Source: Saccharopolyspora gloriosae (GTDB taxonomy: Bacteria > Actinomycetota > Actinomycetes > Mycobacteriales > Pseudonocardiaceae). From it: DNA of 64,000 nucleotides. The translations under genes and the position numbers were made by a program. The notes under the pieces were generated by a model that was not told the origin of the DNA, did no database searches, and saw only the letters and a program-made list of their open reading frames with translations. Of this stretch, positions 1 to 64,000 are shown piece after piece. Each line of letters starts with the position of its first letter. Positions within the stretch are counted from its first letter, which is position 1. Where the stretch lies: assembly GCF_014203325.1 (NCBI RefSeq), contig NZ_JACHIV010000001.1:4155501-4219500 (forward strand). The letters run 5' to 3'.

Positions 1-1
1 G

Positions 2-142
2 AAGGGGACGAGGGCCGACGAGACCACGGTGGACGCCGCACTCTCGACCCGAACGAGCCGCTGCCCCTGCAGCCTGAACAACTTCACCCTCGCCTGCCAC
101 GTCCAGGCCGCGTCCGGGACAACGGACTCCGGTCGGCGCTAG
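2..142 (+). CDS. Possible C-terminal end of an unidentified protein (cut by window edge)
   Basis: An open frame runs in from the window edge and stops at TAG 140-142. About 42 of its 46 codons end in G or C, as in real genes here, while the neighbouring forward frames have weaker bias. The peptide contains a Cys-x-Cys and ends in a Ser/Gly/Arg-rich tail. I recognise no domain, and the fragment is too short to assign. It could be a chance open frame in GC-rich DNA. Confidence 0.3.
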   Translation, partial: KGTRADETTVDAALSTRTSRCPCSLNNFTLACHVQAASGTTDSGRR

Positions 143-222
143 AACGGTCGCGAAGATCAGTTGCTGCGCCCTGGTGGGCGACGAACCGCCCGCCGCCTCC
201 CTGGCGTGGACCCCGATCAACC

Positions 223-858
223 TTGCGGTGGGCGTCTGTGAAGATACGGCGGGTGACTGTCGAACGTGCGAGTGCGGCCTACGGGCAGCGTGCCGCGGAG
301 TACACCGATCTCCTCGGGAACATCGAAGCGACCGCCGCCCCCGACCAGGACCTGATCGGCGCTTGGGCGCACGCGCAGCCGGACGGGCCGATCCTCGACG
401 TGGGATGCGGACCGGGCCACTGGACGCATTGGCTGCACGAGCAGGGAATCGACGTCGCGGGAGTCGATCCGACAGCGGAATTCCTCGACGGCGCCCGGGT
501 TCGCTTCCCCGACGTCCGGTTCCGGGCGGGGCGCGCGGATCGGCTCGACGTCCCGGACGCCGGTCTCGCGGGCGTCCTCGCCTGGTACTCGCTGATCCAC
601 CTGCACCCGGACCGGATGCCGGCGGCGCTCGCCGAGTTCGCCCGCGTCGTCGAGCCCGGCGGCGGACTGCTCGTCGGATTCTGCAACGGCCCCGAGCTGG
701 AGCCGTTCGACCACGCGGTCACCACCGCGTACTTCTGGCCGATCGAGGTGCTCAGCCGCGCGATCGAGGACGCGGGCTTCACCGTCGTCGACCACACCAC
801 CCGTGCGGATCCGGGAGCACGACCGCACGGCGCGATCTCGGCTCACCGCATCGGCTGA
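223..858 (+). CDS. Class I SAM-dependent methyltransferase
   Basis: A 211-residue protein with the Rossmann methyltransferase signature: motif I ILDVGCGPGHW near residue 57, an acidic VDP about 20 residues later, and a post-II LHPDRMPAALAEFARVVEPGG stretch typical of small-molecule methyltransferases of the UbiE/BioC type. The substrate cannot be inferred. The longest version starts at TTG 223; GTG 238 is an in-frame alternative 15 nt downstream, and neither has a strong ribosome-binding site, so the N-terminus is uncertain by a few residues. It is the only rightward gene here, convergent with the allantoinase gene and about 75 bp from its stop, so it is probably not part of the purine pathway. 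Confidence 0.8.
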   Translation: MRWASVKIRRVTVERASAAYGQRAAEYTDLLGNIEATAAPDQDLIGAWAHAQPDGPILDVGCGPGHWTHWLHEQGIDVAGVDPTAEFLDGARVRFPDVRFRAGRADRLDVPDAGLAGVLAWYSLIHLHPDRMPAALAEFARVVEPGGGLLVGFCNGPELEPFDHAVTTAYFWPIEVLSRAIEDAGFTVVDHTTRADPGARPHGAISAHRIG

Positions 859-933
859 CCGGCTCCGCCCGACCGCGCGATGTCCCCGCAACTTGGGGAC
901 ATCGGCGGAAAGCGACCGCTCAGGCGGTGGGCC

Positions 934-2304
934 TCAGGCGTCGCCGCGGTTGAGGAGTCGGCCGTGCGGGCCGGTCGTCTCGACGTCCGGGCCGACGATG
1001 CGGCGCCCGCGCAGCCAGGTTCCGCGCACGACCCCGGCCAGCGGACGCCCGTGGTACGGCGAGACGGGGTTGCGGTGGCGCAGCTTGCCGACGTCGACGA
1101 CGAAGGCGTCGTCCGGCGCGAACACGCACAGGTCGGCGTCGTGGCCGACCGCGATGGCGCCCTTGCGGCGCATCCCGGCGACCTCGGCGGGCTTGCGCGA
1201 CATCCAGTCGACCACTTCGGCGAGGCCGCGTCCGCGCACCCGCGCCTGCGTCCACACCGCGGACAGGCCGAGCTGCAAGCTGGACACCCCGCCCCAGGCG
1301 ACGCCGAAATCGCCGCTGTCGAAGCGCTTCAGCTCCGGCGTGCACGGCGAGTGGTCGCTCACGACGCAGTCGATGATCCCGTCGACGAGCCCCTTCCACA
1401 GCAGCTCGCGGTTGCGCGCCTCGCGGATCGGCGGGCAGCACTTGAACTGGGTGCCGCCGTCGGGGATCTCCTCGGAGGTGAAGCTCAAGTAGTGCGGGCA
1501 GGTCTCGACGGTGATCTTGACACCGTCGGCGCGCGCGGAGGCGATCATCGGCAGCGCGTCCGAGGACGACAGGTGCAGGATGTGCACGCGGGCACCGGTG
1601 CGACGCGCGAGCTCGATGACCTGCGCGATGGCGACGTTCTCCGCGCCGCGGGGCCGCGAGCTCAGGAAACCGCCGTAGTCCTCGCCGTGCGCGGTCGGGG
1701 CGTGCTCGATCGCGTCGGAGTCCTCGGCGTGCACGATCATCATCGCGTCGTGCCGGGCGAGCAGCTGCAGCGCCTCGTCGAGCTCGGCCGGGCCCAGCGG
1801 CGGGAACTCGTCCACGCCGGAGTGCAGCAGGAAGCACTTGAAGCCGAAGACACCGGACTCGTGCAGCTCCCGCAGTTCACCGAGGTTGCCGTGCACGGCG
1901 CCGCCCCAGAAGCCGACGTCGACGTGGACCTTGGGCCTCGCGGTGTCGCGCTTGAGCTCCAGGGCGGCGGCGTCGATCGTCGGCGGGAGGCTGTTGAGCG
2001 GCATGTCGACGAGCGTGGTGATGCCGCCCTCGGCGGCGGCCCGGGTGGCGGTCTCGAAGCCCTCCCACTCGGTGCGGCCGGGGTCGTTGACGTGCACGTG
2101 GGTGTCGACCAGACCGGGCAGAAGGACCTCGTCCTCGGCGAGTTCGACGACCTCGGCGGCGTCGAGGGCCGCGTCGAGCGGTTCCACGGCCGCGATGCGC
2201 CCGTCCCGGATGCCGACGCTGCCGGACGTCTCCCCGTGCGGCCCGATGAGCCGATGCGCGCGGAACACCACGTCGAACGCCGATCCGGTGGCTGATTCGG
2301 CCAC
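934..2304 (-). CDS. allB: Allantoinase
   Basis: A 456-residue cyclic amidohydrolase that opens the allantoin ring to give allantoate. The dinuclear metal site of the family is complete: H69-x-H71 in DTHVHVND, the lysine expected to be carboxylated at K156 (GFKCF), H192 (VHAED), H244 (ILHLSS) and D317 (SDHSPC). Length matches bacterial AllB. The start is GTG 2302-2304 preceded by GGGAGGT at good spacing. It is the last gene of a leftward block, but has its own promoter with a GntR-type palindrome and a TATACT -10 about 50-65 bp upstream. The next enzyme, allantoate amidohydrolase, is not in this window. Confidence 0.95.
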   Translation of the reverse strand: MAESATGSAFDVVFRAHRLIGPHGETSGSVGIRDGRIAAVEPLDAALDAAEVVELAEDEVLLPGLVDTHVHVNDPGRTEWEGFETATRAAAEGGITTLVDMPLNSLPPTIDAAALELKRDTARPKVHVDVGFWGGAVHGNLGELRELHESGVFGFKCFLLHSGVDEFPPLGPAELDEALQLLARHDAMMIVHAEDSDAIEHAPTAHGEDYGGFLSSRPRGAENVAIAQVIELARRTGARVHILHLSSSDALPMIASARADGVKITVETCPHYLSFTSEEIPDGGTQFKCCPPIREARNRELLWKGLVDGIIDCVVSDHSPCTPELKRFDSGDFGVAWGGVSSLQLGLSAVWTQARVRGRGLAEVVDWMSRKPAEVAGMRRKGAIAVGHDADLCVFAPDDAFVVDVGKLRHRNPVSPYHGRPLAGVVRGTWLRGRRIVGPDVETTGPHGRLLNRGDA

Positions 2305-2348
2305 GCGGCACCTCCCTGAACCCGCTCACCCACCGCCCAGCGGACAAA

Positions 2349-2371
2349 ACTTTCCGCAGAACGAAAGTATA
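2349..2371 (-). promoter_or_regulatory. allB promoter with GntR-type operator
   Basis: ACTTTCCGCAGAACGAAAGT (2349-2368) is an inverted repeat with 6-bp arms, ACTTTC and GAAAGT. It overlaps a leftward -10 candidate TATACT (2366-2371). Similar palindromes occur upstream of the permease gene (10040) and hyi (7185). Repression by the GntR protein encoded at 2629 is inferred. Confidence 0.55.
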
Positions 2372-2446
2372 TCTACACGTATACGCAACCTAGAAGCGAG
2401 GTGAGCCCGAGTCAAGGGACCAACCACCCCCAACGCGCCTTGATCC

Positions 2447-2611
2447 TGTCAGCGGCGAAGCCGCTGAGCAGTGACCACGCACGCAGCCCGACCACCCGCG
2501 GGTTCTCAGCGGGCTTCTCGCGAGGACAGCTTTTTCCCTCGTGGCGGAGCCACTTGGGAAAAAGATCCCGCAGCGAGAAGCCCGCTGAGGTTCCGCCACC
2601 CGGACACCTCG
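2447..2611 (+). repeat. Structured intergenic repeat, copy 1 (class A)
   Basis: Hairpin 1 is CAGCGGC/GCCGCTG (2450-2466). The main stem pairs 2505-2521 with 2573-2589 over 17 perfect base pairs. Nested inside are CTTTTTCCC (2530-2538) with GGGAAAAAG (2556-2564), and an apical GTGGC-GGA-GCCAC (2541-2553). It lies between the gntR stop and the allB promoter, antisense to both genes. Seven related copies occur in the window. Confidence 0.9.
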
Positions 2612-2628
2612 CCAAAGCAAGAACAAAT

Positions 2629-3288
2629 TCAGAACGTCATACGCTGCAGGACCATTGTTCGGCTTGCTTGGACATGGCGTTGCGCGACTTCCCACGCGCG
2701 GGCGCCGTCGCCCGCCGCGACCGCGGCGTAGAGCTCGTCGTGCTCGGCGCACACCCGCTCCGGCTCCGGGTTCACCCGGAACAACCACGCCAACCGGCCG
2801 TGCAGCGGTTCCAGCATCGACGTGAGGAGTTCGTTGCGGGACAACGCGATGACCTCGTCGTGGAACGCGGTGTTGGCCTCCGACATGGCGTCCACGTCCG
2901 ACGAGTCCAGCGCGGCGCGCGCCTGCGCGGCCAGCCGCCCCAGCCGCCCCACGTCGTCGGCGTCGCTGAGCTGCGCCGCGAGCTTCGCGGCCAGCGCCTC
3001 CAACGCCTCGCGGACGTCGAAGAGCTCTTCCAGCTGCCGCCGGTCCAGGCTCCGGACGAACACGCCGCGCCGCCGCGGCAGCACCTCGACCAGCCCCGCG
3101 CTCTGCAGCATCCGGATCGCTTCGCGGACGGGCACCCGGGACACGCCGAACTCCGCGGCGAGCTCCTGCTCGAACAGCCGGTCACCGGGACGGAGGTGAC
3201 CATCGCTGATCCGCGCCTGCAGCGTGCCGTACACCTGGTCGCGCAGCGGGACGCGCGCCTCCGCGTCCGGCTCTTCTGTCACAGGCAC
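2629..3288 (-). CDS. GntR-family (FadR/FCD type) regulator, probable allantoin/glyoxylate repressor
   Basis: The protein has an N-terminal winged helix (PLRDQVYGTLQARISDGHLRPGDRL, with the recognition-helix region FGVSRVPVREAIRMLQSAGLVEV) and an all-helical FCD ligand domain with the metal-binding-type pattern FHDEVIALSRN...LF. I chose GTG 3286-3288 because AGGAGG lies five bases before it; a longer frame back to 3384 adds 32 Gly/Ala/Arg-rich residues without a ribosome site. It lies 112 bp downstream of gcl, in the same direction, suggesting co-transcription and feedback. AllR in E. coli is IclR-type, so this is a different regulator doing an analogous job. Control of allB, hyi and the NCS1 permease is inferred from shared palindromes. 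Confidence 0.85.
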   Translation of the reverse strand: MPVTEEPDAEARVPLRDQVYGTLQARISDGHLRPGDRLFEQELAAEFGVSRVPVREAIRMLQSAGLVEVLPRRRGVFVRSLDRRQLEELFDVREALEALAAKLAAQLSDADDVGRLGRLAAQARAALDSSDVDAMSEANTAFHDEVIALSRNELLTSMLEPLHGRLAWLFRVNPEPERVCAEHDELYAAVAAGDGARAWEVAQRHVQASRTMVLQRMTF

Positions 3289-3400
3289 AAGTTCCTCCTC
3301 GCCGGCTGTGCCCACCAGCGTAAGGCGTCCTCCCGGCGTGATCCCCGCAGCGGGGCGGGCGCGGCCCGCGGGTGCGGTCACCACCCGCGGGCCGGGGAAC

Positions 3401-5101
3401 TCAGCCGAGCGGCACCTCCTCGGGTTCGATCATCGCGTCGATCCGGATGCCGCGCGGGGTGTTCGCCTCCCGTTCGATCATCACTTCGACCAGCACCGGG
3501 CGGCTCGTCGCCACGGCCTCCTTGCGGGCCCACTCGATCGTCGTCGCGAGCTCACCGGGTTCGAACACGCGCCGCCCGGAGCAGCCGTAGGCCTCCATCA
3601 CCTTGACGTTGTCGGTGCCGTGGGTGTCGTAGTGGATGTCGACCTCGGTGTTCATCTCGTACCCGAGTTCCGCCTGCCGGATCAGCCCGAGGTACTCGTT
3701 GTTCAACATGATGATCACGAACGGGATGTCGTACTGCGCGGCCACGGCCAGCTCCTCGACGAGGAACTGGAAGCCGTAGTCGCCGACGACCGCCGCCACC
3801 TCCGCGCCGGGCTCGGCGGACTTCACGCCGATGGCCGCCGGGATCTCCCAGCCGAGCGGGCCCGCCTGCCCGCACACCTGGTAGTGGCGGGGCTTGTGCG
3901 CGGTCTGGAACTGACCGGACCAGATCTGGTAGAGCCCGATCGCGGTGACGAAGTAGGTGTCCGGGTCGAACAGCGCGTTGATCTCCCGGAACACCCGCGG
4001 TGCCTTGATCGGCACCGCGTCGTAGTGGTCGGGCCTGGTCAACGTCCGCTTCAGCTCACCGACGCGCCCGGCCCACGAGCCGTAGCGCTTCGTCGGTCCG
4101 CGGCGCTCGACCGCCTCCAGCAGCGCCGTCAGGAACAGGCCCGTGTCGGACACGACGCCCAGGTCGGGCCCGAAGACCTTGCCGATCTGGGTCGGCTCGA
4201 TGTCGACATGGATGAACTTGCGCGCCCCGCGGTAGACCTCCAGCGCGCCCGTGTGCCGGTCGCCGAACCGCGCGCCGAGCGCCAGCACCAGATCGGATTC
4301 GAGGAACGATTCGTTGCCGTAGCGCTGGCTGGTCTGGATGCCGGTCATCCCCGCGAACAGCTCGTGGTCCTCCGGGAACGAACCCTTGCCCATCAGCGTG
4401 GTCTGCACCGGGATGCCGAGCCGCTCGGCGAGCTCGCGCAGCTGCTCGTGGGCGTCTCCCAGCAGGACCCCTCCCCCGGCCAGCAGCAGCGGCCGGTCCG
4501 CTTCGAGCAGCATGTCCAGCGCCTTCTCCACCCGTGGCGGGTGCGGGTGCACGGCGGCGACGGGCAGCGGCGCGTCGATCTCGGGGTCCCAGTCGATCTC
4601 CTGCTGCTGGACGTCCAGCGGCAGGTCGATCAGGACCGGTCCGGGACGTCCGGAGCGGGCGGTGCGGAACGCCTCCCGGAAGATCCACGGTGCTTGGGCG
4701 GCTTCCTTGACCTGCACCGCCCATTTGGTGACGGGCTTGGCGATCTCCACGATGTCGACCGCTTGGAAGGCCTCCTGGTGCAGCTTCGAGGACACCGCTT
4801 GGCCGGTGATGCACAGCATCGGGATGGAATCGGCCTGCGCGGTGTAGAGGCCGGTGATCATGTTCGTGCCCGCCGGGCCGGAGGTGCCGATGGCGACGCC
4901 GACGCGCCCGTTGGTCCGCGCCCACCCGTCGGCCATGTGGGTGGCGCCCTCCTCGTGGCGCACGATGAGGTGCTTGATGTCGCGGTGTTCCAGCGCCGCG
5001 TACAGCGGGAGGATCGCGGCGCCGGGACAACCGAACGCCGTGTCGACTCCCTCGGATTCCAGGACGTCGACCACAGCCTGCATGACAGGGACTTTGGGCA
5101 T
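3401..5101 (-). CDS. gcl: Glyoxylate carboligase-like thiamine-diphosphate enzyme (tartronate-semialdehyde synthase)
   Basis: A 566-residue ThDP enzyme expected to join two glyoxylates into tartronate semialdehyde and CO2. Typical Gcl stretches are present: GTSGPAGTNMITGLY, SIPMLCITGQA, FQAVDIVEIAKPVTKW, SGRPGPVLIDLP, HVDIEPTQIGKVFGPDLG, CGQAGPLGWEIPAA and the ThDP motif GDYGFQF...NNEYLGL. Start ATG 5099-5101 follows GAGAGGAA; a longer frame to 5143 lacks support. E. coli Gcl is unusual in carrying Val51 where other ThDP enzymes have the catalytic Glu; as I recall that sequence, the aligned residue here is Glu50 (VRHEEGATH). It therefore looks like a divergent Gcl clade. The neighbours glxR and hyi support the assignment. 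Confidence 0.85.
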   Translation of the reverse strand: MPKVPVMQAVVDVLESEGVDTAFGCPGAAILPLYAALEHRDIKHLIVRHEEGATHMADGWARTNGRVGVAIGTSGPAGTNMITGLYTAQADSIPMLCITGQAVSSKLHQEAFQAVDIVEIAKPVTKWAVQVKEAAQAPWIFREAFRTARSGRPGPVLIDLPLDVQQQEIDWDPEIDAPLPVAAVHPHPPRVEKALDMLLEADRPLLLAGGGVLLGDAHEQLRELAERLGIPVQTTLMGKGSFPEDHELFAGMTGIQTSQRYGNESFLESDLVLALGARFGDRHTGALEVYRGARKFIHVDIEPTQIGKVFGPDLGVVSDTGLFLTALLEAVERRGPTKRYGSWAGRVGELKRTLTRPDHYDAVPIKAPRVFREINALFDPDTYFVTAIGLYQIWSGQFQTAHKPRHYQVCGQAGPLGWEIPAAIGVKSAEPGAEVAAVVGDYGFQFLVEELAVAAQYDIPFVIIMLNNEYLGLIRQAELGYEMNTEVDIHYDTHGTDNVKVMEAYGCSGRRVFEPGELATTIEWARKEAVATSRPVLVEVMIEREANTPRGIRIDAMIEPEEVPLG

Positions 5102-5264
5102 GGTGTAGGAATTCCTCTCGGATGTGGCGCTTCGGACGCGCATCTGCCAGAACGGGTCGGCGGCACTGATCGCTTGGCGGCATTGGAGCCGCCGACTCGT
5201 TTCTCTTCTGTGCTGGTCGTGCTTCCGCTGCTCTGCGAGTTCGTGCGGATGGCGCCTGGTCCGT

Positions 5265-5425
5265 TTCTTGTCAGCGGCGGAGCCGCTGAGCAGTGACCAG
5301 CCAGAGCAAGGTGACCACCGGCGGGTTCTCAGCGGCTTCCTCGCGAGGACAGCGATTTCGCTGTGTATCGGACATACATCAGAAATCGATCCCGCAGCGA
5401 GGAAGCCGCTGAGGTTCCGCAGAGC
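5265..5425 (+). repeat. Structured intergenic repeat, copy 2 (class B)
   Basis: Hairpin 1 is CAGCGGC-GGA-GCCGCTG (5272-5288). The main stem pairs 5328-5344 with 5397-5413, perfect over 17 bp. The inner stem differs from class A: CGATTTC (5353-5359) with GAAATCG (5382-5388), and TGTAT...ATACA at the apex. It sits between glxR and gcl, antisense to both. Confidence 0.9.
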
Positions 5426-5449
5426 GACCCCCTACAAAAGCCATCGAAC

Positions 5450-6328
5450 TCAAGAGCGGCCGTTCAGCTGGGTGATCTGCTTCAGCAGGGCTGAGTGGTC
5501 GAGGGCGCCGTCACCTTGAGCCACAGAAGCGGCGACGAGTTGGGCGACCAGGGTGCCGAGGGGTGCGGTGAGGCCTGCTTCGCGGGCGGCGGCCTGCACG
5601 ATTCCCATGTCCTTGTGGTGCAGTTCGAGGCGGAAGCCGGGGCCGAACTCGCGGTCGCGCATCTTCGCGCCCTTGGCGTTGAGCACGCTGCTGCCCGCGA
5701 GGCCGCCGCCGAGCACGTCCAGTCCGGCCTCGGTGTCGACGCCGTGCGCCTCCAGGAACACCAGCGCTTCGGCGAGCAGGCCGATGTTGCCCGCGACGAT
5801 GAGCTGGTTGGCCGCCTTCACGGTCTGCCCGGCACCGGCCGGTCCGACGTGGACGATCGTGGCGCCGACGGCGCCGAGCACGTCCTCGGCGGCGGCGAAC
5901 GCGTCCGCCGCACCGCCGACCATGATCGACAGCGTGCCGTCGATCGCCTTGGGCTCGCCGCCGCTGACCGGCGCGTCGAGCGCCCGCACCTCCCGCTGCG
6001 CCGCGGCTTCGGCGACGCGGCGGGCGGTGTCGGGGCGGATGGTGCTGCAGTCGACGAGCAGCGCGCCCCGCTGCGCGTGGGCCAGCACGCCGTCCTCGCC
6101 GAGCACGACGGCTTCGACGTCCGGCGAGTCCGGCAGCATGGTGAACACGACCTCGGCGCCCGCGACCGCCTCGGCGACGCTGCTTGCGGCGGTGCCGCCG
6201 TCGGCGACCAGCTGGTCGACCTTGGCCCGGCTGCGGTTGTACCCGGCGACCTCGTGCCCGGCCGCGACCAGGTTGGCCGCCATCGGGCCGCCCATGATGC
6301 CCAGGCCGATGAATCCTATCTTGCTCAT
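5450..6328 (-). CDS. glxR: Tartronate semialdehyde reductase (2-hydroxy-3-oxopropionate reductase)
   Basis: A 292-residue beta-hydroxyacid dehydrogenase that reduces tartronate semialdehyde to glycerate with NAD(P)H. It has the N-terminal Rossmann GLGIMGGPMA, the substrate-binding DCSTIRPDTARR and DAPVSGGEPKA motifs, and the catalytic lysine K171 in GQTVKAANQ, followed by the all-alpha C-terminal domain with the HHKDMGI segment. Length fits GlxR/GarR. ATG 6326-6328 has GGGAGG upstream. It lies 38 bp downstream of hyi. A structured repeat of about 160 bp separates it from gcl, so the operon may be one transcript interrupted by that element or two. Confidence 0.92.
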   Translation of the reverse strand: MSKIGFIGLGIMGGPMAANLVAAGHEVAGYNRSRAKVDQLVADGGTAASSVAEAVAGAEVVFTMLPDSPDVEAVVLGEDGVLAHAQRGALLVDCSTIRPDTARRVAEAAAQREVRALDAPVSGGEPKAIDGTLSIMVGGAADAFAAAEDVLGAVGATIVHVGPAGAGQTVKAANQLIVAGNIGLLAEALVFLEAHGVDTEAGLDVLGGGLAGSSVLNAKGAKMRDREFGPGFRLELHHKDMGIVQAAAREAGLTAPLGTLVAQLVAASVAQGDGALDHSALLKQITQLNGRS

Positions 6329-6366
6329 CGTCGTGGTGCCTCCCTTTCCCTGCGGTGTGCTGCGGA

Positions 6367-7167
6367 TCAGCGCGCGAGCCAGCCGAAGCTGTCCGCGCTG
6401 GCCCCGCTCGGCTTGTACTCGAGGCCGAGGTACCCGGTGTATCCGGCGGCGTCGAGCGCGGCGAAGTAGTGGTCGAAATCGATGTCCCCGGTGCCCGGTT
6501 CGCCGCGGCCCGGGGCGTCCGCGATCTGCACGTGGCCGATGTCGTGCGCGCGCCGCTCGATCACCGCGTCGAGGTCGTCGCCGTTGACCGTCAGGTGGTA
6601 GAGGTCGAACAGCAGCCGCAGGTTGTCCACGCCGCCTTCCTCGTGCACCCGGTCGACGACCCGCAGCGCGTCCGCGGCCGTCAGCAGCGGGTAGGTCGGC
6701 ACGCCGCTGACCGGTTCGATGAGCACTCGCCCGTCGATGCGCGCGGTCGCCGCCGCCGCGCGGATGAGGTTCTCGGTCGCCACGTCGTCCTGTTCGGACG
6801 GTGCGACGCCGTCGATGCGGTTGCCGTAGAGCGCGTTGAACGCGCGGCAGCCGAGCCGGTCACCGATGCCGACGGCGACGTCGAGGTTGTCGAGGAACTC
6901 GCCGGCGCGCTTCGGGTCGGACAGCACGCCGCGCTCGCCGGACGGCAGGTCTCCGGCGAAGAAGTTCAGGCCCACCAGCGCGACGCCGGCGTCGGAGACG
7001 GCCCGCACGAACGCGTCGACCTCGCGATCCGAGGGCACCGCGGCCGGGAAGGGCCACCAGTACTCGACCGCGTCGAACCCGGCGGCCTTCGCCGCCGCGG
7101 GTCGCCGCAGCAGGTCGAGTTCGGTGAACAGGATCGAGAGGTTGACGTCGTACCGGACGGAACTCAA
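6367..7167 (-). CDS. hyi: Hydroxypyruvate isomerase
   Basis: A 266-residue TIM-barrel protein of the xylose-isomerase-like family that interconverts hydroxypyruvate and tartronate semialdehyde. Recognisable features are the N-terminal NLSILFTELDLLRRPAAAKAAGFDAVEYWWPF, the metal-ligand Glu in RVLIEPVSG, FDLYHL, GHVQIADAPGRGEPGTGDIDF and a final GYLGLEYKP carrying the second catalytic Glu. Start TTG 7165-7167 has GGGAGG five bases before it. It is the first gene of the leftward block hyi-glxR-(repeat)-gcl-gntR and has an AT-rich promoter with a TATACA -10 and a GATTTC/GAAATC palindrome. Confidence 0.92.
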   Translation of the reverse strand: MSSVRYDVNLSILFTELDLLRRPAAAKAAGFDAVEYWWPFPAAVPSDREVDAFVRAVSDAGVALVGLNFFAGDLPSGERGVLSDPKRAGEFLDNLDVAVGIGDRLGCRAFNALYGNRIDGVAPSEQDDVATENLIRAAAATARIDGRVLIEPVSGVPTYPLLTAADALRVVDRVHEEGGVDNLRLLFDLYHLTVNGDDLDAVIERRAHDIGHVQIADAPGRGEPGTGDIDFDHYFAALDAAGYTGYLGLEYKPSGASADSFGWLAR

Positions 7168-7184
7168 AGGAACCTCCCTCGATA

Positions 7185-7216
7185 GATTTCACATTGCGAA
7201 ATCTTTATTTTGTATA
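7185..7216 (-). promoter_or_regulatory. hyi promoter with GntR-type operator
   Basis: GATTTCACATTGCGAAATC (7185-7203) has perfect 6-bp arms and lies just downstream of a leftward -10 candidate TATACA (7211-7216), in an unusually AT-rich patch. The palindrome resembles those before allB and the NCS1 permease gene. Operator function is inferred. Confidence 0.55.
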
Positions 7217-7435
7217 GTGATAGATTAGCGAACGCGGTTTTGCCGGTCAACGCTTTTCAGCACACCGGGGAATGACGACATCGCCATCGGTGACACGTCG
7301 AGCCGCCGCAGCGACGAACCCAGAAGTCGTTGCGGTGCGGGAAGTTCACGGATCGACGCAGGACGAATGACCGTCCACTGTGGCCATGAATGGAATCGCG
7401 CGCGGCGCTCGCCACGGCCGGGCGCGCAGCGGAAC

Positions 7436-7464
7436 TGGCCGCACCGGGAATCCCGGTGCGGCCA
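7436..7464. terminator. Near-perfect 29-bp palindrome
   Basis: Arms 7436-7449 and 7451-7464 (TGGCCGCACCGGGA and its complement) are perfect over 14 bp around one central base. It lies beyond repeat copy 3, about 290 bp downstream of the racemase stop on the leftward strand. It could be a terminator without a U-tract or a cruciform/protein site; the rest of 7220-7490 shows nothing gene-like. Confidence 0.4.
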
Positions 7465-7489
7465 GCCGTGGACTCAGGGCCCGTTCAGA

Positions 7490-7690
7490 ATGATCTTTTG
7501 ATCGTCGTCTTGTCAGCGGCGGAGCCGCTGAGCAGTGACCAGCCAGAGCAAGACGACCACCGGCGGGTTCTCGGCGGCTTCCTCGCGAGGACAGCGATTT
7601 CGCCGTGTACGGCATACATCAGAAATCGCGATCACACCGGCAACGGACAGCGAGGAAGCCGCTGAGGTTCCGCTGAGCGACCCGCTACGC
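7490..7690 (+). repeat. Structured intergenic repeat, copy 3 (class B)
   Basis: Hairpin 1 is at 7514-7530. The main stem pairs 7570-7586 with 7650-7666 and has one G-U wobble in the forward-strand RNA. The inner stem is GCGATTTC/GAAATCGC, followed by an extra ATCACACCGGCAACGG segment shared only with copy 7. It starts with the family leader ATCTTTTGATCGTCGTC. It lies immediately downstream of the racemase gene, antisense to it. Confidence 0.9.
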
Positions 7691-7753
7691 AGGCCATTCG
7701 GAAAGGACCCCTTAGAATTCGCTTCCCCCTGCGCGGAAGCGGGCAGGACGATC

Positions 7754-8476
7754 TCAGGGGCGGGGCGGCCAGTTGGTCATCTTCTTGGGGCGCGGCGGGG
7801 CGTACGTCCGCACCTTCGACGTCGTCAGCCCCAGCCGGACGAGCGATTCCGCGATCGTCACCGCCGCCGTGACCCCGTCGACCACGGGCACCCCGGTGCG
7901 TTCCACCACGCGCTCGGCGAGCCCCGACATGCCGCCGCACCCCAGGCAGATCACCTCGGCCCGGTCGTCCTCCACCGCGCGCACCGCCTGCTCGGCGATG
8001 GCGTCGACGGCCGCCGCCGGATCGCGGTCCAGGTCCAGCACGGCCATGCCGCTCGCCCGCACCGACGCGCACCGGTCGCTGAGCCCCGCCGCGCTGAGCC
8101 GGTCCTCGATCAGCGGAACCGTGCGGTCCAGGCTGGTCACCACCGAGTAGGAGCGCCCGACGAACTGGGCGGTACTCGCGGCGGCCTCGGTGATGTCCAC
8201 GACCGGGACGTCGAGCAGCTCCTGCAGCCCTTCCCTGCCGTGCTCGCCGTACCCGGCTTGGATGACGGCGTCGAACGGTTCCGGGTAGGCCCGGACCGCT
8301 TCCATCACCGCGACCGCCGCGAGGTAGCTCTCGTAGTTGCCCTCCACGGATTCCGCGCCGAAGGACGGCGTCAGCGGCACGATCTCGGTGCCGGGGGCCG
8401 CGACGCCCGCGGCCTGCTCGCCGATGGACTCGGTGATGGTCGCGGTCGTGTTGACGTTGACGACGAGAATGCGCAC
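7754..8476 (-). CDS. Hydantoin/allantoin racemase family protein lacking the first catalytic cysteine
   Basis: A 240-residue Asp/Glu/hydantoin racemase-fold protein. Members that racemise allantoin or hydantoins use two cysteines, one in an A-C-F-G-D loop and one in L-G-C-x-G-M. Here the second is intact (C180 in CLGCGGM) but the first position is Gly75 (AGYGEHG). In arylmalonate decarboxylase, a fold relative, a Gly/Cys arrangement is used for decarboxylation instead of two-base racemisation. Location 39 bp downstream of the NCS1 permease and next to allB/allE supports a role in allantoin metabolism, but racemase activity is doubtful. Start GTG 8474-8476 with a GGAGGAG ribosome site. Confidence 0.7.
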   Translation of the reverse strand: MRILVVNVNTTATITESIGEQAAGVAAPGTEIVPLTPSFGAESVEGNYESYLAAVAVMEAVRAYPEPFDAVIQAGYGEHGREGLQELLDVPVVDITEAAASTAQFVGRSYSVVTSLDRTVPLIEDRLSAAGLSDRCASVRASGMAVLDLDRDPAAAVDAIAEQAVRAVEDDRAEVICLGCGGMSGLAERVVERTGVPVVDGVTAAVTIAESLVRLGLTTSKVRTYAPPRPKKMTNWPPRP

Positions 8477-8515
8477 GGTCCTACTCCTCCTCCAGCTGTG
8501 CCGGGCGTTCCCGGC

Positions 8516-9991
8516 TCACTCCGCCGCCACCGCGATCGACTCGCCGTCCACGTCCCGCCCGTCGAGATGGCGATCACCGATGACGGCGTAGATCACGGCA
8601 CCGAGGGCCGCGCCGATGAACCAGGAGAACCCGGACGCGGCGCCGAAGACCGGCACCAGCGCGACCACGACCGCGATCGCCGCGGCGGGCAGGAATGCCC
8701 AGACCGCCTTCGGGTTGTACCCGCGCCGGTAGTAGTACTCGCCTTCCGCGTCCTCGGTGTAGAGGTCCGGGACGTTCACGCGGGTCTTCCGCAGCAGCCA
8801 GTAGTCCGCCATGATCACGCCGAACAGCGGGCCGAGCAGCGCGCCGAGACCGCCGAGGAAGTAGTTCACCACGACCGGGCTGTCGTAGAGGTTCCACGGC
8901 AGGATCACCAGCCCGATCACGGCGCTGACCAGGCCGGCCCGCCGGAAGTTCAGGTGCCTCGGGAACAGGTTCACCAGCACGTAGATCGGCGCCACGAAGT
9001 TCGCCAGCAGGTTGACCGCGATCGTCAGGATGATGAGCGCGACCGACGCGGTCGCGAGCAGAACCATGTTGGGGATCGTCTGCACGATGTCGGTCGGGCT
9101 GGTGATCACCCGTCCGTCCAGCTTGAACTGCGCGCCGCTGAGCACGACGACGATGACGGCGAAGAAGAGCATGTTCACCGGGATGCCGACCAGGTTGCCG
9201 CGCACGATCGACCGGCGGCTCTTGGCCGAGCGGGTGAAGTCGCAGAAGTTCAGGACGAACGTCCCGTAGATCACCACCCAGAGCGCGGCGCCTTCCAGCA
9301 CCTTCAGCCACATCGCCCCACCGGTGAGCGGCTGCGCCGTGGACAACGAGATCGACCAGTCCGCGCGCCAGAACATCCAGAGCGCCAAGCCGCACATCGT
9401 GATCAGCGTCGTGGGCGCCGCGATCGCCATGTACCGGCGGATCACGTGCATGCCGTAGCTGACGATGAGGACCTGCACGGCCCACAGCACGAGGAACGTG
9501 ATCCAGCCGAGCAGCGACAGGCCCAGCACCGACCGGTCCTGCAACCCGCCGAGTGCGGGGAACATGGCCACCAGCAGCGTGTTGAGCACCGAGGACGCGA
9601 GGTAGGTCTGGATGCCGAACCACGCGATGGCGACGATGCCGCGCACGGCCGCCGGGAGCTGCGCTCCCCTGGTCCCGAACGCGATGCGGCTCATGACCGG
9701 GAAGGGCACACCCGCCTTGTGGCCCATGTAGCCGGACAGCGTCAGCAGCAGGAACAGCAGGACGGAAGCGAGGGCGAAGGCGGCGAGGATGCCCCACACG
9801 TTCAGCCCGAGGGCGAACAGGCCGATCGCGAACGCGTAGTTGCCGAGGCTGTGCACGTCGTTGGCCCAGAGCGTGAAGACGTTGTAGGCGCCCCAGCGGC
9901 GCCCTTCCTTCTTCGTCGGGGCCAGGTCGTAGCTGTACAAGCGGGCGCTCGGGGCGCCTTCCGGAGCTGACGGGCGGTCCGTGGCAGTCAT
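8516..9991 (-). CDS. NCS1-family nucleobase/allantoin permease
   Basis: A 491-residue integral membrane protein with about 12 hydrophobic segments and NCS1 hallmarks: the N-terminal NVFTLWANDVHSLGNYAFAIGLF, GHKAGVPFPVMSRIAFGTRGAQLPAAVRGIVAIAWFGIQTYL, and a late GPLFGVIMADYWLLRK. The family imports purines, hydantoins or allantoin with a cation. Given allB, allE and the racemase homologue, allantoin or a related ureide is the likely substrate (inference). ATG 9989-9991 is preceded by GGAGG. It is the first gene of a leftward pair and shares a divergent promoter region with allE that contains a GntR-type palindrome. Confidence 0.88.
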   Translation of the reverse strand: MTATDRPSAPEGAPSARLYSYDLAPTKKEGRRWGAYNVFTLWANDVHSLGNYAFAIGLFALGLNVWGILAAFALASVLLFLLLTLSGYMGHKAGVPFPVMSRIAFGTRGAQLPAAVRGIVAIAWFGIQTYLASSVLNTLLVAMFPALGGLQDRSVLGLSLLGWITFLVLWAVQVLIVSYGMHVIRRYMAIAAPTTLITMCGLALWMFWRADWSISLSTAQPLTGGAMWLKVLEGAALWVVIYGTFVLNFCDFTRSAKSRRSIVRGNLVGIPVNMLFFAVIVVVLSGAQFKLDGRVITSPTDIVQTIPNMVLLATASVALIILTIAVNLLANFVAPIYVLVNLFPRHLNFRRAGLVSAVIGLVILPWNLYDSPVVVNYFLGGLGALLGPLFGVIMADYWLLRKTRVNVPDLYTEDAEGEYYYRRGYNPKAVWAFLPAAAIAVVVALVPVFGAASGFSWFIGAALGAVIYAVIGDRHLDGRDVDGESIAVAAE

Positions 9992-10039
9992 CGAACCGCC
10001 TCCAAGCTTGCGCTCGATGTGTCCATGATGTGAGCCGAT

Positions 10040-10061
10040 GTTTCCGCTATGTGAAAGTATA
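10040..10061 (-). promoter_or_regulatory. NCS1 permease promoter with GntR-type operator
   Basis: GTTTCCGCTATGTGAAAGT (10040-10058) is a TTTC...GAAA palindrome overlapping a leftward TATACT -10 (10056-10061), the same arrangement as at allB. The 300-bp divergent region also carries a rightward TATACA (10237-10242) that could serve allE. Confidence 0.55.
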
Positions 10062-10290
10062 CGACTGTGATTCGGAAACGGTAGCCATCGACCTGATCGC
10101 CGTCAACAGTCACCGGAGCGCGCTCGCCGAGCCGGTAAGTCGACCACGAATTCCCCCGCGGCGGGAAGTGCGGGAAGGCGAATCCGCCGCGCACGCTCGC
10201 CGTCCCCGGCCCTCGCCACCGGCCCGGCCGGTTGTGTATACATAAACGCACCCCCGGCTTCGCGCCCGCTCCACACGAGGAAGGGATCAC

Positions 10291-11109
10291 TTGAACCAGC
10301 CGAGCTACTTCTCGCCCGAGGGCGGCCTGCCCTCGCAGTCCACGATGCTCACCGACCGCGCGGTCGTCACCGCGTCGTACACGGTCATCCCGCGCGGCGT
10401 GCTCCGCGACATCGTCACCAGCAACCTCCCCGGGTGGGACCGCACCAGGGCGTGGATCCTCGCCAAGCCGATCCAGGGGTTCTCGACGACGTTCGCGCAG
10501 TACCTCGTCGAGGTGTCACCGGGAGGCGGCAGCACCCGTCCCGAACCGGAGAGCGGCGTCGAATCGGTCGTGTTCGTGCTCTCCGGCGACCTGCGGCTGG
10601 TCATCGACGGCACCCGGCACGACCTCGCACCCGGCGGCTACGCCTACCTCCCGGCCGGTGCCGACTGGTCGGTGGCCAACGACACCGACGCGCTCGCCAG
10701 CTTCCAGTGGGTCCGCAAGGCCTACGAACCGCTCGAAGGCCACGCGCCCGCGGCGTTCGCCGTCCAGGAGCAAGACGTCGCGCCCACGCCGATGCCCGGC
10801 ACCGACGGGACCTGGGCGACCACCCGGTTCGTCGACCCGAACGACCTCGCCCACGACATGCACGTCAACATCGTCACGTTCGAACCCGGCGCGGTCATCC
10901 CGTTCGCCGAGACGCACGTGATGGAGCACGGGATCTACGTGCTCGAAGGCAAGGCCGTCTACCGGCTCAACGACGACTGGGTGGAGGTCCAGGCCGGCGA
11001 CTTCATGTGGTTGCGCGCCTTCTGCCCGCAGGCCTGCTACGCGGGCGGCCCCGGCAAGTTCCGGTACCTGCTCTACAAGGACGTCAACCGCCAGATCAAG
11101 CTGACCTGA
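10291..11109 (+). CDS. allE: (S)-ureidoglycine aminohydrolase
   Basis: A 272-residue double-cupin protein that converts (S)-ureidoglycine to (S)-ureidoglycolate and ammonia, the step after allantoate hydrolysis. The N-terminal cupin carries SGDLRLVIDG...PGGYAYLPAG. The C-terminal cupin holds the Mn-binding set E207, H209, H213 (ETHVMEHG) and Q247 (CPQACYAGG). Length and both cupins fit AllE/YlbA. Start TTG 10291 follows GAGGAAGGG. It is divergent from the NCS1 permease and followed 99 bp later by a LysR gene. Allantoate amidohydrolase and ureidoglycolate dehydrogenase or lyase are not encoded here, so the pathway is incomplete in this window. Confidence 0.93.
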   Translation: MNQPSYFSPEGGLPSQSTMLTDRAVVTASYTVIPRGVLRDIVTSNLPGWDRTRAWILAKPIQGFSTTFAQYLVEVSPGGGSTRPEPESGVESVVFVLSGDLRLVIDGTRHDLAPGGYAYLPAGADWSVANDTDALASFQWVRKAYEPLEGHAPAAFAVQEQDVAPTPMPGTDGTWATTRFVDPNDLAHDMHVNIVTFEPGAVIPFAETHVMEHGIYVLEGKAVYRLNDDWVEVQAGDFMWLRAFCPQACYAGGPGKFRYLLYKDVNRQIKLT

Positions 11110-11208
11110 CCCGCTCGGCGGGCGGCTGCCGGGTGCGCGGAGAGGTCGCGGCGCGCGGGCTAGTCTGCGGCGGAGAACCGCTTCGCAACCAGCACCTCGA
11201 GGGTCGGT

Positions 11209-12117
11209 ATGACCACGCCCGGCTTCACGCTCGTCCAGCTCCGCTACTTCATCGCCGCCGCCGAGCGCGGCTCGATGACCGCCGCCGCCGACGAGCTGCG
11301 CATCGCCCAGTCGGCGGTCTCCTCCGCCATCGCCAACCTGGAGCACGAGCTGCGCCTGCAGCTGTTCATCCGGCACCGGGCGCGCGGGCTGACCCTCACC
11401 TCCGCCGGAGAACGCCTGCTGGCCCAGGCGCGGGACCTGCTGACCCGCGCCCGCGACGTCGAGGCGGAGGCCCGCGGCAGCGGCGGCACCCTGTCGGGCC
11501 CGGTGACGATCGGCTGCTTCGTGACGCTCGCGCCGTACTACCTCCCGGCCCTGTTCGCGGCCTGCGACGAGCACCACCCGGACATCGAGCTGAACGTGGT
11601 CGAAGCCGAAGCCGAGCACCTGCACCGGGCGCTGCGCAGCGGCGGCATCGACTTCGCGCTCACCTACGGCCTGAGCGCGCCCGCCGACACCGACCTGCAC
11701 CGGGAGACCATCGCCCTGGCCCCGGCCTACGTCATCGTCCCGGCCGGTCACCGCCTCGCGGACCGGGCCACGGTCGATCTCGCCGAGCTGGCGCCCGACC
11801 CGATGGTGCTGCTGGACCTGCCCTACAGCCGGGACTACTTCCGCGCCGTCGTGGCGGCCTCGGGCAGCGCTCCCGACGTGCGCTACCGCAGCCAGAGCTA
11901 CGAGACGGTGCGCTCGCTGGTGGCGCAGGGCTTGGGGTACTCCCTGCTCAACCAGCGGCCGCGGACCGATCAGACCTACGGCGGCGGCGAGGTCGTGGCG
12001 CTCGAACTGCGCGGCGACCGCCCTCCGCTGGAAGTGACGATCACCGCGGTGGACGGGGTGCGCCAGACCGCCCGCGCCCAGGCCGTCATGGACCTCCTGC
12101 GCGCCATCCCCTCCTGA
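11209..12117 (+). CDS. LysR-family transcriptional regulator
   Basis: A 302-residue LTTR with an N-terminal winged HTH (LVQLRYFIAAAERGSMTAAADELRIAQSAVSSAIANLEHELRLQLFIRHRARGLTLTSAGERLL) and a periplasmic-binding-protein-like effector domain from about residue 95 (GPVTIGCFVTLAPYYLPALF...). The ligand is unknown. Start ATG 11209 follows GAGGGTCGGT. It lies between allE and an MFS carrier, all rightward. A perfect 9-bp-arm palindrome begins 15 bp after its stop, before the MFS gene, and is a good LTTR target. It may control the MFS carrier and the monooxygenase operon at 13823 through a shared element. Confidence 0.9.
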   Translation: MTTPGFTLVQLRYFIAAAERGSMTAAADELRIAQSAVSSAIANLEHELRLQLFIRHRARGLTLTSAGERLLAQARDLLTRARDVEAEARGSGGTLSGPVTIGCFVTLAPYYLPALFAACDEHHPDIELNVVEAEAEHLHRALRSGGIDFALTYGLSAPADTDLHRETIALAPAYVIVPAGHRLADRATVDLAELAPDPMVLLDLPYSRDYFRAVVAASGSAPDVRYRSQSYETVRSLVAQGLGYSLLNQRPRTDQTYGGGEVVALELRGDRPPLEVTITAVDGVRQTARAQAVMDLLRAIPS

Positions 12118-12132
12118 GCGACGGCATCTGAT

Positions 12133-12170
12133 TTTCCGCTGCACCACAGCGGAAACATCTATTGGACGAA
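12133..12170 (+). promoter_or_regulatory. LysR-type palindrome plus shared promoter element before the MFS gene
   Basis: TTTCCGCTG (12133-12141) and CAGCGGAAA (12147-12155) form perfect 9-bp arms around CACCA. The right arm leads into AACATCTATTGGACGAA, which recurs with few changes at 13724-13741 ahead of the monooxygenase operon. TTGGAC (12163-12168) may act as a -35. Binding by the LysR protein just upstream is inferred. Confidence 0.5.
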
Positions 12171-12271
12171 TCCTCGCGCGCCGGGTGACGCTGTTGCGCA
12201 CGAATTCGCTCCCGCCGTCGTCGCCCGGCGATCACGTCGGGGGAACGCACGATTCCCCCCAGGAGGCGCGC

Positions 12272-13645
12272 ATGCCCACCTCGCACAACGACCCCGCGAC
12301 GCCGGAGGTCGAGGTGGCCGCCGACGCGGTCGCGCTGCGCCGCAGCGTCGCGGCCGGAGCCGTCGGCGTGTTCGTGCACTGGTTCGACTGGGCGGCCTAC
12401 GCCTACCTCGCCGGAACCGTCGCGACGGTGTTCTTCCCGGCCGAGAACAGCACGACCGGGCTGCTGGCCGTGTTCGGCGTGTTCGCGGTGTCGTTCGGCA
12501 TCCGCCCCATCGGCGCCGCGGTGTTCGGGCCGCTGGGCGACAAGATCGGCCGCAAGCGCACCCTGTCGCTGGTCATCTTCACGATGTCGGGGGCGACGCT
12601 GGGGATCGGCCTGCTGCCCGGCTACGCCTCGATCGGCATCGCCGCTCCGGTGCTGCTGGTGGTCCTGCGGATGGTGCAGGGCTTCGCCGCAGGCGGGGAA
12701 TTCGGCAGCGCGGCGAGCTTCCTGTCCGAGAGCGCACCCCGGCGGCGACGCGGCTTCGGCGTCAGCTGGCTGGAAGTCGGCTCGCTGCTGGGTTTCCTGG
12801 CCGGCTCCTTCACGTTCCTGCTGCTGTCGGTGGGACTCGACGACGGGCAGCTGACCTCGTGGGGCTGGCGCATCCCGTTCCTCATCTCCGCGCCGCTGGG
12901 CATCATCGGCTTCATCATCCGCAGCAAGATCGAGGACACCCCGGAGTACCGGGCGCTCGAAGCCAACGACACCGTCCCGCGCAGCCCGGCGAAGGAGTTG
13001 CTGCGCACCAACAAGCGGGAACTGCTCCAGGCCGCCGGTCTGATGACGGCCATGCACGTGCCGTTCTACGTGGTGCTGACCTACCTGGTCACCTACGAGA
13101 CCGATCACCTCGGGCACTCCGACGGCAGCGCCGCGCTGCTGTCGACGGCGATCTCGCTGCTGGGACTGGTGCTGGTCCCGGTGTTCGGACGCCTGTCCGA
13201 CCGCGTCGGGCGCAAGCCGGTGTTCGTCGGTGCCTGCGCGGCGCTGCTGGTGCTGGCCACGCCCGCGTTCCTGCTCATGCGCTCCGGATCGGCCGGGACC
13301 TGGGTCGCCGGTCTGCTGCTGGGCGTGGTCCTCGCGGCGATCCTCGGCACCTACGCGGTGTGGTCGGCGGAGATCTTCCCGACGCGCACCCGCCAGAGCG
13401 GCCTGTCCATCGCGTACAACGTGACCGCCGCGCTGTTCGCCGGGACGGTGCCCTACGTGATGACCGTGCTCATCTCCGCGACCGGCAGCACCCTCGTGCC
13501 CGGCCCGTACATGATGGTGTTCGCCGTCGGCGGCCTCATCGCCGCGCTGTCGCTCAAGGAGACCGCCGGGAACGCGCTGCTGCGCCCGGAGGACGTCGGC
13601 CCCGCACCGGTAGGACGACGGCGGGACCCGGTCGACGCGCGGTAG
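12272..13645 (+). CDS. MFS transporter, metabolite:H+ symporter type
   Basis: A 457-residue, 12-segment major facilitator. The early VHWFDWAAYAYLAGTVATVFFP, the conserved GPLGDKIGRKRTL loop, RMVQGFAAGGEFGSAASFLSE and a second-half RLSDRVGRKPVF fit the MHS subfamily that imports organic acids, betaines or similar small molecules. ATG 12272 has a strong AGGAGG; a longer frame from 12185 adds 29 residues without membrane or domain features. It lies between the LysR gene and the monooxygenase operon and shares an upstream element with the latter, so it probably imports that operon's substrate. Confidence 0.88.
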   Translation: MPTSHNDPATPEVEVAADAVALRRSVAAGAVGVFVHWFDWAAYAYLAGTVATVFFPAENSTTGLLAVFGVFAVSFGIRPIGAAVFGPLGDKIGRKRTLSLVIFTMSGATLGIGLLPGYASIGIAAPVLLVVLRMVQGFAAGGEFGSAASFLSESAPRRRRGFGVSWLEVGSLLGFLAGSFTFLLLSVGLDDGQLTSWGWRIPFLISAPLGIIGFIIRSKIEDTPEYRALEANDTVPRSPAKELLRTNKRELLQAAGLMTAMHVPFYVVLTYLVTYETDHLGHSDGSAALLSTAISLLGLVLVPVFGRLSDRVGRKPVFVGACAALLVLATPAFLLMRSGSAGTWVAGLLLGVVLAAILGTYAVWSAEIFPTRTRQSGLSIAYNVTAALFAGTVPYVMTVLISATGSTLVPGPYMMVFAVGGLIAALSLKETAGNALLRPEDVGPAPVGRRRDPVDAR

Positions 13646-13716
13646 GCGGATTCTTCTTGGCGCGCAACGGGAAGTCCGTTCCCGCGGCCGTCCGCATCGG
13701 AAAAATCGAACCAGTG

Positions 13717-13741
13717 CAGCGAGAACATCTGTTGGACGGAA
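13717..13741 (+). promoter_or_regulatory. Element shared with the MFS promoter, before the monooxygenase operon
   Basis: CAGCGAGAACATCTGTTGGA (13717-13736) and the following CGGAA match the segment at 12147-12170 in about 20 of 24 positions. Both copies end 80-100 bp before the start codon of their gene. The common core is AACATCTRTTGGACGRA. The simplest reading is a common activator site or promoter. Confidence 0.5.
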
Positions 13742-13822
13742 GTGCCGCGGTGTTCGAGGATTTTCCCGCGGTGGCGCGGTGAACTCGACGCCGGGCCGAC
13801 CACCGCCGGAGCGGAGGTTGAC

Positions 13823-15100
13823 ATGTCGATCGAAGAGACCGAGGTGGTCGTCGTCGGGGCCGGCCAGGCCGGTGTGGCGATGAGCGAACACCTCGGTGCG
13901 CACGGGGTGCCGCACCTCGTGCTCGAACGGGACCGCATCGCCGAGCGGTGGCGTTCGCAGCGGTGGGATTCCCTGGTGGCCAACGGACCCGCGTGGCACG
14001 ACCGCTTCCCCGGACTGGAATTCGCCGCGGTGGCCCCCGATTCCTTCGCTTCGAAGGACGAGGTCGCGGACTACTTCGCCGAGTACGCGCGGCGGATCGA
14101 CGCACCGATCCGGTGCGGCGTCGAGGTGACCTCGGTGCGCAAGAACGCCGGCGCGCCCGGATTCCGGGTCGAGACCTCGGACGGCGCCATCGACGCGCGC
14201 TTCGTCGTGGCCGCGACCGGACCGTTCCAGCGGCCGGTGATCCCGCCGATCGTCCCGGACGACGCCGTCGCCACGCAGCTGCATTCGAGCGGGTACCGCA
14301 ATCCCGGCCGGCTGCCCGAGGGCGCGGTCCTCGTCGTCGGAGCCGGTTCGTCGGGCGTGCAGATCGCCGAGGAACTGCGCCGGTCCGGTCGCCGCGTGCT
14401 GCTGTCGGTCGGCCCGCACGACCGCCCTCCCCGCCGGTACCGGGGCCGCGACTTCTGCTGGTGGCTGGGCGTGCTCGGGTTCTGGGACGCCGACACCCCG
14501 CCGCAGGGCGCCGAGCACGTGACCATCGCGGTCAGCGGAGCCGGTGGCGGGCGCACGGTGGACTTCCGCGCCCTCGCGGACGCGGGGATCGAGCTGGTCG
14601 GCATGACGTCCTCGTACGACGGCGGGAAGCTGCGCTTCGCACCGGACCTCGCCGCGAACATCGAGCTCGGCGACGCGAAGCACCTCGACCTGCTGCGCGC
14701 CGCGGACGAGTACGTCGAGCGCAACGGCCTCGACCTGCCCGCGGAACCGGAAGCGCACGTCCTCGGCCCGCTGCCGGGCAGCGCGACCGATCCCCTGCTC
14801 GAACTCGACCTGGCCGAAGCCGATGTCACCTCGATCGTCTGGGCCACCGGCTTCGCCACCGACTACGGCTGGTTGCAGGTCGACGCGTTCGACGAGAACG
14901 GCCGGCCGGATCAGCGCCGCGGCGTGTCCGCCGAAGCCGGCGTGTACTTCCTGGGCCTGCCCTGGTTGTCGCGCCGCGGGTCCAGCTTCATCTGGGGCGT
15001 GTGGCACGACGCCCGCTACGTCGCCGACCACATCTCCACCCAGCGGGGTTACCTCGCCCAGCACACCCCCGACCGGTCCACCGACAGGAGCAGCCGATGA
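13823..15100 (+). CDS. FAD-dependent monooxygenase (CzcO/FMO-like)
   Basis: A 425-residue flavoprotein with an FAD Rossmann motif VVVVGAGQAGVAMSEHL at the N-terminus, a second nucleotide-binding motif VLVVGAGSSGVQIAEEL near residue 175 for NADPH, and a C-terminal IVWATGFATDYGWLQVDAFDE typical of FMO/Baeyer-Villiger relatives. The second-half FIWGVWHDARYVADHI is common in amine- and heterocycle-oxidising members. ATG 13823 follows GGAGGTTGAC. Its stop overlaps the next start (ATGA), the first of three such overlaps joining it to the RidA, DUF1028 and M20 genes. The substrate is unknown; an N-containing compound is suggested by the neighbours. Confidence 0.85.
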   Translation: MSIEETEVVVVGAGQAGVAMSEHLGAHGVPHLVLERDRIAERWRSQRWDSLVANGPAWHDRFPGLEFAAVAPDSFASKDEVADYFAEYARRIDAPIRCGVEVTSVRKNAGAPGFRVETSDGAIDARFVVAATGPFQRPVIPPIVPDDAVATQLHSSGYRNPGRLPEGAVLVVGAGSSGVQIAEELRRSGRRVLLSVGPHDRPPRRYRGRDFCWWLGVLGFWDADTPPQGAEHVTIAVSGAGGGRTVDFRALADAGIELVGMTSSYDGGKLRFAPDLAANIELGDAKHLDLLRAADEYVERNGLDLPAEPEAHVLGPLPGSATDPLLELDLAEADVTSIVWATGFATDYGWLQVDAFDENGRPDQRRGVSAEAGVYFLGLPWLSRRGSSFIWGVWHDARYVADHISTQRGYLAQHTPDRSTDRSSR

Positions 15101-15564
15101 CCTCCACGAGCGAGGGGAACCAGGTGAACGCCCCGATCGTCGCAGGCGGACACACGCGGATCCGCCCCTTCAACACCCGCGACACCTATCCCGAGCAGAG
15201 CCTGGACAACGACCTGTGCCAGGCGGTCGTCGCCGGGAACACGATCTACGTGCGCGGGCAGATCGGGCAGGACCTCGACACCAGCGAATCGGTCGGCGTC
15301 GGCGACGTCGCGGCCCAGGCCGAGCGGGCGATGGCCAACATCGACCTGCTGCTGCGGGAGTCCGGGGCTCGGATGGAGCACCTCGTCAAGCTGACGATCT
15401 ACCTCGTCGATCCGCGCTACCGCGAAGCGGTCTACCGCGTCGTGGGCCGCTGGACCCGCGGCGTGCACCCGATCTCCACCGGTGTGGTGGTCTCCGCGCT
15501 CGCCCGGCCCGAGTGGCTGGTCGAGGTCGACGCCGTCGCCGTGCTCCCCGGAGGTGCGCGATGA
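15097..15564 (+). CDS. RidA/YjgF-family protein lacking the substrate arginine
   Basis: A 155-residue Rid-fold protein: QAVVAGNTIYVRGQIG, QAERAMANIDLLLRESGARMEHLVKLTIYLVD, and VHPISTGVVVSALARPEWLVEVDAVAVL. RidA proper uses an arginine in P-A-R-S to hold the carboxylate of 2-aminoacrylate; here the segment is PIST (residues 125-128), so the arginine is missing and enamine deaminase activity in the classical sense is unlikely. Such forms belong to other Rid groups of unknown function, often inside catabolic operons. Start ATG 15097 overlaps the upstream stop, and the stop overlaps the DUF1028 start, giving translational coupling. Confidence 0.88.
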   Translation: MTSTSEGNQVNAPIVAGGHTRIRPFNTRDTYPEQSLDNDLCQAVVAGNTIYVRGQIGQDLDTSESVGVGDVAAQAERAMANIDLLLRESGARMEHLVKLTIYLVDPRYREAVYRVVGRWTRGVHPISTGVVVSALARPEWLVEVDAVAVLPGGAR

Positions 15565-16229
15565 CGTTCTCCGTGCTGGGCACCGACGGCACCGGCGCCG
15601 TCGGCATCGCCGTGACGTCCTCCAGCCCCGCCGTGGCCGCCCGCTGCATCCACCTGCGCGCGGGCGTGGGCGGGGCCTCCTCGCAGAACGTCACCGACCC
15701 GCGGCTGGGGTCGGAGCTCCTGGACGCGCTGGCGTCCGGAGCCGGGGCGCGCGACGCGCTGGCCGCGGTCGTCGAGGGCCGCGAGCTGATCGAGCACCGC
15801 CAGCTCACCGTCCTCGAACCGGGCGGCGACGGCGCCGTGTACTCCGGCGCCGAATCCCTCGGCGTGCACCGGGATCGCGTCGGTGCGCGGGTCGTCGCCG
15901 CCGGGAACATGCTGCGCTCGCCCGAGGTCGTCGACGCCGTCGTGGACTCCTTCGAGAATTCCGGCGGTGAGCTCGAAGACCGCCTGCTGCGCGCGCTCGA
16001 AGCCGGTTCCGCCGCCGGTGGCGAGGCGGGCCCGGTGCACTCCGCCGGGCTCTCCGTCGTGCGCGAAGTGGCGTGGCGCGAAACCGACCTGCGGGTCGAC
16101 TGGAGCGACGACCCGATCGGCGACCTCCGGGCGCTGCTCGACCGCTGGCTGCCGCAGCGCGACGACTACGTGACGCGCGCGCTCAACCCCGCTTCCGCGC
16201 CGTCGTACGGCGTCCCCGGGGACGAGTGA
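15561..16229 (+). CDS. DUF1028 family protein (Ntn-hydrolase-like fold)
   Basis: A 222-residue protein matching the DUF1028 pattern: N-terminal TFSVLGTDGTGAVGIAVTSSSPAVAARCIHLRAGVGGASSQNVTDPRLG, later GAESLGVHRDRVGARVVAAGNML. The fold is related to N-terminal nucleophile hydrolases; no activity is established to my knowledge. Family members often sit beside Rid proteins and M20 peptidases. ATG 15561 overlaps the RidA stop, with GGAGG upstream, and the stop overlaps the M20 start (TGATG). Residues after about 180 (DWSDDPIGDLRALLDRWLPQRDDY) match the usual C-terminal segment. Confidence 0.85.
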   Translation: MTFSVLGTDGTGAVGIAVTSSSPAVAARCIHLRAGVGGASSQNVTDPRLGSELLDALASGAGARDALAAVVEGRELIEHRQLTVLEPGGDGAVYSGAESLGVHRDRVGARVVAAGNMLRSPEVVDAVVDSFENSGGELEDRLLRALEAGSAAGGEAGPVHSAGLSVVREVAWRETDLRVDWSDDPIGDLRALLDRWLPQRDDYVTRALNPASAPSYGVPGDE

Positions 16230-17371
16230 TGGCCGGGATCGACGCGGCGAAGAAGCGGGCCGCCGGCACCGTCGCCGGTGATGCCGAACGGCTCATCCGG
16301 CTCTCCGAACAGCTCCACGCCCACCCGGAAACGGCGTGGGAGGAGCACCGCTCGGCGCGCTGGGTGGCCGATTCCCTGGCGGAGGCGGGCTTCACGATCA
16401 CGCCCGCGTACCTCGGATTCGACACCGCGTTCCTCGCGACCTTCGGCAGCGGCCCGTTCCGCCTCGGGCTCTGCGCGGAGTACGACGCGCTGCCCGGCCT
16501 CGGGCACGCGTGCGGGCACAACCTGATCGCGGCGATCACCGCGGGCGCCGCGCGGGCCCTGGCACCGCTCGCGGACACCGCCGGGCTGACCATCGAGGTC
16601 TACGGCACTCCCGCCGAGGAGGGCGGTGGCGGCAAGGTCGAACTGCTGGAGCGCGGCGCGTTCGCCGGGCTCGACCTGGCGATGATGGCGCACCCGGCTC
16701 CCGTCGACGTCGCGGAGGCGGAACCGTTCGCCGTGTCGCACTCGCACGTCTCCTTCCGCGGCAAGGCTTCCCACGCCGCGGCCTACCCCGAGCAGGGCGT
16801 CAACGCGGCCGACGCGTTCACCGTCGCCCAGGTCGCGATCGGCCTGCTGCGCCAGCAGTTGCCGCACACCGTGCGCGTCCACGGCGTGATGACCAACGGC
16901 GGTGAGGCTCCGAACGCGATCCCCGCGCGCACCGAAGGGCGCTGGTACGTCCGGGCCGAGGACTCCGCGCAGCTGGCCGAGACCGAGGAGAAGGTTTGGC
17001 GCTGCTTCGAAGCGGGCGCCCTCGCCACCGGGGCCTCGCTCGAGGTCACGCCGGAGAGCAAGCCCTACGCGGAGTTCCGCACCTACCGGCCGGCGCTGGA
17101 CGCCTACGTCCGCAACGCCGAGGAGCTCGGCCGCACCTTCGGCCGGGACCCGGTGGCGCGGCGGATGAACCGCGCGTCCACCGACATGGGCAACGTGTCC
17201 CAGGTGGTGCCGGCGATCCACCCCTACGTGGGGATCGGTTCGCTCCCGGCGCTGAACCACCAGCCGGAGTTCGCCGCCCACTGCGTCGGCGGTGACGCCG
17301 AGAAGGCCCTCGTGGACGCCGCCACCGCGCTCGCGTGGACCGCCCTCGACGTCGCGACCGGCGTCCGCTGA
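16229..17371 (+). CDS. M20 (M20D) family amidohydrolase/aminoacylase
   Basis: A 380-residue dinuclear metal hydrolase. The metal loop LCAEYDALPGLGHACGHN (C95, H97) and TPAEEGGGGK place it with M20D enzymes such as AbgB, HipO and IAA-amino-acid hydrolases; a dimerisation domain follows (FRGKASHAAAYPEQGVNAADAF), and FAAHCVGGDAEKAL ends the catalytic domain. It lacks the arrangement expected of allantoate amidohydrolase, despite lying near allB and allE. Start ATG 16229 overlaps the DUF1028 stop. As last gene of the coupled operon it may hydrolyse an amide released by the monooxygenase, or open the substrate before oxidation; the order is not known. Confidence 0.85.
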   Translation: MAGIDAAKKRAAGTVAGDAERLIRLSEQLHAHPETAWEEHRSARWVADSLAEAGFTITPAYLGFDTAFLATFGSGPFRLGLCAEYDALPGLGHACGHNLIAAITAGAARALAPLADTAGLTIEVYGTPAEEGGGGKVELLERGAFAGLDLAMMAHPAPVDVAEAEPFAVSHSHVSFRGKASHAAAYPEQGVNAADAFTVAQVAIGLLRQQLPHTVRVHGVMTNGGEAPNAIPARTEGRWYVRAEDSAQLAETEEKVWRCFEAGALATGASLEVTPESKPYAEFRTYRPALDAYVRNAEELGRTFGRDPVARRMNRASTDMGNVSQVVPAIHPYVGIGSLPALNHQPEFAAHCVGGDAEKALVDAATALAWTALDVATGVR

Positions 17372-17447
17372 ACACCCGTCGTCCGGTCGCGCCACCCGCG
17401 CCGGACGACGGGTCACCACCGTCGGGGGTGACGATTACCCTCGCGCC

Positions 17448-17822
17448 ATGACGCCCCACGAGCTCAAAGCCGCGTGCCTGGCCATGCCCGGCGCCCGGGA
17501 GGAGTTCCCGTTCGACGAGCACAACAGCGTCTTCAAGGTCGCCGGGAAGCTCTTCGCGATCAGCAGGCTCGACGCGGATCCGCTGCGGGTGAGCCTGAAG
17601 TGCGAGCCGGACCTGGCGGTGTCCCTGCGCACGAGCTACCCGAGCGCCGTCGGCCCCGGCTACCACCTGAACAAGCGCCACTGGAACACCGTCGTCGTCA
17701 ACGACGCGGTCCCGGACCCCCTCGTCCGCGACATGATCGAGGACTCCTACGACCTGGTCGTCGCCGGCCTGCCGCGCCGCGAACAGGACAAGCTCCACTG
17801 GCTCAAGATCCGCCACGGCTGA
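17448..17822 (+). CDS. MmcQ/YjbR family protein
   Basis: A 124-residue protein of the YjbR (DUF419, CyaY-like) fold: AACLAMPGAREEFPFDEHNSVFKVAGKLFAI, then SLKCEPDLAVSLRTSYPSAVGPGYHLNKRHWNTVVVND, ending SYDLVVAGLP. Members are small cytoplasmic proteins proposed to bind DNA; no specific role is established. Start ATG 17448 is chosen because the upstream frame overlaps the preceding gene and has no family similarity. It stands alone, followed by repeat copy 4 and a convergent gene. Confidence 0.85.
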   Translation: MTPHELKAACLAMPGAREEFPFDEHNSVFKVAGKLFAISRLDADPLRVSLKCEPDLAVSLRTSYPSAVGPGYHLNKRHWNTVVVNDAVPDPLVRDMIEDSYDLVVAGLPRREQDKLHWLKIRHG

Positions 17823-17869
17823 CCTAGGCGGCCGCCGCAAGAACCGGAGACCGTCCTAGGGGTTCTTTC

Positions 17870-18078
17870 GAACTGATCTTTTAATCGTTGTCCTGTCAGC
17901 GGCGAAGCCGCTGAGCAGCGACCACCTACGCAGCCGGACCACCCGCGGGTTCTCAGCGGTTTCCTCGCGAGGACAGCTTTTTTCCTCGTGGCGGAGCCAC
18001 TTGGAAAAAAGATCCCGCAGCGAGGAAACCGTGAGGTTCCGCCACCCGACCCCTACTCACGCCGAGATCAAAGACGAA
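17870..18078 (+). repeat. Structured intergenic repeat, copy 4 (class A)
   Basis: Hairpin 1 is 17897-17913. The main stem pairs 17952-17968 with 18020-18035, with a changed pair (GGTTTCC/GGAAACC) and one missing base near the foot. The inner stem is CTTTTTTCC/GGAAAAAAG, with the apical GTGGC-GGA-GCCAC. Family leader GATCTTTTAATCGTTGTC and tail GAGATCAAAGAC are present. It lies between convergent genes. Confidence 0.9.
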
Positions 18079-18083
18079 GGAAG

Positions 18084-19334
18084 TCAGCCGACGCGGTCGA
18101 CGGCGAGGTCTACTCCTGCGGCGCGGAGCCGGTCGACGAGCACGTCGCCCATCGCCGTGGCCGGGGTGAGCACGCCTGCCCGCTCGGGCAGCGCGTCGCG
18201 GTGCAGCGCCAGGGACAGGGCGCTCTCGCCGAGCATCACCGCGGTCGCCTTGTAACCGGGGTCGCCTTGCGCGCGGAACCGCGAGCGGTAGCGGGCTCCG
18301 GTCGTCGTGGTCGTGTACGTCTCGGTGGTGAAGTGCCCCTGTTCGCGGGTCTGCTCGTTCGGGCCCTCCCCCGCCTTCGGCAGGATCCGGTCGAGCACCG
18401 AACGCACCGGTTTGATCGCCATGGCGCCGAGGAACAACGCGGTTCCCGCGCTGACGGCACCGGCGACGACCGTCGAGACCACCGGCGTCCGGCCGACGGC
18501 CATGGTCTCGCCGTAGTGGAAGTCGCTGCCGTAGGCGCCGTCGAGCAGCGCGTTGGAGCGGCGCACGATGCGGGTGTTGTGGCTGGCCATGAAGAACGGG
18601 GCGAGGGTTCCGCTGAGGCCGGGGTCGACCTTGGACGCGTCGACCAGCGCCATGTCCCCGGGCTCCTCGGAGCGCTTCACGCGGGCGCGCTCACCGGGCC
18701 CGGTCGACAGCGCGTGCGGGTTGCCCAGGACGCGCCGGACCGCCGGGTCCGAGGCCTGCTGCGCGATCACCCGCATCGAGTCGATCGTGCCGCCGCTCAC
18801 GCCGCCGCGGAGCTTGCGCACGACCATGGTGGTGCCGGTCAGCTCACCGGCGCCGTCTTCCTGGACCTTCTTGTGCAGCACGTACGCGCCGAGGTCCGAG
18901 GGCACGGAGTCGAACCCGCAGGAGTGCACGATGCGGGCACCGCTGGCGGTGGCCCGGTCGGCGAACTCGTCGATGCAGCGGCGGACGAACGGCACCTCAC
19001 CGGTGAGGTCCACGTAGTCGGTACCGGCGTCCGCGCAGGCGGCCACGAGTCCTTCGCCGTAGCGCAGGTAGGGGCCCACCGTGGTGCACACGACCCTGGT
19101 GCGGCCCGCCATCTCCTGCAGGGCGGCGGCGTCGTTGGTGTCGGCGATGATCAGCGGCCACTCACCGGCGGGGGCGGGCAGCTCCCCGCGGATCCGCGCC
19201 AGCTTGCTCTCGCTGCGCCCGGCCAGGGCGATCTTGGTCCCGGCCGGTGCGTGCTCGGCCAGGTACAACGCGGTGAGCCGGCCCACGAATCCGCTGGCAC
19301 CGAACACGACAACGTCGAACTCGCGATCGCTCAT
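18084..19334 (-). CDS. Saccharopine dehydrogenase-like NADP-binding protein (trans-acting enoyl reductase type)
   Basis: A 416-residue protein with an N-terminal NAD(P) motif FDVVVFGASGFVGRLTALYLAEH, then CTTVGPYLRYGEGLVAACADAGTDYVDLTGEVPFVRRCID, HSCGFDSVPSDLGAYVLHK and GYKATAVMLGESALSLALHRD. This is the pattern of actinobacterial proteins annotated as saccharopine dehydrogenase or trans-acting enoyl reductase (mycobacterial Rv2953-like); such proteins act in lipid or polyketide reduction rather than lysine metabolism. No polyketide synthase is nearby, so the partner is unknown. A hydrophobic stretch near residue 285 (VVAGAVSAGTALFLGAMAI) suggests membrane association. ATG 19332-19334. Confidence 0.85.
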   Translation of the reverse strand: MSDREFDVVVFGASGFVGRLTALYLAEHAPAGTKIALAGRSESKLARIRGELPAPAGEWPLIIADTNDAAALQEMAGRTRVVCTTVGPYLRYGEGLVAACADAGTDYVDLTGEVPFVRRCIDEFADRATASGARIVHSCGFDSVPSDLGAYVLHKKVQEDGAGELTGTTMVVRKLRGGVSGGTIDSMRVIAQQASDPAVRRVLGNPHALSTGPGERARVKRSEEPGDMALVDASKVDPGLSGTLAPFFMASHNTRIVRRSNALLDGAYGSDFHYGETMAVGRTPVVSTVVAGAVSAGTALFLGAMAIKPVRSVLDRILPKAGEGPNEQTREQGHFTTETYTTTTTGARYRSRFRAQGDPGYKATAVMLGESALSLALHRDALPERAGVLTPATAMGDVLVDRLRAAGVDLAVDRVG

Positions 19335-19595
19335 CCGTCACGCCTTCCTTCGGGGTGGCCCTGCCCGGCCGGTGATCACGGCCCGCGGTCTGCTCGTCCG
19401 CCGCGGAGCGCCACCGGCACCATAACGCCGCACACCCTCCCGCAGAGCACCACCACCGCCCCCACGATCGCGACGATGATCACGCTTCTCGCAGGGGGCG
19501 GGACACGCGGCGTCATCGGGTGCGGACACGCCGTAGCCGCCGCGACGCGGGCAAAACGGGCTGAGCCGGACCGCCGGGGCGGGCACCATGGGCGG

Positions 19596-20522
19596 ATGGT
19601 GGCGATCAGCGTGGCGACGTGCCAGTTCGCGGTGAGCGGGGACGTCTCGGCCAACCTCCGCAACGTCGTCGAGCAGCTGCGGGTGGCGAAGCGGCGGGGT
19701 GCCCACGTCGCCCACTTCCCCGAGGGAGCGCTGTCGGGTTACGCGGGCTGCGACTTCGACTCGTTCGACGGGTTCGACTGGGCGGGCCTGCGATCCGCGA
19801 CGCTCCGCGTGCTGGAGCTGGCTCGCGAGCTGGGGATCTGGGTCGTGCTCGGCTCCGCGCACCGGCTCGGTGACGGCCTCGCGCCGCACAACAGCCTGTA
19901 CGTGATCGACGACCGCGGGCGGCTGGTGGACCGCTACGACAAGCGCTTCTGCTCCGGGGACGCGGAAGGCCGCACCGGCGACCTCGCTCACTACAGCCCC
20001 GGCGACCACGCCAGCACTTGGGAGATCGGGGGCGTGCCGTGCGGAGCGCTGATCTGCTACGACTACCGATTCCCCGAGCTGCACCGGGAGTACGCGAAGC
20101 GCGGGGTGCGGCTGCTGTTCCACTCCTTCCACACCGGGAACGCGACACCGGAGCGGCTCGCGGCCATCGGAGCCGCGATCGGTCCCGAGCACGAGCGGCT
20201 GAACCCGGCCGCGACGTTCACCTACCCCGGCATCACCATGCCCGCCGCGATGACGGCGGTGGCCGCCAGCGACCACGTGTGGATCAGCTGCCCCAACTCG
20301 TCCGCGCCGGAGAGCTCGTGGCCCGCGTTCTTCGTCCGCGCCGACGGCGTCCACGTCGGGCGGCTCCGCCGCGGCGAACCCGGCGTCCTCCTCTCCACTG
20401 TGGACACCGAGGAGGATCTTTACGACTCCACCGGCCCGTGGCGCCACAACGCGCTCACCGGCCACCTCCACAGCGGCACCCCCGTCGACCACCCGAGATC
20501 AACCGACCGAACCTCCCTGTGA
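19596..20522 (+). CDS. Carbon-nitrogen hydrolase (nitrilase superfamily)
   Basis: A 308-residue nitrilase-fold amidase with the Glu-Lys-Cys triad visible: E43 in FPEGALSGY, K116 in RYDKRFC and C154 in LICYDYRFPE. The superfamily hydrolyses amides, nitriles or N-carbamoyl compounds; the substrate here is not evident. The start ATG 19596 gives a family-like N-terminus (VAISVATCQFAV); the frame is open far upstream but overlaps the divergent gene. The 260-bp divergent region before it (19335-19595) shows no clear promoter or operator. The C-terminal 40 residues extend past the usual domain. Confidence 0.88.
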   Translation: MVAISVATCQFAVSGDVSANLRNVVEQLRVAKRRGAHVAHFPEGALSGYAGCDFDSFDGFDWAGLRSATLRVLELARELGIWVVLGSAHRLGDGLAPHNSLYVIDDRGRLVDRYDKRFCSGDAEGRTGDLAHYSPGDHASTWEIGGVPCGALICYDYRFPELHREYAKRGVRLLFHSFHTGNATPERLAAIGAAIGPEHERLNPAATFTYPGITMPAAMTAVAASDHVWISCPNSSAPESSWPAFFVRADGVHVGRLRRGEPGVLLSTVDTEEDLYDSTGPWRHNALTGHLHSGTPVDHPRSTDRTSL

Positions 20523-20666
20523 ACCCGGCCGGATCGAGTCGGCTCGTTTCAGGCTTGTGGCGGATGTTCGCCCGCGGTCGGGCGTTCTAGCGTGTCGGGC
20601 GGCCAGAAGTCGGGCGGTGCCGCCTGGCTCCGGGACGGCGACGACCCACGAGTGGGGTGATCACGG

Positions 20667-21488
20667 ATGAACGCCGGTGTGGTCAGCGGAAAGGTCGCCG
20701 TCGTCACGGGTGCCGCTCGCGGCCAGGGGCGCTCGCACGCCCTGCGTCTCGCCGACGAGGGCGCGCACGTCGTGGCCGTCGACATCTGCGAACCGATCGA
20801 CTCGGTGCCGTACCCGATGGCCACGGCCGAAGAGCTGGCCGAGACGGCCTCGCTGGGGAAGGACGGCCGCATCCGTGCCGTCCGCGCCGACGTCCGCGAC
20901 GGCGACGGCCTCGCCGACGGCGTGGCGCGGGCGGTCGCGGAGCTCGGCGGCCGGGTCGACATCGCGGTCGCCAACGCCGCCGTGTCCACGATCCGCCCGG
21001 CCGCCGGAATCCCGCCCGAGCGGATCTGGCGCGACGTCGTCGACATCAACATGACCGGCGTCTGGCACACCGTGGAGGCGTGCGCGCCGCACATGGGCGC
21101 GGGCGGTTCGATCGTCCTGATCGGCTCGACGGCGGGGATCAAAGGCCTCGTCGGAGCACCCGGCACGGCCGCGACGCTCGCCTACACCGCCGCGAAGCAC
21201 GGCGTCGTCGGGCTGATGCGCGCCTACTCGGCCCGGTTCGCGAAGTCGTCGATCCGCGTGAACGTCGTGCACCCCACCGGAGTGCGCACGCCGATGCTGG
21301 ACAACCCGGATCTGGCGTCGTACTTCCACGAGAACCCGGCGGACGCCGCGATGCTGGTGAACGCACTGCCCGTCGACGTCGTCGAACCCGCCGACATCAC
21401 TGAGGCCGTCGTGTGGCTCGCATCCGACGCGTCCCGCTACGTGACCGGTACCGCGCTCCCCGTCGACGCGGGCTTCGGCGTGCTCTGA
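20667..21488 (+). CDS. Mycofactocin-coupled SDR family oxidoreductase
   Basis: A 273-residue short-chain dehydrogenase with GKVAVVTGAARGQGRSHALRLADEGAHVVAVDIC, NAAVS, a catalytic S...YTAAKHG motif and a C-terminal ITEAVVWLASDASRYVTGTALPVDAGF. The insertion after the nucleotide-binding acidic residue (EPIDSVPYPMATAEELAET) is the hallmark of the mycofactocin-dependent SDR subfamily, in which NAD stays bound and is re-oxidised by the peptide cofactor mycofactocin. This predicts mft genes elsewhere in the genome; none are in the window. Substrate is likely an alcohol of the carveol type or similar (family knowledge). Start ATG 20667. Confidence 0.88.
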   Translation: MNAGVVSGKVAVVTGAARGQGRSHALRLADEGAHVVAVDICEPIDSVPYPMATAEELAETASLGKDGRIRAVRADVRDGDGLADGVARAVAELGGRVDIAVANAAVSTIRPAAGIPPERIWRDVVDINMTGVWHTVEACAPHMGAGGSIVLIGSTAGIKGLVGAPGTAATLAYTAAKHGVVGLMRAYSARFAKSSIRVNVVHPTGVRTPMLDNPDLASYFHENPADAAMLVNALPVDVVEPADITEAVVWLASDASRYVTGTALPVDAGFGVL

Positions 21489-21574
21489 AGCCGTTGCGGA
21501 AAGCCGAGGGTTGAGCATGCCGTGAGGGCACGGTCTTTCATGGGCGGGTCCGCCCTCGAGAGGAGCCCGTTCCC

Positions 21575-22828
21575 GTGCCCACCACGACCACCCCACCACT
21601 ACCCGCGTCCGGTGCCGCGGCGCCCGCGCTGCCGACGCCGCTGCGCGATCGGGCGCTCGCACCGGACCTCGCGCGCGGCATGATGCTGCTGCTCATCGCC
21701 TTGGCGCACACCCCGTGGTTCCTGTTCACGGCGACCATCGGCGTGACGCTGATGCACCCGGCCGACGGCGGCGTGGCCGATCGGATCGCGCAGGCGTTCA
21801 CGATCATCGTGGTCGACGCCCGGACGCACACGATGTTCGCGTTCCTGTTCGCCTACGGCATCGGGCAGCTCCACGCGCGGCAGATCGCCGGTGGCACCTC
21901 GGAACGCGACGCGCGGCGGCTGCTGCGGACCCGGCACCTGTGGATGCTCGGATTCGGCCTGGTGCACGCGGTTCTGCTGTGGCAGGGCGACATCCTCGGC
22001 ACCTACGGGCTGATGGGGTTGCTGTTCGTGCCGCTGTTCTTCAAGCGCCGCGACCGCACCCTGAAGATCTGGATCGCCGTGCTGCTGGGCCTCGGCGCCG
22101 CGTTCAGCGCCGCCATGGCGATGCTCCCCGCCGGCGGCGCCGCCCCGGCGCCGAACCTGCAGCAGCTCACGGTCGCCGAAGGCGACTACGTCACCTCGAT
22201 GCTGCTGCGCCTGACCGCGTGGGCGCCGAGCCTGCTCTCCGGCATCGCCACGCTCGCGCTGCCGACGGCGTTCCTGATCGGCCTGCTGGCCGCGCGGCAC
22301 CGGGTGCTCGAAGAGCCGTCGCGGCACCTCCCGCTGCTGCGCGGCACCGCCGTCATCGGGATCGCGGTCGGCTGGAGCGCCGGTGCCGTGCAGGCGCTCG
22401 TGCACATCGGCGTGCTGGACCTGCCCAATCCGGCCGCGTTCGGGATGGTGCACTTCTACACGGGCATCTTCGCCGGGGTCGGTTACGCGGCCCTGTTCGG
22501 CCTCGTCGCGCACCGGTTCGCGGCGCGCGGCACGACCCCGCCGCTGCCGGTGCGCGCGCTGGTCTCGCTGGGGCGGCGATCGCTGAGCGGCTACCTGGCG
22601 CAGTCGGTGGTGTTCGTGCCGGTGCTGGCGGCGTGGGGCTTCGCGCTCGGCGCTCAGCTGTCGAGCTGGTCGGCGCTGTGCGTCGGCGTCGGCACCTGGC
22701 TGCTGACCGTCGTCGTGGCGCACGCCCTCGACCGCGCGGGCGTGCGCGGCCCGGCGGAAACGCTGCTTCGGAAGCTGACGTACCGCTCGGCGCGCCGACG
22801 TGCCCGGAAGGCGCCGAGCGCGGCTTGA
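21575..22828 (+). CDS. DUF418 family integral membrane protein
   Basis: A 417-residue polytopic membrane protein with about 10 hydrophobic segments. An N-terminal APDLARGMMLLLIALAHTPWF, an internal TRHLWMLGFGLVHAVLLWQGDILGTYGLMGLLFVPLFFK and a C-terminal GRRSLSGYLAQSVVF fit the DUF418/DUF405 group, distantly similar to acyltransferase-3 and heparan acetyltransferase membrane proteins. Function is not established. Start GTG 21575 with GAGAGGAG upstream. It ends just before a strong bidirectional hairpin shared with the convergent MFS gene. Confidence 0.85.
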   Translation: MPTTTTPPLPASGAAAPALPTPLRDRALAPDLARGMMLLLIALAHTPWFLFTATIGVTLMHPADGGVADRIAQAFTIIVVDARTHTMFAFLFAYGIGQLHARQIAGGTSERDARRLLRTRHLWMLGFGLVHAVLLWQGDILGTYGLMGLLFVPLFFKRRDRTLKIWIAVLLGLGAAFSAAMAMLPAGGAAPAPNLQQLTVAEGDYVTSMLLRLTAWAPSLLSGIATLALPTAFLIGLLAARHRVLEEPSRHLPLLRGTAVIGIAVGWSAGAVQALVHIGVLDLPNPAAFGMVHFYTGIFAGVGYAALFGLVAHRFAARGTTPPLPVRALVSLGRRSLSGYLAQSVVFVPVLAAWGFALGAQLSSWSALCVGVGTWLLTVVVAHALDRAGVRGPAETLLRKLTYRSARRRARKAPSAA

Positions 22829-22835
22829 TCGGACG

Positions 22836-22870
22836 GCGGGGCGCTCGACGTGCGACGTCGAGCGCCCCGC
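22836..22870. terminator. Bidirectional terminator hairpin
   Basis: A perfect 15-bp stem (22836-22850 with 22856-22870) and a five-base loop TGCGA lie between the stops of the convergent DUF418 and MFS genes. No U-tract, as usual in high-GC actinomycetes. Confidence 0.75.
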
Positions 22871-22875
22871 TCGTG

Positions 22876-24204
22876 CTACCGCTCCGTGGAGATCTCGGTC
22901 AGGGTGCGCCCGGCGGTCTCCGGTGCCAGCGCCTGCGACACCAGAGCACCCACCACGCAGATCCCGGCCGCGACGAGCATCGTCGTGCCCGCACCGAGGT
23001 CCTGCATGGACCAGGGGAACAGGAAGGTGCCGATGGCGGCGCCGACGCGGCTGATCGCGGTCGCGAAACCGGTCCCGATGCCGCGCAGTTCGGTGGGCAG
23101 CACCTCGCCGGGGTAGACACCGGTGAGCGCGGTGCACATCGCGTTGGCGAAGGCGAAGACCAGGAAGCAGCCCAGCACGACCAGCGGCGGCGCCGAAGCC
23201 CACAGCGCGATGACGACGAGCACCGCCGCGCACACCCACTGCTGCGGGATGGTCAGCTTGCGGCGCCCGATCCGTTCGATGAGCAGGCAGGACACGACGA
23301 CGCCGAGCAGCGCGACGCCGTTGACGCCGATGGCGCCGACGAGCCCGTCCTCCCCGAGGCCGTAGTGCGCCAGGACGCTGGCGGAGAACGTGGCGATGGC
23401 GAAGTACGGCGTCACGGTGCAGAACCAGAACACCGAGATGAACGTGGTGGCCCGCCAGTACCGCGACGAGAACAGCATCCGGAACGTGCCCTGGCGCTGC
23501 TGCTCGCCGGTGATGTCGGCGCGGTCCGCCTGGTCCTCGATCCAGGTGTCCGCGATCCGCCGCGCCTCTTCGACGCGGCCCTTGCTCATCAACCAGCGCG
23601 GCGATTCCGGCACGCCCAGCCTGCCGAAGAACAGGATCACGGCCGGGACGGTGCTCGTCCCGAGGATCACCCGCCAGTCCGCGTCCAGCGCCGTCAGCGC
23701 GAAACCGACCACGAAGGCGACCACGAATCCGATGTACCAGGCCACTTCCGCGAACGACAGGCACCGGCCGCGCAACCGCGCGGGCGCGAACTCCGCCATC
23801 AGCGGCCAGCTGATCGAGTACTCGGCGCCGATCGCCACGCCCATCAGCAGCCGCACGACGAACAGCTGCCAGCTGGAGTCGACGAAGAACTGCAGCACCG
23901 AACCGACCACGAACATGGCCAGGTCGATCGTGAACATCGGCTTGCGGCCGAACTTGTCCGCGGCCCAGCCGCCCAGCGGCCCGCCCGCGAAGATGCCGAT
24001 CAGCGCCGCGGCCCCAATCAGCCCCTCGCCGTACACGGACATGTCCAGGTCGGTGGTGATGGCGCCGATCACGGTGCCGACGATGCCCAGGACGTAGCCG
24101 TCGATGAACATCCCGCCGGCGACGACGATGGTCAGCCTGATCAGGAATCGCTTCCTGTCGACCGAACTGCGCGGGGTGTCCGCGACTGAGTTGTAGGTCA
24201 CCGG
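22876..24204 (-). CDS. MFS transporter (sugar-porter/organic-acid type)
   Basis: A 442-residue 12-segment carrier: RLTIVVAGGMFIDGYVLGIVGTVIG, the loop GGWAADKFGRKPMF, RLLMGVAIGAEYSISWPLMAEFAPARLRGR, VPESPRWLMSKGR and the second-half ERIGRRKL and GVYPGEVLPTELRGIGTG. The PESPRWL and GRR signatures are those of the sugar-porter/aromatic-acid branches of the MFS. The start is taken as GTG 24202-24204 behind GGAAGGAA; a longer frame to 24459 overlaps the divergent iclR gene and is not credible. It is divergent from an IclR regulator with a palindrome between them, so probably substrate-regulated. Confidence 0.87.
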   Translation of the reverse strand, partial: PVTYNSVADTPRSSVDRKRFLIRLTIVVAGGMFIDGYVLGIVGTVIGAITTDLDMSVYGEGLIGAAALIGIFAGGPLGGWAADKFGRKPMFTIDLAMFVVGSVLQFFVDSSWQLFVVRLLMGVAIGAEYSISWPLMAEFAPARLRGRCLSFAEVAWYIGFVVAFVVGFALTALDADWRVILGTSTVPAVILFFGRLGVPESPRWLMSKGRVEEARRIADTWIEDQADRADITGEQQRQGTFRMLFSSRYWRATTFISVFWFCTVTPYFAIATFSASVLAHYGLGEDGLVGAIGVNGVALLGVVVSCLLIERIGRRKLTIPQQWVCAAVLVVIALWASAPPLVVLGCFLVFAFANAMCTALTGVYPGEVLPTELRGIGTGFATAISRVGAAIGTFLFPWSMQDLGAGTTMLVAAGICVVGALVSQALAPETAGRTLTEISTER

Positions 24205-24357
24205 CTCGTTTCCTTCCCGCGTGGAGGACTTCGAAACCGGCCACGCCCGGCATTGCCGCACGGGTTTATAGCGCGACGCCTCGACCCCGCCCGCACTCGG
24301 GGCCGTTCCCCGCGGCGCGGGTGACCCGCCCCGCACGACAGGCCACCCCGAGCAGCA

Positions 24358-24378
24358 CGCGTCCACTTTGTGAACGCG
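24358..24378. promoter_or_regulatory. IclR-type operator between divergent genes
   Basis: A 21-bp palindrome with arms CGCGTCCAC and GTGAACGCG around TTT; eight of nine arm pairs match. It lies 69 bp before iclR and about 155 bp before the MFS start. Binding by the IclR protein is inferred from position. Confidence 0.5.
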
Positions 24379-24446
24379 GCTGTTAGGGTGGGCGCACGGC
24401 AGGTCCAGGGGCCGGATGCGCTCCTCGTAGCGGGAGGCGGAAGCGG

Positions 24447-25241
24447 ATGGGCGAGGCACCCGAGCAATCGGGGATGGTCAACAAATCGGTGACCAAAGCC
24501 GTCCGGTTGCTCCGCGAGCTGGCCGCCCAACCGCGGACCGGGGCCACCGTCACCACGCTCGCGAAGGCGGCGGGACTGAGCAGGCCGACGGCGTTCCGGC
24601 TGCTGCACAGCCTCGAACAGGGCGGTCTCGTCGACCGCATCGACACCAACTACGTCCTCGGCTGGGAACTGGCGCGGCTCGGCCGCAACGCGGACCCGTA
24701 CGCGGGCCTGGTGGCGCACGCGCAGCCGCTGCTGCAGGAACTGGCCGACGAGTTCAACGAGTCGGTGACGCTGTCCATCCCGAACGCGCAGGACGGCCTG
24801 GACCTGGTCGCCGAAGCCGCGGGCTCGCACGTGGTCGGCGTGCTGTCGCAGAACATGGTCGGCAGGCACTACCCGATGCACGCGAGCTCCACCGGCAAGG
24901 TCCTGCTCGCCGAGCAGTCGGCCGATCAGCTGTGCCGGACGCTGCCGGTGGAGCTCGAAGCCTTCACCCCGCACACCATCACCGACCGGGCGGCGCTGCT
25001 CGTGGAACTCGGGCAGGTCCTGGAGCAGGGCTTCGCGACCATCGACAACGAGCTGGAGCCCGAGCTGCTGTCGCTGTCGCGCCCGATCCGGGACAGCGCC
25101 GGGACGTTGGTGGCGATCCTCACCCTCAACGGTCCGCGGAGCCGCTTCGGCCGCGCCCGCATTCCCGAAGCGCTGCACAAGATGCAGAGCACCGTCGACC
25201 GGCTCGCGGAGCTGTTCTGGCGCGACTCGGAGAGCGCGTGA
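24447..25241 (+). CDS. IclR-family transcriptional regulator
   Basis: A 264-residue IclR protein: an N-terminal winged HTH (VTKAVRLLRELAAQPRTGATVTTLAKAAGLSRPTAFRLLHSLEQGGLVDR) and a C-terminal effector domain with HYPMHASSTGKVLLAEQS, QGFATIDNELEPELLSLSRPIRD and LVAILTLNGPRSRF. Effectors in this family are usually aromatic or small carboxylic acids. Start ATG 24447 with GGGAGG upstream. It is divergent from the MFS carrier at 22876 and likely regulates it. Five bases separate its stop from the convergent SCO4225-like gene. Confidence 0.9.
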   Translation: MGEAPEQSGMVNKSVTKAVRLLRELAAQPRTGATVTTLAKAAGLSRPTAFRLLHSLEQGGLVDRIDTNYVLGWELARLGRNADPYAGLVAHAQPLLQELADEFNESVTLSIPNAQDGLDLVAEAAGSHVVGVLSQNMVGRHYPMHASSTGKVLLAEQSADQLCRTLPVELEAFTPHTITDRAALLVELGQVLEQGFATIDNELEPELLSLSRPIRDSAGTLVAILTLNGPRSRFGRARIPEALHKMQSTVDRLAELFWRDSESA

Positions 25242-25245
25242 GCGG

Positions 25246-25557
25246 TCACGCGCCGCGGCGCACCTCGCTCGGGGTGCCGCAGTAGGCGATGCCGAGCAGC
25301 ACGGCCTGGAAGACGGCGGCGAACGCGACGCCGGCCCACAGCCACGGCCCCTCCAGCTGGACGAACACCAGCGAGGTCGGCGCCGTGACGAGGAATCCCC
25401 AGATCCCGGCCAGGCTCGCGTCGGCCCGGTCGACCAGCAGCGCGTCCGCGGCGGTCCACACCCACACCGCGGACACCAGCGTCAGGTAGCCCAGTCCCGC
25501 CGGGTTGAACAGGTACCGGTGGAATGCCGCGGCCCAAGAGCGCTGCGAGCCGTGCAT
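25246..25557 (-). CDS. SCO4225-type small membrane protein
   Basis: A 103-residue protein with three hydrophobic segments: YLTLVSAVWVWTAADALLV, AGIWGFLVTAPTSLVFV and WAGVAFAAVFQAVLLGIAYC. The arrangement matches the actinobacterial SCO4225 family of unknown function. ATG 25555-25557 has a clear AGGAGGT ribosome site. Monocistronic, convergent with iclR. Confidence 0.75.
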   Translation of the reverse strand: MHGSQRSWAAAFHRYLFNPAGLGYLTLVSAVWVWTAADALLVDRADASLAGIWGFLVTAPTSLVFVQLEGPWLWAGVAFAAVFQAVLLGIAYCGTPSEVRRGA

Positions 25558-25668
25558 GGGAGACCTCCTGGAAGACGATCACTGGAACCGATCTCCACTA
25601 TCCCGGCGGGACGGTTTCGACCGCATGAGCAGTTCTACCCATCCCCACCGACGATCACGCGCGTCGCG

Positions 25669-26274
25669 TCATCCGCGGCTCAGCAGCGCGACGAGGAACT
25701 CGGAGTCCGCGGCGAGCGGGCGCAAGTCCCAAGTGGACAGCTTCAGCTCGACCGCCAGGCCGGATTCCGCGGCGTCCGCGAAGAATTCGTCGAACCCGTA
25801 GCCCCGCCCGGCGCCGAACCCGACCGCGACGCGCCCCTGCGGCGCGAGGTGTTCGCGGAACCGCCGCAGCACCGCGCCGCGCGTGCTCGGCGCGAGGAAC
25901 GGCAGCACGTTCCCGGCGCACACGATCACGTCGAACGGCTCGGTGACGCCGCGCGCCGGGAGGTCCAGCTCGGCCAGGTCGCCGACGAGCCAGCGCGGGC
26001 CGGGGTGATCGTGCTCGGCGGCGGCGATCAGCTCCGGGTCGACGTCGACGCCGACGACCTCGTGGCCCGCCGCGGCCAGCGCGGACCCGACCCTGCCGGG
26101 GCCGCAGCCCGCGTCGAGGACGCGCGCGCCGCGGGGGACCATCGCGTCCACCATCCGGGCCTCACCGGCGAGGTCGTCGCCGGCCCGCGCCATGCCGCGG
26201 ATCCGCTCGACGTACCAGGCGGAGTGCCCGGGATCGGCCGCCACCTTCCGCATCCACATGCTCTGCTCGACCAT
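25669..26274 (-). CDS. Class I SAM-dependent methyltransferase
   Basis: A 201-residue methyltransferase: a leading SAWYVERIRGMA, motif I RVLDAGCGPGRVGSALAAAGHEVVGVDVDPELI, motif II PFDVIVCAGNVLPFLAPSTRGAVLRRFREHLAPQGRVAVGF. The N-terminal pattern MWMRKVAADPGHSAWYVERI is common in small actinobacterial methyltransferases of unknown substrate. I use ATG 26272-26274 behind GAGGAGGATGGGG; the frame is open further, but that part overlaps the divergent PPOX gene. Its divergent partner starts about 100 bp away. Confidence 0.83.
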   Translation of the reverse strand: MVEQSMWMRKVAADPGHSAWYVERIRGMARAGDDLAGEARMVDAMVPRGARVLDAGCGPGRVGSALAAAGHEVVGVDVDPELIAAAEHDHPGPRWLVGDLAELDLPARGVTEPFDVIVCAGNVLPFLAPSTRGAVLRRFREHLAPQGRVAVGFGAGRGYGFDEFFADAAESGLAVELKLSTWDLRPLAADSEFLVALLSRG

Positions 26275-26374
26275 GTCCCCATCCTCCTCGACCGGTACGC
26301 GGGAGCGGCAGGGCGCTCGCACTTCCGGTTCGTCGATCGCGCGATCGTCGGTGCCCGCCGCTACCTTCCGTGCC

Positions 26375-26800
26375 ATGGCTTTGACTGCACAGGAACGAGA
26401 GCAATTCCTCGCCGAACCGCACATCGGGGCGCTCGCGGTGGCGCAAGCGTCCGATCGGGCGCCGCTGACGGTGCCGATCTGGTACCAGTACTCCCCCGGC
26501 GGCGAGCTGTGGATCTACACGGGCCCGGAGTCGCGGAAGGCGCGGGCGATCCGCGACGCGGGCCGCTTCAGCCTGATGGTGCAGCGGACGGCGCCGTCGG
26601 TCCGCTACGTCTCGGTGGAAGGTCCGGTCGTCCGGACCGAGGCGGGATCTCCGGACCGTTCCCATGAGATGGCGCACCGCTACCTGCCGCCGGATCGGGC
26701 CGCCGAATTCATGGAGTACGAGCGGACCCGGCTCGGCGAGCACGTGGTGATCTACATGCGCCCGGAGCACTGGCTGTCGGCGGACCTCGGCTCGGTGTAG
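26375..26800 (+). CDS. Pyridoxamine-5'-phosphate oxidase-fold protein
   Basis: A 141-residue split-barrel flavin/F420-binding protein: an N-terminal ALTAQEREQFLAEPHIGALAVAQASDRAPLTVPIWYQY, then GELWIYTGPESRKARAIRDAGRFSLMVQ and YVSVEGPVV. This is the short PPOX form that usually binds FMN or F420 and acts on small molecules; no substrate can be assigned. Start ATG 26375. It is divergent from the methyltransferase at 25669. Confidence 0.83.
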   Translation: MALTAQEREQFLAEPHIGALAVAQASDRAPLTVPIWYQYSPGGELWIYTGPESRKARAIRDAGRFSLMVQRTAPSVRYVSVEGPVVRTEAGSPDRSHEMAHRYLPPDRAAEFMEYERTRLGEHVVIYMRPEHWLSADLGSV

Positions 26801-26964
26801 CGGATCCGCGCCGCTCCTCGACCGGGGGCCACCGGTGCTCCGGGGCGAGGAGCGCGCCCGTTCACACTTTAAGTCATCCAACTTAGCCAGGTGTAGCGTG
26901 GTGGCCGACCGACCGGCACGAGCCGGTCGGACAGCGTCGACGAGCGTGAACTGCGAGGAAATCC

Positions 26965-27792
26965 ATGTCCCCCACCGGCGAGCAGCCCACCCGCGAAGTA
27001 GCGGTCGTGATCGGAACGGGCGGCATGGGCCAGGCCATCGCGCGCCGCGAGGGCTGCGGCCGCAGGCTCGTCCTGGCCGACTTCGACACCGCGTCCCTCG
27101 AACGGTTCGCCGACGTGCTCCGCGACGAGGGTTTCGACGTGACCACGGCGGAGGTGGACGTCGCGGATCGCGCCTCGGTCGCGTCGGTGGCGGCGCTCGC
27201 CGACGGGCTCGGCCCGATCACCCGCCTCGTGCACACGGCGGGCGTTTCCCCCATCCAGGCGCCCGCGAGCACCATCCTCGCCGTCGACCTCCTCGGGACC
27301 GCGTTCGTGCTGGCGGAGTTCGAGCGGGTCGTCGCGGCGGGCGGCGCCGGGGTCGTGATCTCCAGCATGTCCGGCCACTTCGCCCGCCTCAACGCCGAGG
27401 ACGAGCGGGCGCTCGCCGTGACACCCGCCGAGGAACTGCTGGAGCTGCCCGTCGTGGCGGCCGTCGACGATCCGAAAGCCGCGTATCCGCTGTCCAAGCG
27501 GGCCAACCAGCTGCGCGTGCAGGCCGCCGCGACGACCTGGGGCGCGCGCGGGGCGCGGATCAACAGCATCAGTCCCGGCGTCATCTCCACGCCGATGGCG
27601 CGCCAGGAACTGGCGAGCGAGCACGGCGACCGGATGCGCACCATGATCGACTCCTCGGGCGCGGGACGGATCGGCACCACCACCGACATCGCCGACGCGG
27701 CGTCCTTCCTGCTCGGCCCGGCGGCCTCGTTCATCACGGGCACGGACCTGCTCGTCGACGGCGGCGTCGTCGCGGCGACCCGGCAGTTCTGA
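26965..27792 (+). CDS. Short-chain dehydrogenase/reductase
   Basis: A 275-residue SDR with a slightly modified nucleotide motif (VIGTGGMGQAIA instead of TGxxxGxG), an acidic LADFD that suggests NAD preference, VHTAGVSP, S...YPLSKRANQ for the catalytic Tyr-Lys, and a C-terminal DIADAASFLLGPAASFITGTDLLVDGG. Substrate unknown. ATG 26965 follows GAGGAAAT. Upstream (26801-26964) is an AT-rich patch (CACTTTAAGTCATCCAACTT) that may hold its promoter. A 15-bp palindrome begins 13 bases after the stop. Confidence 0.85.
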   Translation: MSPTGEQPTREVAVVIGTGGMGQAIARREGCGRRLVLADFDTASLERFADVLRDEGFDVTTAEVDVADRASVASVAALADGLGPITRLVHTAGVSPIQAPASTILAVDLLGTAFVLAEFERVVAAGGAGVVISSMSGHFARLNAEDERALAVTPAEELLELPVVAAVDDPKAAYPLSKRANQLRVQAAATTWGARGARINSISPGVISTPMARQELASEHGDRMRTMIDSSGAGRIGTTTDIADAASFLLGPAASFITGTDLLVDGGVVAATRQF

Positions 27793-27804
27793 GCAGCCCC
27801 TTTT

Positions 27805-27819
27805 CGTCCATTGTGGACG
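27805..27819. other. Palindrome CGTCCATTGTGGACG after the SDR gene
   Basis: Perfect 6-bp arms around TTG. It differs by one base from CGTCCACTGTGGACG at 57879, between two divergent MFS genes. Could be a weak terminator or a protein site. The following 270 bp (to 28090) show nothing gene-like. Confidence 0.35.
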
Positions 27820-28091
27820 TATAGGGGCAGCGGCTCGCGCCAGTCGAGCCCCACGGGCCGACCGAAATCGCGCCTTTCCCAGAATTGCCGTTCCGCGTCC
27901 GCGAATCAGGTGCCACGACTGAACTTCACGGTTCCCTCGACAGGGCGGAACAGAACCACGCCGCGCCGGCCAGGAAAAGCGGCACCACGACGGCGCGGTC
28001 CGTTTTTCCCGAATCCCCGATTTCGCAATCCGGCACAAGGACGACTTCACGTACCGCGTGATGGCGGAATCTCCGGGCAGAGCCTGGCGAA

Positions 28092-28135
28092 AAAGGTCTA
28101 GACCCATTGACGGGGTGATCGGGTCCACATAGGTT
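28092..28135 (+). promoter_or_regulatory. DasR-like dre site and promoter before the GH18 pair
   Basis: The 16-bp site 28092-28107 contains GGTCTAGACC (28095-28104), the core of the DasR-responsive element that controls chitin and GlcNAc genes in Streptomyces. It is followed at once by a promoter candidate TTGACG (28107-28112), 17 bp, TAGGTT (28130-28135). Repression by DasR relieved by amino-sugar phosphate is inferred. Confidence 0.6.
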
Positions 28136-28274
28136 TGCCGCCCGTCGGCAGCGGCGCCGAACACGCGCCGCGCCGACCCGTCCGCAGCAGAACCCGGACC
28201 GAGCGCGGCGCGTTCCGGGATCTCCTGGCCACACCACACCGGTCCCCGGACCGGGCGGGTAGAGGAGAACACCC

Positions 28275-29270
28275 TTGACGACGAAACCGATCCGATGGGC
28301 GGCGCTGGCGGCCGGCCTGCTGGTGCTGCCGTTCACCGGCGGCCCCGCGGCCGAGGCCGCGCCCGGCGAACTCCGCTCCGCGCCGTACTACATGCCGCTG
28401 GACAACGCCCCGCAGGACATCACCGAGGCAATCGAGGCCAGCGGCCAGAAGGACTACATCTTCGCCTTCGTGCTCGCGCCCGACGCCGGCAGCTGCACCC
28501 CCACCTGGGACGGCAAACCGGGCCAGGAGGTCGAGACCGACACCGCGGTCAAGGAGAAGGCCGACGCCGTGCGCGCGGCCGGTGGCGACCTGTCGGTGTC
28601 CTTCGGCGGGTACAACGGCATCGACCTCGGCGCAGCCTGCCCGGACTCCGCCTCGCTCGCGGACGCCTACCAGCAGGTGATCGACAAGTACGGGCTCACC
28701 CACATCGACCTCGACGTCGAAGGCGACGACCTCGGCGACGTGCCGGGCGAGACCAAGCGCTTCGAGGCGATCAAGTCCCTCAAGCAGAACAACCCCGACC
28801 TGCACGTCACGCTGACGCTGCCGACGACCACCGTCGGGCTCAACGACGCGGGCAAGGCGGAGATCCAGCGCGCCAAGGACATCGGCGCCGAGATCGACCT
28901 CTACAAGGTCATGGACTTCGACTACGGCGGCCCCGCCGACGACATGGCCAACAGCGCGATCGGCGTGGCCGAGGCGGTGCACGAGCAGATCCGCGAGCTG
29001 CACCCCGAGCTCGACGACGCCGCCGCCTACGCGCGCACCGGCGTCATCCTCATGAACGGGCACACCGACCAGCCCAGCGAGCTGTTCACCCAGGACACCT
29101 TCCGCGCGGTGCTCGACTACGCGAAGCAGCACCGGCTCGGCAGGCTCTCGTACTGGTCGATGAACCGCGACCGGGTCTGCACCGAAGAGGGCGGCTGGGC
29201 CGACGGCAAGTGCAGCAGCGTCGAGCAGCAGCCGTACGAGTTCACCCAGATCTTCGCCGAATACCAGTGA
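28275..29270 (+). CDS. Secreted GH18 chitinase-like protein 1
   Basis: A 331-residue protein with a Sec signal peptide (MTTKPIRWAALAAGLLVLPF, cleavage near AEAAP). The catalytic domain fits the GH18 subgroup where the active motif reads THIDLDVEG (D145, D147, E149) rather than DGxDxDxE; E149 would be the acid/base. Four cysteines suggest disulfides. It would act on extracellular chitin or chito-oligosaccharides, though small catalytic-only GH18 proteins of this kind are poorly characterised. Start TTG 28275 follows GAGGAG. It is followed 17 bp later by a paralogue and preceded by a DasR-like site. Confidence 0.85.
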   Translation: MTTKPIRWAALAAGLLVLPFTGGPAAEAAPGELRSAPYYMPLDNAPQDITEAIEASGQKDYIFAFVLAPDAGSCTPTWDGKPGQEVETDTAVKEKADAVRAAGGDLSVSFGGYNGIDLGAACPDSASLADAYQQVIDKYGLTHIDLDVEGDDLGDVPGETKRFEAIKSLKQNNPDLHVTLTLPTTTVGLNDAGKAEIQRAKDIGAEIDLYKVMDFDYGGPADDMANSAIGVAEAVHEQIRELHPELDDAAAYARTGVILMNGHTDQPSELFTQDTFRAVLDYAKQHRLGRLSYWSMNRDRVCTEEGGWADGKCSSVEQQPYEFTQIFAEYQ

Positions 29271-29287
29271 CACCAGGAGAATCGCAG

Positions 29288-30277
29288 ATGAAACCCCTGT
29301 CCAAGCTGGTGGCCGCGATCGCCGCCACCACGGTCCTCCCGCTGTCCGCGATGTCCGCGGGCGCCGCCGAACCGGCCCCCGCCGCCCCGCCCGCGCCGGC
29401 GCCGGCCGCGGAGATGAAGGTCGCGCCGTACATCGACATCACCCAGGACAAGCCCACGCTCGCCGAGGTCGCGGAAGCCACCGGGCAGAAGAACTTCACG
29501 CTGGCCTTCGTGCTCGGCAGCGCCGCCGGGTGCACGCCGATGTGGGGCGGCGAGAAGGCGCTGGACGACCCGAGCATCGTCGGCCAGATCGACGAGCTCC
29601 GCGCGCAGGGCGGGGACGTCATCGTCGCCACCGGCGGCGCGATGGGCCCGTACCTGGAGAGCGTGTGCGGCAGCGCGGACGAACTCCTCGGCGCCTACAA
29701 GCAGATCCTCGACGTCACCGGCAGCAACCACCTCGACGTCGACGTCGAGGCGACCATCCCGGAGGACGTCGCGAACGAGGCGCTGGCGAAGCTGCAGGCC
29801 GAGCGCGGTACGAAGGTCAGCTACACGCTGCGCGTGCAGAGCGACGACACCGGGCTCGACCCGTACTCGCTGCAGGTGCTGCAGAGCGCCGCGAAGCACG
29901 GCGTCGACGTGCTGGTGAACCCGATGGCCATGGAGTTCGGCTCCACCAAGCCCTGGGGTGACGCGGTGATCGCGGCCTCCGAGAGCGTGCTCAAGCAGAT
30001 GAAGGAGATCTGGCCGGACCTCAGCGAGGCCGACCTCAAGGCCCGCCTCGGCGTGACGCCGATGATCGGCCGCAACTACAACGGCAACATCTTCACCCCG
30101 GACAACGCCCGCCAGCTGCTGGACTGGGCCGACGCGAACCAGATCGGCCTGCTGTCGTTCTGGTCCGCGGGCCGCGACAACGGGAGCTGCCCCGGCGGCG
30201 CGGTCTCCCCGACGTGCAGCAGCATCGAGCAGGCGCCGTACGAGTTCACGAACATCATCAAGGGCTTCGGCGCCTGA
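29288..30277 (+). CDS. Secreted GH18 chitinase-like protein 2
   Basis: A 329-residue paralogue of the preceding gene with its own signal peptide (residues 1-27, LSAMSAGAAEP) and a Pro/Ala linker. The active-site segment is NHLDVDVEA, keeping D-x-D-x-E. Cysteines near the same positions and a matching C-terminal SIEQAPYEFTNIIK (compare SVEQQPYEFTQIF in gene 1) show tandem duplication followed by strong divergence. ATG 29288 is behind CAGGAGAA. The pair form an operon ending at a clear hairpin. Confidence 0.85.
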   Translation: MKPLSKLVAAIAATTVLPLSAMSAGAAEPAPAAPPAPAPAAEMKVAPYIDITQDKPTLAEVAEATGQKNFTLAFVLGSAAGCTPMWGGEKALDDPSIVGQIDELRAQGGDVIVATGGAMGPYLESVCGSADELLGAYKQILDVTGSNHLDVDVEATIPEDVANEALAKLQAERGTKVSYTLRVQSDDTGLDPYSLQVLQSAAKHGVDVLVNPMAMEFGSTKPWGDAVIAASESVLKQMKEIWPDLSEADLKARLGVTPMIGRNYNGNIFTPDNARQLLDWADANQIGLLSFWSAGRDNGSCPGGAVSPTCSSIEQAPYEFTNIIKGFGA

Positions 30278-30301
30278 CCGGCTCCACCGAGCTCAGCTGA
30301 C

Positions 30302-30337
30302 CGCCCCCTCGGCCCGGCCTTCCGGACCGAGGGGGCG
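30302..30337 (+). terminator. Terminator of the GH18 operon
   Basis: CGCCCCCTCGG (30302-30312) pairs perfectly with CCGAGGGGGCG (30327-30337) 25 bp after the stop of the second GH18 gene; TTCGT follows. Confidence 0.75.
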
Positions 30338-30370
30338 TTCGTCCGGACCACGGACGGTCGCTTCACCTGT

Positions 30371-30590
30371 TCTGATCTTGCCTCTCCAGGTGAGCGGCGT
30401 TCGTGGTCGTTGTCCTGTCAGCGGCGAAGCCGCTGAGCAGCGACCAGCTTGAGCAAGGTGACCACCGGCGGGTTCTCAGCGGCTTCCTCGCGAGGACAGC
30501 TTTTTTCCTCGTGGCGGAGCCACTTGGAAAAAAGATTCCGCAGCGAGGAAGCCGCTGAGGTTCCGCCACCCGACCCACTACGCAGGTCGT
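30371..30590 (+). repeat. Structured intergenic repeat, copy 5 (class A)
   Basis: Leader TCTGATCTTG at 30371, hairpin 1 at 30419-30435, and a 17-bp perfect main stem 30475-30491 with 30543-30559. The inner CTTTTTTCC/GGAAAAAAG and apical GTGGC-GGA-GCCAC are intact. It lies between the GH18 terminator and the convergent ABC exporter operon. Confidence 0.9.
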
Positions 30591-30605
30591 GCTGCGCAAG
30601 TCTCC

Positions 30606-32444
30606 TCAAACTTCCGGCGTGGCCGGGCCGGTGAACTGCGCGGAGTGCAGTGCCGCGTAGGTCCCACCGGCGGCGATCAGCTCGTCGTGCGAGCCCTGCT
30701 CGATGATCGCGCCGCCGTCCATGACGAGGATCGTGTGGGCGTCGCGGATCGTGGAGAGCCGGTGCGCGATGACGAACGCGGTGCGCCCGGTGCGCAACGT
30801 GGCCATGGCCCGCTGGATCAGCGCCTCGGTGCGGGTGTCCACGGAGCTGGTCGCCTCGTCGAGCACGAGGATCGACGGGTCGGCCAGGAACGCCCGCGCG
30901 ATCGTGATCAGCTGCTTCTCCCCCGCGCTGACCCCGGTGCCCTCGTCGTCGAGGACGGTGTCGTAGCCGTCCGGCAGGCTGCGGGCGAAGTGGTCGACGT
31001 GCGCGGCCTTCGCGGCTTCGACGACCTCCTCGCGGGTCGCGTCCTGCTTGCCGTAGGCGATGTTCTCCGCGATGGTGCCGCCGAACAGCCAGGTGTCCTG
31101 CAGGACCATGCCGGTCGCGGCCCGCAGCCGCTCCCGGGACATCGTGCGGGTGTCGACGCCGTCCAGGGTGATCCGGCCCGCGCTGATCTCGTAGAACCGC
31201 ATCAGCAGGTTGACCAGGGTGCTCTTGCCCGCTCCGGTGGGGCCGACGATGGCGACCGTGTCGCCCGGCTCGGCGATCAGCGAGAGGTCTTCGATCAGCG
31301 GTTCGTCCGGCCGGTAGCGGAACGCCACGTGCTCGAACGCGACCCGGCCGCGCGGGCGGTCGGAGGTCGCGGCGTCGTCGGGCGAGGGCTCCTGTTCGGG
31401 CGCGTCGAGGAAGTCGAAGACCCGCTCCGCCGAAGCGAGCCCGGACTGCAGCAGCGCGGCCATGCTCGCGACCTGCGTCAGCGGCTGGCTGAACTGGCGG
31501 GAGTACTGCACGAACGCCTGCACGTCCCCCACCGAGAGCGCGCCGGACGCGACGCGGAGGCCGCCGACCACCGCGACCAGCAGGTAGTTCAGGTTGCTCA
31601 GGAACATCATGCCGGGCTGGATCAGCCCCGACAGGAACTGGGCGCGGAACCCGGCCGCCGCCAACTCCTCGTTTCGCGCCCGGAAGGTCTCGGCGGCGTT
31701 CTGCTGGCGGCCGAAGGCCTTGATGGTGGAGTGCCCGGTGTACATCTCCTCGACGTGCCCGTTGAGCTCGCCGGTGCTCTTCCACTGCGCCGCGAACTGC
31801 GGCTGCGCCCGCTTGCCGATCCGGTACGTGACGAGCGCCGACAGCGGGATGCTCAGCAGCGCGAACAGCGCCAGCAGCCCGGAGATGGAGAACATCACCG
31901 CGAGCACGCCGAGGATGGTCAGCACCGAGACGACGACCTGCGAGAGCGTTTGCTGCAGCGACTGGCTCACGTTGTCGATGTCGTTGGTGACCCGGCTGAG
32001 CACCTCGCCGCGGGACTGGCGGTCGAAGTGGCTCACCGGCAGCTTCGCGAGCTTGGCCTCCGCGTCCCGGCGCAACCGGCTGCCCGTGCGCTGCACGGCG
32101 CCGTTGGTCAGCCGAGCTTGCGCGACGCCGAACAGGCCGGAGCCCGCGTAGACCGCCAACGCCGCCAGCAGGACGGAACCCACCGCTGCGAAGTCGACGC
32201 CGCCCCCGGCCGCACCCGCGATGATCAGGTCGGTGGCCTGCCCGAGGTACTTGGGTCCGAGCACGCTCAACGTCACGCTCACCACGGCCAGCAGCACCAC
32301 CACGATCAGCAGCGGCCGTTCGGGGCCGAGCCGTCCGAGCAGCCGCCGGGCCGAAGCGACGAAGCCGGTGGGCCGGTTGCGGTCCGGTGCGGGCTGCGCC
32401 GTGGCCCCCTCACCGGACGGGCGGGCACGGGTGGGGGCGCTCAT
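30606..32444 (-). CDS. ABC exporter half-transporter (second subunit of a heterodimer)
   Basis: A 612-residue TMD-NBD protein: six membrane segments in the first 330 residues, then an ATPase domain with Walker [11 protein letters not shown]-loop VLQDTWLF, a degenerate signature VSAGEKQL in place of LSGGQ, Walker [13 protein letters not shown] with the catalytic Glu, and the H-loop IAHRLS. The start ATG 32442-32444 overlaps the stop of the upstream half-transporter (ATGA). The long frame beyond it is a shadow. Together the two halves resemble MdlAB/TM287-288 heterodimers with one degenerate ATP site. Substrate (lipid or drug) is unknown. Confidence 0.92.
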
Positions 32445-34174
32445 GCCGCTTCCTCCTCGGACAGCTGCGACAGGACGATCTCCCGGTAGGTCTCGTTGTC
32501 CGCCATCAGCTCCTGGTGGGTGCCTGCCCCGACGAGCCGTCCCGCGTCGAGCACCAGGATGCGGTCGGCGTCGCGGATCGTGTTGACCCGCTGGGCGACG
32601 ATGACGACCGTCGCGTCCGCCGTCTCCTGCCGCAGCCCGGCCCGGACCTGCGCGTCGGTGGCGTAGTCCAGCGCGGAGAACGAGTCGTCGAACAGGTGGA
32701 TCTCGGGGCGCCGCACCAGCGCCCTGGCGATGGCGAGCCGCTGGCGCTGGCCGCCGGAGACGTTGCCGCCGCCTTGGGACAGCGGCGCGTCGAGCCCGCC
32801 GGGCAACCGGCGCACGAAATCGGCGGCCCGCGCGATCTCCAGCGCGTGCCACAGGTCGTCGTCGGTGGCCTCCGGGTCGCCGTAGCGCAGGTTGCTCGCC
32901 ACGGTGCCGGAGAACAGGTACGGGCGTTGCGGGACGAACGCGACGGTCCGGGTCAGCGTCGCCGGATCCAGGTCCCGGACGTCGACGCCGTCGATCAGGA
33001 TCGTGCCGGTCGTGACGTCGGACAGCCGGGGGATGAGGTTGATCAGGGTGCTCTTGCCGCTGCCGGTGCTGCCGATGATCGCCGTGGTCTCACCGGGGCG
33101 CGCGTGGAACTCGATGCCCTGCAGCACCGGTTCCTCCGCGCCCGGGTAGCGGAAGCCGACGTCGCGCAGTTCCAGGTGGCCGCGCCGGTGCAGCTCGCGG
33201 ACCGGCTCGCTCGGCAGGCGGACCGTGCTCTCGGTGTCGAGCACTTCCTGGATGCGTTCGGCGCACACCTCGGCGCGCGGGATCATCATGAACATGAACG
33301 TCGCCATCATCACCGACATGAGGATCTGCATCAGGTAGCTCAGGAAGGCGACGAGCGCGCCGACCTGCATCGCACCAGAGTCGATGCGCCCGGCGGCGAA
33401 CCAGGTCACCGCGACGCTGGACACGTTCACCACGATCATCACCGTGGGGAACATCAGCGCCATCAGGTTCCCGACGCGCAGCGCGGTGCCGGTCAGTTCG
33501 GCGTTCGCCTCGCCGAACCGGCGCTGCTCGTGGACGTCCTTGTTGAACGCGCGGATGACCTGCAACCCGTTGATCTGCTCGCGCAGGATGCGGTTGACCG
33601 CGTCGATGCGCACCTGCATGGCGCGAAACAGCGGCCGCAACCGGGCGACGAGCAGCGCGATGAGCACGCCCAGCAGCGGCACGACCACCACGAGCAGCCC
33701 GGAGAGCACCGCGTCCTGGTCGAGTGCCAGCACGATCCCGCCGACGCACATGATCGGCGCGGTGATCATCAGCGTGAAGGTGACCAGCACCAGCATCTGG
33801 ATCTGCTGGACATCGTTGGTCGTGCGGGTGATCAGCGACGGCGCCCCGAACCGCCCCACTTCGCGCGCGGAGAAGGACTGCACCTGGTCGAACACCGAGG
33901 CGCGCAGGTCGCGGCCGAGCGCCGTCGCGGTCCGGGCGCCGAAGCCGACGGCGCCGATCGCGCAGATCAGCTGCACCGCCGCCACCGCGAGCATCACGCC
34001 GCCGACGCGCAGGATGTGACCTTGGTCGCCGGTGAGCACGCCGTTGTCGATGATGTCGGCGTTCAGCGCGGGCAGGTACAGCGTGGCGACCGTCTGGACC
34101 AGCTGCAGCACGACCAGCGCGATGATCGGCAACGCGTAGGGCCGCAGGTGGGCCCGCAGTAATCGGAGCAGCAC
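32441..34174 (-). CDS. ABC exporter half-transporter (first subunit of a heterodimer)
   Basis: A 577-residue TMD-NBD protein with six membrane segments, Walker [11 protein letters not shown]-loop FVPQRPYLF, a canonical signature VSGGQRQR, and Walker [13 protein letters not shown] in which the catalytic Glu is Asp; the H-loop His is replaced (VAQRVN). This asymmetric loss matches the degenerate-site subunit of heterodimeric exporters, complementary to the VSAGE signature of its partner. I use GTG 34172-34174 behind GAGGGATC; the frame runs back to 34225 without a better site. Two-gene operon, leftward, overlapping its partner by 4 nt. Confidence 0.92.
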
Positions 34175-34345
34175 GCGATCCCTCTGCGGAAGTCGGGGAG
34201 ACCTCCGCGGACGGCGAAGGACCACCGGCCAGCTTAACCCTTCCCGACGAGCACTCGCGCCGTTCGAATTCGCCCCTAGGGGCAGGGCACGGGGACTAGT
34301 GCACTGTCCGCACCGGCGTCCCGAGCTCGTCGTCCCCTCGGCCGC

Positions 34346-34381
34346 AGCACGGGTTCTCAGCGCCGTCTCGCGAGGACGGCG
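34346..34381 (+). repeat. Decayed partial copy of the structured repeat
   Basis: GCACGGGTTCTCAGC, then CGTCTCGCGAGGACGGC, match the left half of the family (gggttctcagc...tctcgcgaggacagc) but the right arm is missing. It lies about 75 bp before intact copy 6. Suggests repeated insertion or partial loss at the same place. Confidence 0.55.
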
Positions 34382-34422
34382 ACCCGTCGCGCTCCCGAGA
34401 GGAAGGGACCGACCACCTGTCT

Positions 34423-34633
34423 TCGATCTTGCCCTTCGTCGTTGTCCTGTCAGCGGCGAAGCCGCTGAGCAGTGACCAGCTTGAGCAAGCCGACCACCCG
34501 CGGGTTCTCAGCGTTCTTCTCGCGAGGACAGCTTTTTCCCTCGTGGCGGAGCCACTCGGGAAAAAGATCCCGCAGCGAGAAGAACGCTGAGGTTCCGCCA
34601 CCCGACCACCTCACCAGGCCGAGAACAAGAACA
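34423..34633 (+). repeat. Structured intergenic repeat, copy 6 (class A)
   Basis: Hairpin 1 is 34451-34467. The main stem pairs 34507-34523 with 34575-34591, perfect over 17 bp with a distinct sequence (GTTCTTCTCGC/GCGAGAAGAAC). The inner stem is CTTTTTCCC/GGGAAAAAG, with the apical GTGGC-GGA-GCCAC. It lies in a divergent intergenic region, so it is not confined to gene ends. Confidence 0.9.
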
Positions 34634-34702
34634 TCCACTCCATGAGGCCGTCCTCATGGAACGTTCACGGTGGGCTCAGTCTGGGCGTCGAGGGTTCACC
34701 TC

Positions 34703-36232
34703 ATGGATGCCGAGCGGGAGACCGAGCCGGTGCCCACCCGGGACGCGGCGACGCGGGTGCGCACGGACTACGCGACGCGGCCGATGCGCGCCGCCGGGCT
34801 CGCACCGGAACCGCAGTCGGGCAACGGCTGGGCGATCGTGTTCACCCTGGTCGCGCTCGGCGTGCTGGGAGTGCTGGCGGTCGTTCCGGGCACGCTCGGC
34901 GGCCCCGGTGAACTCGGCTGGCACGGGCTGCTCACGTTCCTCGTGTTCGCGGTGGCGGTCGGCGGCTGGATGAGTTCCCGGCTCGACGACACGTTCGTCG
35001 CGGTCGCCGCGGCCGTGCTGCTGGTCCTGTTCGGGGTGCTGGATTCCGAGGACGTGTTCGAACCGCTCGGCGAGGACCAGATCTGGTTGCTGATCGCGGC
35101 GTTCATCCTGGCCGCCGGGATCAACGCGACCGGGCTGCCCGCCCGGCTGTCGGTCGCCCTGGTGGCCCGCGCCCGCCGGCCGCGCGGACTGTTCCACCTG
35201 ATCACCGCTTCGCTGGTGATCACCGCGCTGCTCGTGCCGAGCACCAGCGGGCGGGCGGCGCTGGTGCTGCCCTTCTACCTCACGTTGGCCGCGGCGTTCG
35301 CGGCGCGGGAGCGGCTCGTGCGGGCGCTCGCGGTGCTGTTCCCGACCGTGGTGCTGCTCTCGGCCGTCGCCAGCCTCGTCGGGGCCGGGGCGCACCTGGT
35401 GACCAGCGAGATCCTCGCGAGCACCGTCGACGTGCGCATCGGGTTCGCGCAGTGGCTGTGGTGGGGGTTGCCGTTCGCGGTGGCGAGTTCGCACCTGGCC
35501 GCCGAACTCGTGCTGGCGCTGTTCACCCGCCACGCCGATCGCCGCGCCCCGCTGCGGGTCGACGCCGAGGCCCTGCGCTCGCAGCTGGAGGTGCCGGAGC
35601 GGATGCGGCGCGACGAGATCCGCGCGGCGGCGCTGCTGGGCGTCGTGGTGCTGCTGTGGAGCACCGAGCCGCTGCACGGCCTGTCCCCCGCCCTCGTCGC
35701 GCTCGGCGGCGCGGTGCTGATCACCTCACCCCGGCTGGGCACGGTGCGCTTCGGGGAGGCGCTGTCCGAGATCCCCTGGTCGCTGTTGCTGTTCATGGCC
35801 GCCACCGGCGCGCTCGGCACCGGGTTGACCGAGTCCGGCGCCGCCCAGTGGGCCGTGACGAGCTTCCTTAGCGGGGCGCCGCGTTCGACCGTGCTGCTGA
35901 CGGTGGTGGTCCTCAGCGTCGCCGCGCACCTGGTGGTGCAGTCCCGCTCGGCGCGGTCCTCGGTGCTGATCCCGCTCGTCGTGCCCGCCGCGCTCGCCGT
36001 CGGCATGAATCCGGTGGCGCTGGCGTTCGCCTCGACGGCCGCGGCCGGTTTCTGCCACACCCTGCCGTCGTCGGCGAAACCGGTCGCGATGTTCGCCCGG
36101 ATCGAGCAGGCGCCGACCTTCGCCCCGCGCGATCTGCTGAAGCTCTCCGCGCTGCTCGGGCCGGTGATGGTCGTGCTGGTCCTGCTGTTCACCCGCTTCG
36201 TCTGGCCGACGCTCGGCCTGGACCTCGACTGA
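34703..36232 (+). CDS. SLC13/DASS-type anion transporter
   Basis: A 509-residue polytopic membrane protein with about 12 hydrophobic segments. The two reentrant-loop regions of the divalent-anion:sodium symporter family are visible: LVPSTSGRAALVLPFYL (first S-N/T-x motif region) and ASTAAAGFCHTLPSSAKPVAMF in the second half. Family substrates are dicarboxylates, citrate or sulfate; here the glycerate kinase gene starts 22 bp downstream, so a glycerate-like or related C3/C4 acid is a reasonable guess. ATG 34703 is preferred to 34670 because the shorter form begins at a typical cytoplasmic N-terminus. Confidence 0.85.
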   Translation: MDAERETEPVPTRDAATRVRTDYATRPMRAAGLAPEPQSGNGWAIVFTLVALGVLGVLAVVPGTLGGPGELGWHGLLTFLVFAVAVGGWMSSRLDDTFVAVAAAVLLVLFGVLDSEDVFEPLGEDQIWLLIAAFILAAGINATGLPARLSVALVARARRPRGLFHLITASLVITALLVPSTSGRAALVLPFYLTLAAAFAARERLVRALAVLFPTVVLLSAVASLVGAGAHLVTSEILASTVDVRIGFAQWLWWGLPFAVASSHLAAELVLALFTRHADRRAPLRVDAEALRSQLEVPERMRRDEIRAAALLGVVVLLWSTEPLHGLSPALVALGGAVLITSPRLGTVRFGEALSEIPWSLLLFMAATGALGTGLTESGAAQWAVTSFLSGAPRSTVLLTVVVLSVAAHLVVQSRSARSSVLIPLVVPAALAVGMNPVALAFASTAAAGFCHTLPSSAKPVAMFARIEQAPTFAPRDLLKLSALLGPVMVVLVLLFTRFVWPTLGLDLD

Positions 36233-36254
36233 ACATTCCACGATGGAGGAAACC

Positions 36255-37415
36255 ATGTTCCGCTTTCTCGTCGCTCCCACCGGGTTCAAGGAGTGCCTGG
36301 ACGCCGAGGCCGTCGCCGCTGGAATCCGCACCGGCATCCGCCGGGTGGTCCCGGCCGCGATCGTCGACACCGTCCCGCTGATCGACGGCGGCGAAGGATC
36401 CGCCCGCATGCTGGCGAAGTCGACCGGTGGCGAGCTGGTTCCGGTGACCGTCACGGGGCCGGTCGGCGACCCCGTCGAGTCGCACTTCGCGCTGCTGGGC
36501 GGGACCGAACGGGGGACCGCGTTCGTGGAAGTGGCGGCAGCGGCGGGACTTTCCCTGGTGCCGCGGGGAAAGCGCGATCCGGGCCGCACGTCGAGCCGCG
36601 GTGTCGGCGAGCTGATCGCGGCGGCGCTGGACACCGGCGCCGAGAAGATCGTCGTCGGTTGCGGTGATTCCGGGATCTGCGACGGCGGTGCGGGAGCGTT
36701 GCAGGCGCTCGGAGTGCGCGTGCTCGACGACTCCGGTCACGACGTCGGCCCCGGCGGGGTACCGCTGCGCCAGGCGCGGCTGATCGACGCCGACGGCCTG
36801 GATCCACGACTGTCCGAAGTGGACATGGTGGTGGCGGTCAACCCGAAGAACGTGCTGAGCGGCCCGAAGGGCGTCGCGCACGTCTACGGCCCGCAGAAGG
36901 GCGCGTCCCCGGCGCAGGTCGCGCGGCTGGCGGCGGCGATGCACCGCTGGGGACTGCTGCTGCGCAGGCACAGCGGTACGGACTTCGCCGAGCTGCCCGG
37001 CGGCGGCGCCTCGGGCGGGGTCGGCGCGGGACTCGCCGGGGTGCTCGGCGCCCGGCTCGCGTCCCGGTTCGACGTCTTCATCGAGAGCACCGACCTGGAC
37101 CTGCGGCTGCGCGCCGCCGACCTGGTGCTCACCGCCGAAGGCGCCATCGACGCCTCCACCGCGCTCGGCAAGATCCCGTCCGAGGTCGCGCGCCGCGCGA
37201 AGCGCCAGGGCAAACCGGTGATCGCGTTGTGCGGCACCATCGGCCCCGGCGCCGAGAGCAGCTACGACACCGGGATCGACGCCTACACGGGCATCCTCAC
37301 CGGCCCGGTGGCGCTCGCCGACGCGATCGAGAGCGCCCCCGAACTCCTCGCCGACGCCACCGCCCGAACCCTCCGCATGCTCCTGGTCGGCCGCACCCTG
37401 CGAGCAGCGGCCTGA
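36255..37415 (+). CDS. Glycerate 2-kinase
   Basis: A 386-residue GarK/GlxK-type kinase (glycerate kinase family 1) that phosphorylates glycerate, giving 2-phosphoglycerate. Signatures: LVAPTGFKECLDAEAVAAGI, PLIDGGEGSARML, RDPGRTSSRGVGELI, GCGDSGICDGGAGALQALG, NPKNVLSGPKGVAHVYGPQKGAS and LVLTAEGAIDASTALGKIPSEVA. ATG 36255 has GGAGGAAACC. It follows an SLC13 carrier by 22 bp. It completes the glyoxylate route whose earlier enzymes (gcl, glxR, hyi) lie 30 kb away, so it may serve that pathway or external glycerate. Confidence 0.92.
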   Translation: MFRFLVAPTGFKECLDAEAVAAGIRTGIRRVVPAAIVDTVPLIDGGEGSARMLAKSTGGELVPVTVTGPVGDPVESHFALLGGTERGTAFVEVAAAAGLSLVPRGKRDPGRTSSRGVGELIAAALDTGAEKIVVGCGDSGICDGGAGALQALGVRVLDDSGHDVGPGGVPLRQARLIDADGLDPRLSEVDMVVAVNPKNVLSGPKGVAHVYGPQKGASPAQVARLAAAMHRWGLLLRRHSGTDFAELPGGGASGGVGAGLAGVLGARLASRFDVFIESTDLDLRLRAADLVLTAEGAIDASTALGKIPSEVARRAKRQGKPVIALCGTIGPGAESSYDTGIDAYTGILTGPVALADAIESAPELLADATARTLRMLLVGRTLRAAA

Positions 37416-37515
37416 CCCCGGCGAAGGGACGTGCGAGGAGATCTCACCGACGTGCGCCCCGGCTCGTGGTCGTCTTTCCGTCGGCAGAGCAAGCACGCCC
37501 GGACTCCCGCTGAGC

Positions 37516-37555
37516 GCGGACGCACGGCGGGGACGGCCACCCGCCGTGCGTCCGC
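37516..37555. terminator. Strong bidirectional terminator
   Basis: A perfect 16-bp stem, 37516-37531 with 37540-37555, and an 8-base loop GACGGCCA, between the convergent glycerate kinase and sialidase genes. Confidence 0.75.
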
Positions 37556-37625
37556 AGTGCGGAACGCGCTCTCCGGTCGCTCCCGGCGAATCAGCTCTCG
37601 TCGCGCCCGGTCGCCCGTCGGGTGG

Positions 37626-38771
37626 TCACCCCGCGCAACGACCGGCTTCGGCGAGCGGCAGCGCGGTGAAGGTCAGCTTCTCGTAGGCGCCGGCGGCGCC
37701 GTTCTCGGCGAGGACGCCGACTCTCCCGTCGGGGAGCATCGCCATCGCCGAGTAGGCCGCCGGGCCCGGGTGCAGCCGCGTCCCGTCCGACCAGTTCTCC
37801 CCGTCGTCGCAGCTGATCCGCACCGTGAGGTCGGTCCGGTCCCGCGAGTTCGCGGGGTTGCTGAACAACAACCGCTCGTCGGATCCCCGCGGGTCGACGC
37901 GGATCACGTCGGCGTTGACGCCCGGATCGGGCAGGCCGGGAATCGCCGCGGGCTTCCCGAAGGTGATGCCGCCGTCCTCGGACACCGCCCGCAACCGCTG
38001 CCCGCCGTCGACGTCCCGGACGTTCTGCACGACCTCGCCGGTGGACAGCTCCACGGCCTTGTTCTCGTCGGTGCCGCCCGCCAGCGGTTCGCCGGAGCGC
38101 CAGGTCTCGCCGTGGTCGTCGCTGTAGATGTTCGCGGCGTGGTGCTCGCCCGCCGCGTCGCGCACGACGATCGGCTGCAGCAACCGCCCGCCGGAGAGCT
38201 GCACCCCGTGGCCGGACGAGGCGAAGATCCCCGCCCACTCCGGCGCTTTCACCTGCTCGTTCAGATCGATCGGTGCGCTCCAGGTGCGTCCGTCGTCGCT
38301 GCTGGTCAGGTGCCGCACGTGCACGGTTCGCGGATCGGTGGCGTCGGCGGAGCCGGGTTCGGATTCCTGGAACCCCACTTCGCCGTGGCTGAAGGTGCAG
38401 AACAGGTGCACGCGCCCGGTGGCCCGGTCGGTGAGCAGGCTGGGATCGCCGCAGCCCTGCGGCGCGGGGTGATCGACGACGGCGCGGGGTTCGCTCCAGG
38501 TCGCGCCGCCGTCGGTGCTGCGGCGCACCATCGTGTCGATGTCGCCGGGCAGGTCACCGGGACCGTCGTTGCGCCGGTCGAAAGCGGCGATGACCGTGCC
38601 CCGCTCGGTCACCGCGAGGGCGGGGATGCGGTAGGTCACCGCGTCGGTGCTCACGGCGAGGTCCACGCCGCCGGGCGCGGCGACGGCGACGGGACCGGCG
38701 AGCAGCGCCAGTGCGGCGGTCGCCGTCATCGCGGGCAGGGCGCGGCGGCGGGTGCGGAGGATGCGAACCAC
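37626..38771 (-). CDS. Secreted exo-alpha-sialidase (GH33)
   Basis: A 381-residue protein with a signal peptide (RRRALPAMTATAALALLAGPVAVAAPGG). The six-bladed propeller is shown by the YRIPAL arginine motif and by Asp boxes STDGGATW, SSDDGRTW, SDDHGETW, SEDGGITF and SCDDGENW spaced along the chain. The arginine triad, a D near RRNDGPGD and the E in NKAVELSTGE fit GH33. It would release sialic acids from host or environmental glycans outside the cell. Start GTG 38769-38771. Its promoter carries a 17-bp palindrome. No sialic-acid uptake or catabolic genes are adjacent. Confidence 0.9.
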   Translation of the reverse strand: MVRILRTRRRALPAMTATAALALLAGPVAVAAPGGVDLAVSTDAVTYRIPALAVTERGTVIAAFDRRNDGPGDLPGDIDTMVRRSTDGGATWSEPRAVVDHPAPQGCGDPSLLTDRATGRVHLFCTFSHGEVGFQESEPGSADATDPRTVHVRHLTSSDDGRTWSAPIDLNEQVKAPEWAGIFASSGHGVQLSGGRLLQPIVVRDAAGEHHAANIYSDDHGETWRSGEPLAGGTDENKAVELSTGEVVQNVRDVDGGQRLRAVSEDGGITFGKPAAIPGLPDPGVNADVIRVDPRGSDERLLFSNPANSRDRTDLTVRISCDDGENWSDGTRLHPGPAAYSAMAMLPDGRVGVLAENGAAGAYEKLTFTALPLAEAGRCAG

Positions 38772-38823
38772 GTGCGGCTCCAGTCGTGTCGGTGTCGGCG
38801 TTGACGGCCACGAGGTCGAACGT

Positions 38824-38879
38824 TGGACGTCGGATGTCCAGAGTTGATGAAGCTAGGCCATCGACGTCGAACCTGTAAA
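38824..38879 (-). promoter_or_regulatory. Sialidase promoter with operator palindrome
   Basis: Leftward -35 TTTACA (38874-38879), 18-bp spacer and -10 TAGCTT (38850-38855). Just downstream, TGGACGTCGGATGTCCA (38824-38840) is a 17-bp palindrome with one mismatched pair, placed over the expected transcript start, as for a repressor site. Confidence 0.55.
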
Positions 38880-38922
38880 GCCCCGGACTCCCGCCACCGC
38901 CGCGCGCCGTACCGGCCGAACA

Positions 38923-38956
38923 ACGGCGGGGAGGAGGTCACCCTCCTCCCCGCCGT
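38923..38956 (-). terminator. Terminator after the GMC oxidase gene
   Basis: A perfect 15-bp stem (38923-38937 with 38942-38956) with a TCAC loop, about 85 bp beyond the leftward GMC oxidase stop. Confidence 0.75.
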
Positions 38957-39038
38957 CCGCCACGATCCGCTACGCCGCCCGAACCTGGTGCCGCAGAGCC
39001 GTTTCCGGGGCGGCGCAAGGCGTTCGCGGCACCGGCGA

Positions 39039-40616
39039 TCAGAACACGGTGCCCGCGTCCTGGGCGATCAGCTCATCGGTGGCCCGCTCCGCGACGGCCG
39101 CGATGGTCATCGACGGGTTGCAGGCCGCGCTGTTGCCCGGCATCAGCGCCCCGTCCAGCACGTAGAGCCCGCGGTGCCCTTGGACCCGGCCGGCGAGGTC
39201 GCAGACGACGCCCATCGACGCACCGCCCAGCGGATGCCAGGTGTTGGGCACCAGCGAGGTCGTGTCCAGCCGGATGTTGCCCTCCCCGGCGATCCGGGCG
39301 ACCCGGTCGTCGATGATCCGGCTCAGCTCGGCGTCCGCGTCGCGCGGCCAGTCCAGCACCGCGTCGTCCTTCGCCGAGTCGTAGACGAACTCGCCGCGCC
39401 CCTGGCTCACCCCGTAGCCGACGAGCATCGTGGTGCGCAGGTTCGGCGTCGGGGGCAGCGAGGCTTGGATGACGGTGTTCGCCGTCGCCGGGTCGCCCCA
39501 CTCCAGGCTGCCGTAGACGACGGGGCCGCCCTGCGGAGCGCCGAAGTCGTCGGCGAAGTTCGTCCAGGTGTAGATCCGGTCCCCGTTGGAGCCCCAGTTC
39601 GTGCCCAGCCCGTCGGGCATGTCGGGGATCTGGTCCTTGGCCGCCGCGCGCATCAGCAGCTTCGTGGTGTTCGCGGTGCCCGCCGCCATGACCAGCGCAC
39701 CGGCCGTGATGATCTTCTTCTCCAGCACGGTGCCGTCGCTGTCGATGCGGTCGACGTGGACCTCCCAGCGCCCGTCCTTGGCCATCGCCACGTCGGTGAC
39801 GTTGTGCTGGGTGGCGACGGTGACGCGGCCCGTCGCCTCCGCCTGCGCGATGTAGGTGACGTCGACGGAGTGCTTGCCGCCGTTGTTCACGCCCATGCTG
39901 CAGTCGCCGTTGGTGTAGGACGGCTTCATCTCGCCCGCCAGCTCGCGCAGCGCGAAGTCCCAGTCGATCGGCATCGGGATCTTCGAGAGGTCGTACCCGG
40001 CCTCCTCGGCGTTGCGCGCGAACACCCGCGAGGGCTTGTACGTGGTGCTGTTGATCAGCTCGTCGGGCGCGGTCTGCAGCTTCAGCATCTCGGCGACGCG
40101 CGGGTAGTGCTCGCGGGCCATGCGCGCGTAGTCGAGCTGCTCGGGCATGTTGGCGTTGAACACGTCCGCGGCGGGCTGCAACGTCATGCCCTGGTAGACC
40201 AGCGATCCGCCGCCGACGCCCGCGGCGCACATGATGTCCATGCCGTTGCCGGGGACCTGTTCGATCAGCCCCGTGTAGGGGGCGAACGGCATCAGCGGCA
40301 CCCCGAACAGCGAGGGCGTGGAGCCCAGCCAGGACAGCCGCGAGTCGGGGGCCAGCGGGCTCGGGAACGTGTCGGCGTTCGGGCCGGTGGGCCAGCGGCG
40401 CCCGCGTTCCAGCACCAGGACGGGCAGCCCGGCCTGGGCGAACCGCAGCGCCGTCACTCCCCCGCCGAAGCCGGAGCCGATGACGACGACGCGGTGTTCC
40501 TCGCGGGTCACCGGGACCCGGTTCACGGCGGCGAGGGCGTGCGGGGTGCTGAGCGCAGTCAGGCCCGCGGCGACGGCTGCTCCCTTGAGTGCGGAACGGC
40601 GGCTCAGTTCGGGCAT
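39039..40616 (-). CDS. GMC-type oxidoreductase, cholesterol oxidase-like, Tat-exported
   Basis: A 525-residue flavoprotein. A Tat signal (SRRSALKGAAVAAGLTALSTPHALA) precedes the FAD motif VIGSGFGGGVTALRFAQAG (G47-G53). The rest resembles class I cholesterol oxidases: CAAGVGGGSLVYQGM, the TWHPLGGASMG catalytic-His segment and a final DGALMPGNSAACNPSMTIAAVAERA. Such secreted enzymes oxidise 3-beta-hydroxysterols to 4-en-3-ones and make hydrogen peroxide. Start ATG 40614-40616 has AGGAGAGCC; the longer frame to 40772 would hide the twin-arginine signal. Divergent from a TetR gene that likely controls it. Confidence 0.9.
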   Translation of the reverse strand: MPELSRRSALKGAAVAAGLTALSTPHALAAVNRVPVTREEHRVVVIGSGFGGGVTALRFAQAGLPVLVLERGRRWPTGPNADTFPSPLAPDSRLSWLGSTPSLFGVPLMPFAPYTGLIEQVPGNGMDIMCAAGVGGGSLVYQGMTLQPAADVFNANMPEQLDYARMAREHYPRVAEMLKLQTAPDELINSTTYKPSRVFARNAEEAGYDLSKIPMPIDWDFALRELAGEMKPSYTNGDCSMGVNNGGKHSVDVTYIAQAEATGRVTVATQHNVTDVAMAKDGRWEVHVDRIDSDGTVLEKKIITAGALVMAAGTANTTKLLMRAAAKDQIPDMPDGLGTNWGSNGDRIYTWTNFADDFGAPQGGPVVYGSLEWGDPATANTVIQASLPPTPNLRTTMLVGYGVSQGRGEFVYDSAKDDAVLDWPRDADAELSRIIDDRVARIAGEGNIRLDTTSLVPNTWHPLGGASMGVVCDLAGRVQGHRGLYVLDGALMPGNSAACNPSMTIAAVAERATDELIAQDAGTVF

Positions 40617-40819
40617 CGGCTCTCCTGCGCGGTGAGGGCGTGTCGCGGGGTTCGCGGACCGCCGGGTGACGGCCACGGCCCGGAGCACGAGCGGTCTTCG
40701 CTGATCAACGGGCGTGGCGGGTCGGAAGTGTAGGGAAGGAAACCGAGAGAGAGAACCGGTCGACGATCTCACTACGCACGGGTAACATCTTCCGACGTGC
40801 GCGAACAGCGAGGTGTCCG

Positions 40820-41416
40820 TTGCTGACCCCGCAGCGCACCGATGCCCGCCGCAACCGCGAGATCATCCTGCGGGCGGCCGACGAGGCGTTCGCCGAGGGC
40901 TCCGACGTCGTGCCGATCGAGGAGATCGCCCGCCGCGCCGGACTCGGGCGGGCGACCGTCTACCGGCACTTCTCCGACCGCTACGCCCTGGCCACCACCG
41001 TCGCCGCTCACCGGCTGGAGACGTTGAAGTGCATCGTCGGCACCGCCGAGCGCGACCACCGCACCTTCCGGGACCTGCTGCACATGGTGCTCCGCGAACA
41101 GGTGGCCCGGCGACCGCTGATCAACATCATCCGGGAGCTGCCGGAGCACGAGCAGCGCCGGTTCGCCGACTCGCTCATCGCCGTGCTCGCGCCCGCGTTC
41201 CGCCGCGCGCAAGCGGAGGAGGAGCTGCGCGGCGACATCGAACCGGCCGACCTGGTGCTGGTCCTGGAGATGATCGAGGGCGCCCTGTCGTCGAAGCTGG
41301 TGCCCGCCGACGACGAAGCCGCCATCCGTAAGCTGATCGCCGTCTCGCTCGACGGCCTCTACCCCCGTCCGGAGACCGCACAGGGGTCGTCGCTGCAATC
41401 CTCTGACCTGCACTGA
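40820..41416 (+). CDS. TetR-family transcriptional regulator
   Basis: A 198-residue TetR protein: HTH region REIILRAADEAFAEGSDVVPIEEIARRAGLGRATVYRHFSDRYALATTV, then a variable helical C-terminal domain with the pattern seen in many actinobacterial homologues (FADSLIAVLAPAFRRAQAEEELRGDIEPADLVLVLEMIEGAL). Start TTG 40820 follows GCGAGGTG. Divergent from the sterol-oxidase-like gene, 203 bp away. I could not find a convincing palindrome in the region between them. Confidence 0.88.
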   Translation: MLTPQRTDARRNREIILRAADEAFAEGSDVVPIEEIARRAGLGRATVYRHFSDRYALATTVAAHRLETLKCIVGTAERDHRTFRDLLHMVLREQVARRPLINIIRELPEHEQRRFADSLIAVLAPAFRRAQAEEELRGDIEPADLVLVLEMIEGALSSKLVPADDEAAIRKLIAVSLDGLYPRPETAQGSSLQSSDLH

Positions 41417-41554
41417 CTCGGGGCGGGGCGCTCGACCGGGACCTTCAGCAGACCGCCACCGGCAGCGGACGCCGGAGGTCTCCCCATCCGGCCGGGCCGT
41501 GCATCCCCGGCCGCCGCCGGGAATCCGGCCGGGGCCACGTCGGCATCCGCCGGA

Positions 41555-43921
41555 TCACACCACCGCTTCGTCAGCGTCGTCCGGCTTTCCCGCTGCTCGC
41601 ACGGGGAGGTCGGCGAAGGCGGCCGGAGGTTCCCGCCACGGGTCGGCGAGGGTGCCCGCTCGGGCGTCGCGGATGGTCTCCCAGACGCGCTGCGGGGTCG
41701 CGGGCATGTCGATGTGGCGGACGCCGAGGTGGCTGAGCGCGTCGACCACCGCGTTCTGCACCGCGGGGGTCGATCCGACGGTCGCGGACTCGCCGATCCC
41801 CTTGGCGCCCAACGGGTTGTGCGGGCTCTCGGTCACCGTGTTCGCCGTCTCCAGCGCGGGCACGTCGGCCGCCGAGGGCATCGCGTAGTCGGCGAGCGTC
41901 GCGGTGGACGGGTTGCCGTCCTCGTCGTAGGACATGTGCTCCCACAGCGCCTGGGCGATGCCCTGGACCGCGCCGCCGTGCTGCTGGCCGCGCACGATCG
42001 TCGGGTTGACGATCCGGCCGCAGTCGTCGACGGCGATGTGCCGCAGCGGGGTGACGAAACCGGTCTCGGTGTCGATCTCCACGACGGACACGTGGGCGCC
42101 GAACGGGAACGAGGCACCGCCGGGCGCGAAGTCGGTGTCGGCGGCCAGCGAACCGCCTTCGTCGGCGGCGGCCCGCACCAGGTCCGGCCAGCTCAGCACG
42201 GTGCTGGGAACACCGGCGACGCCCAGTCCGCCGTCGGTGACCTCGATGTCCTCGGGCGCTGCTTCCAGCTTCGTGGCGGCGAGTTCCCTCGCCCGCTGCA
42301 GCACGACCTCGGCCGCCGCGCGCACGGCGCTGCCACCGACCTGCAACGACCGGGAGCCGCCGGTGCCGCCGCCGCGCGGGACGGTGGCCGTGTCGGACTG
42401 GACGAACTCGACGGACTCCATCGGGATGCCCAGCAGGTCGGCGACGATCATCGAGAACGACGTGGCATGGCCCTGCCCGTGCGCCGAGGTGCCGACCTTG
42501 ATGGTGGCGCCGTCCTCGTGCACTTCTACGGCGGCGAACTCGCCCGCGCCACCGCCGGTGATCTCCACGTAGGTGCTCATCCCGATGCCCAGCGCGAGCG
42601 GATCGCCCGCCGCTCGCCGGCGGGCCTGCTCGGCGCGCAGCTCCTCGTACCCGGCCAGGCGCAGCGCCTCGGTCAGCGCCAGGTCGTAGTCGCCGCTGTC
42701 GTAGCTCGCTCCGGTGAGGGTCGTGTGCGGGAACTGCTCCGGCCGCAGGAAGTTGCGCCTGCGCAGCTGCGCCGGGTCGATGCCGAGTTCGGCGGCGGCC
42801 AGGTCGATGAGGCGTTCCAGCATGGCCGCGGCCTCGGGCCGACCGGCGCCGCGGAACGCGCCGACGGGAGTGGTGTTGGTGAGCACCGCGACGCCGTCGT
42901 AGCTCAACGCCGGGATCCGGTACACGCCTTGCGACATCAGCCGGGTCGGGCCGAGCGCGAGCGCGCCGCCGAACCCGCCGTAGGCGCCGGCGTCGCCGAT
43001 GACCCGCGCCCGCAGCCCCACGATGTCCCCGTCGCGGGTGAGCCCGAGCTCGCCGAACTGCACCTGGGCCCGGCCGTGCGGCATGGTCTGCATGTTCTCG
43101 GAGCGGCCCTCGATCCACTTCACGGGCCTGCCGAGTTCGCGGGCCACCGCGACCGCGGCGAGGTATTCCACGGCGGCGCCGGCCTTCCCGCCGAACGCGC
43201 CGCCGACGTGCGGGGCGATGACCCGCACGCGTTCGGCGTCCCAGCCGAAGGACGCGGCGAGCCCGCTGCGCAGCGCGTGCGGCATCTGGGTGGACGCGTA
43301 GGCCGTGACCTCGTAGTCCTCGTCGGGACCGCCGGGCACCACGGCGAACGCGTTGCCCTCCATCGGGACGACGGCGAGGCGCTGGTTCTCGATCCGGGCC
43401 CGGACCACGACGTCCGCCCCGGCGAGCACGTCGGCTCCCGCGGCGTCGCGGGCGCCGTCGGCGATGTTCGAGCCGTGCGCGGGGAACTGCGGCGGGGATG
43501 CCGGGTCCATGGCGTGTTCGGGGTCGACCTCGACCGGCAGCGGTTCGTACTCGACGTCGACGAGTTCCAGCCCGTCCGCCAAGGCCGCGCCGCTGTCGGC
43601 GACGACGATGGCGACCGCGTCGCCGACGAACCGCACCCGGTCGCTCGCCAGCGGGTAGCGGGGGAAGTCGCCGAGCGGGATGAACGGTGTCAGGACCGGC
43701 ATGTCCAGGTCCGCGGCGGTGTACGCGGCGACGACGCCCGGCGCGGCGGCGGCCTCGGCGACGTCGATGGAGGTGATCTCGGCGTGGGCCAGCGGCGAGC
43801 GCACGAATCCGATGCGCAGCACCCCGTCCAGCGGGAGATCGTCCACGTACGTGCCGCGACCGCGCAGCAGTTCGGGGTCCTCGACCCGGTTGACCTCGTT
43901 GCCGAGCAGGGATCCGACCAT
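41555..43921 (-). CDS. Orphan xanthine dehydrogenase-family molybdopterin-binding subunit
   Basis: A 788-residue large subunit of the CoxL/XdhB superfamily: an N-terminal NRVEDPELLRGRGTYVDDL, EGNAFAVV, HVGGAFGGKAGAAVEYLAA, the active-site loop VGAFRGAGRPEA (AFRGAGR, so not the AYRCSFR of form I CO dehydrogenase), SAHGQGHATSF, GGGTGGSRSLQVGGSA and the catalytic Glu segment GAKGIGESATVG. Substrate class is unknown: aldehydes, purines or N-heterocycles are possible. Its partner FAD and 2Fe-2S subunits are usually adjacent but are absent on both sides. A link to purine catabolism 30 kb away is conceivable but unsupported. Confidence 0.88.
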   Translation of the reverse strand: MVGSLLGNEVNRVEDPELLRGRGTYVDDLPLDGVLRIGFVRSPLAHAEITSIDVAEAAAAPGVVAAYTAADLDMPVLTPFIPLGDFPRYPLASDRVRFVGDAVAIVVADSGAALADGLELVDVEYEPLPVEVDPEHAMDPASPPQFPAHGSNIADGARDAAGADVLAGADVVVRARIENQRLAVVPMEGNAFAVVPGGPDEDYEVTAYASTQMPHALRSGLAASFGWDAERVRVIAPHVGGAFGGKAGAAVEYLAAVAVARELGRPVKWIEGRSENMQTMPHGRAQVQFGELGLTRDGDIVGLRARVIGDAGAYGGFGGALALGPTRLMSQGVYRIPALSYDGVAVLTNTTPVGAFRGAGRPEAAAMLERLIDLAAAELGIDPAQLRRRNFLRPEQFPHTTLTGASYDSGDYDLALTEALRLAGYEELRAEQARRRAAGDPLALGIGMSTYVEITGGGAGEFAAVEVHEDGATIKVGTSAHGQGHATSFSMIVADLLGIPMESVEFVQSDTATVPRGGGTGGSRSLQVGGSAVRAAAEVVLQRARELAATKLEAAPEDIEVTDGGLGVAGVPSTVLSWPDLVRAAADEGGSLAADTDFAPGGASFPFGAHVSVVEIDTETGFVTPLRHIAVDDCGRIVNPTIVRGQQHGGAVQGIAQALWEHMSYDEDGNPSTATLADYAMPSAADVPALETANTVTESPHNPLGAKGIGESATVGSTPAVQNAVVDALSHLGVRHIDMPATPQRVWETIRDARAGTLADPWREPPAAFADLPVRAAGKPDDADEAVV

Positions 43922-43982
43922 GATCCGAGCCTAGCGGTGCGCGGGCCCGCCGCCCACCGCGCGCGGGAAGTCCGCCACCGCG

Positions 43983-44232
43983 TGTCTTTGATCTTGTCTT
44001 TCCGGGTGGACGGCGTTGTTGGTCGTCGTCCTGTCAGCGGTGGAGCCGCTGAGCAGTGACCGGCCAGAGCGAGCCGGCACCGGCGGATTTTCAGCGGTTT
44101 CCTCGCGCGGACAGCGATGTCGCCGGGTAGGGACCTGCGTCGGAAATCGCGATCACACCGGCAACGGGCGGCGAGGAAGCCGCTGAGGTCCGCTGAGCGA
44201 CCCACCGCTCAAGCCGAGATCAAGAACACCGG
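43983..44232 (+). repeat. Structured intergenic repeat, copy 7 (class B)
   Basis: Leader TCTTTGATCTTG (43985) and tail GAGATCAAGAAC are complementary and may close the element. Hairpin 1 (44035-44051) and the main stem (44090-44106 with 44171-44187) carry three U-G pairs in forward-strand RNA. The inner segment is class B but weakened (GCGATGTC/GAAATCGC). It shares the ATCACACCGGCAACGG insert with copy 3. Divergent intergenic region. Confidence 0.85.
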
Positions 44233-44279
44233 CCGTCGCCAGAGCGCGTTCACCGCGCCGTGCTGCGAGCCTGGAGGGC

Positions 44280-45251
44280 ATGGTTCGGATCGGATACACC
44301 TTGATGACCGAGCAATCCGGCCCGCGGGCGCTGGTCCGGCACGCTCCGCTCGCCGAGGCCGCCGGGTTCGACTTCGCCGTGATGAGCGACCACTTCTCGC
44401 CCTGGCTGGAGAGCCAGGCGCACTCCCCCTACGCCTGGAGCGTGCTGGGCGCGGTCACCCAGGTGACCGAGCGCGTGGAGCTGATGACGTACGTGACGGC
44501 ACCGATCCTGCGCTACCACCCGGCCGTCGTGGCGCAGAAGGCCGCGACCATCGGGCTGCTCTCGCAGGACCGCTTCACGTTGGGCCTGGGCGCCGGGGAG
44601 AACCTCAACGAGCACGTGGTCGGCCGCGGCTGGCCGCCGGTGCACGTGCGGCACGAGATGCTCCAGGAGGCCGTCGAGATCATCCGGGCGCTGTTCGGCG
44701 GCGAGCAGGTGGACCGCGTGGGGCGGCACTTCCGGGTGGACCAGGCGAAGTTGTGGGACGTGCCGTCCCGCCCGGTGCCGATCGGGATCGCGGTCTCCGG
44801 CCCGGAGTCGGTGCGCCGGTTCGCGCCGCTGGCCGAGACGATGATCTCCACCGATCCCGATGAGCGGCTGTGCCGGGCCTGGGATTCGGCGCGCGGCGGC
44901 GATCGCAAGGTGGGTCAGCTCCCGGTGTCCTGGGGTCCGGACCGGGACGCGGCGATCAAGCGGGCGCACGAGCAGTTCCGCTGGTTCGCCGGGGGCTGGC
45001 GGGTCAACGCGGACCTGCCGGGCCCGGCCGGGTTCGCGGGCGCGACGCAGTTCGTGCGGCCGGAGGACGTGGCCGCGAACATCCCGTGCGGCCCGGACGC
45101 GGACCCCGTCGTGGACGCGGTGGCCTCGTTCCGGGATTGCGGGTTCACCGACGTCGCGCTGGTGCAGGTCGGCGGCGACGACCACCAGGACGGCTTCTTC
45201 GAGTTCGCGCGCGGCGAGCTGCTGCCCGCGATCCGCGCCAAGCTCGGCTGA
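44280..45251 (+). CDS. F420-dependent LLM-class oxidoreductase (TIGR03557-like)
   Basis: A 323-residue luciferase-like TIM-barrel protein: VRIGYTLMTEQSGPRALVRHAPLAEAAGFDFAVMSDHFSPWLESQAHSPYAWSVLGAVTQVTERVEL is the typical F420-dependent glucose-6-phosphate dehydrogenase-like start, followed by RYHPAVVAQKAATIGLLSQDRFTLGLGAGENLNEHVVG. It would use coenzyme F420 to oxidise or reduce a small molecule; the substrate is unknown. Start ATG 44280 after CTGGAGGGC. Convergent with a PAP2 gene, 20 bp away. Confidence 0.88.
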   Translation: MVRIGYTLMTEQSGPRALVRHAPLAEAAGFDFAVMSDHFSPWLESQAHSPYAWSVLGAVTQVTERVELMTYVTAPILRYHPAVVAQKAATIGLLSQDRFTLGLGAGENLNEHVVGRGWPPVHVRHEMLQEAVEIIRALFGGEQVDRVGRHFRVDQAKLWDVPSRPVPIGIAVSGPESVRRFAPLAETMISTDPDERLCRAWDSARGGDRKVGQLPVSWGPDRDAAIKRAHEQFRWFAGGWRVNADLPGPAGFAGATQFVRPEDVAANIPCGPDADPVVDAVASFRDCGFTDVALVQVGGDDHQDGFFEFARGELLPAIRAKLG

Positions 45252-45271
45252 CGGCACCGCCGCCACGCGGG

Positions 45272-46000
45272 TCAGCGGCGCACGGCGGGGAACTGCACGG
45301 TCGAGTCGTCCACGGCGGGCAGTTGCACGGTTTCGTCCTCGCGGGCGAGCTCCGGGCCGGGGCCGAAGACGAACGCCCCGGCGGGCAGCAGCCGGGCCCG
45401 TTCCACGACGGGGACGATCAGCCCGGCCAGCCACGGCAGCAGCGCCGCGACGAGCGCGCCCAGCGACAGGCCGACCAGCACGTCGTGCGGGTAGTGCACG
45501 CCGACGAACACCCGCGACAGCCCGGTCAGCAGCCCGAGGGTCACCGCGAACCAGCCCCAGGACGGGCGGGCGCAGAGGACGACGACGGCGGCCGCGGCGG
45601 CGATCGTGGAGTGGTTGCTGGGGAACGACCAGTCGCCGAACTCGGGGCAGGTGGCGATGGTGCTCATGCGCGCGACCGCGCGGCACGGGCGGTCCTCCTG
45701 GATGAAGGACTTGACGATCTCGCTGGTCCCGTAGGCCAGCACCGTGACCGGCGCGAGCAGCGCGGCGCGGGCCATGATCTCATGATCATCGCGCCGGGCT
45801 CGCCAGAACAGGTAGCCGAAGATCAGCAAGAAGGCGATGATCGCGCCCTCGGTGAACACCTCGCTGAACACCTGGAACCACTCCGGGCTCGCCGCACCGG
45901 CCCCGGCGATGCCGCGGTACCAGTCGGTGCTGACGTCGGGGACGTACGGATTCGGTTCGGAGCGCCCGGCTAACAGCGGCTGAACAACGGGTGTCGACAT
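45272..46000 (-). CDS. PAP2-family membrane phosphatase
   Basis: A 242-residue membrane protein with about five hydrophobic segments and the three phosphatase motifs: K-x6-R-P (KSFIQEDRPCR), PSNH (SFPSNHSTIAAAAAVVV) and S-R-x5-H-x3-D (SRVFVGVHYPHDVLVG). The family hydrolyses lipid phosphates such as undecaprenyl pyrophosphate or phosphatidic acid, facing outside. The C-terminal tail repeats TVQLPAV and TVQFPAV, a feature outside the catalytic fold. A leftward -10 candidate TATGAT (46008-46013) ends seven bases before ATG 45998-46000, suggesting a leaderless transcript. The divergent 46014-46386 region shows no clear gene. Confidence 0.88.
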   Translation of the reverse strand: MSTPVVQPLLAGRSEPNPYVPDVSTDWYRGIAGAGAASPEWFQVFSEVFTEGAIIAFLLIFGYLFWRARRDDHEIMARAALLAPVTVLAYGTSEIVKSFIQEDRPCRAVARMSTIATCPEFGDWSFPSNHSTIAAAAAVVVLCARPSWGWFAVTLGLLTGLSRVFVGVHYPHDVLVGLSLGALVAALLPWLAGLIVPVVERARLLPAGAFVFGPGPELAREDETVQLPAVDDSTVQFPAVRR

Positions 46001-46386
46001 TCACAACATCATATGAAGATCAACCCACCGGTCCCGGGACCGGCTCCACCGGAACTCGCGGACCTGCGCCGATGCCGTCACCCACGCCGGATGCGCACTG
46101 CTCTCGGTGGTCCCGCGGCACCGGTGCCTCCGGTCTCGCCTCGGGCCGGACGCACCCCGCTCCGAGATCAGAGATGCGCATTCCGCGCAATATCCCCATC
46201 CGCCGCCCGGAGTATCACCTATCACAATTTTCCCGCCGTGCCGCTCAAAAACGGCCAACCGTACGCAAAGTGATCAAGATTCGCTACGGTGGCCCGCGTG
46301 CGCCGTGGCGCTGCGTGCGGCAGTGCCACGTGCCGGCTTGGTACGGCCGAGGACCCGCGCGCTGGCGCGGGATGGGTGAGGACGCG

Positions 46387-47730
46387 ATGCAACAAACGAC
46401 AGGGTGGATACTCGGCGGCCTGGTGATCCTGGTGGTGCTGCTCGGGGCCGCGGTGGCGTTGTTGAGCGCTCGGTTGCGCCAACAGCACAAGGAGATCGAG
46501 CAGTGGTCGCTGGCCGCCCTCGAACCACCGGCCCCGATCGAGCCGGTGCAGCCGCAGCTCCCCCCGGAGCCGGCGCCCGCTCCGGTGCTGGACGCGCCGC
46601 TCACCGTCGAGCCGGATGAGGCCTACCGGCGCGAGGTCGTGCAGGGAGCGCAGGAAGCGCTCGGCGGCACGATGCGCCGCATCCTGGCGTTGACGAACAA
46701 CGCGGCGGGACGGCTGCACGAGATGCAGCGCTCCCACGGCCCGGACGTTCTGGAGGACCTGCTCCCGATCGACCACCTGCTGGCCCAGGCCCAGCGGCGG
46801 GCGCAGCTGGTGACGGTGCTCTGCGGCTCGCCGCCCGGCCAGCAGCGCAGCCCGCAGCTGATGGCGCGGCTGGTGGGCGCCGCGCAGTCGCGCATCCACG
46901 ACTACGAGCGGGTGCGGCTGTCCACCCGGGACACGACGACGGCGGTGCTGGGCCGGGTCGTGGAGCCGCTGAGCGCGGCGCTGGCCGAGCTGCTGGACAA
47001 CGCGACCCGCTCCTCGCCGCCCACCGCGCCGGTGGACGTGATGATCACCGCCGAGTACCACGGGGTGTCGCTGGAGATCCACGACGGCGGCGTGGGCATG
47101 CCGCCGGACGCGTTGAACCAGGCGAACGCCGTGCTCTCCCGCGGCGCCACCGAGATCGAGCTGACCGAACTGGGCAACCCGCCGCGCACCGGACTGGCCG
47201 GGTGCAGCGTGCTGGCCGCGAGCTACGGCTTCACGGTGCGGCTGGACGCGGCCTCCAGCCGCGGCGGGCTGCGCGCGGTGCTGCTGGTCCCGCACAACCT
47301 GCTGACCACGCTGAACCCGCAGCCCGCGCCCGCCGCCATCGCGTCCTCGGCCGCGGAGCCCTCCACCGGCGAGCCCGCCGAACCCGTGACGTTCGGCGAT
47401 CCGATCGCCGAACCGGCCGAGCCCGCACCGCGCCACCGCCAGCCCGAACCCGAACCGGCCACGACCGCGTCCGGCCTGCCCAAGCGCCCGCGCCGCACCA
47501 TGACCCGCTCCGGCGACCTGTCCGCGCCCGACGGCGCCGCCCCGGTGCAGGCCATCGCGGACGGAGCGCAGCGGCGCACGGCGGACGCGTCGCAGAGCCT
47601 GCGCGGCCTGCAGCGCGCGACGGGCGCGAACTCGGCCGCCGAATTCTCCGCCGCCGCACAGGCGTTGTCCGAGTCCGAGCAGTCGGACGCGGCGGACGGC
47701 TCCACTTCCAGAAGGGATGCAGACGCATGA
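46387..47730 (+). CDS. cvnA: Conservon sensor-like ATPase (CvnA)
   Basis: A 447-residue histidine-kinase-like protein: a membrane segment at residues 5-24 (GWILGGLVILVVLLGAAVAL), a Pro-rich linker, a helical region, and a HATPase domain with N-box ELLDNATRSSPP and G1 box DGGVGMPPDALNQAN. There is no evident phosphoacceptor His box. A disordered Pro/Ser tail follows from about residue 310. This is the first member of the cvnABCDE operon in actinomycetes, thought to act like a GPCR-type relay. ATG 46387 follows GGTGAGGACG; the frame upstream to 45991 is intergenic. The next ATG overlaps its stop. Confidence 0.9.
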   Translation: MQQTTGWILGGLVILVVLLGAAVALLSARLRQQHKEIEQWSLAALEPPAPIEPVQPQLPPEPAPAPVLDAPLTVEPDEAYRREVVQGAQEALGGTMRRILALTNNAAGRLHEMQRSHGPDVLEDLLPIDHLLAQAQRRAQLVTVLCGSPPGQQRSPQLMARLVGAAQSRIHDYERVRLSTRDTTTAVLGRVVEPLSAALAELLDNATRSSPPTAPVDVMITAEYHGVSLEIHDGGVGMPPDALNQANAVLSRGATEIELTELGNPPRTGLAGCSVLAASYGFTVRLDAASSRGGLRAVLLVPHNLLTTLNPQPAPAAIASSAAEPSTGEPAEPVTFGDPIAEPAEPAPRHRQPEPEPATTASGLPKRPRRTMTRSGDLSAPDGAAPVQAIADGAQRRTADASQSLRGLQRATGANSAAEFSAAAQALSESEQSDAADGSTSRRDADA

Positions 47731-48152
47731 CCGAGACGGCCCCGACGGCGCCGAAGCCCGACCGGAGCTGGGTGCTCGACGACCTCGTCGAGCACTCCGG
47801 GATCCGGGCGGCGATCGCGGTGTCCGGTGACGGGATGCTCCTGGTCAAGAACAACGGGCTCGACCAGGCCGATGCCGAGCGCTGGGCGGCGGTCAGTTCG
47901 CCGCTGCAGGCCTGCGCCCGGCACGGGATGGAACCGCTGGGCTACCCCACCAGCGGTTTCGAACAGGTGCTGGTGCAGCACGCGCAGGGGTACCAGCTGC
48001 TGCAACCGTTCGGCGAGGAGTCGTACCTGGTCCTGGTGACCGATGCCGACGCCGATCTGGGAGTGGCGTCGACGGAAATGCAGGTGACGGCCAAGCGCCT
48101 CGGGCAAGAGATGGGCACGGCTGCGCGCACCGCCGCCAGGCGGCCGACGTGA
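47727..48152 (+). CDS. cvnB: Roadblock/LC7 protein (CvnB)
   Basis: A 141-residue Roadblock/LC7-domain protein: LDDLVEHSGIRAAIAVSGDGMLLVKNNGLDQADAERWAAVSSPLQACA, then YQLLQPFGEESYLVLVTDADADLGVASTEMQVTAKRLGQEMG. This fold regulates small GTPases; in conservons it binds CvnA and the GTPase CvnD. ATG 47727 overlaps the cvnA stop, and its stop overlaps the cvnC start, giving tight coupling. Confidence 0.9.
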   Translation: MTETAPTAPKPDRSWVLDDLVEHSGIRAAIAVSGDGMLLVKNNGLDQADAERWAAVSSPLQACARHGMEPLGYPTSGFEQVLVQHAQGYQLLQPFGEESYLVLVTDADADLGVASTEMQVTAKRLGQEMGTAARTAARRPT

Positions 48153-48517
48153 GCCCCGGCCCGCACCGGCGGGAGTCGGACCTGGTGCGGTCCTACGTGC
48201 TCACCCGGGGCCGCGCGCGGGCGCAGCACCAGATGGAGCCCGCGGCGCTGGTGCGGGCCGCGGCGCGCGGCACGATGTCGGAGCTCGATCCGGATCGCCG
48301 CCGGATCGTGCAGGTGGCCCAGGGCGGTGCGCTGGCGGTCGCCGAGATCGCCGCGCACGCCGAGCTGCCGCTGACGGTCGCGCTGGTCGTGGTGTCCGAC
48401 CTGATCGATGAGGGCTACCTGGTTCCGGCGTCGGCGGAGCGCCCGTCGTCCGTCCCCAGCCCCGACCTGCTGGAGGAGGTGCTCAATGGACTCCGCCGCC
48501 TGGACACCTCCGCCTGA
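48149..48517 (+). CDS. cvnC: DUF742 protein (CvnC)
   Basis: A 122-residue DUF742 protein: LVRSYVLTRGRARA at the N-terminus, then an HTH-like region (RRIVQVAQGGALAVAEIAAHAELPLTVALVVVSDLIDEGYLVP). It is the third conservon component; its fold suggests a winged-helix-like domain, probably for protein contacts. Start GTG 48149 overlaps the cvnB stop. The last 32 nt overlap the start of cvnD in another frame. Confidence 0.88.
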   Translation: MSPGPHRRESDLVRSYVLTRGRARAQHQMEPAALVRAAARGTMSELDPDRRRIVQVAQGGALAVAEIAAHAELPLTVALVVVSDLIDEGYLVPASAERPSSVPSPDLLEEVLNGLRRLDTSA

Positions 48518-49118
48518 GACGGCCTACGTGGCCCCGACGGTGCGGCGATCGGCGAAGATCCTGATCGTCGGCCCGGCCGGGGTCGGCAAGACCACGTTCG
48601 TCGACACCATGTCGGAGATCGCGCCGCTGCACACCGAGGAGTCGCTGACCTCGGCCAGCGAGGGCGTCGACGACCTGCGCCACACCCCCGCGAAGTCGAC
48701 GACGACGGTGGCGCTGGACTTCGGGCGCCGCACGCTCAACGACCGGCTGGTGCTGTACCTGTTCGGCACGCCCGGTCAGCAGCGGTTCGCGTACTTGTGG
48801 CGGACGTTGGCGAACAACTCGCTGGGCGCGCTGGTGCTCGCGGACACGCGGCGGCTGGCGGATTCGTTCGAGGTGATGGACCGCGTCGAGGAGCTCGGGG
48901 TGCCGTACGCGATCGCGGTGAACGTGTTCGACGACGCGCCGCGGCATTCGGTCGCGGAGCTGCGGGAAGCGCTCGATCCGGATCCGGACACGCCCGTCGC
49001 CGTCTGCGACGCCAGGGATCAGGCGTCCTGCGCGCGGGTCCTGGTCGAACTCGTCGAGCACGTGGTCGCCGCCTCGTCGACGGGCAGGCACGCGGCGGAT
49101 CCGACGGTGCGGCTGTGA
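48486..49118 (+). CDS. cvnD: Ras-like small GTPase (CvnD)
   Basis: A 210-residue GTPase with P-loop GPAGVGKTTF near residue 29, G3-like LFGTPGQQRFAYLW, and G4-like NVFDD. It belongs to the prokaryotic Mgl/Cvn-type GTPases and is the regulated switch of the conservon. Start ATG 48486 behind GGAGGAGGTG and inside the cvnC coding end. The next gene begins 84 bp later. Confidence 0.9.
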   Translation: MDSAAWTPPPETAYVAPTVRRSAKILIVGPAGVGKTTFVDTMSEIAPLHTEESLTSASEGVDDLRHTPAKSTTTVALDFGRRTLNDRLVLYLFGTPGQQRFAYLWRTLANNSLGALVLADTRRLADSFEVMDRVEELGVPYAIAVNVFDDAPRHSVAELREALDPDPDTPVAVCDARDQASCARVLVELVEHVVAASSTGRHAADPTVRL

Positions 49119-49202
49119 CGGGCGCCGCGCGCGCCGCGCCGGTGCACCCGTCCGCCCGCACCGCGATCCTCCCCTCCACCCAGTCCTGAGCACGGAGCCA
49201 CC

Positions 49203-50459
49203 ATGACCGCCCTTTCCCCCGGCCACCCCGATCAGCAGTCCCGCGTCCCGCTCTACGGCGAGGAGTTCACCGCCCGCCCGGAGGAGGTGTACTCGCGGCT
49301 GCGGGCGCGGGGCCCGATCGTGCCGGTGCTGCTGGCGCCGGACGTGCCCGCGATGCTCGTCGTGGACTACGACACGGCGCTGCAGGTGCTGCGCAGCCCG
49401 CACGTGTTCGTGAAGGACTCCCGCCGCTGGCAGGACACCGCTCCCCCGGACACCCCGGTGCTGCCGATGATGTCGTGGCGGCCGAACACGCTCTACGCCG
49501 ACGGCGAGCGGCACGCGCGGCTGCGCCCGCCGGTGGAGAACAGCCTCACCGCGGTGAAACCGGCCCAGCTGCGGCGGTTCGTGCAGTCCAGCGCGATCAA
49601 CCTGATCCAGGGCTTCACCGGCCGCGGCCACGCGGACCTGCTCGGCGAGTACGCGGCGCAGCTGCCGCTGCTGGTGCTGCAGCAGATGTTCGGCTGCCCG
49701 GCGGAGATCGCGCAGGACATGGTCGCCGCGATCGCCGCGCTGTGGGACGGCACCGACCCCCAGCTGGCGAACCAGTACTTGGAGACGAGCGTCGCGGACC
49801 TGGTCCGCTACAAGCGCGCAAACCCCGGCGACGACGTCACGACCCGGATGATCGAGCACCCGCACGGGCTCGACGACGACGAGCTGGTGCACCAGCTGAT
49901 CATCACGATGGGCGCGGGTGCGGAGCCGCTGGGCAACTGGATCGCGAACGCGCTGTACCTGCTGCTGACCGAGCACCGGGTGGCGGATGCGGTGGCCACC
50001 GGCAGCGTCGCGCTGGACGAGGCGCTCGACGACGTGCTGTGGCGGTTCACGCCGCTGACGAACTACGCGATCACGTACCCGCGGCACGCGCTGCACCTCG
50101 GCCAGGTCGCGCTGGCCGCGGACGAGCCGGTGGTGATCTCGATGGCGGCGATCAACACGGACCCGTCGCTGCACCCCGGTGGCCAGGTTCCCGCAGGCAA
50201 CCGGGCGCACTTGGCGTTCAGCGCGGGCGCGCACACCTGCCCGGCGAGCAGGCCCGCGCGCTTGATCGCGACCGTGGCGCTGGAAACGCTTTTGGACTAC
50301 GTTCCCGAAGTCGAGCTGGATGATCAGCAACCGCTGCAGTGGCGGCCGGGTCCCTTCCACCGGGCGTTGACCGCCCTCCCGGTGCGCTTCCCAGCGGTGA
50401 CCACTCTCGCCGAACCCGCCACAGGAGGATCCGAATGCCCCCATCGCAGTGCCCGGTAG
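49203..50459 (+). CDS. cvnE: Conservon cytochrome P450, CYP157-like, lacking ExxR
   Basis: A 418-residue P450. The heme segment FSAGAHTCPASRPARLIA keeps the cysteine thiolate. The I-helix reads GAGAEPLGNWIANA, without the usual Thr pair, and the K-helix is LDDVLWRFTP, where Val occupies the Glu position of ExxR. Loss of ExxR is documented for Streptomyces CYP157 proteins, which also sit at the end of conservons. Whether it is a working monooxygenase or a sensory heme protein is open. ATG 49203; its end overlaps the next P450 by 25 nt. Confidence 0.88.
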   Translation: MTALSPGHPDQQSRVPLYGEEFTARPEEVYSRLRARGPIVPVLLAPDVPAMLVVDYDTALQVLRSPHVFVKDSRRWQDTAPPDTPVLPMMSWRPNTLYADGERHARLRPPVENSLTAVKPAQLRRFVQSSAINLIQGFTGRGHADLLGEYAAQLPLLVLQQMFGCPAEIAQDMVAAIAALWDGTDPQLANQYLETSVADLVRYKRANPGDDVTTRMIEHPHGLDDDELVHQLIITMGAGAEPLGNWIANALYLLLTEHRVADAVATGSVALDEALDDVLWRFTPLTNYAITYPRHALHLGQVALAADEPVVISMAAINTDPSLHPGGQVPAGNRAHLAFSAGAHTCPASRPARLIATVALETLLDYVPEVELDDQQPLQWRPGPFHRALTALPVRFPAVTTLAEPATGGSECPHRSAR

Positions 50460-51658
50460 CCGCTCTCGATCCGGCCGGCGCCGATGTGCACGGAGAGGCC
50501 GACCGACTGCGCGCGCACGGCGCCGCGGCCCTGGTGACGCTGCCCGGTGACGTACCGGCGTGGGTGGTCACGGATCACGGCGAGCTGCGCGGGCTGCTCG
50601 CGGATCCTCGGGTGTCCAAAGACCCCCGGCAGCACTGGCCCGCGTGGATCAACGGCGAGGTTCCGGGCGATTGGCCGCTGATCTCCTGGGTGGGCGTGGA
50701 CAACATGTTCACCGCGTTCGGCGCCGAGCACACCCGGCTGCGCGGCCTGGTGTCGAAGGCGTTCACCCCGCGCCGGGTGGAGGCGCTGCGCCCGCGCATC
50801 GAGCAGATCACCGCGGAGCTGCTCGACGAGCTCGCGACCGAGTCCGGCGAGGTGGACCTGCGGGCGGCGTTCACGTACCCGCTGCCGATCGCGGTGATCA
50901 CCGACCTGTTCGGCGTGCCCGCGGAGCTGCGCGGGACGCTGCGCCACATCGTCGACGAGGTGTTCCGCACTTCGGCCACTCCGGAGGAGACGGCGGCCAC
51001 GGCGGCGCAGATGGGGCGGTTCCTCGCCGACCTGATCGAGTCGAAGCGCCGCAACCCCGGCGACGACCTCACCAGTGGCCTGCTCGCGGCCCGCGACGAC
51101 GAGGAGAACCGGCTCAGCGAACGGGAGCTCGCCGACACGCTGATCCTGATGATCGGCGCCGGGCACGAGACCACGGTGAACCTGCTGGGCCAGGCGGTCG
51201 TGGCGCTCACGACGCATCCGCACCAGCGCGCCGCGCTGAACGCGGGTGATCTGAGCTGGGACGACGTCGTGGAGGAGACGTTGCGCTGGCAACCGGCGCT
51301 GGCGAACGTGCCGCTGCGGTTCGCCACCACCGAGATCAAGCTCGCCGACGGCACGGTCATCGCCGAGGGCGACGCGATCCTGGCCTCCTACGCGGCGGCG
51401 AACCGCGACCCGGGCCACTACGACGAGCCGGACGTGTTCGACGCGGGCCGCGGCGCGCGGGATCACCTGGCGTTCGGATTCGGCCCGCACTTCTGCCTGG
51501 GCGCGGCGCTGGCCAGGCTGGAGGCGCACATCGCGCTGCCCGCGCTGTTCGCCCGCTTCCCCGAGCTGGAGCTGGCGGTGTCGGCCGGGGAGCTGGAGTC
51601 CTCGGAGTCGTTCATCTCCAACGGCCCGCAGCGGCTGCCGGTCCGCCTCACGGCCTGA
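50435..51658 (+). CDS. Cytochrome P450, CYP154-like
   Basis: A 407-residue class I bacterial P450 with all usual motifs: I-helix IGAGHETTVNLLGQ, K-helix VEETLRWQP (ExxR intact), and heme loop FGFGPHFCLGAALARLEA. Start ATG 50435 behind CAGGAGGATCCG lies inside the preceding gene, so the two P450s are translated together, an arrangement known for CYP157-CYP154 pairs in conservons. CYP154 members hydroxylate steroids, macrolides and other hydrophobic compounds; the substrate here is unknown. Confidence 0.9.
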   Translation: MPPSQCPVAALDPAGADVHGEADRLRAHGAAALVTLPGDVPAWVVTDHGELRGLLADPRVSKDPRQHWPAWINGEVPGDWPLISWVGVDNMFTAFGAEHTRLRGLVSKAFTPRRVEALRPRIEQITAELLDELATESGEVDLRAAFTYPLPIAVITDLFGVPAELRGTLRHIVDEVFRTSATPEETAATAAQMGRFLADLIESKRRNPGDDLTSGLLAARDDEENRLSERELADTLILMIGAGHETTVNLLGQAVVALTTHPHQRAALNAGDLSWDDVVEETLRWQPALANVPLRFATTEIKLADGTVIAEGDAILASYAAANRDPGHYDEPDVFDAGRGARDHLAFGFGPHFCLGAALARLEAHIALPALFARFPELELAVSAGELESSESFISNGPQRLPVRLTA

Positions 51659-51671
51659 CCTCGACTCCGGC

Positions 51672-51724
51672 CGGACCGGACTTTCCGCGCGCTGGACGCG
51701 AGTTCTCGCGGGAGGTCCGGTCCG
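51672..51724. terminator. Bidirectional terminator after the conservon
   Basis: CGGACCGGAC (51672-51681) pairs perfectly with GTCCGGTCCG (51715-51724), between the convergent P450 and tetR genes. The 33-base loop can fold further. Confidence 0.6.
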
Positions 51725-51735
51725 TCGGGCCTTGA

Positions 51736-52314
51736 TCAGCGCGGCGGCGGTGCGAACGCGCGGCGAACCGCTTCGGCGAGGAACCGGCGGCGCTGCTCGT
51801 GCTCGGGTTCGGGGTCGTCGGCGGTGGCGGCGTGGAACAGGCTCGCCGGCGACCAGGCGAGCGCCATGGTGCTGACCATGGCGAGCACTTCGCCGGGTTC
51901 GAAGTCCGGGTCGACGTGCCCGCTGCGCTGGGCGTCGGCGATGGACCGCCGCTTCAGCTCGGACTTCTCGCTCTTGTCCGCGACGAGTTCGCCCGCCGGG
52001 ACCCGTTCCAGTCGCGCCCAGGTCGCGAGCCGGACCAGTTCGGGCCGCGCGACGCAGGCGTCGTAGAGGCGGGCCGCGTAACCGGGCAGGTCTTCGGCGG
52101 TGATCGGTACCGCGTCCGTGATCGCGTCCGAGTGCTCCTGGAAGACGGCGTCGAACAGGCGGTCCTTGTCGCCGAAGTAGGCGTAGAGCTGCGCCTTGTT
52201 CGCCTTGGCGGCGGCGGAGATCCGGTCCACCCGTGCCCCGGCGATCCCGTGCGCGGCGAACTCCGCGGTGGCCGCGTCGAGCAGGCGGCGTCGCGTCGCT
52301 TGTCCGTCCCTCAT
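51736..52314 (-). CDS. TetR-family transcriptional regulator
   Basis: A 192-residue TetR protein: N-terminal HTH (TRRRLLDAATAEFAAHGIAGARVDRISAAAKANKAQLYAYFGDKDRLFDAVFQEH) and a C-terminal ligand domain resembling TetR_C proteins with LYDACVARPELVRLATWARLERVP. ATG 52312-52314 is chosen over the longer frame to 52410, which overlaps the divergent ADH promoter. Two operator copies in the 94-bp divergent region indicate control of itself and of the ADH gene. Confidence 0.9.
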   Translation of the reverse strand: MRDGQATRRRLLDAATAEFAAHGIAGARVDRISAAAKANKAQLYAYFGDKDRLFDAVFQEHSDAITDAVPITAEDLPGYAARLYDACVARPELVRLATWARLERVPAGELVADKSEKSELKRRSIADAQRSGHVDPDFEPGEVLAMVSTMALAWSPASLFHAATADDPEPEHEQRRRFLAEAVRRAFAPPPR

Positions 52315-52327
52315 GCGGGGCAGATTA

Positions 52328-52392
52328 AACCAACCGGATTGTTTGACACGGCCGCATGTCCGGCTACATTGAAGTAACCAACTAGTTTGTTT
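52328..52392 (+). promoter_or_regulatory. ADH promoter with paired TetR operators
   Basis: Promoter TTGACA (52343-52348), 16-bp spacer, TACATT (52365-52370). Two related 17-mers, AACCAACCGGATTGTTT (52328-52344) and AACCAACTAGTTTGTTT (52376-52392), flank it: the first overlaps the -35, the second covers the start site. This is a classic repressor layout; the adjacent TetR is the obvious ligand (inference). Confidence 0.75.
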
Positions 52393-52408
52393 ACTCAGGA
52401 GCGACCAC

Positions 52409-53425
52409 ATGAGGGTTCACGCGTACGCGGCGGACGAAGCGGGCGGGCGGCTGCGCGCCCACGAGTACGAAGCGGAACCGCTGGGGCACAACGAGGTCGA
52501 CGTGCGGGTGACGCACTGCGGGGTGTGCCACACCGACGTCGGCATGATCGATGACGAGTTCGGCGTCTCCCGCTACCCCGTCGTCGCCGGGCACGAGGCG
52601 GTCGGGATCGTGGCGGCCGTCGGCGACGCGGTCGACCAGGACCTGCTGCCGATCGGGCAGCGCGTCGGCGTGGGCGCCACCGCCGGCTCCTGCTTCCGCT
52701 GCCAGTGGTGCATGAGCGGGCGGCACAACCTGTGCCCGCACAAGGACAACATGGTCCTGCGCGGCGACCGGGGCGGATTCGCCGATCACGTGCGCGCGAG
52801 CGACTGGCGGTTCGTCTGCCCCCTCCCGGACGCGATCTCGTCCGCGGACGCCGCGCCGCTGCTGTGCGCGGGTTCGACCGTGTTCAACCCGCTCGTGGAC
52901 AACGACGTGCGGCCGATCGACCGGGTGGCGGTCGTCGGCATCGGCGGCCTGGGCCACCTGGCCGTCCAGTTCCTGGCGAAGTGGGGATGTGCGGTCACCG
53001 CCATCTCGACCACCCCGGACAAGGAGCAGGACGCCCGCCGGTTCGGCGCGACGGACTTCATCGCCACCAGCGAGGAAGGCGCCCTGCGCGAAGCCGCGAA
53101 CTCGTTCGACTTCGTGCTCTCGACCGTCTCGGCGGACCTGCCGTGGGACGACTACCTCGGTGTCCTGCGACCGCGGGGCACGTTGTGCGTCGTCGGGGTC
53201 CCGCCCGGCCCGATCGCCGCCGCCACCATGAGCCTGCTCCCGGAGGAGAAGAGGATCGCGGGCGGCGTGACAGCATCACCGACGCGCAACCGGCAGATGC
53301 TCGAATTCGCCGCTCGTCACGGGATCACGGCCGCCGTCGAGACGTTCCCGATCAGCGACGTCGAGCAGGCGCTCGACCGCGTCCGGCGAGGTGCCGCGCG
53401 CTACCGGGTGGTCCTCGAACTCTGA
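52409..53425 (+). CDS. Zinc-dependent alcohol dehydrogenase (cinnamyl-alcohol/aldehyde reductase type)
   Basis: A 338-residue medium-chain dehydrogenase. Catalytic zinc ligands C37 (HCGVCHTD), H62-E63 (AGHEAVG) and C153 are present, as is the structural zinc set C95, C98, C101, C109. NAD(P) is bound by GIGGLGHLAVQFLAKWG. The type is closest to YahK/CAD-like enzymes, which interconvert primary alcohols and aldehydes, often with NADPH. Start ATG 52409. The gene has a strong promoter under two TetR-type sites and is followed by a terminator, so it is an inducible single-gene unit, possibly for aldehyde detoxification. Confidence 0.9.
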   Translation: MRVHAYAADEAGGRLRAHEYEAEPLGHNEVDVRVTHCGVCHTDVGMIDDEFGVSRYPVVAGHEAVGIVAAVGDAVDQDLLPIGQRVGVGATAGSCFRCQWCMSGRHNLCPHKDNMVLRGDRGGFADHVRASDWRFVCPLPDAISSADAAPLLCAGSTVFNPLVDNDVRPIDRVAVVGIGGLGHLAVQFLAKWGCAVTAISTTPDKEQDARRFGATDFIATSEEGALREAANSFDFVLSTVSADLPWDDYLGVLRPRGTLCVVGVPPGPIAAATMSLLPEEKRIAGGVTASPTRNRQMLEFAARHGITAAVETFPISDVEQALDRVRRGAARYRVVLEL

Positions 53426-53480
53426 TCCCGGCAGCCGACGCCCCGCGTGGTCAGCGCGGCGCGTCGCGGATGCCGGCGGC

Positions 53481-53513
53481 GACCGGGAGGCGGCACGCGT
53501 TCGCCTCCCGGTC
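53481..53513 (+). terminator. Terminator after the alcohol dehydrogenase gene
   Basis: A perfect 12-bp stem GACCGGGAGGCG (53481-53492) with CGCCTCCCGGTC (53502-53513), 56 bp after the stop. The sequence at 53608-53620 (AACAAGATCAAAG) resembles the tail of the structured repeat. Confidence 0.7.
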
Positions 53514-53683
53514 CGGCCTCGCCACCGGCTGAGATCCGCGCCGCGCAAGCGCCTGGCCGCTCCCGAAAGGCGCCGAGCTCGGGCCTGGGACGCCCGGCTC
53601 TGCACCGAACAAGATCAAAGACGCGCGCCGAACGGCGTTCCCGCCGACTACCCTGGGCGGTACGACGATGAGGAACGGTGGCG

Positions 53684-54160
53684 ATGACACGCACTCTGGT
53701 GGTGTGCAGGCACGCGAAGTCGGCGTGGCCGGACGACGTCGACGACTTCGAACGCCCGCTCACCGAACGTGGCGAACGGGACGCTCCGGAAGCGGGGAGG
53801 TGGCTGGCCGAGCGGGTGCCCGACATCGGTTTCGCGCTGTGCTCCCCCGCGAAGCGGGCGCGTCGCACGTGGCAGCTGATCGCGGACGTGACCGGCAAGG
53901 CCGAGACCCGGCACGACAAACGCCTCTACGGCGCCACCGCCGGTGAGCTGATCGCGGTGCTCAACGAGCTCCCCGACGAGGCGGAGACCGCGCTGCTCGT
54001 GGGCCACAACCCCGGCTTGGAGGACTTGGTCGCCGTCCTCACCGGCACCCCGCACGAGCTCAAGACGGCGGAGATCGCGGTGCTCAGCGGCACCGGCTCG
54101 TGGTCCCAGGTCGAGCCCGGCTGGGCCAAGCTGGACGAGACCGCCACACCGCGCGGCTGA
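53684..54160 (+). CDS. SixA-like histidine phosphatase
   Basis: A 158-residue histidine-phosphatase-superfamily protein: the catalytic RHAKSAWPDDVDDFERPLTERG contains R-H-A/G, a second arginine lies in CSPAKRARRT, and VGHNPGLEDLV supplies the second catalytic His. This short form resembles SixA, which dephosphorylates phosphohistidine proteins in E. coli; in actinomycetes the target is not known. Start ATG 53684 with GAGGAACGG upstream; GTG 53678 two codons earlier is equally possible. Single gene. Confidence 0.88.
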   Translation: MTRTLVVCRHAKSAWPDDVDDFERPLTERGERDAPEAGRWLAERVPDIGFALCSPAKRARRTWQLIADVTGKAETRHDKRLYGATAGELIAVLNELPDEAETALLVGHNPGLEDLVAVLTGTPHELKTAEIAVLSGTGSWSQVEPGWAKLDETATPRG

Positions 54161-54263
54161 CTCGCGGACGCGTCGACGGCATCACCGCTGGTGAAGCGGG
54201 TCGCGACTCGGAGCGCGCGGTCCGCGCTCCCCTACGGCACCACGCGTTCGCGGAGCCGCGGGA

Positions 54264-55259
54264 TCAGTCGCCGATGACGACCTTGCCCAGCCGCGATCCG
54301 TGCTCGAAGTGGGAGAACGCGGCCGGGGACTCCTCGAACGGGAAGATCCGGTCGATCACGGGCCGCACCTGGTGCAGGCCGATGACCCGGTTCATCCGCT
54401 CGAAGTCGCTCCGGTTGCCGACGGTGATCGCGCGGAGCGTGGCGCCGCGGCTCAGGAACCGCGTCAGATCCATGCCGCCGCCCGAGCCGAGGTTGCCGAC
54501 GAGGGAGATCGTTCCGCCCTGGGCCAGGGCGGCGATCGACCCGGCGATCGTCCCGGCTCCGCCGATGTCCACGACGCGATCGACGCCGCCGCCGGTCAGC
54601 TCCCGCACCTGGTCGCCCCACTCCGGCGTCGCGGTGCGGTCGACGACCTCCGACGCCCCGAGCTCCCGCAGGCGCCGGCCCTTCTCCGCGCTGGACGTGG
54701 TGACCAGCACCCGCGCACCGGCCAGGCGGGCGAACTGGAGCGCGAACACGGACACGCCGCCCGATCCCTGCAGCAGCACCGAGTCCCCCGCGCCGATCCC
54801 GGACAGCGCCGACCACGCCGTGAGCGCGGCGCACGGCAGCGTGGCCGCTTCCGCGAAGGACAGGTGCTCCGGTACCGCGACGACGCTGTGCTCGCCGACG
54901 GCGATGTGCTCGGTGAGCCAGCCGTCGCGCTGCACCCCGTACAGCTCGCCCCACCCGGGCAGCGGGCCGTAGAGGTGGTTCGGGTGGAAGGTGCTCATGA
55001 CGCGATCACCGACCTGGAACCGGCTGACGCCTTCGCCGACGGCTTCCACGGTGCCCGCGCCGTCGGACAGCGGTATCCGCCCCGGCGGCACGGCGACCGA
55101 GTAGCGGCGGCCGACGATGGGCAGGTCCCGGGCGTTGAGCGAGCGGGCGCGGACCCGCACGAGCACTTCGCCCGCAGCGGGAACGGGCACCGGCCGCTCG
55201 GCGGGGACGACCGGGCCGTCGTCGCTGACTTCGAACATCCGCGTGTCAGTAGCTCTCAT
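54264..55259 (-). CDS. Zinc-independent medium-chain dehydrogenase (quinone oxidoreductase-like)
   Basis: A 331-residue MDR protein: EVLVRVRARSLNARDLPIVGRRY, IPLSDGAGTVEAVGEGVSRFQVGDRVM, and the nucleotide site SVLLQGSGGVSVFALQFARLAGARVLVTTSS. No zinc-ligand cysteines are present, so it belongs to the quinone-reductase/zinc-independent branch that reduces enones or quinones with NADPH. ATG 55257-55259. Divergent from an AraC regulator 80 bp away, a common arrangement for this family. Confidence 0.88.
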   Translation of the reverse strand: MRATDTRMFEVSDDGPVVPAERPVPVPAAGEVLVRVRARSLNARDLPIVGRRYSVAVPPGRIPLSDGAGTVEAVGEGVSRFQVGDRVMSTFHPNHLYGPLPGWGELYGVQRDGWLTEHIAVGEHSVVAVPEHLSFAEAATLPCAALTAWSALSGIGAGDSVLLQGSGGVSVFALQFARLAGARVLVTTSSAEKGRRLRELGASEVVDRTATPEWGDQVRELTGGGVDRVVDIGGAGTIAGSIAALAQGGTISLVGNLGSGGGMDLTRFLSRGATLRAITVGNRSDFERMNRVIGLHQVRPVIDRIFPFEESPAAFSHFEHGSRLGKVVIGD

Positions 55260-55339
55260 CGCTCCACCGTAAGCCGGGCGCCTAGGACGAGTTGTATCCT
55301 CAGGTCCAGTTTTTAGTGCGCATCGTCCAGAGGAGCGCG

Positions 55340-56275
55340 GTGGATCCGGTCGACGATCTCCTCACCACGATGAAGATCGAGAGCTCGCGGTACGTGCGGA
55401 TCACCGCCCGCGCGCCGTGGGGCATCGCGTTCCCCGCCCGGCACCTCGCCCGGCTGTTGCTGGTCTCCAGCGGATCGTGCTGGCTCACCGCCGCCGAGCT
55501 GGGCGAACCGCAGCACTTGACCGCGGGCGACTGCTTCCTGGTCCGGGCCGGCGTGGAGTTCGCGCTGCAGGACGAGCTCGGCCGCGAGCTCGTCGACTGC
55601 GACGGCATGACCGTGCACGACCCCGGGGGCACGGCCGAAGCAGGCGGTGACGGCGAGCCGACCGAGATCGTCTCCAGCCGCTTCACCTTCGACGCGGTCG
55701 CCGCGGACGCCCTGTTCGCACTGCTGCCACCGTTGTTCCGGCTGAACCTGGGCACCGGCTCCGGGCGGCTGCTGCGCGCCACGTTCGACCTCATCGCGCA
55801 GGAGTCCGCGGCGGACGGCCTGGGAGCGGGCTTCGTGACGAGCCGCCTCTCGGACGCGCTGTTCGTCCAGGCGGTGCGAGCGTGCTGCGCGGACGTCGGC
55901 GGCGGCACCATCGGCTGGATCGCCGCGCTCCGCGACCCGTGGCTGGCCACCGCGATGCGGGAGTTGCACGCGGACCTGGCCCACCCGTGGACGGTCGACG
56001 CGCTGGCCCGGACGGCCGGGATGTCCCGTTCGGCGTTCGCCGCCCTGTTCAAGGAGAAGGCCGGGGACACGCCGCTGGGCTACCTCACGTCCTGGCGCAT
56101 GTACCGGGCGAAGACGTTGCTGCGGGAGACCTCGTTGAGCGTGCAGGAGGTCGCCGTCCGCGTCGGCTACCACACCGGCACGGCCCTGAGCCGCACGTTC
56201 CTGCGCAGGGAAGGTGTTTCTCCCGGCGCCTGGCGGCGGCTGGCCGACGGCAACGCCCGGCGCGGCGGCGGCTGA
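55340..56275 (+). CDS. AraC-family regulator with N-terminal cupin
   Basis: A 311-residue regulator: an N-terminal cupin_6-type effector domain (MKIESSRYVRITARAPWGIAFPARHLARLLLVSSGSCWL...LTAGDCFLV) and a C-terminal double HTH (WTVDALARTAGMSRSAFAALFKEKAGDTPLGYLTSWRMYRAKTLLRETSLSVQEVAVRVGYHTGTALSRTFLRREGVSPGAWRR). I use GTG 55340 behind AGAGGAG; the longer frame to 55292 has no ribosome site. It probably controls the divergent quinone-oxidoreductase-like gene, as in similar pairs. Confidence 0.88.
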   Translation: MDPVDDLLTTMKIESSRYVRITARAPWGIAFPARHLARLLLVSSGSCWLTAAELGEPQHLTAGDCFLVRAGVEFALQDELGRELVDCDGMTVHDPGGTAEAGGDGEPTEIVSSRFTFDAVAADALFALLPPLFRLNLGTGSGRLLRATFDLIAQESAADGLGAGFVTSRLSDALFVQAVRACCADVGGGTIGWIAALRDPWLATAMRELHADLAHPWTVDALARTAGMSRSAFAALFKEKAGDTPLGYLTSWRMYRAKTLLRETSLSVQEVAVRVGYHTGTALSRTFLRREGVSPGAWRRLADGNARRGGG

Positions 56276-56344
56276 CCGGTCACCGCCGCGCGTTCGGGCA
56301 CGCCGCCGGGGTTCCGCCGCCCGACGCGTCCGGAAACGAGCTCC

Positions 56345-57820
56345 TCACGTCGCCGGAGCCGGCTCCGCTTCGGCGAGGTCCCAGCGGCGTCGGCGGACCA
56401 GGACGGGGACGGGTTCGCCGCGGTCCTGCGCGGTGAGCACGGCCGCGCGGGTGCGGCGCCACCACACGGCGGTGCGGAACGCGCTCAGCAGCAGGACGGC
56501 CACGAGCGCCAGCAGCGCCACGCGGTAGCCGCCGACGAGTTCCAGCACCACGCCCACCGACAGCACGCTCAGCGCGGTGGCGCTGTGCCCGCCGACGTTG
56601 GCGATGCCGGTGGCGGTGCCGACCTGGCTGATCGGGTTGTAGTCGCGCACCAGCGCGAACGCGATGCTGGAGACGGGACCGCCCATCGCGAACACGAGGA
56701 ACGCCGCGCACACCACGGCCAGCGGTGGCCGCGCGAAGCTCAGCAGCACCAGCCACGCCAGCCCGTTGCCGCCGAGGTAGCCGAGCACGATCGGCATCCG
56801 GCACGCCGGGAACCGCCCGATGATCGCGCCGACCAGCGGCCCGCCCGCGACCTGCCCGATGATCAGCAGGCTGAGCACGACGCTCGCGGTCGCCGGGGGC
56901 ACGCCGACGCCTTCGACGAGGTACGGGTAGCCCCACAGCAGGCTCAGCGCGTTGGGCACGAACATCGTGCCGAAGTGCGCCCAGAACGCCAGCCGCGTGC
57001 CGGGGATCGCCCACGCCGAGCGCACCTTCCGCAGGATGTCGCTCGCGTCCTCCCCGCGCGAGGTGGTGCCGGGAACGTCGCGGACCACCCCGGCGGTCAC
57101 CGCCGCGTAGGCCGCGGTGATCCCGCCGACCAGCAGGAAGGTCCAGGTCCAGCCGAGCGCGCCGAGCAGCGCCGTCAGCGGGAACGTGGCCGCCACACCA
57201 CCGAGCGCGCCCAGCGCGGCGGAGAAGGTGGCGACCAGCGCGTACTGCCGCGCGGAGAACCGGGTCGCGACCAGCCGCAGGATGCTCACCCAGGTCAGCG
57301 CGTCACCGACGCCGAGCACGCCGCGCGCCAGCAGCCCCATCGGGTAGGACGTGGCGAGCGCGAACAGCAGCTGCCCGCAGCCCAGCAGCAGCACGGCCGC
57401 GGTGAGGATGCGCCGCGAGCCGAAGCGGTCCACCAGCAGCCCGGTGGGGATCTGCATGGCGGCGTAGATGCCGACCTGCAGCACGGTGAACGCGCTCAGC
57501 GCGGCGGGTCCGACCTCGAAGCGCTCGATGGCGAGCGGACCGGCGACGCCGAGCGTGCCCCGGTGGAACACCGCCGCGAGGTAGGTGACGACGGCGGCGC
57601 CCCAGATCAGCCACGCCTGCCGCTGCCCGGAGCCGGAGCCGGGCGGGGCGGAGCCGGGTGGAGCGGAACCGGGCGGCGGGCCGGTGCCGGCCGAGGTGGC
57701 GACGGTTCGGGTGACCGGTGGCGGCGCGCCGCCGCTGTGATCACGATTGTCCGTTTCCCGACTCTCCGGTCGGTCGGCAGCCACGTCGAACCCCTTCCGC
57801 GCGTTCAGTACCACACTCAT
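56345..57820 (-). CDS. MFS transporter with proline-rich N-terminus
   Basis: A 491-residue major facilitator: about 65 disordered residues with repeated GSAPP units, then 12 membrane segments. TGLLVDRFGSRRILTA marks the family loop 2-3, RGVLGVGDALTWVSILRLVATRF helix 4, and GTATGIANVGGHSATALSVLSVG helix 11. The closest general type is the nitrate/hexuronate-like ACS branch; the substrate is unknown. ATG 57818-57820. Divergent from the leader-peptide/MFS unit at 57967, with a 15-bp palindrome between. Confidence 0.85.
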   Translation of the reverse strand: MSVVLNARKGFDVAADRPESRETDNRDHSGGAPPPVTRTVATSAGTGPPPGSAPPGSAPPGSGSGQRQAWLIWGAAVVTYLAAVFHRGTLGVAGPLAIERFEVGPAALSAFTVLQVGIYAAMQIPTGLLVDRFGSRRILTAAVLLLGCGQLLFALATSYPMGLLARGVLGVGDALTWVSILRLVATRFSARQYALVATFSAALGALGGVAATFPLTALLGALGWTWTFLLVGGITAAYAAVTAGVVRDVPGTTSRGEDASDILRKVRSAWAIPGTRLAFWAHFGTMFVPNALSLLWGYPYLVEGVGVPPATASVVLSLLIIGQVAGGPLVGAIIGRFPACRMPIVLGYLGGNGLAWLVLLSFARPPLAVVCAAFLVFAMGGPVSSIAFALVRDYNPISQVGTATGIANVGGHSATALSVLSVGVVLELVGGYRVALLALVAVLLLSAFRTAVWWRRTRAAVLTAQDRGEPVPVLVRRRRWDLAEAEPAPAT

Positions 57821-57878
57821 CGTCGCGCAACCGACGCGGGAAGTTACCGCCGCGGAACGTGCAATCCGCCACAGTAGG

Positions 57879-57893
57879 CGTCCACTGTGGACG
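57879..57893. promoter_or_regulatory. Palindrome between two divergent MFS units
   Basis: CGTCCACTGTGGACG has perfect 7-bp arms. It lies 59 bp before the leftward MFS start and 39 bp upstream of the rightward -35, so it could serve both. The core CCACTGTGG also occurs at about 7374 and 20397. Confidence 0.4.
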
Positions 57894-57931
57894 AATCGGC
57901 GGCCCAGCCCGTGGTGGCCGACACGGAGTTG

Positions 57932-57960
57932 TTGACAGCGACCGGTCGCGTTCCTAGCGT
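57932..57960 (+). promoter_or_regulatory. Promoter of the leader peptide/MFS unit
   Basis: TTGACA (57932-57937), a 17-bp spacer, and TAGCGT (57955-57960). The GTG of the leader peptide begins six bases after the -10, at the expected transcription start, implying a leaderless message. The same geometry occurs before ssuD. Confidence 0.65.
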
Positions 57961-57966
57961 CGTCGC

Positions 57967-58044
57967 GTGCGAACGGTTCTGCTCACGACGCGTCACCACG
58001 TGGATCTGCTGCGGGTGACGTCGGCGAGCTGTCCACGCTCCTGA
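57967..58044 (+). CDS. Putative leader peptide (HVDL type) before the MFS gene
   Basis: A 25-residue peptide starting at GTG 57967, with the core R-H-H-V-D-L-L-R-V-T-S-A-S-C near its end. Short peptides with R-x-H-V-D-L-x-R-V and a late cysteine are recognised in actinomycetes as putative leader peptides ahead of sulfur and cysteine genes; I rely on recall for this. It ends 173 bp before the MFS start. In that space CACCCGCCG and CGGCGGGTG can pair, but I cannot define an attenuator. A similar peptide precedes ssuD at 63460, so the MFS may import a sulfur compound. Confidence 0.65.
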   Translation: MRTVLLTTRHHVDLLRVTSASCPRS

Positions 58045-58217
58045 CCGTCCCCTCGCACCCGCCGATCGACTCCGATCACCGCGATCCGAGCCGCCGCCGC
58101 GTCCCGCGCTGACCGCGGCCCACGATCCGGCCACCTCCGCGTTCCCGGATCGCCGCCCCGGCGGGTGCCGTTCGCGCCGCGCGCCGCGCGGTTCCGCCGC
58201 AGCCAGGAGCCCGCCCC

Positions 58218-59543
58218 ATGAGCACCGCCACGACCGAGCCGGCCGAGCACGGCTCGTCGGAGAAGAACGTCCGCACCGTCATCACGTCCAGCCTGATCGG
58301 CACGACGGTCGAGTGGTACGACTTCTTCCTCTACAGCACCGCCGCCAGCCTGGTGTTCGACAAGCTGTTCTTCCCCACGGCCGATCCGACGGTCGGCACG
58401 ATGCTGGCGTTCACCACGTTCTTCGTCGGCTTCGTCGCCCGGCCGCTGGGCGGCATCCTGTTCGGCCACATCGGCGACCGCATCGGCCGCAAGCGCACGC
58501 TGGTCACCACGATGATCGTGATGGGCCTGGCGACGGCCGCGATGGGCGCGCTGCCCACCTACGAGCAGGTCGGCATGTGGGCTCCGCTGCTGCTGGTGCT
58601 GCTGCGGCTGTTCCAGGGTCTCGCGATCGGCGGCGAGTGGGCCGGGGCGGTGCTGATGGCCGTCGAGTACGCGCCGCCGGGCAAGCGCTCGCTGTACGGC
58701 TCGTGGCCGCAGGTCGGCCTCGCGGTCGGGCTCGGGCTGGGCACCGGGTTGTTCGCGCTGCTGGGCAACGTGCTCGACGACGAGCAGTTCCTCGGCTACG
58801 GCTGGCGGATCGCGTTCGGGCTGAGCCTGGTGCTGGTGATCGTCGGCCTGGTGATCCGGCTGCGCGTCGCGGAAACCCCGGCGTTCCAGCAGATGCGGGC
58901 GTTGCAGGGCACCGCGCGCATCCCGTTCCTGGAGCTGTTCCGGGACCGCGTGAACCGCCGCAACACGCTGCTCGGGTTGCTGTCGCGCTGGTCGGAGGGC
59001 GCCGCGTTCAACACGTGGGCGGTGTTCTTCCTGACCTACGCCACCGGCACGCTCGGCCTGCCGCGCAACGACGTGCTGGTCGGCGTGATGGCGGCGGCCC
59101 TGGTGCTGGCGGTGCTGATCCCCGTCGTGGGGCGGCTCGGCGACCGGCATTCGCCGCGCACGCTCTACGCGCTGGGCTCGGCGCTGTTCGCGCTGTCGGT
59201 GTACCCGGCGTTCCTCGCGTTCCAGACGCGGAGCCCGCTGCTGACCGGGTTGGTCATCGTGCTGGTGCTCGGCGTGGTCCACTCGGTGATCTACGCGCCG
59301 CAGGGCACGTTGTACGCGCAGCTCTCGCCGGTGCGGCTGCGCTACACGGGGATGTCGTTCATCTACCAGTTCTCCGGCATCTACGCGTCCGGCCTGACGC
59401 CGCTGATCGTGACGGCGCTGCTCGCGGCCGGTGGCGGTTCGCCGTGGCTGGCCTGCGGCTACCTGGTGCTCACCGGTGTCATCGGCACCGTCGCGAGCCT
59501 GCTCATCCGCCGCGACGACCTGCACTTCGACACCACGAGCTGA
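58218..59543 (+). CDS. MFS transporter, metabolite:H+ symporter type, probably sulfur-regulated
   Basis: A 441-residue 12-segment carrier of the MHS type: SSLIGTTVEWYDFFLYSTAASLVFDKLFFP at the N-terminus, RPLGGILFGHIGDRIGRKRTL, RLFQGLAIGGEWAGAVLMAVEYAPPGKR, and ESP-free helix 6-7 loop. The family carries organic acids, betaines and sulfonium or sulfonate-like compounds. ATG 58218 with AGGAG 11 bases upstream. The 5' region holds a promoter and an HVDL-type leader peptide shared with ssuD, pointing to import of an organosulfur compound (inference). A hairpin follows the stop. Confidence 0.87.
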   Translation: MSTATTEPAEHGSSEKNVRTVITSSLIGTTVEWYDFFLYSTAASLVFDKLFFPTADPTVGTMLAFTTFFVGFVARPLGGILFGHIGDRIGRKRTLVTTMIVMGLATAAMGALPTYEQVGMWAPLLLVLLRLFQGLAIGGEWAGAVLMAVEYAPPGKRSLYGSWPQVGLAVGLGLGTGLFALLGNVLDDEQFLGYGWRIAFGLSLVLVIVGLVIRLRVAETPAFQQMRALQGTARIPFLELFRDRVNRRNTLLGLLSRWSEGAAFNTWAVFFLTYATGTLGLPRNDVLVGVMAAALVLAVLIPVVGRLGDRHSPRTLYALGSALFALSVYPAFLAFQTRSPLLTGLVIVLVLGVVHSVIYAPQGTLYAQLSPVRLRYTGMSFIYQFSGIYASGLTPLIVTALLAAGGGSPWLACGYLVLTGVIGTVASLLIRRDDLHFDTTS

Positions 59544-59547
59544 CGCG

Positions 59548-59581
59548 GCTCGGCCCCCAGTCGCGAAAGCAGGGGCCGAGC
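59548..59581. terminator. Bidirectional terminator hairpin
   Basis: GCTCGGCCCC (59548-59557) with GGGGCCGAGC (59572-59581), perfect over 10 bp, between the convergent MFS and DUF397 genes. Confidence 0.65.
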
Positions 59582-59597
59582 AACCGCTTCTCCGTGA

Positions 59598-59786
59598 TCA
59601 CTCGAAGCGATCAGTCCTGATGGCTTGCACGAACCGACCAAACACGGCGGGAGATACCCTCAAGATCGGAGAGCGGTCCCCCAGCTTGGAATCTCTGATC
59701 AGAGCGGCGCCACGTGCCCCTGATGTCTGCACGCATTGGCCACCTTGGGTCGAACGCGACGATTTTTTCCAGTTGTATCCGGACAT
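59598..59786 (-). CDS. DUF397 protein
   Basis: A 62-residue DUF397 protein: WKKSSRSTQGGQCVQTSG near the N-terminus and DSKLGDRSPILRVSPAVFGRFVQAIR at the end. DUF397 proteins in actinomycetes pair with Scr1/WhiJ-type HTH regulators. ATG 59784-59786 has AGGAGG five bases upstream. It lies 52 bp after a 71-residue protein of unknown type, in the same direction. A second DUF397 gene (60192) sits directly beside the regulator. Confidence 0.85.
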   Translation of the reverse strand: MSGYNWKKSSRSTQGGQCVQTSGARGAALIRDSKLGDRSPILRVSPAVFGRFVQAIRTDRFE

Positions 59787-59838
59787 CCACGCCTCCTTTC
59801 GATCACTCGAACTAACGCAGCCTTCTGACAGGGGCAGC

Positions 59839-60054
59839 TCAGCGGTTCGTCCGGATCCAGCGGCGAGCGCGGAGCTTGATGTCCTCGCCGCTGACCCACC
59901 CGGCGCTGACCGGGACGCGGGCGACCAGGCCGTGGTCGTGGTGCTCGTAGGTGCGATCACCGCTGAGGACCGCGATGTAGCCGTCCTTGCGCCCCCAGCG
60001 GAACGTGAGGTCGTGCGCCTCCTCGTAGTGCCACACACACGGCAACGTCGCCAT
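59839..60054 (-). CDS. Small protein of unknown function in the DUF397/Scr1 cluster
   Basis: A 71-residue protein starting MATLPCVWHYEEAHDLTF and containing GYIAVLSGDRTYEHHDHGLVARVPV. It has no membrane segment and no motif I recognise. ATG 60052-60054 follows AGAAGGGTC. It is the first gene of a leftward pair with a DUF397 gene, behind a GCTAG-rich operator nearly identical to that before the Scr1-type regulator. The shared operator implies it is part of the same system. Confidence 0.65.
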   Translation of the reverse strand: MATLPCVWHYEEAHDLTFRWGRKDGYIAVLSGDRTYEHHDHGLVARVPVSAGWVSGEDIKLRARRWIRTNR

Positions 60055-60116
60055 CGCACGACCCTTCTCACCCGTGGTAATCACTTTATGTGACCTTATA
60101 TCACGGAGAGTATCAG

Positions 60117-60135
60117 TAGCGACTAGCTTGCTAGC
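60117..60135 (-). promoter_or_regulatory. GCTAG operator before the small gene/DUF397 pair
   Basis: TAGCGACTAGCTTGCTAGC contains an inverted GCTAG/CTAGC pair. Eleven leading bases match the site at 61290 exactly. It is 63 bp upstream of the 71-residue gene. AT-rich sequence (TGATATAAGG) follows and may hold a -10. Confidence 0.55.
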
Positions 60136-60191
60136 CGTGGGGCGAGCGACGACGCGCCGCCCCGACAACCGGGGGCGGCGCGCTTCGCCAC

Positions 60192-60383
60192 TCAACGGTC
60201 GGCATACTCGCCCAGCTTGATCCCCTGGATGAATCGGCCGAATGCCCCATCCGACAACCGAAGCCACGGTCCCGCCGGATCCTTGGAGTCACGGATTACC
60301 GGGAACCCACCCCGTTCGGCGGTTTCCACGCAGTTGCTCGCCTGCGCACTTCGCGACGACTTCTTCCACTCCGTGTCAGACAT
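60192..60383 (-). CDS. DUF397 protein adjacent to Scr1-type regulator
   Basis: A 63-residue DUF397 protein: EWKKSSRSAQASNCVETAERGGFPVIRDSKDP...LRLSDGAFGRFIQGIK. ATG 60381-60383 follows GAGGAG; an in-frame GTG at 60398 would overlap the regulator stop. It starts 11 bp after the regulator gene, so the two are co-transcribed. In Streptomyces such pairs (WhiJ/AbaA type) influence development and antibiotic production; DUF397 partners are thought to modulate the HTH protein. Confidence 0.87.
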   Translation of the reverse strand: MSDTEWKKSSRSAQASNCVETAERGGFPVIRDSKDPAGPWLRLSDGAFGRFIQGIKLGEYADR

Positions 60384-60394
60384 GCCCCGGCTCC

Positions 60395-61249
60395 TCACTG
60401 ACGGCGATGAAACTCATCAGACAGTGTACGCACGAGCTCCAATGATTGATCAACATCCAATGCGGAATGCTGCAATTCGCTGAACATCCTGGACAGTTCT
60501 GACGTGTCCCTTGAATTGTCCACGATTCGACCGCTCAACGGAGTGTCGATGAATGCCATGTCAGCCGTGTTCGCCGGGAACCGGAGCACCGCGAACGAGC
60601 CCTGCGGACTCAGGTGAGCACCGGCCTCGAACGGCAGCACCCGAATGACGACGTTGTCCCGCTCCGCGTGCTCCAACAGGGCGTCCAGCTGCTGGCCCAT
60701 CACGCCGGCGTTGCCCCACAACCGATGCAGCGCTTCCTCTGCGATCACCGCCCGCACCACGAGCGGATCATCTCCGGACAGCCGCTCCTGCCGCCGCGCC
60801 CTCAGCTCCACCAAGTCCTCGATCTGCCCCTCGCCGAACGTCATCCGCCCGGCCTTGTGGATCTCGCGGGCATAATCGCGCGTTTGCAGCAGCCCAGGAA
60901 TGATCCCGAGCTCGAACGTGAACACCTCGATCGCTTCCTGTTCGAGCCCGATGAACGGCGAAAACCACTTCGGCAGGTCGAACGGGTCCCACCATTCCGA
61001 GTCCTTCTGAGTTTTCGCCGCCTCGCGCCGCAGATTTTCGGCGCGGTCCCGCGTCTCTTCGTCAACGCCGTACATGACGAGCAGATCCGCCAGCTCGCTG
61101 CGGTTCGTCTTGTAAAGACCGCGCTCCCAATGGCCGATCTTCGCGACCGAGCAGTCCAGGTGGGTGGCGGCCTGCTGCACCGTCACCTTCGCCGACTTCC
61201 GCAGATCGCGGATCAGCTTGCCCAGCGTGATCTGCCTTGCGTTCGACAT
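60395..61249 (-). CDS. Scr1-type HTH transcriptional regulator (XRE + DUF5753)
   Basis: A 284-residue protein with an N-terminal XRE HTH (ITLGKLIRDLRKSAKVTVQQAATHLDCSVAKIGHWERGLYKTNRSELADLLVMYGV) and a C-terminal DUF5753/Scr1 domain (WFSPFIGLEQEAIEVFTFELGIIPGLLQTRDYAREIHKAG...). It is annotated in relatives as an antitoxin-like regulator. I prefer ATG 61247-61249 to the in-frame 61261 start. A GCTAG operator at 61290 lies 41 bp upstream, and a similar one precedes the 71-residue gene, indicating a two-operon local regulon. Confidence 0.9.
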   Translation of the reverse strand: MSNARQITLGKLIRDLRKSAKVTVQQAATHLDCSVAKIGHWERGLYKTNRSELADLLVMYGVDEETRDRAENLRREAAKTQKDSEWWDPFDLPKWFSPFIGLEQEAIEVFTFELGIIPGLLQTRDYAREIHKAGRMTFGEGQIEDLVELRARRQERLSGDDPLVVRAVIAEEALHRLWGNAGVMGQQLDALLEHAERDNVVIRVLPFEAGAHLSPQGSFAVLRFPANTADMAFIDTPLSGRIVDNSRDTSELSRMFSELQHSALDVDQSLELVRTLSDEFHRRQ

Positions 61250-61289
61250 GCGCCACTCCACTTTCGCCCGATCAGGGGGGTACCGAGGC

Positions 61290-61307
61290 TAGCGACTAGC
61301 CGCTAGC
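61290..61307 (-). promoter_or_regulatory. GCTAG operator before the Scr1-type regulator
   Basis: TAGCGACTAGCCGCTAGC, with further CTAGC at 61318. The first 11 bases equal those at 60117-60127. Autoregulation by the downstream HTH protein is inferred. The site also lies upstream of the rightward small gene at 61375. Confidence 0.55.
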
Positions 61308-61374
61308 TTGCAAACCACTAGCCGATACGCAGAGTTTAAGAGTCGCTACCGAGAGTGCGAGGAGGTGGGCATGG

Positions 61375-61710
61375 GTGAGCTGGTACTCATCCACCGCGCC
61401 GGACGGCGTGGTCCACGTGATCGAAACCGGCACGAGCCGGAAAGCGTTGTGCGGACAGGTGATTCGCAGAGCTGCCACCCGCGGTGCGGCTTCCGGCCTG
61501 GACTGTGCGAGGGAGTCGCGCTACCGCCGCGATCGCTCGCGCTGCTCCGGATCATCCGCGAAACCGGCACCCCGTGGGCCTGCGGGCCCACCGACGGACG
61601 GTGGCATCGTCTCCAGCGGACTCATCGAGGGCCGCTGCGCTGCGTCTGCGGGCACCTCGTACACGGCCCGGCGCACCTGCGCCGGAGCCGCCCGAACGCG
61701 GGGCACCTAG
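61375..61710 (+). CDS. Hypothetical small protein, divergent from the Scr1-type regulator
   Basis: A possible 111-residue product from GTG 61375 behind GAGGAGGTGGGC. The first 35 residues (SWYSSTAPDGVVHVIE..ALCG) resemble small actinobacterial proteins often found near such regulators, while the rest is Arg/Ala/Gly-rich without a clear fold; a frameshift or a late stop may have extended it. The next 270 bp (61711-61980) hold nothing I can assign. Confidence 0.45.
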   Translation: MSWYSSTAPDGVVHVIETGTSRKALCGQVIRRAATRGAASGLDCARESRYRRDRSRCSGSSAKPAPRGPAGPPTDGGIVSSGLIEGRCAASAGTSYTARRTCAGAARTRGT

Positions 61711-61980
61711 GTCGCGCGCTCTGCCCGTCCGCGACGGGTGCGCTGCCGATCTTCGTCGCTTGAATTCCGCGCCACGGCGCGAAGAACTCCCGGCTCGTGG
61801 CACTCCCCCGCCTCCTCCGAGCGAGCCGGGAACCCGCCCGGTCCCGCCCCCGACACGGGCCGGGCGGAACCGGTCCCGCCGCTTCCGCGCCGACGCTGCC
61901 CCGGAACGGCAGCGCAGCGGCGGGATCTCCGGTCCGCACCCGAACTCACACCGGGTGCGGACCGGTTCCCCCTCAGGAGC

Positions 61981-63147
61981 TCAGGACGCGGCGGCGGGCT
62001 CCGGGGCACCGGCGAACGGGATGCTCTGGCCCGCGGGCTGCTCCGGGTTTCCGGGGTGGCTCCACAAGCCCTTGCGCTCCAGGATCGGCAGCACGCCCTC
62101 GCCGAACCAGTACGCCTCCTCCAAGTGCGGGTGGCCGGAGAGCACGAACTCGTCCAAGCCCAGCGCGGCGTACTCCTCGATGCGCGCGGCGACCTCCTCA
62201 TGACTGCCGACCAGCGCCGTCCCGGCACCGCCGCGCACCAGACCGACACCCGCCCACAGGTTCGGGTAGATCTCCAGGTCCGCCGTGGAACCGCCGTGCA
62301 GGTCCAACATCCGGCGCTGGCCCTCGGATTCGCTGCGGTTCAGGCCGCTCTGCACCTGCTCGATCGTCTTCGGGTCGATGGCGTCCAGCAGCCGCCGCGC
62401 CTCCGCCCACGCCTGCTCCGAGGTGTCCCGGCTGATCACGTGCAACCGGATGCCGAAGCGCGGCGTGCGGCCCTGCTCGGCGGCCAGCGACTTGATCCAC
62501 GCGATCTTCTCGGCGACCTTCGCGGGCGGCTCGCCCCACGTCAGGTACACGTCGGAGTGCTTCGCGGCCACGTTCCCGGCCGCGGGGGAAGATCCGCCGA
62601 AGTAGATGTCCGGCACCGGGTCCGGCGTGCGGGTCAGCTCCGCGCCCTCCACGCGCACGTGATCGCCGCTGAAGTCGACGCGCTCACCGCGCCACAACGC
62701 GCGCACCACGTGCAGGAACTCGTCGCAACGCGCGTACCGGCCCTCCTTGTCCAGGAAGTCGCCGTAGGCGCGCTGCTCGTGGCTCTCCCCACCGGTGACC
62801 ACGTTGAGCAGCAACCGCTTGCCCGAGTGCCGCTGGAACGTCGCGGCCATCTGCGCGCCCAGCGTCGGCGACAGCAGACCCGGGCGGAACGCGACGAGGA
62901 ACTTCAGCCGCTCCGTCGACTCGGCGAGCATCGCCGTGGACAGCCACGCGTCCTCGCACCACGCGCCCGTCGGCGTCAGCGCCCCCTCGAAACCGAGCTG
63001 CTCGGCGCTGCGCGCGATCTGGCCCAGGTACTGCAACGTCGCAGGGCGAGCACCCGCCGCGGTCGAAGTCGCGACGCCGTGACCACCGCCGACGAGGTAG
63101 CGGCTGTCGCCGTAGGTGGGCAGGAACCAGTGGAACGTGAGCGACAT
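61981..63147 (-). CDS. ssuD: FMNH2-dependent alkanesulfonate monooxygenase
   Basis: A 388-residue LLM-class protein closely matching SsuD: SLTFHWFLPTYGDSRYL, TPTGAWCEDAWL, YLTWGEPPAKVAEKI, RFGIRLHVISRDTSEQAW, SPNLW-type segment YPNLWAGVGLVRGGAGTALVGS, and LSGHPHLEEAYWFGEGVLP. It would release sulfite from alkanesulfonates using reduced FMN from a separate reductase (ssuE), not present here. No ssuABC transporter is adjacent. ATG 63145-63147 is chosen; the long upstream frame is spurious. An HVDL-type leader peptide with its promoter lies about 240 bp upstream, consistent with control by sulfur supply. Confidence 0.93.
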   Translation of the reverse strand: MSLTFHWFLPTYGDSRYLVGGGHGVATSTAAGARPATLQYLGQIARSAEQLGFEGALTPTGAWCEDAWLSTAMLAESTERLKFLVAFRPGLLSPTLGAQMAATFQRHSGKRLLLNVVTGGESHEQRAYGDFLDKEGRYARCDEFLHVVRALWRGERVDFSGDHVRVEGAELTRTPDPVPDIYFGGSSPAAGNVAAKHSDVYLTWGEPPAKVAEKIAWIKSLAAEQGRTPRFGIRLHVISRDTSEQAWAEARRLLDAIDPKTIEQVQSGLNRSESEGQRRMLDLHGGSTADLEIYPNLWAGVGLVRGGAGTALVGSHEEVAARIEEYAALGLDEFVLSGHPHLEEAYWFGEGVLPILERKGLWSHPGNPEQPAGQSIPFAGAPEPAAAS

Positions 63148-63385
63148 CAGACGTCTCCGAGGTGTGGGTGGGGGAACGAGCGGGCAGTGGAGCCGGAGTG
63201 CGGCGAGGTCGCGACCTCGCGGCGCGAATCGATCCGCCGGCCTGCCGCGAGGCCGGATCTCCTCGCGGGCAGGCGAATCCGCGGAGCGGGTCCGCAGCCG
63301 AACGCGGGCGGGTCGACCGCCACCGATCGGGCTCAGGCGGTCAGGAAGCCAAGAGGTCGCGGACGGGCCTCTGCGGGGCCGAACG

Positions 63386-63460
63386 TCAGCGGCGACAGCG
63401 CTGCGCCGCGACGCGCACGAGATCAACGTGGCGACGTCGGGTCAGCAGCGGCAACAACAC
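63386..63460 (-). CDS. Putative leader peptide (HVDL type) before ssuD
   Basis: A 24-residue peptide from GTG 63458-63460 with core R-R-R-H-V-D-L-V-R-V-A-A-Q-R-C. It starts six bases after the -10, so the message is probably leaderless. The 5' position and late cysteine resemble the peptide before the MFS gene at 57967. Translation-coupled attenuation responding to cysteine or sulfur is inferred. The space to ssuD (63148-63385) has no other gene. Confidence 0.7.
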   Translation of the reverse strand: MLLPLLTRRRHVDLVRVAAQRCRR

Positions 63461-63466
63461 CCGTCC

Positions 63467-63495
63467 ATCCGAACAAAGCCCCCCACCACTGTCAA
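63467..63495 (-). promoter_or_regulatory. Promoter of the leader peptide/ssuD unit
   Basis: Leftward TTGACA (63490-63495), a 17-bp spacer, and TCGGAT (63467-63472), with GTG six bases on. The -35, spacing and start geometry equal those of the promoter at 57932. The TCGGAT hexamer is a weak -10. Confidence 0.55.
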
Positions 63496-63520
63496 TGTGA
63501 GTTCTTGCGGGGGTCCGCGA

Positions 63521-63722
63521 GGGCTTGGCCGGTGGTCGGGTGGCGGAACCTCAGCTGTCTTCTCGCTGCGGGATCTTTTTCCCAAGTGGCTCCGCCACGA
63601 GGGAAAAAGCCGTCCTCGCGAGAAGACACCTGAGAACCCGCCGGTGGTCGGCTTCTCGACGTGGGCTATTCGCTTCGCGAATCAGGCACGGCCTTCGGCC
63701 GCGAGGATTCGGCTTCGCCGGT
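63521..63722 (-). repeat. Structured intergenic repeat, copy 8 (class A, inverted)
   Basis: The only copy in reverse orientation. The main stem pairs 63550-63566 with 63618-63634, with one mismatch and a distinct sequence (TGTCTTCTCGC/GCGAGAAGACA). The inner CTTTTTCCC/GGGAAAAAG and apical GTGGC hairpin are intact. In place of hairpin 1 there are three small TTC-loop hairpins (63667-63721), for example ATTCGC-TTC-GCGAAT. It lies between the abc-f stop and the ssuD promoter. Confidence 0.85.
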
Positions 63723-63777
63723 GACGTGGACGTGCTCACCTGGAGCGACGGGTTCGCGGGCGCTGATCGGAGGTCGG

Positions 63778-64000
63778 TCAGGACTCGGTCACTCGGCCGT
63801 CGTCGATGTGCAGGCGGCGGGTGACGTGCACGGCGTCGAGCATGCGGCGGTCGTGGGTGACCAGGAGCAGGGTGCCCTCGTAGGAGTCGAGCGCCGACTC
63901 CAGCTGCTCGATCGCGGGCAGGTCCAAGTGGTTCGTCGGCTCGTCCAGCACCAGCAGGTTCACGCCGCGCGCCTGCAACAGCGCCAGCGCGGCCCGCGTT
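63778..64000 (-). CDS. ABC-F family ATPase, C-terminal end (cut by window edge)
   Basis: About 73 residues of the second ATPase domain: RAALALLQARGVNLLVLDEPTNHLDLPAIEQLESALDSYEGTLLLVTHDRRMLDAVHVTRRLHIDDGRVTES. Walker B (LLVLDEPTNHLD) and the H-loop (VTHDRR) are the ABC-F signature; the N-terminal part lies beyond the window. ABC-F proteins act on the ribosome, in translation control or antibiotic resistance; which one cannot be told from this end. Confidence 0.9.
   Translation of the reverse strand, partial: TRAALALLQARGVNLLVLDEPTNHLDLPAIEQLESALDSYEGTLLLVTHDRRMLDAVHVTRRLHIDDGRVTES

Follow-up and report, generated by a model that had tools for sequence, protein, structure and literature searches.

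The 64,000-nt window analyzed here, from Saccharopolyspora gloriosae, contains a family of structured intergenic repeats, and the question is what moves them and what their fold is kept for. Small bacterial repeats are often dismissed as inert debris, and the structured ones often come without a known mover or strand. The initial annotation listed eight copies. All eight are present where it placed them, with cores of 111–124 nt, but its tally missed a ninth, half copy. The window has the following features:

2449–2467, forward strand: hairpin 1 of copy 1, TCAGCGGC-GAA-GCCGCTGA
2493–2604, forward strand: structured core of copy 1, with main stem, internal loops, and inner stems
5316–5428, forward strand: core of copy 2, with the GATTTC-type inner stem
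7480–7494, forward strand: left terminal inverted repeat (TIR) of copy 3, type A, two mismatches
7558–7681, forward strand: core of copy 3, with a 13-nt insert
17940–18050, forward strand: core of copy 4, one base of the 3′ arm missing; convergent site
30463–30574, forward strand: core of copy 5; convergent site
34351–34386, forward strand: ninth copy, a half copy limited to the 5′ arm side
34417–34431, forward strand: left TIR of copy 6, type B, one mismatch
34495–34606, forward strand: core of copy 6, with a divergent gene on each side, contrary to the stop-codon rule
43982–43996, forward strand: left TIR of copy 7, type B, one mismatch
44078–44201, forward strand: core of copy 7, with a 13-nt insert; gene starts on both sides, an exception
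63535–63646, reverse strand: core of copy 8, with a type II 5′ part; a gene start faces its 3′ side, an exception

The inner stem of the window copies is of two types. Five copies have CTTTTT.., and the other three, two of which carry the 13-nt insert, are GATTTC-like. Copy 8 (63.6 kb) has a hairpin 1 unlike that of the other copies and one mismatch in its main stem. The stop codon of a GntR-family gene (2629..) faces the 3′ end of the copy 1 core. Copy 2 lies antisense between an NAD_binding_2 gene and a TPP-enzyme gene, which we ourselves named glxR-like and gcl-like, respectively. No gene was called over any window copy by our home-made gene scorer, and the 25 window ORFs tested that adjoin the copies or lie close by, several of which are spurious frames, include no transposase, in agreement with the initial annotation. 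The window gave no match in Rfam; a window copy and a distant one, searched individually, gave weak matches far below the gathering scores.

The prediction of hundreds of copies in the genome was borne out. A 14-mer search allowing up to two mismatches hit 527 places in the own genome (G000) versus 119 for the reversed control, and this excess puts the copy number probably at about 400; a covariance-model search recovered at least 150. The predicted density of one copy per 8 kb does not hold across the 344 kb around the window, where copies are clustered and the first 236 kb (G000:3915501-4151696) have no core. That same segment holds one decayed left part of the repeat. A repeat polarized all-forward over 5 Mb, as appeared from 100 listed 14-mer places, was rejected, as covariance-model matches lie on both strands. 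The model, applied to the own genome and relatives as had been proposed, found many further copies, and the family occurs in 77 of 297 genomes and 15 of 46 genera of the Pseudonocardiaceae. It is absent from 16 genomes of other families in the same order.

We then inspected the fold. Two copies subjected to RNA folding gave z scores of -5.8 and -5.3, with none of 200 shuffles as good. Among the eight window copies, 11 of 39 pairs have changes on both sides, 95.5% of the cells pair, and the covariation score is 0.264 against 0.110 for shuffled alignments (0 of 500 as high) and a maximum of 0.113 for slid partners. A MAFFT alignment of 48 copies, with rows from 14 of the 15 matching genera plus two named records, has both-side changes in 24 of 35 pairs and a covariation of 0.462 versus 0.139 shuffled; its rows were hand-picked for diversity and decayed or insert-bearing copies omitted, which raises the percentage paired. 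A model-free test was made on arms extracted from 130 of 151 copies (87 unique arm pairs). Own arms are 89.3% Watson-Crick, compared with 65.7% when the arms are re-dealt and at most 69.0% in 1000 shuffles. Throughout, the GTT/GTT and GAGGACAG/ATCCCG.AG internal loops are near-invariant while the surrounding stems vary. The patterns show a core that has been kept for pairing through compensating mutations across many genera. The earlier claim that pairing is selected, and not a mere result of recent copying, is supported by the re-dealt arms, the 48-copy alignment, and the compensated changes at gatB described below.

Correction of long inverted repeats, with one arm serving as template for the other during replication, would match arms even without function, and many own-genome copies do have perfect arms. 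That this process, with no selection on the fold, explains the co-change is nevertheless very improbable: template correction is blind to loops and to strand, while the internal loops stay near-invariant amid changing stems and the main stem has 43 G.U against 2 A.C cells. This bias comes from the main stem (P2) of the 48 copies, all originally found with a model that permits G.U. Over all pairs of the same copies the counts are 51 versus 10, and over 81 arm pairs 67 versus 9, the last being the 81 of 87 that passed a filter counting G.U as paired and so leaning towards G.U. As the sequences are related, p values for these strand tests are not true probabilities. With main-stem G.U so much commoner than A.C, the fold under selection is that of a single strand, and in most copies examined this strand is antisense to the gene whose stop codon abuts the copy.

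Gene context was counted with the home-made scorer in those 88 of 98 kept copies from mixed genomes that reached an nhmmer score of 50 and in G018, which has 121 matches, 77 of them listed, 65 of the latter being sampled. Copies occur in all four gene contexts. A stop codon faces the 3′ side in 66 of the 88 mixed copies and 58 of the 65 G018 copies, 47 of these 58 within a 40-nt range, and faces the 5′ side in 52 of 88 and 40 of 65. Such proximity to stop codons, together with a very stable stem, would fit a terminator or an mRNA 3′-end stabilizer acting on the sense strand of the stop-abutting gene. We consider this role quite unlikely. Read on the gene-sense strand, the main stem would hold 2 G.U but 43 A.C cells, so it is not pairing that is preserved on that strand; besides, some copies lie inside likely operons, for example between benB-like and benC genes in three species of one genus, as well as between the glxR-like and gcl-like genes of the window. 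Orientation relative to replication varies between genomes. In G018, which starts at dnaA, 52 of the 65 sampled copies are oriented against the fork, including 28 of 34 at convergent genes, and so are 18 of the 20 listed copies (of 46) in G017. G005, with 14 of 24 listed copies (of 44), has no such bias. The count for G000, whose origin was not located, is 93 of 150 listed copies.

The repeats are mobile, as their presence differs between close relatives. The sites of copies 3 and 4 (7.6 and 17.9 kb) are empty in the close relatives G001 and G002, and three G002 copies are missing at orthologous sites in G000 and G001. The remaining window sites that were compared vary in other ways. The copy 2 site holds only a short form in G001 and a reversed copy in G002, and the place of copy 5 holds a diverged element in both. 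The place of copy 6 has a reversed, diverged element in G001, the gap at the place of copy 7 is much shorter in both relatives, and an element is also present at the place of copy 8 in G001.

The ends of the elements point to the mover. We examined 18 inverted TIR pairs, 10 of type B and 8 of type A; nine enclose a core and span 216–242 bp, and the other nine are core-less and span 61–150 bp. The two TIR motifs have 83 and 33 matches, whereas their reversed patterns have 1 and 0. A 908-bp IS5-family element in G002 has the type A ends, and all four of its copies are flanked by TTA/TTA. Type B ends are those of an IS with ten copies in G018, where four of the five copies looked at have identical TNA on the two sides. 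Both ISs carry open transposase genes. The repeats themselves have the same TNA on both sides in about 3 of the 18 TIR pairs, judged by eye, and many copies, including type II copies with hairpin arrays, have no clear TIR pair. Only the ends are common to repeats and ISs. In the own genome, relatives of the type A transposase are more distant (up to 70%). They are read in a pair of overlapping frames and may be broken or depend on frameshifting, and a search at the closest one turned up no type A end motif. An autonomous element enclosing the core was sought and set aside: the listed G000 places include no inverted TIR pair 1–3 kb apart, and half-element models returned decayed or short copies only.

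These observations make it probable that the repeats are MITE-like, non-autonomous elements moved in trans by IS5-family (IS1031-like) DDE transposases, with a core kept for pairing on one strand. The initial annotation had named as its alternative that the copies are only remnants of one known transposon; they do appear non-autonomous and a subset has IS5-type ends, but at least two types of end surround one core. Like MITEs of the IS5 family (IS1031 subgroup), the repeats are short, have no ORF, show insertion polymorphism, and share TIRs with a full IS in a relative, one whose target is C-TNA-G. They differ from such MITEs in three respects: the IS elements examined showed nothing of their inside, a single core goes with two or more kinds of end, and this core is structured, specific to one strand, and preserved across many genera.

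In the mechanism we propose, copies come and go between close relatives, as is observed, and a subset of them has inverted-repeat ends of two types, each fitting the IS5-family element of a relative. Insertion would occur at C-TNA-G with a 3-bp duplication, which is found for the ISs and hinted at for the repeats. TNA reads TGA or TAA on one strand, and insertion in a stop codon would rebuild the stop harmlessly. The short distance to stop codons is thus probably explained by a target that contains TGA/TAA. The core evolves by compensated changes around its near-invariant internal loops.

Hairpins near the ends, small palindromic short forms, and orientation against the fork in two genomes recall a different mover, the Y1 HUH transposase of REP/RAYT or IS200/IS605 (PATE) single-strand elements. 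Among the genomes surveyed first, Y1 transposases occur in four of ten carriers (G004, G005, G010, and G017) and 3 of 31 non-carriers, a weak association in favor of this mover (Fisher p 0.047). Such an origin is extremely doubtful and was set aside, since the other six carriers (G000-G003, G018, and G019) have no Y1 transposase, five of them with at least 92 matches, and the repeat ends match DDE-type IS5 elements. REP/BIME elements with RAYT are small palindromes near gene ends, and the short forms of the repeat look like REPs, from which the six carriers again set it apart. ERIC, BOX, and RUP elements are likewise intergenic, structured, and non-autonomous with tens to hundreds of copies, but have other sequences and other hosts. 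Compared with the R′/R″ boxes of integron attC sites, the GTTC motifs of the repeat are, by eye, in direct instead of inverted orientation. Multi-copy structured motifs with covariation, such as MRSC-65-2, resemble the repeat and have been judged selfish (PMC11109978). MRSC-65-2, found in diverse phyla, is described as one long stem that carries a conserved UYCCGG repeat (PMC11109978). Set against this description, the present repeat combines a separate 5′ hairpin with GGUUC loops and an asymmetric inner loop, and is confined to one family in the genomes searched. In the literature search, none of the titles listed dealt with this repeat, and no paper mentioned Saccharopolyspora alongside miniature inverted-repeat elements, nor Pseudonocardiaceae alongside repetitive extragenic palindromic sequences.

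What the fold does may be read in two ways. It could act as RNA within transcripts that enter the 3′ end of a gene in antisense, ending or blocking them, and so be tolerated or maintained where leading-strand genes end; we hold this tentatively. In about a third of cases (31 of 88 in mixed genomes and 24 of 65 in G018) the start of the 5′ neighbor faces the copy, so that the paired strand would not be transcribed from any known gene, and in some copies the left TIR runs directly into hairpin 1, leaving small space for a promoter. Otherwise, the fold would serve the element's own movement. A purely selfish element, with the fold as a cis signal to a transposase or host protein in single-stranded DNA or RNA and no role for host genes, is in our estimate rather unlikely. 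It agrees with mobility, high copy number, occurrence in all four gene contexts, and core-less short derivatives that retain their ends, and multi-copy structured motifs have been so interpreted (PMC11109978). However, the core-less elements at 9 of 18 places argue that the core is dispensable for spread, unless they arose by in-place deletion, and the core is kept by compensated changes at gatB in three genomes with a single match.

The family thus unites matching transposases, empty sites, a probable reason for placement at stop codons, a strand-resolved selected fold, and single-match genomes, and it makes the question of whether host or element benefits from a mobile fold directly testable. 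In the three single-match genomes, defined by one match at E 0.001 or better so that decayed or core-less copies could escape, the sole match is at the 3′ end of gatB. Two to six main-stem pairs are compensated in these copies, with zero to two one-sided changes and no broken pair. It is conceivable, though unlikely, that a functional structured RNA, residing as the single-match copy at the gatB 3′ end in species of one genus, repeatedly gained IS5-type ends in relatives and rose to hundreds of copies, as a mobile RNA cassette that is carried by different ISs and acts antisense at gene 3′ ends. GatB was assigned by family search for L287 and by 91–94% identical flanks for the other four loci. 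The fifth gatB orthologue (L294 in G165), which was excluded from the 48-copy alignment, has 12 Watson-Crick pairs, 1 G.U, and 3 mismatches among 16 positions.

The fold of the repeat is carried by a core of about 112 nt, which is composed of the elements listed below.

Elements of the folded core
P1: a stem of the core, GCGG/CCGC
Internal loop between P1 and P2: symmetric, GTT/GTT
P2: the main stem of 17 bp, with a sequence that varies among copies
Loop between P2 and P3: asymmetric and nearly invariant, GAGGACAG / ATCCCG.AG
P3: an inner stem of the core, following the asymmetric loop
P4: a small hairpin of the core, following P3

RNA folding of two copies gave stabilities 5-6 standard deviations beyond those of shuffles. 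Forty-eight copies, picked by hand from 14 genera plus two named records, were aligned with MAFFT. In this alignment, 95.4% of the cells are paired, and 24 of the 35 pairs have two-sided changes, which amount to 297 cells versus 96.9 in shuffles. The covariation score is 0.462, compared with 0.139 for shuffles and at most 0.103 for slid partners, and RNAalifold returns nearly the same fold. P2 is paired in 99.5% of its cells, and P3 (86.6%) and P4 (88.9%) are both weaker. A model-free test with 87 unique arm pairs shows that own arms fit at 89.3%, versus 65.7% with the arms of other copies. Together with the two-sided changes, this supports the proposal of the initial annotation that the arms change together under selection on pairing. 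No family matching the repeat was found in Rfam. The cores at three loci, L304, L309, and L297, hold an additional block of ca. 51-56 nt with GGTGGTCGGGCTGGCGGG common to all three, and the orthologous copy at L291 lacks this block.

The pairing is strand-specific. There are 43 G.U and two A.C cells in P2, and 51 and 10, respectively, over all 35 pairs of the same alignment. As the opposite strand would swap these counts, the strand on which the initial annotation gave the repeats is the one that keeps its pairing. RNA is the simplest reading, while strand-specific single-stranded DNA may account for the kept pairing as well.

The eight copies initially placed in the window all lie where they were annotated, and a ninth, half only, is located at 34351-34386. 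The window (G000:4155501-4219500) belongs to a single-contig genome of 6.83 Mb, and its TPP-enzyme protein (3401-5143) has its best matches, at 87% identity, in named Saccharopolyspora species. A search of this genome with a covariance model of the 112-nt core found at least 150 copies. A 14-mer count gave 527 places versus 119 for a control and suggests a total of about 400 copies, in line with the hundreds anticipated from the window. The spread is uneven: over 344 kb around the window, the first 236 kb contain no core and the remainder contains 14. The core-free part (G000:3915501-4151696, loci L108-L118 and L085) directly adjoins the ca. 106 kb that hold the 14 cores. A solitary type B terminal repeat with two mismatches lies at 53610-53624 of the window on the reverse strand, with no core nearby.

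The repeat was matched in 77 of 297 genomes of the Pseudonocardiaceae, representing 15 of 46 genera, and in none of the 16 genomes from other families among the 41 first searched. Carriers named at seven of 80 loci of ca. 20 kb are Saccharopolyspora hirsuta, S. shandongensis, S. elongata, S. rosea, S. spinosa, Actinopolyspora righensis, and A. alba. The 3' end of gatB carries a copy in five species of a single genus (g50). Among three of these genomes (G087, G114, and G134), P2 has two, four, and six pairs changed on both sides with pairing intact, one-sided changes in 0-2 pairs, and no broken pair. Since each of the three has no further repeat match, the compensated changes are hard to ascribe to copying from other repeats. 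Adding L285, from a genome with four matches (G179), gave the same range of P2 differences; the fifth gatB copy, L294, has three mismatches out of 16 in its arms. Elsewhere in g50, the copy at L291 lies 3' of a benB-like gene and ahead of benC, antisense to both, and its flanks match those of L304 and L309 from two other species.

Comparison of G000 with two close relatives revealed sites where a copy is present in one genome and missing in another, and two sites where a relative has an element in reverse orientation. A subset of copies has terminal inverted repeats (TIRs) of type A (GGGGTCCTTTCAGAATGA-like) or type B (GCCTGTCTTTGATCTTGG-like), each as inverted pairs. Of 18 such pairs examined, nine span 216-242 bp with a core, and the other nine span 61-150 bp without one. 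The type A end is that of a 908-bp IS5-family element in the relative G002 (280-aa transposase, NF033580), which has four copies and duplicates TTA within C-TTA-G; the type B end is that of an IS in another genome, G018. In G000 itself, the proteins related to the type A transposase are all more distant and are encoded in two overlapping frames. The empty sites, the IS-type ends, and this lack of a close transposase suggest that the repeats are non-autonomous and that different IS5-family transposases would mobilize them in trans. A Y1 transposase as the mover is very improbable, being missing from six of 10 carriers. The presence of such enzymes in the other four (G004, G005, G010, and G017) versus three of 31 non-carriers nevertheless counts against the IS5 reading. 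One copy of the G018 IS with type B ends, an IS5-family element (L152, ca. 385.9 kb), is inserted into a repeat's main stem at C-TCA-G, and this stem has CTNAG sites on both arms. Type II copies (L010, L011, L015, L018, L020, L022, and others) have arrays of small differing hairpins upstream of the core; these GCGGCGAAGCCGTGCCT-like hairpins apparently are a separate REP-like family joined to it.

Across several genomes, a stop codon faces the 3' side in 66 of 88 copies, usually at short distance (TGA in 50, TAG in 12, and TAA in one of 63 of these). In G018 the same holds for 58 of 65 copies, and the distances of 47 of these fall in a 40-nt range. The rule is followed by five of the eight copies in the window. 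Of the other three, those at 34.5 and 44.1 kb have a start facing them on either side, and the 63.6-kb copy has one facing its 3' side. The IS1031 subgroup of the IS5 family has a reported preference for TNA (PMC12016507). Because TNA on one strand is TGA or TAA, an insertion duplicating it preserves the stop, and this probably accounts for where the copies sit, although by eye the duplication is exact in only about three of 18 repeats.

Copies whose 3' side faces a stop are antisense to that gene. At less than even odds, we tentatively favor the core being an RNA that would act antisense to genes at their 3' ends, only narrowly over a purely selfish fold that serves the element alone. Antisense transcription enriched at gene 3' ends is reported for S. 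erythraea (PMC3610266) and would fit the antisense role, though no link to these repeats is drawn. MITEs with IS5 ends are already known. Multi-copy structured motifs judged mobile are described as the MRSC class (PMC11109978). Our literature search found no description of a deeply kept strand-specific fold with different IS ends and sited at stop codons.

Orientation was also compared with replication. The contig of G018 begins at dnaA, and of the 65 copies sampled there, 52 are oriented against the fork. The same orientation is seen in 28 of the 34 copies at convergent sites, for which the direction of the genes is not decisive by itself. Of the neighboring genes, 128 are leading and 84 lagging. 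A possible reading of this bias is that copies with the stronger-folding strand on the lagging template would have been lost over time. Among the matches listed, 18 of 20 point against the fork in G017, whose contig also begins at dnaA. The counts for G005 (14 of 24 listed) and for G000 (93 of 150), in which no origin was located, give a weak or flat bias.

Follow-up and report, generated by a model that had tools for sequence, protein, structure and literature searches.

We identified the four-gene block at 13823-17371 of the Saccharopolyspora gloriosae stretch as, very probably (probability about 0.9), an actinobacterial (Saccharopolyspora-like) operon of the hinFLHG kind, serving the catabolism of imidazole-4-acetate. 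The operon is real and well conserved, and the kind of pathway it belongs to is already described. Its genes encode a flavin monooxygenase (FMO), a Rid protein, a DUF1028 protein, and an M20D amidohydrolase, with a LysR gene and an MFS gene 5' of the block and 1 strand common to all 6 genes. The features, numbered along the whole 64,000-nucleotide stretch of DNA analyzed (the window), are as follows:

11209-12117, + strand: LysR-type regulator, HinK-like, predicted imidazole-4-acetate sensor
12153-12168, + strand: AAACATCTATTGGACG element, predicted operator/promoter, upstream of the MFS gene
12272-13645, + strand: MFS metabolite/H+ symporter, 2A0106/ProP group, predicted imidazoleacetate importer
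13723-13738, + strand: GAACATCTGTTGGACG element, second predicted copy, upstream of the FMO gene
13823-15100, + strand: FMO (HinF), from ORF/frame reading with Pfam and NCBIfam
15097-15564, + strand: Rid (HinL), from ORF reading and PF01042, predicted deaminase of N-formimino-L-aspartate
15561-16229, + strand: DUF1028 (HinH), PF06267 at 199 bits, predicted Ntn-type amidohydrolase with Thr2 as nucleophile
16229-17371, + strand: M20D amidohydrolase, TIGR01891 at 196 bits against a cut-off of 154, predicted N-formyl-L-aspartate deformylase

The FMO/Rid and Rid/DUF1028 junctions each read ATGA, with a 4-base overlap, and the DUF1028/M20 junction reads TGATG, with a 1-base overlap. The start of the MFS gene was set at the ATG following AGGAGG. 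An earlier description made from the DNA alone (the sequence-only reading) had proposed the stop-to-start overlaps and the upstream LysR gene and MFS carrier, all of which were borne out by the ORFs, and its calls of FMO, Rid, DUF1028, and M20D agree with Pfam and NCBIfam.

Gene set and its hin counterparts

The sequence-only reading had also held that no described pathway has exactly this set, which is wrong because the gene set and its order are those of hinFLHG. Membership in a known, characterized pathway is an outcome that this reading had itself named as its refutation. In the sources, hinFLHG of Pseudomonas putida U forms the branch of histamine catabolism that leads from imidazole-4-acetate to aspartate (de la Torre et al. 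2018, doi 10.1111/1462-2920.14118; PMC8231116, PMC6467879), with P. aeruginosa PA5393-PA5390 as its counterpart (PMC8231116, citing de la Torre et al. 2018 and Wang et al. 2021). PMC8231116 gives the hin2 order as F-L-H-G, as in hinFLHG of P. putida U, and the order monooxygenase, Rid, DUF1028, M20-superfamily protein is present in the window, as in hin2. HinF is a FAD-monooxygenase (EC 1.14.13.5), HinL an enamine deaminase, HinH an amidase, and HinG an amidase (EC 3.5.1.8), and homologues of the Hin proteins occur in Brevibacterium strains growing on histamine (PMC6467879). The chemistry proposed earlier, with FMO oxidation of an N-containing compound, cleavage by a hydrolase, and Rid or DUF1028 acting on an unstable intermediate, fits the hin route; its placement in an unknown pathway does not stand.

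From gene order and elimination, HinH would be the DUF1028 protein, an assignment supported by a Burkholderia multivorans plasmid annotated FMO-RidA-DUF1028-ArgE-LysR. The window FMO, Rid, and DUF1028 are 73%, 66%, and 51% identical to the proteins of this cluster. P. putida and Brevibacterium HinF, HinL, and HinH share 60-63%, 61-65%, and 48-50% identity (PMC6467879), values close to those between the window and Burkholderia.

On sequence comparison, the window M20D protein is not an orthologue of ArgE-type HinG; it shares the superfamily but belongs to another subfamily. The best BLAST match to proteobacterial ArgE-type proteins (E 0.005, 29% over 124 residues) was not significant, its relatives of solved structure are a PM20D2-like Xaa-Arg dipeptidase and HmrA, and the M20 motifs HACGHN, AEYDALPG, PAEE, and NHQ are kept in most members. 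Because of this difference in subfamily, we treat the cassette as a variant and not as a gene-for-gene orthologue.

Conservation and linked genes

The sequence-only reading had named restriction of the gene order to this strain as a finding that would count against it, and had proposed looking for the same 4 genes, and for further conserved members, in other genomes. A scan of bacterial genomes for the DUF1028 subfamily gave 391 relatives, and neighbors were counted in the best 80 of the 391, which are actinobacterial loci, with our own gene calls and clustering. The block was found in 3 of 5 same-genus relatives and in further genera of the family, so the order extends beyond this strain; the best relative locus is that of Saccharopolyspora sp. 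NFXS83 (L031). Among the best 80 of 391 loci, DUF1028 directly follows a Rid gene in 78, overlapping it by exactly 4 bases in 68 of these, and is directly followed by M20 in 79. The FMO was found in 73 loci, and 2 of the 80 (L071 and L086) have no Rid gene nearby. Given these counts, the four-gene association is not chance. It is also specific to this DUF1028 subfamily, because DUF1028 proteins belonging to other subfamilies, with 30-40% identity, had no FMO, Rid, or M20 gene within 1.5 kb on each side.

An HpaB-type monooxygenase was identified in all 7 of the best 80 loci that lack the FMO, accompanied in 6 of the 7 by a flavin reductase gene of 1 common cluster, and FMO and HpaB occurred together in 0 of the 80. 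The additional conserved members sought were found as well. Across the same best 80 of 391 loci, linked genes included aldehyde dehydrogenase (41 loci), MFS of the window's cluster (38), aspartate ammonia-lyase (37), TetR (26), APC permease (26), NCS1 permease (24), copper amine oxidase (14), an OYE/trimethylamine-dehydrogenase-like (histamine-dehydrogenase-like) enzyme (14), class III aminotransferase (9), and GMC oxidoreductase (9). At least 1 of the 3 deaminating enzymes (amine oxidase, histamine-dehydrogenase-like enzyme, and aminotransferase) was present in 37 of these 80 loci, and in Pimelobacter simplex (L054) the OYE-like enzyme aligns with the histamine dehydrogenase of PDB 3K30 over all 690 residues (1576 bits). 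Read by homology, the linked genes spell a route from histamine through imidazole acetaldehyde to imidazole-4-acetate, onward by the four-gene block to aspartate, and by aspartase to fumarate.

Predicted reactions of the 4 enzymes

The FMO is Pyr_redox_3/FMO-like, and its nearest NCBIfam model is TIGR04046, which it matches at 363 bits, below the cut-off of 498. By orthology, it is a predicted imidazoleacetate 4-monooxygenase (EC 1.14.13.5) that, in the role of P. putida HinF, would use O2 and NAD(P)H to convert the ring of imidazole-4-acetate to 4-imidazolone-5-acetate.

The DUF1028 model (pLDDT 95.8) has as its closest fold the DUF1028 structure 2IMH (Z 33), followed by HslV (Z 12.5) and proteasome beta (Z 12). 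It shows a proteasome/HslV-like Ntn fold with Thr2 at the position of the mature N-terminus; residue 2 of the model aligns with chain residue 1 in several proteasome/HslV entries, and Thr2 is invariant in 44 sequences. Because of this fold and this invariance, the protein is likely an amide hydrolase that uses Thr2, bared by removal of Met1, as its nucleophile. The bond cut is likely the ring amide of the imidazolone, so that DUF1028 would most likely open the ring to N-formimino-L-aspartate.

Rid would then release ammonia from N-formimino-L-aspartate to give N-formyl-L-aspartate, from which M20D would release formate and L-aspartate. A conserved Arg is required for hydrolysis of 2-imino acids (PMC4433059), presumably the Arg of the RidA motif. 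When the proteins are aligned, the PAR-motif Arg of UK114 (6TCC) faces a Ser in the window Rid, which thus does not carry the RidA-type Arg for 2-iminoacid deamination. The signature P[IVC]STG was matched by the scan in 82 of 83 proteins, and the last of them likewise has PISTG; the loss of Arg together with this signature fits a substrate other than 2-imino acids, for example, a formimino group.

How the 2 middle steps are divided between DUF1028 and Rid is a matter on which we lean only slightly toward the order given here. A permuted arrangement of the Rid, DUF1028, and M20 roles, with Rid opening or rearranging the imidazolone and DUF1028 hydrolyzing the formimino or formyl group, is a genuine contender that we place somewhat below even odds. 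It would accommodate the Ser at the place of the usual RidA Arg, and hydrolysis of imidazolone acetate in the classical pathway may be spontaneous. HinH, moreover, is called only an amidase in PMC6467879. Against these points, amides are what Ntn hydrolases cleave, and the release of ammonia from imines is what Rid proteins do, so the simplest match of family to reaction is opening of the ring by DUF1028 and deamination by Rid.

Regulation, substrate, and known systems

A HinK-type LysR gene is linked to the four-gene block in the window. In the solved-structure search, its protein matched P. aeruginosa 6M5F (HinK) and 3FZV best, at 194 bits each, with the next LysR at 111 bits; against 6M5F, the comparison gave Z 27 and 36% identity over 284 residues (35-36% among the 2 best). 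PMC8231116 describes HinK as responding to imidazole-4-acetate and Pseudomonas hinK as located away from the hin2 cluster. The window LysR would sense imidazole-4-acetate as HinK does, acting, as position and conservation suggest, at the 2 AACATCTRTTGGAC elements before the MFS and FMO genes.

The element was first spotted by eye and then tested by pattern search, with the 14-base AACATCT[AG]TTGGAC as its core; the coordinates listed above refer to the 16-base form. A general repeat search of the region returned coding-sequence repeats only. Allowing up to 2 mismatches, the 6.8 Mb genome contained only 2 perfect copies of the core, both in the cluster, and weaker matches were no more numerous than with the reversed-pattern control. 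Across the loci, those of other genera included, sites with at most 1 mismatch are nearly all intergenic and stand before genes for FMO, Rid, MFS, or flavin reductase; those with 2 mismatches also precede an aspartase gene (L032) and an NCS1 gene (L095). Since a shuffle test confined to the window was weak (6 of 100 shuffles with at least 2 matches), the claim is carried by the comparative and whole-genome scans, from which we read the core as part of a predicted LysR binding site or promoter.

In the window genome, copper amine oxidase is absent, and neither histamine dehydrogenase (best 28%) nor one linked aminotransferase (33-39%) has a close relative. Its single full-length aspartase/fumarase-type match (44%) may be the housekeeping fumarase, and no aspartase lies next to the operon. 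Histamine itself may not be a growth substrate, because the genome lacks close counterparts of the linked deaminating enzymes and an adjacent aspartase; the absence of the amine oxidase and of close dehydrogenase and aminotransferase relatives makes uptake of imidazoleacetate probable. The strain would probably take up imidazole-4-acetate and use the operon to supply nitrogen. The MFS protein, which matches TIGR00883 at 369 bits, below the cut-off of 443, would be the importer.

The same absences could be taken to mean that the true substrate is a related imidazole or N-heterocycle acid handled by similar chemistry (oxygenation, ring opening, deamination, and deacylation). Here, an MFS carrier stands where APC/NCS1 permeases stand elsewhere, and a GMC oxidoreductase at some loci and a hydroxyacid oxidase at proteobacterial ones hint at varied inputs. 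We consider this improbable, as median identities between loci with and without histamine enzymes are 75% for FMO, 83% for Rid, 59% for DUF1028, and 71% for M20, and the LysR and predicted site are shared with histamine-linked loci. Still less credible is a new, unrelated pathway whose likeness to hin would lie only in the families of its proteins. In its favor, the families of FMO, Rid, and M20 are large, and the FMO falls under its nearest NCBIfam cut-off, but the order of the genes, the regulator, the predicted operator, and the histamine dehydrogenase linked elsewhere all agree with hin.

Several other candidates were rejected. TIGR04046, the MSMEG_0569 flavin oxidoreductase family, which belongs to a nitrilase (Nit1C) cluster, is matched below its cut-off, and the other genes of such a cluster are absent. 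Rid matches the RutC model of pyrimidine (rut) catabolism weakly, at 31 bits against a cut-off of 169. Homarine degradation was considered because of ABC/Rieske neighbors in Caballeronia; a literature search on homarine gave nothing useful, and the actinobacterial neighbors point to histamine. A link to the upstream allantoin-type genes (UGHY at 10291-11109 and an NCS1 permease) was rejected, since the relatives' loci have no such gene in common. Among the papers searched, none mentions DUF1028.

We consider it marginally the better bet that Actinobacteria built this pathway from swappable parts, with M20D for ArgE-type HinG, in some lineages a two-component HpaB/flavin reductase for HinF, 1 conserved LysR operator over all of them, and DUF1028 as a Thr2 Ntn opener of the imidazolone. 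If true, the DUF1028 family gains its first defined reaction. Four points go beyond the known hin system: the M20 swap, that of FMO for HpaB, an operator predicted for the regulator, and the view of DUF1028 as an Ntn hydrolase. A concrete function is now proposed for this operon and for a DUF1028 subfamily that occurs in many Actinobacteria and on proteobacterial plasmids, and a likely second type is named for the imidazoleacetate monooxygenase as well as for the formylaspartate deformylase. The predicted operator can be used to search for the regulon, and the results point to a histamine/imidazoleacetate utilization cassette on many Klebsiella plasmids.

Among known systems, Escherichia coli rut follows a similar logic of flavin monooxygenase, Rid, and amidohydrolase, whereas its gene set and linked genes differ. 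Pseudomonas hinFLHG (P. putida U and PA5393-PA5390) shares the order FMO, Rid, DUF1028 (by elimination), and M20-superfamily hydrolase, as well as a HinK-type LysR and the predicted substrate imidazole-4-acetate; the window differs from P. putida and P. aeruginosa in its M20D protein (TIGR01891) and adjacent LysR and MFS genes, and it has neither nearby hinACD-like histamine genes nor an aspartase (hinI) in the cluster. Brevibacterium L261, S111, and S22 (PMC6467879) are likewise actinobacterial, have a putative histamine pathway with clustered HinF, HinL, and HinH homologues, and grow on histamine; unlike the window, they have histamine oxidase and aspartase homologues. Their HinG homologue carries a distant locus tag (PMC6467879), which would be consistent with an M20 swap. 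In Pimelobacter (Nocardioides) simplex, the locus encodes the whole histamine route, adding a dehydrogenase, an aldehyde dehydrogenase, permeases, and an aspartase, and its FMO gene, unlike that of the window, is divergently transcribed; the FMO, the Rid-DUF1028-M20 series, and the LysR are as in the window.

Enterobacterial plasmid cassette

A hin-like cluster was identified on plasmids of Klebsiella pneumoniae and E. coli (loci L116 and L111).

L116, 8387-21694: hin-like cluster of K. pneumoniae pUUH239.2 (NC_016966)

Both loci harbored FMO (62% identical), Rid, DUF1028, ArgE-type M20, and LysR genes, along with genes for an ABC transporter, quinone oxidoreductase, GST, type II dehydroquinase, hydroxypyruvate reductase, and hydroxyacid oxidase. 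Plasmid records that matched in both the DUF1028 and the FMO count numbered 105 for Klebsiella and 7 for E. coli. These clinical plasmids probably carry a catabolic cassette for an imidazole compound.

Neighboring genes

Window, 7754-11109: Asp/Glu/hydantoin racemase, allantoin-type NCS1 permease, and ureidoglycine aminohydrolase, upstream of the hin-type operon
L118 (Burkholderia multivorans), 2406-4459 and 15340-17619: FdhD and FdhF/YdeP oxidoreductase genes

The window stretch is apparently an allantoin-related neighborhood independent of the hin-type operon. In L118, the FdhD and FdhF/YdeP genes border the hin cluster, and formate is a predicted hin product. A GMC oxidoreductase adjoins an NCS1 permease and/or aldehyde dehydrogenase in L117 (Acetobacter pasteurianus plasmid), L034-L036, L045, L047, and L048, where an alcohol, such as imidazole ethanol, perhaps feeds the same pathway.

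Replacement of the FMO

An HpaB-type oxygenase replaced the FMO in L059, L071, L086, L089, L100, L101, and L108, accompanied by a clustered flavin reductase in 6 of these 7 loci. No nearby Rid gene was identified in L071 and L086; in L089, the histamine set was complete apart from this replacement.
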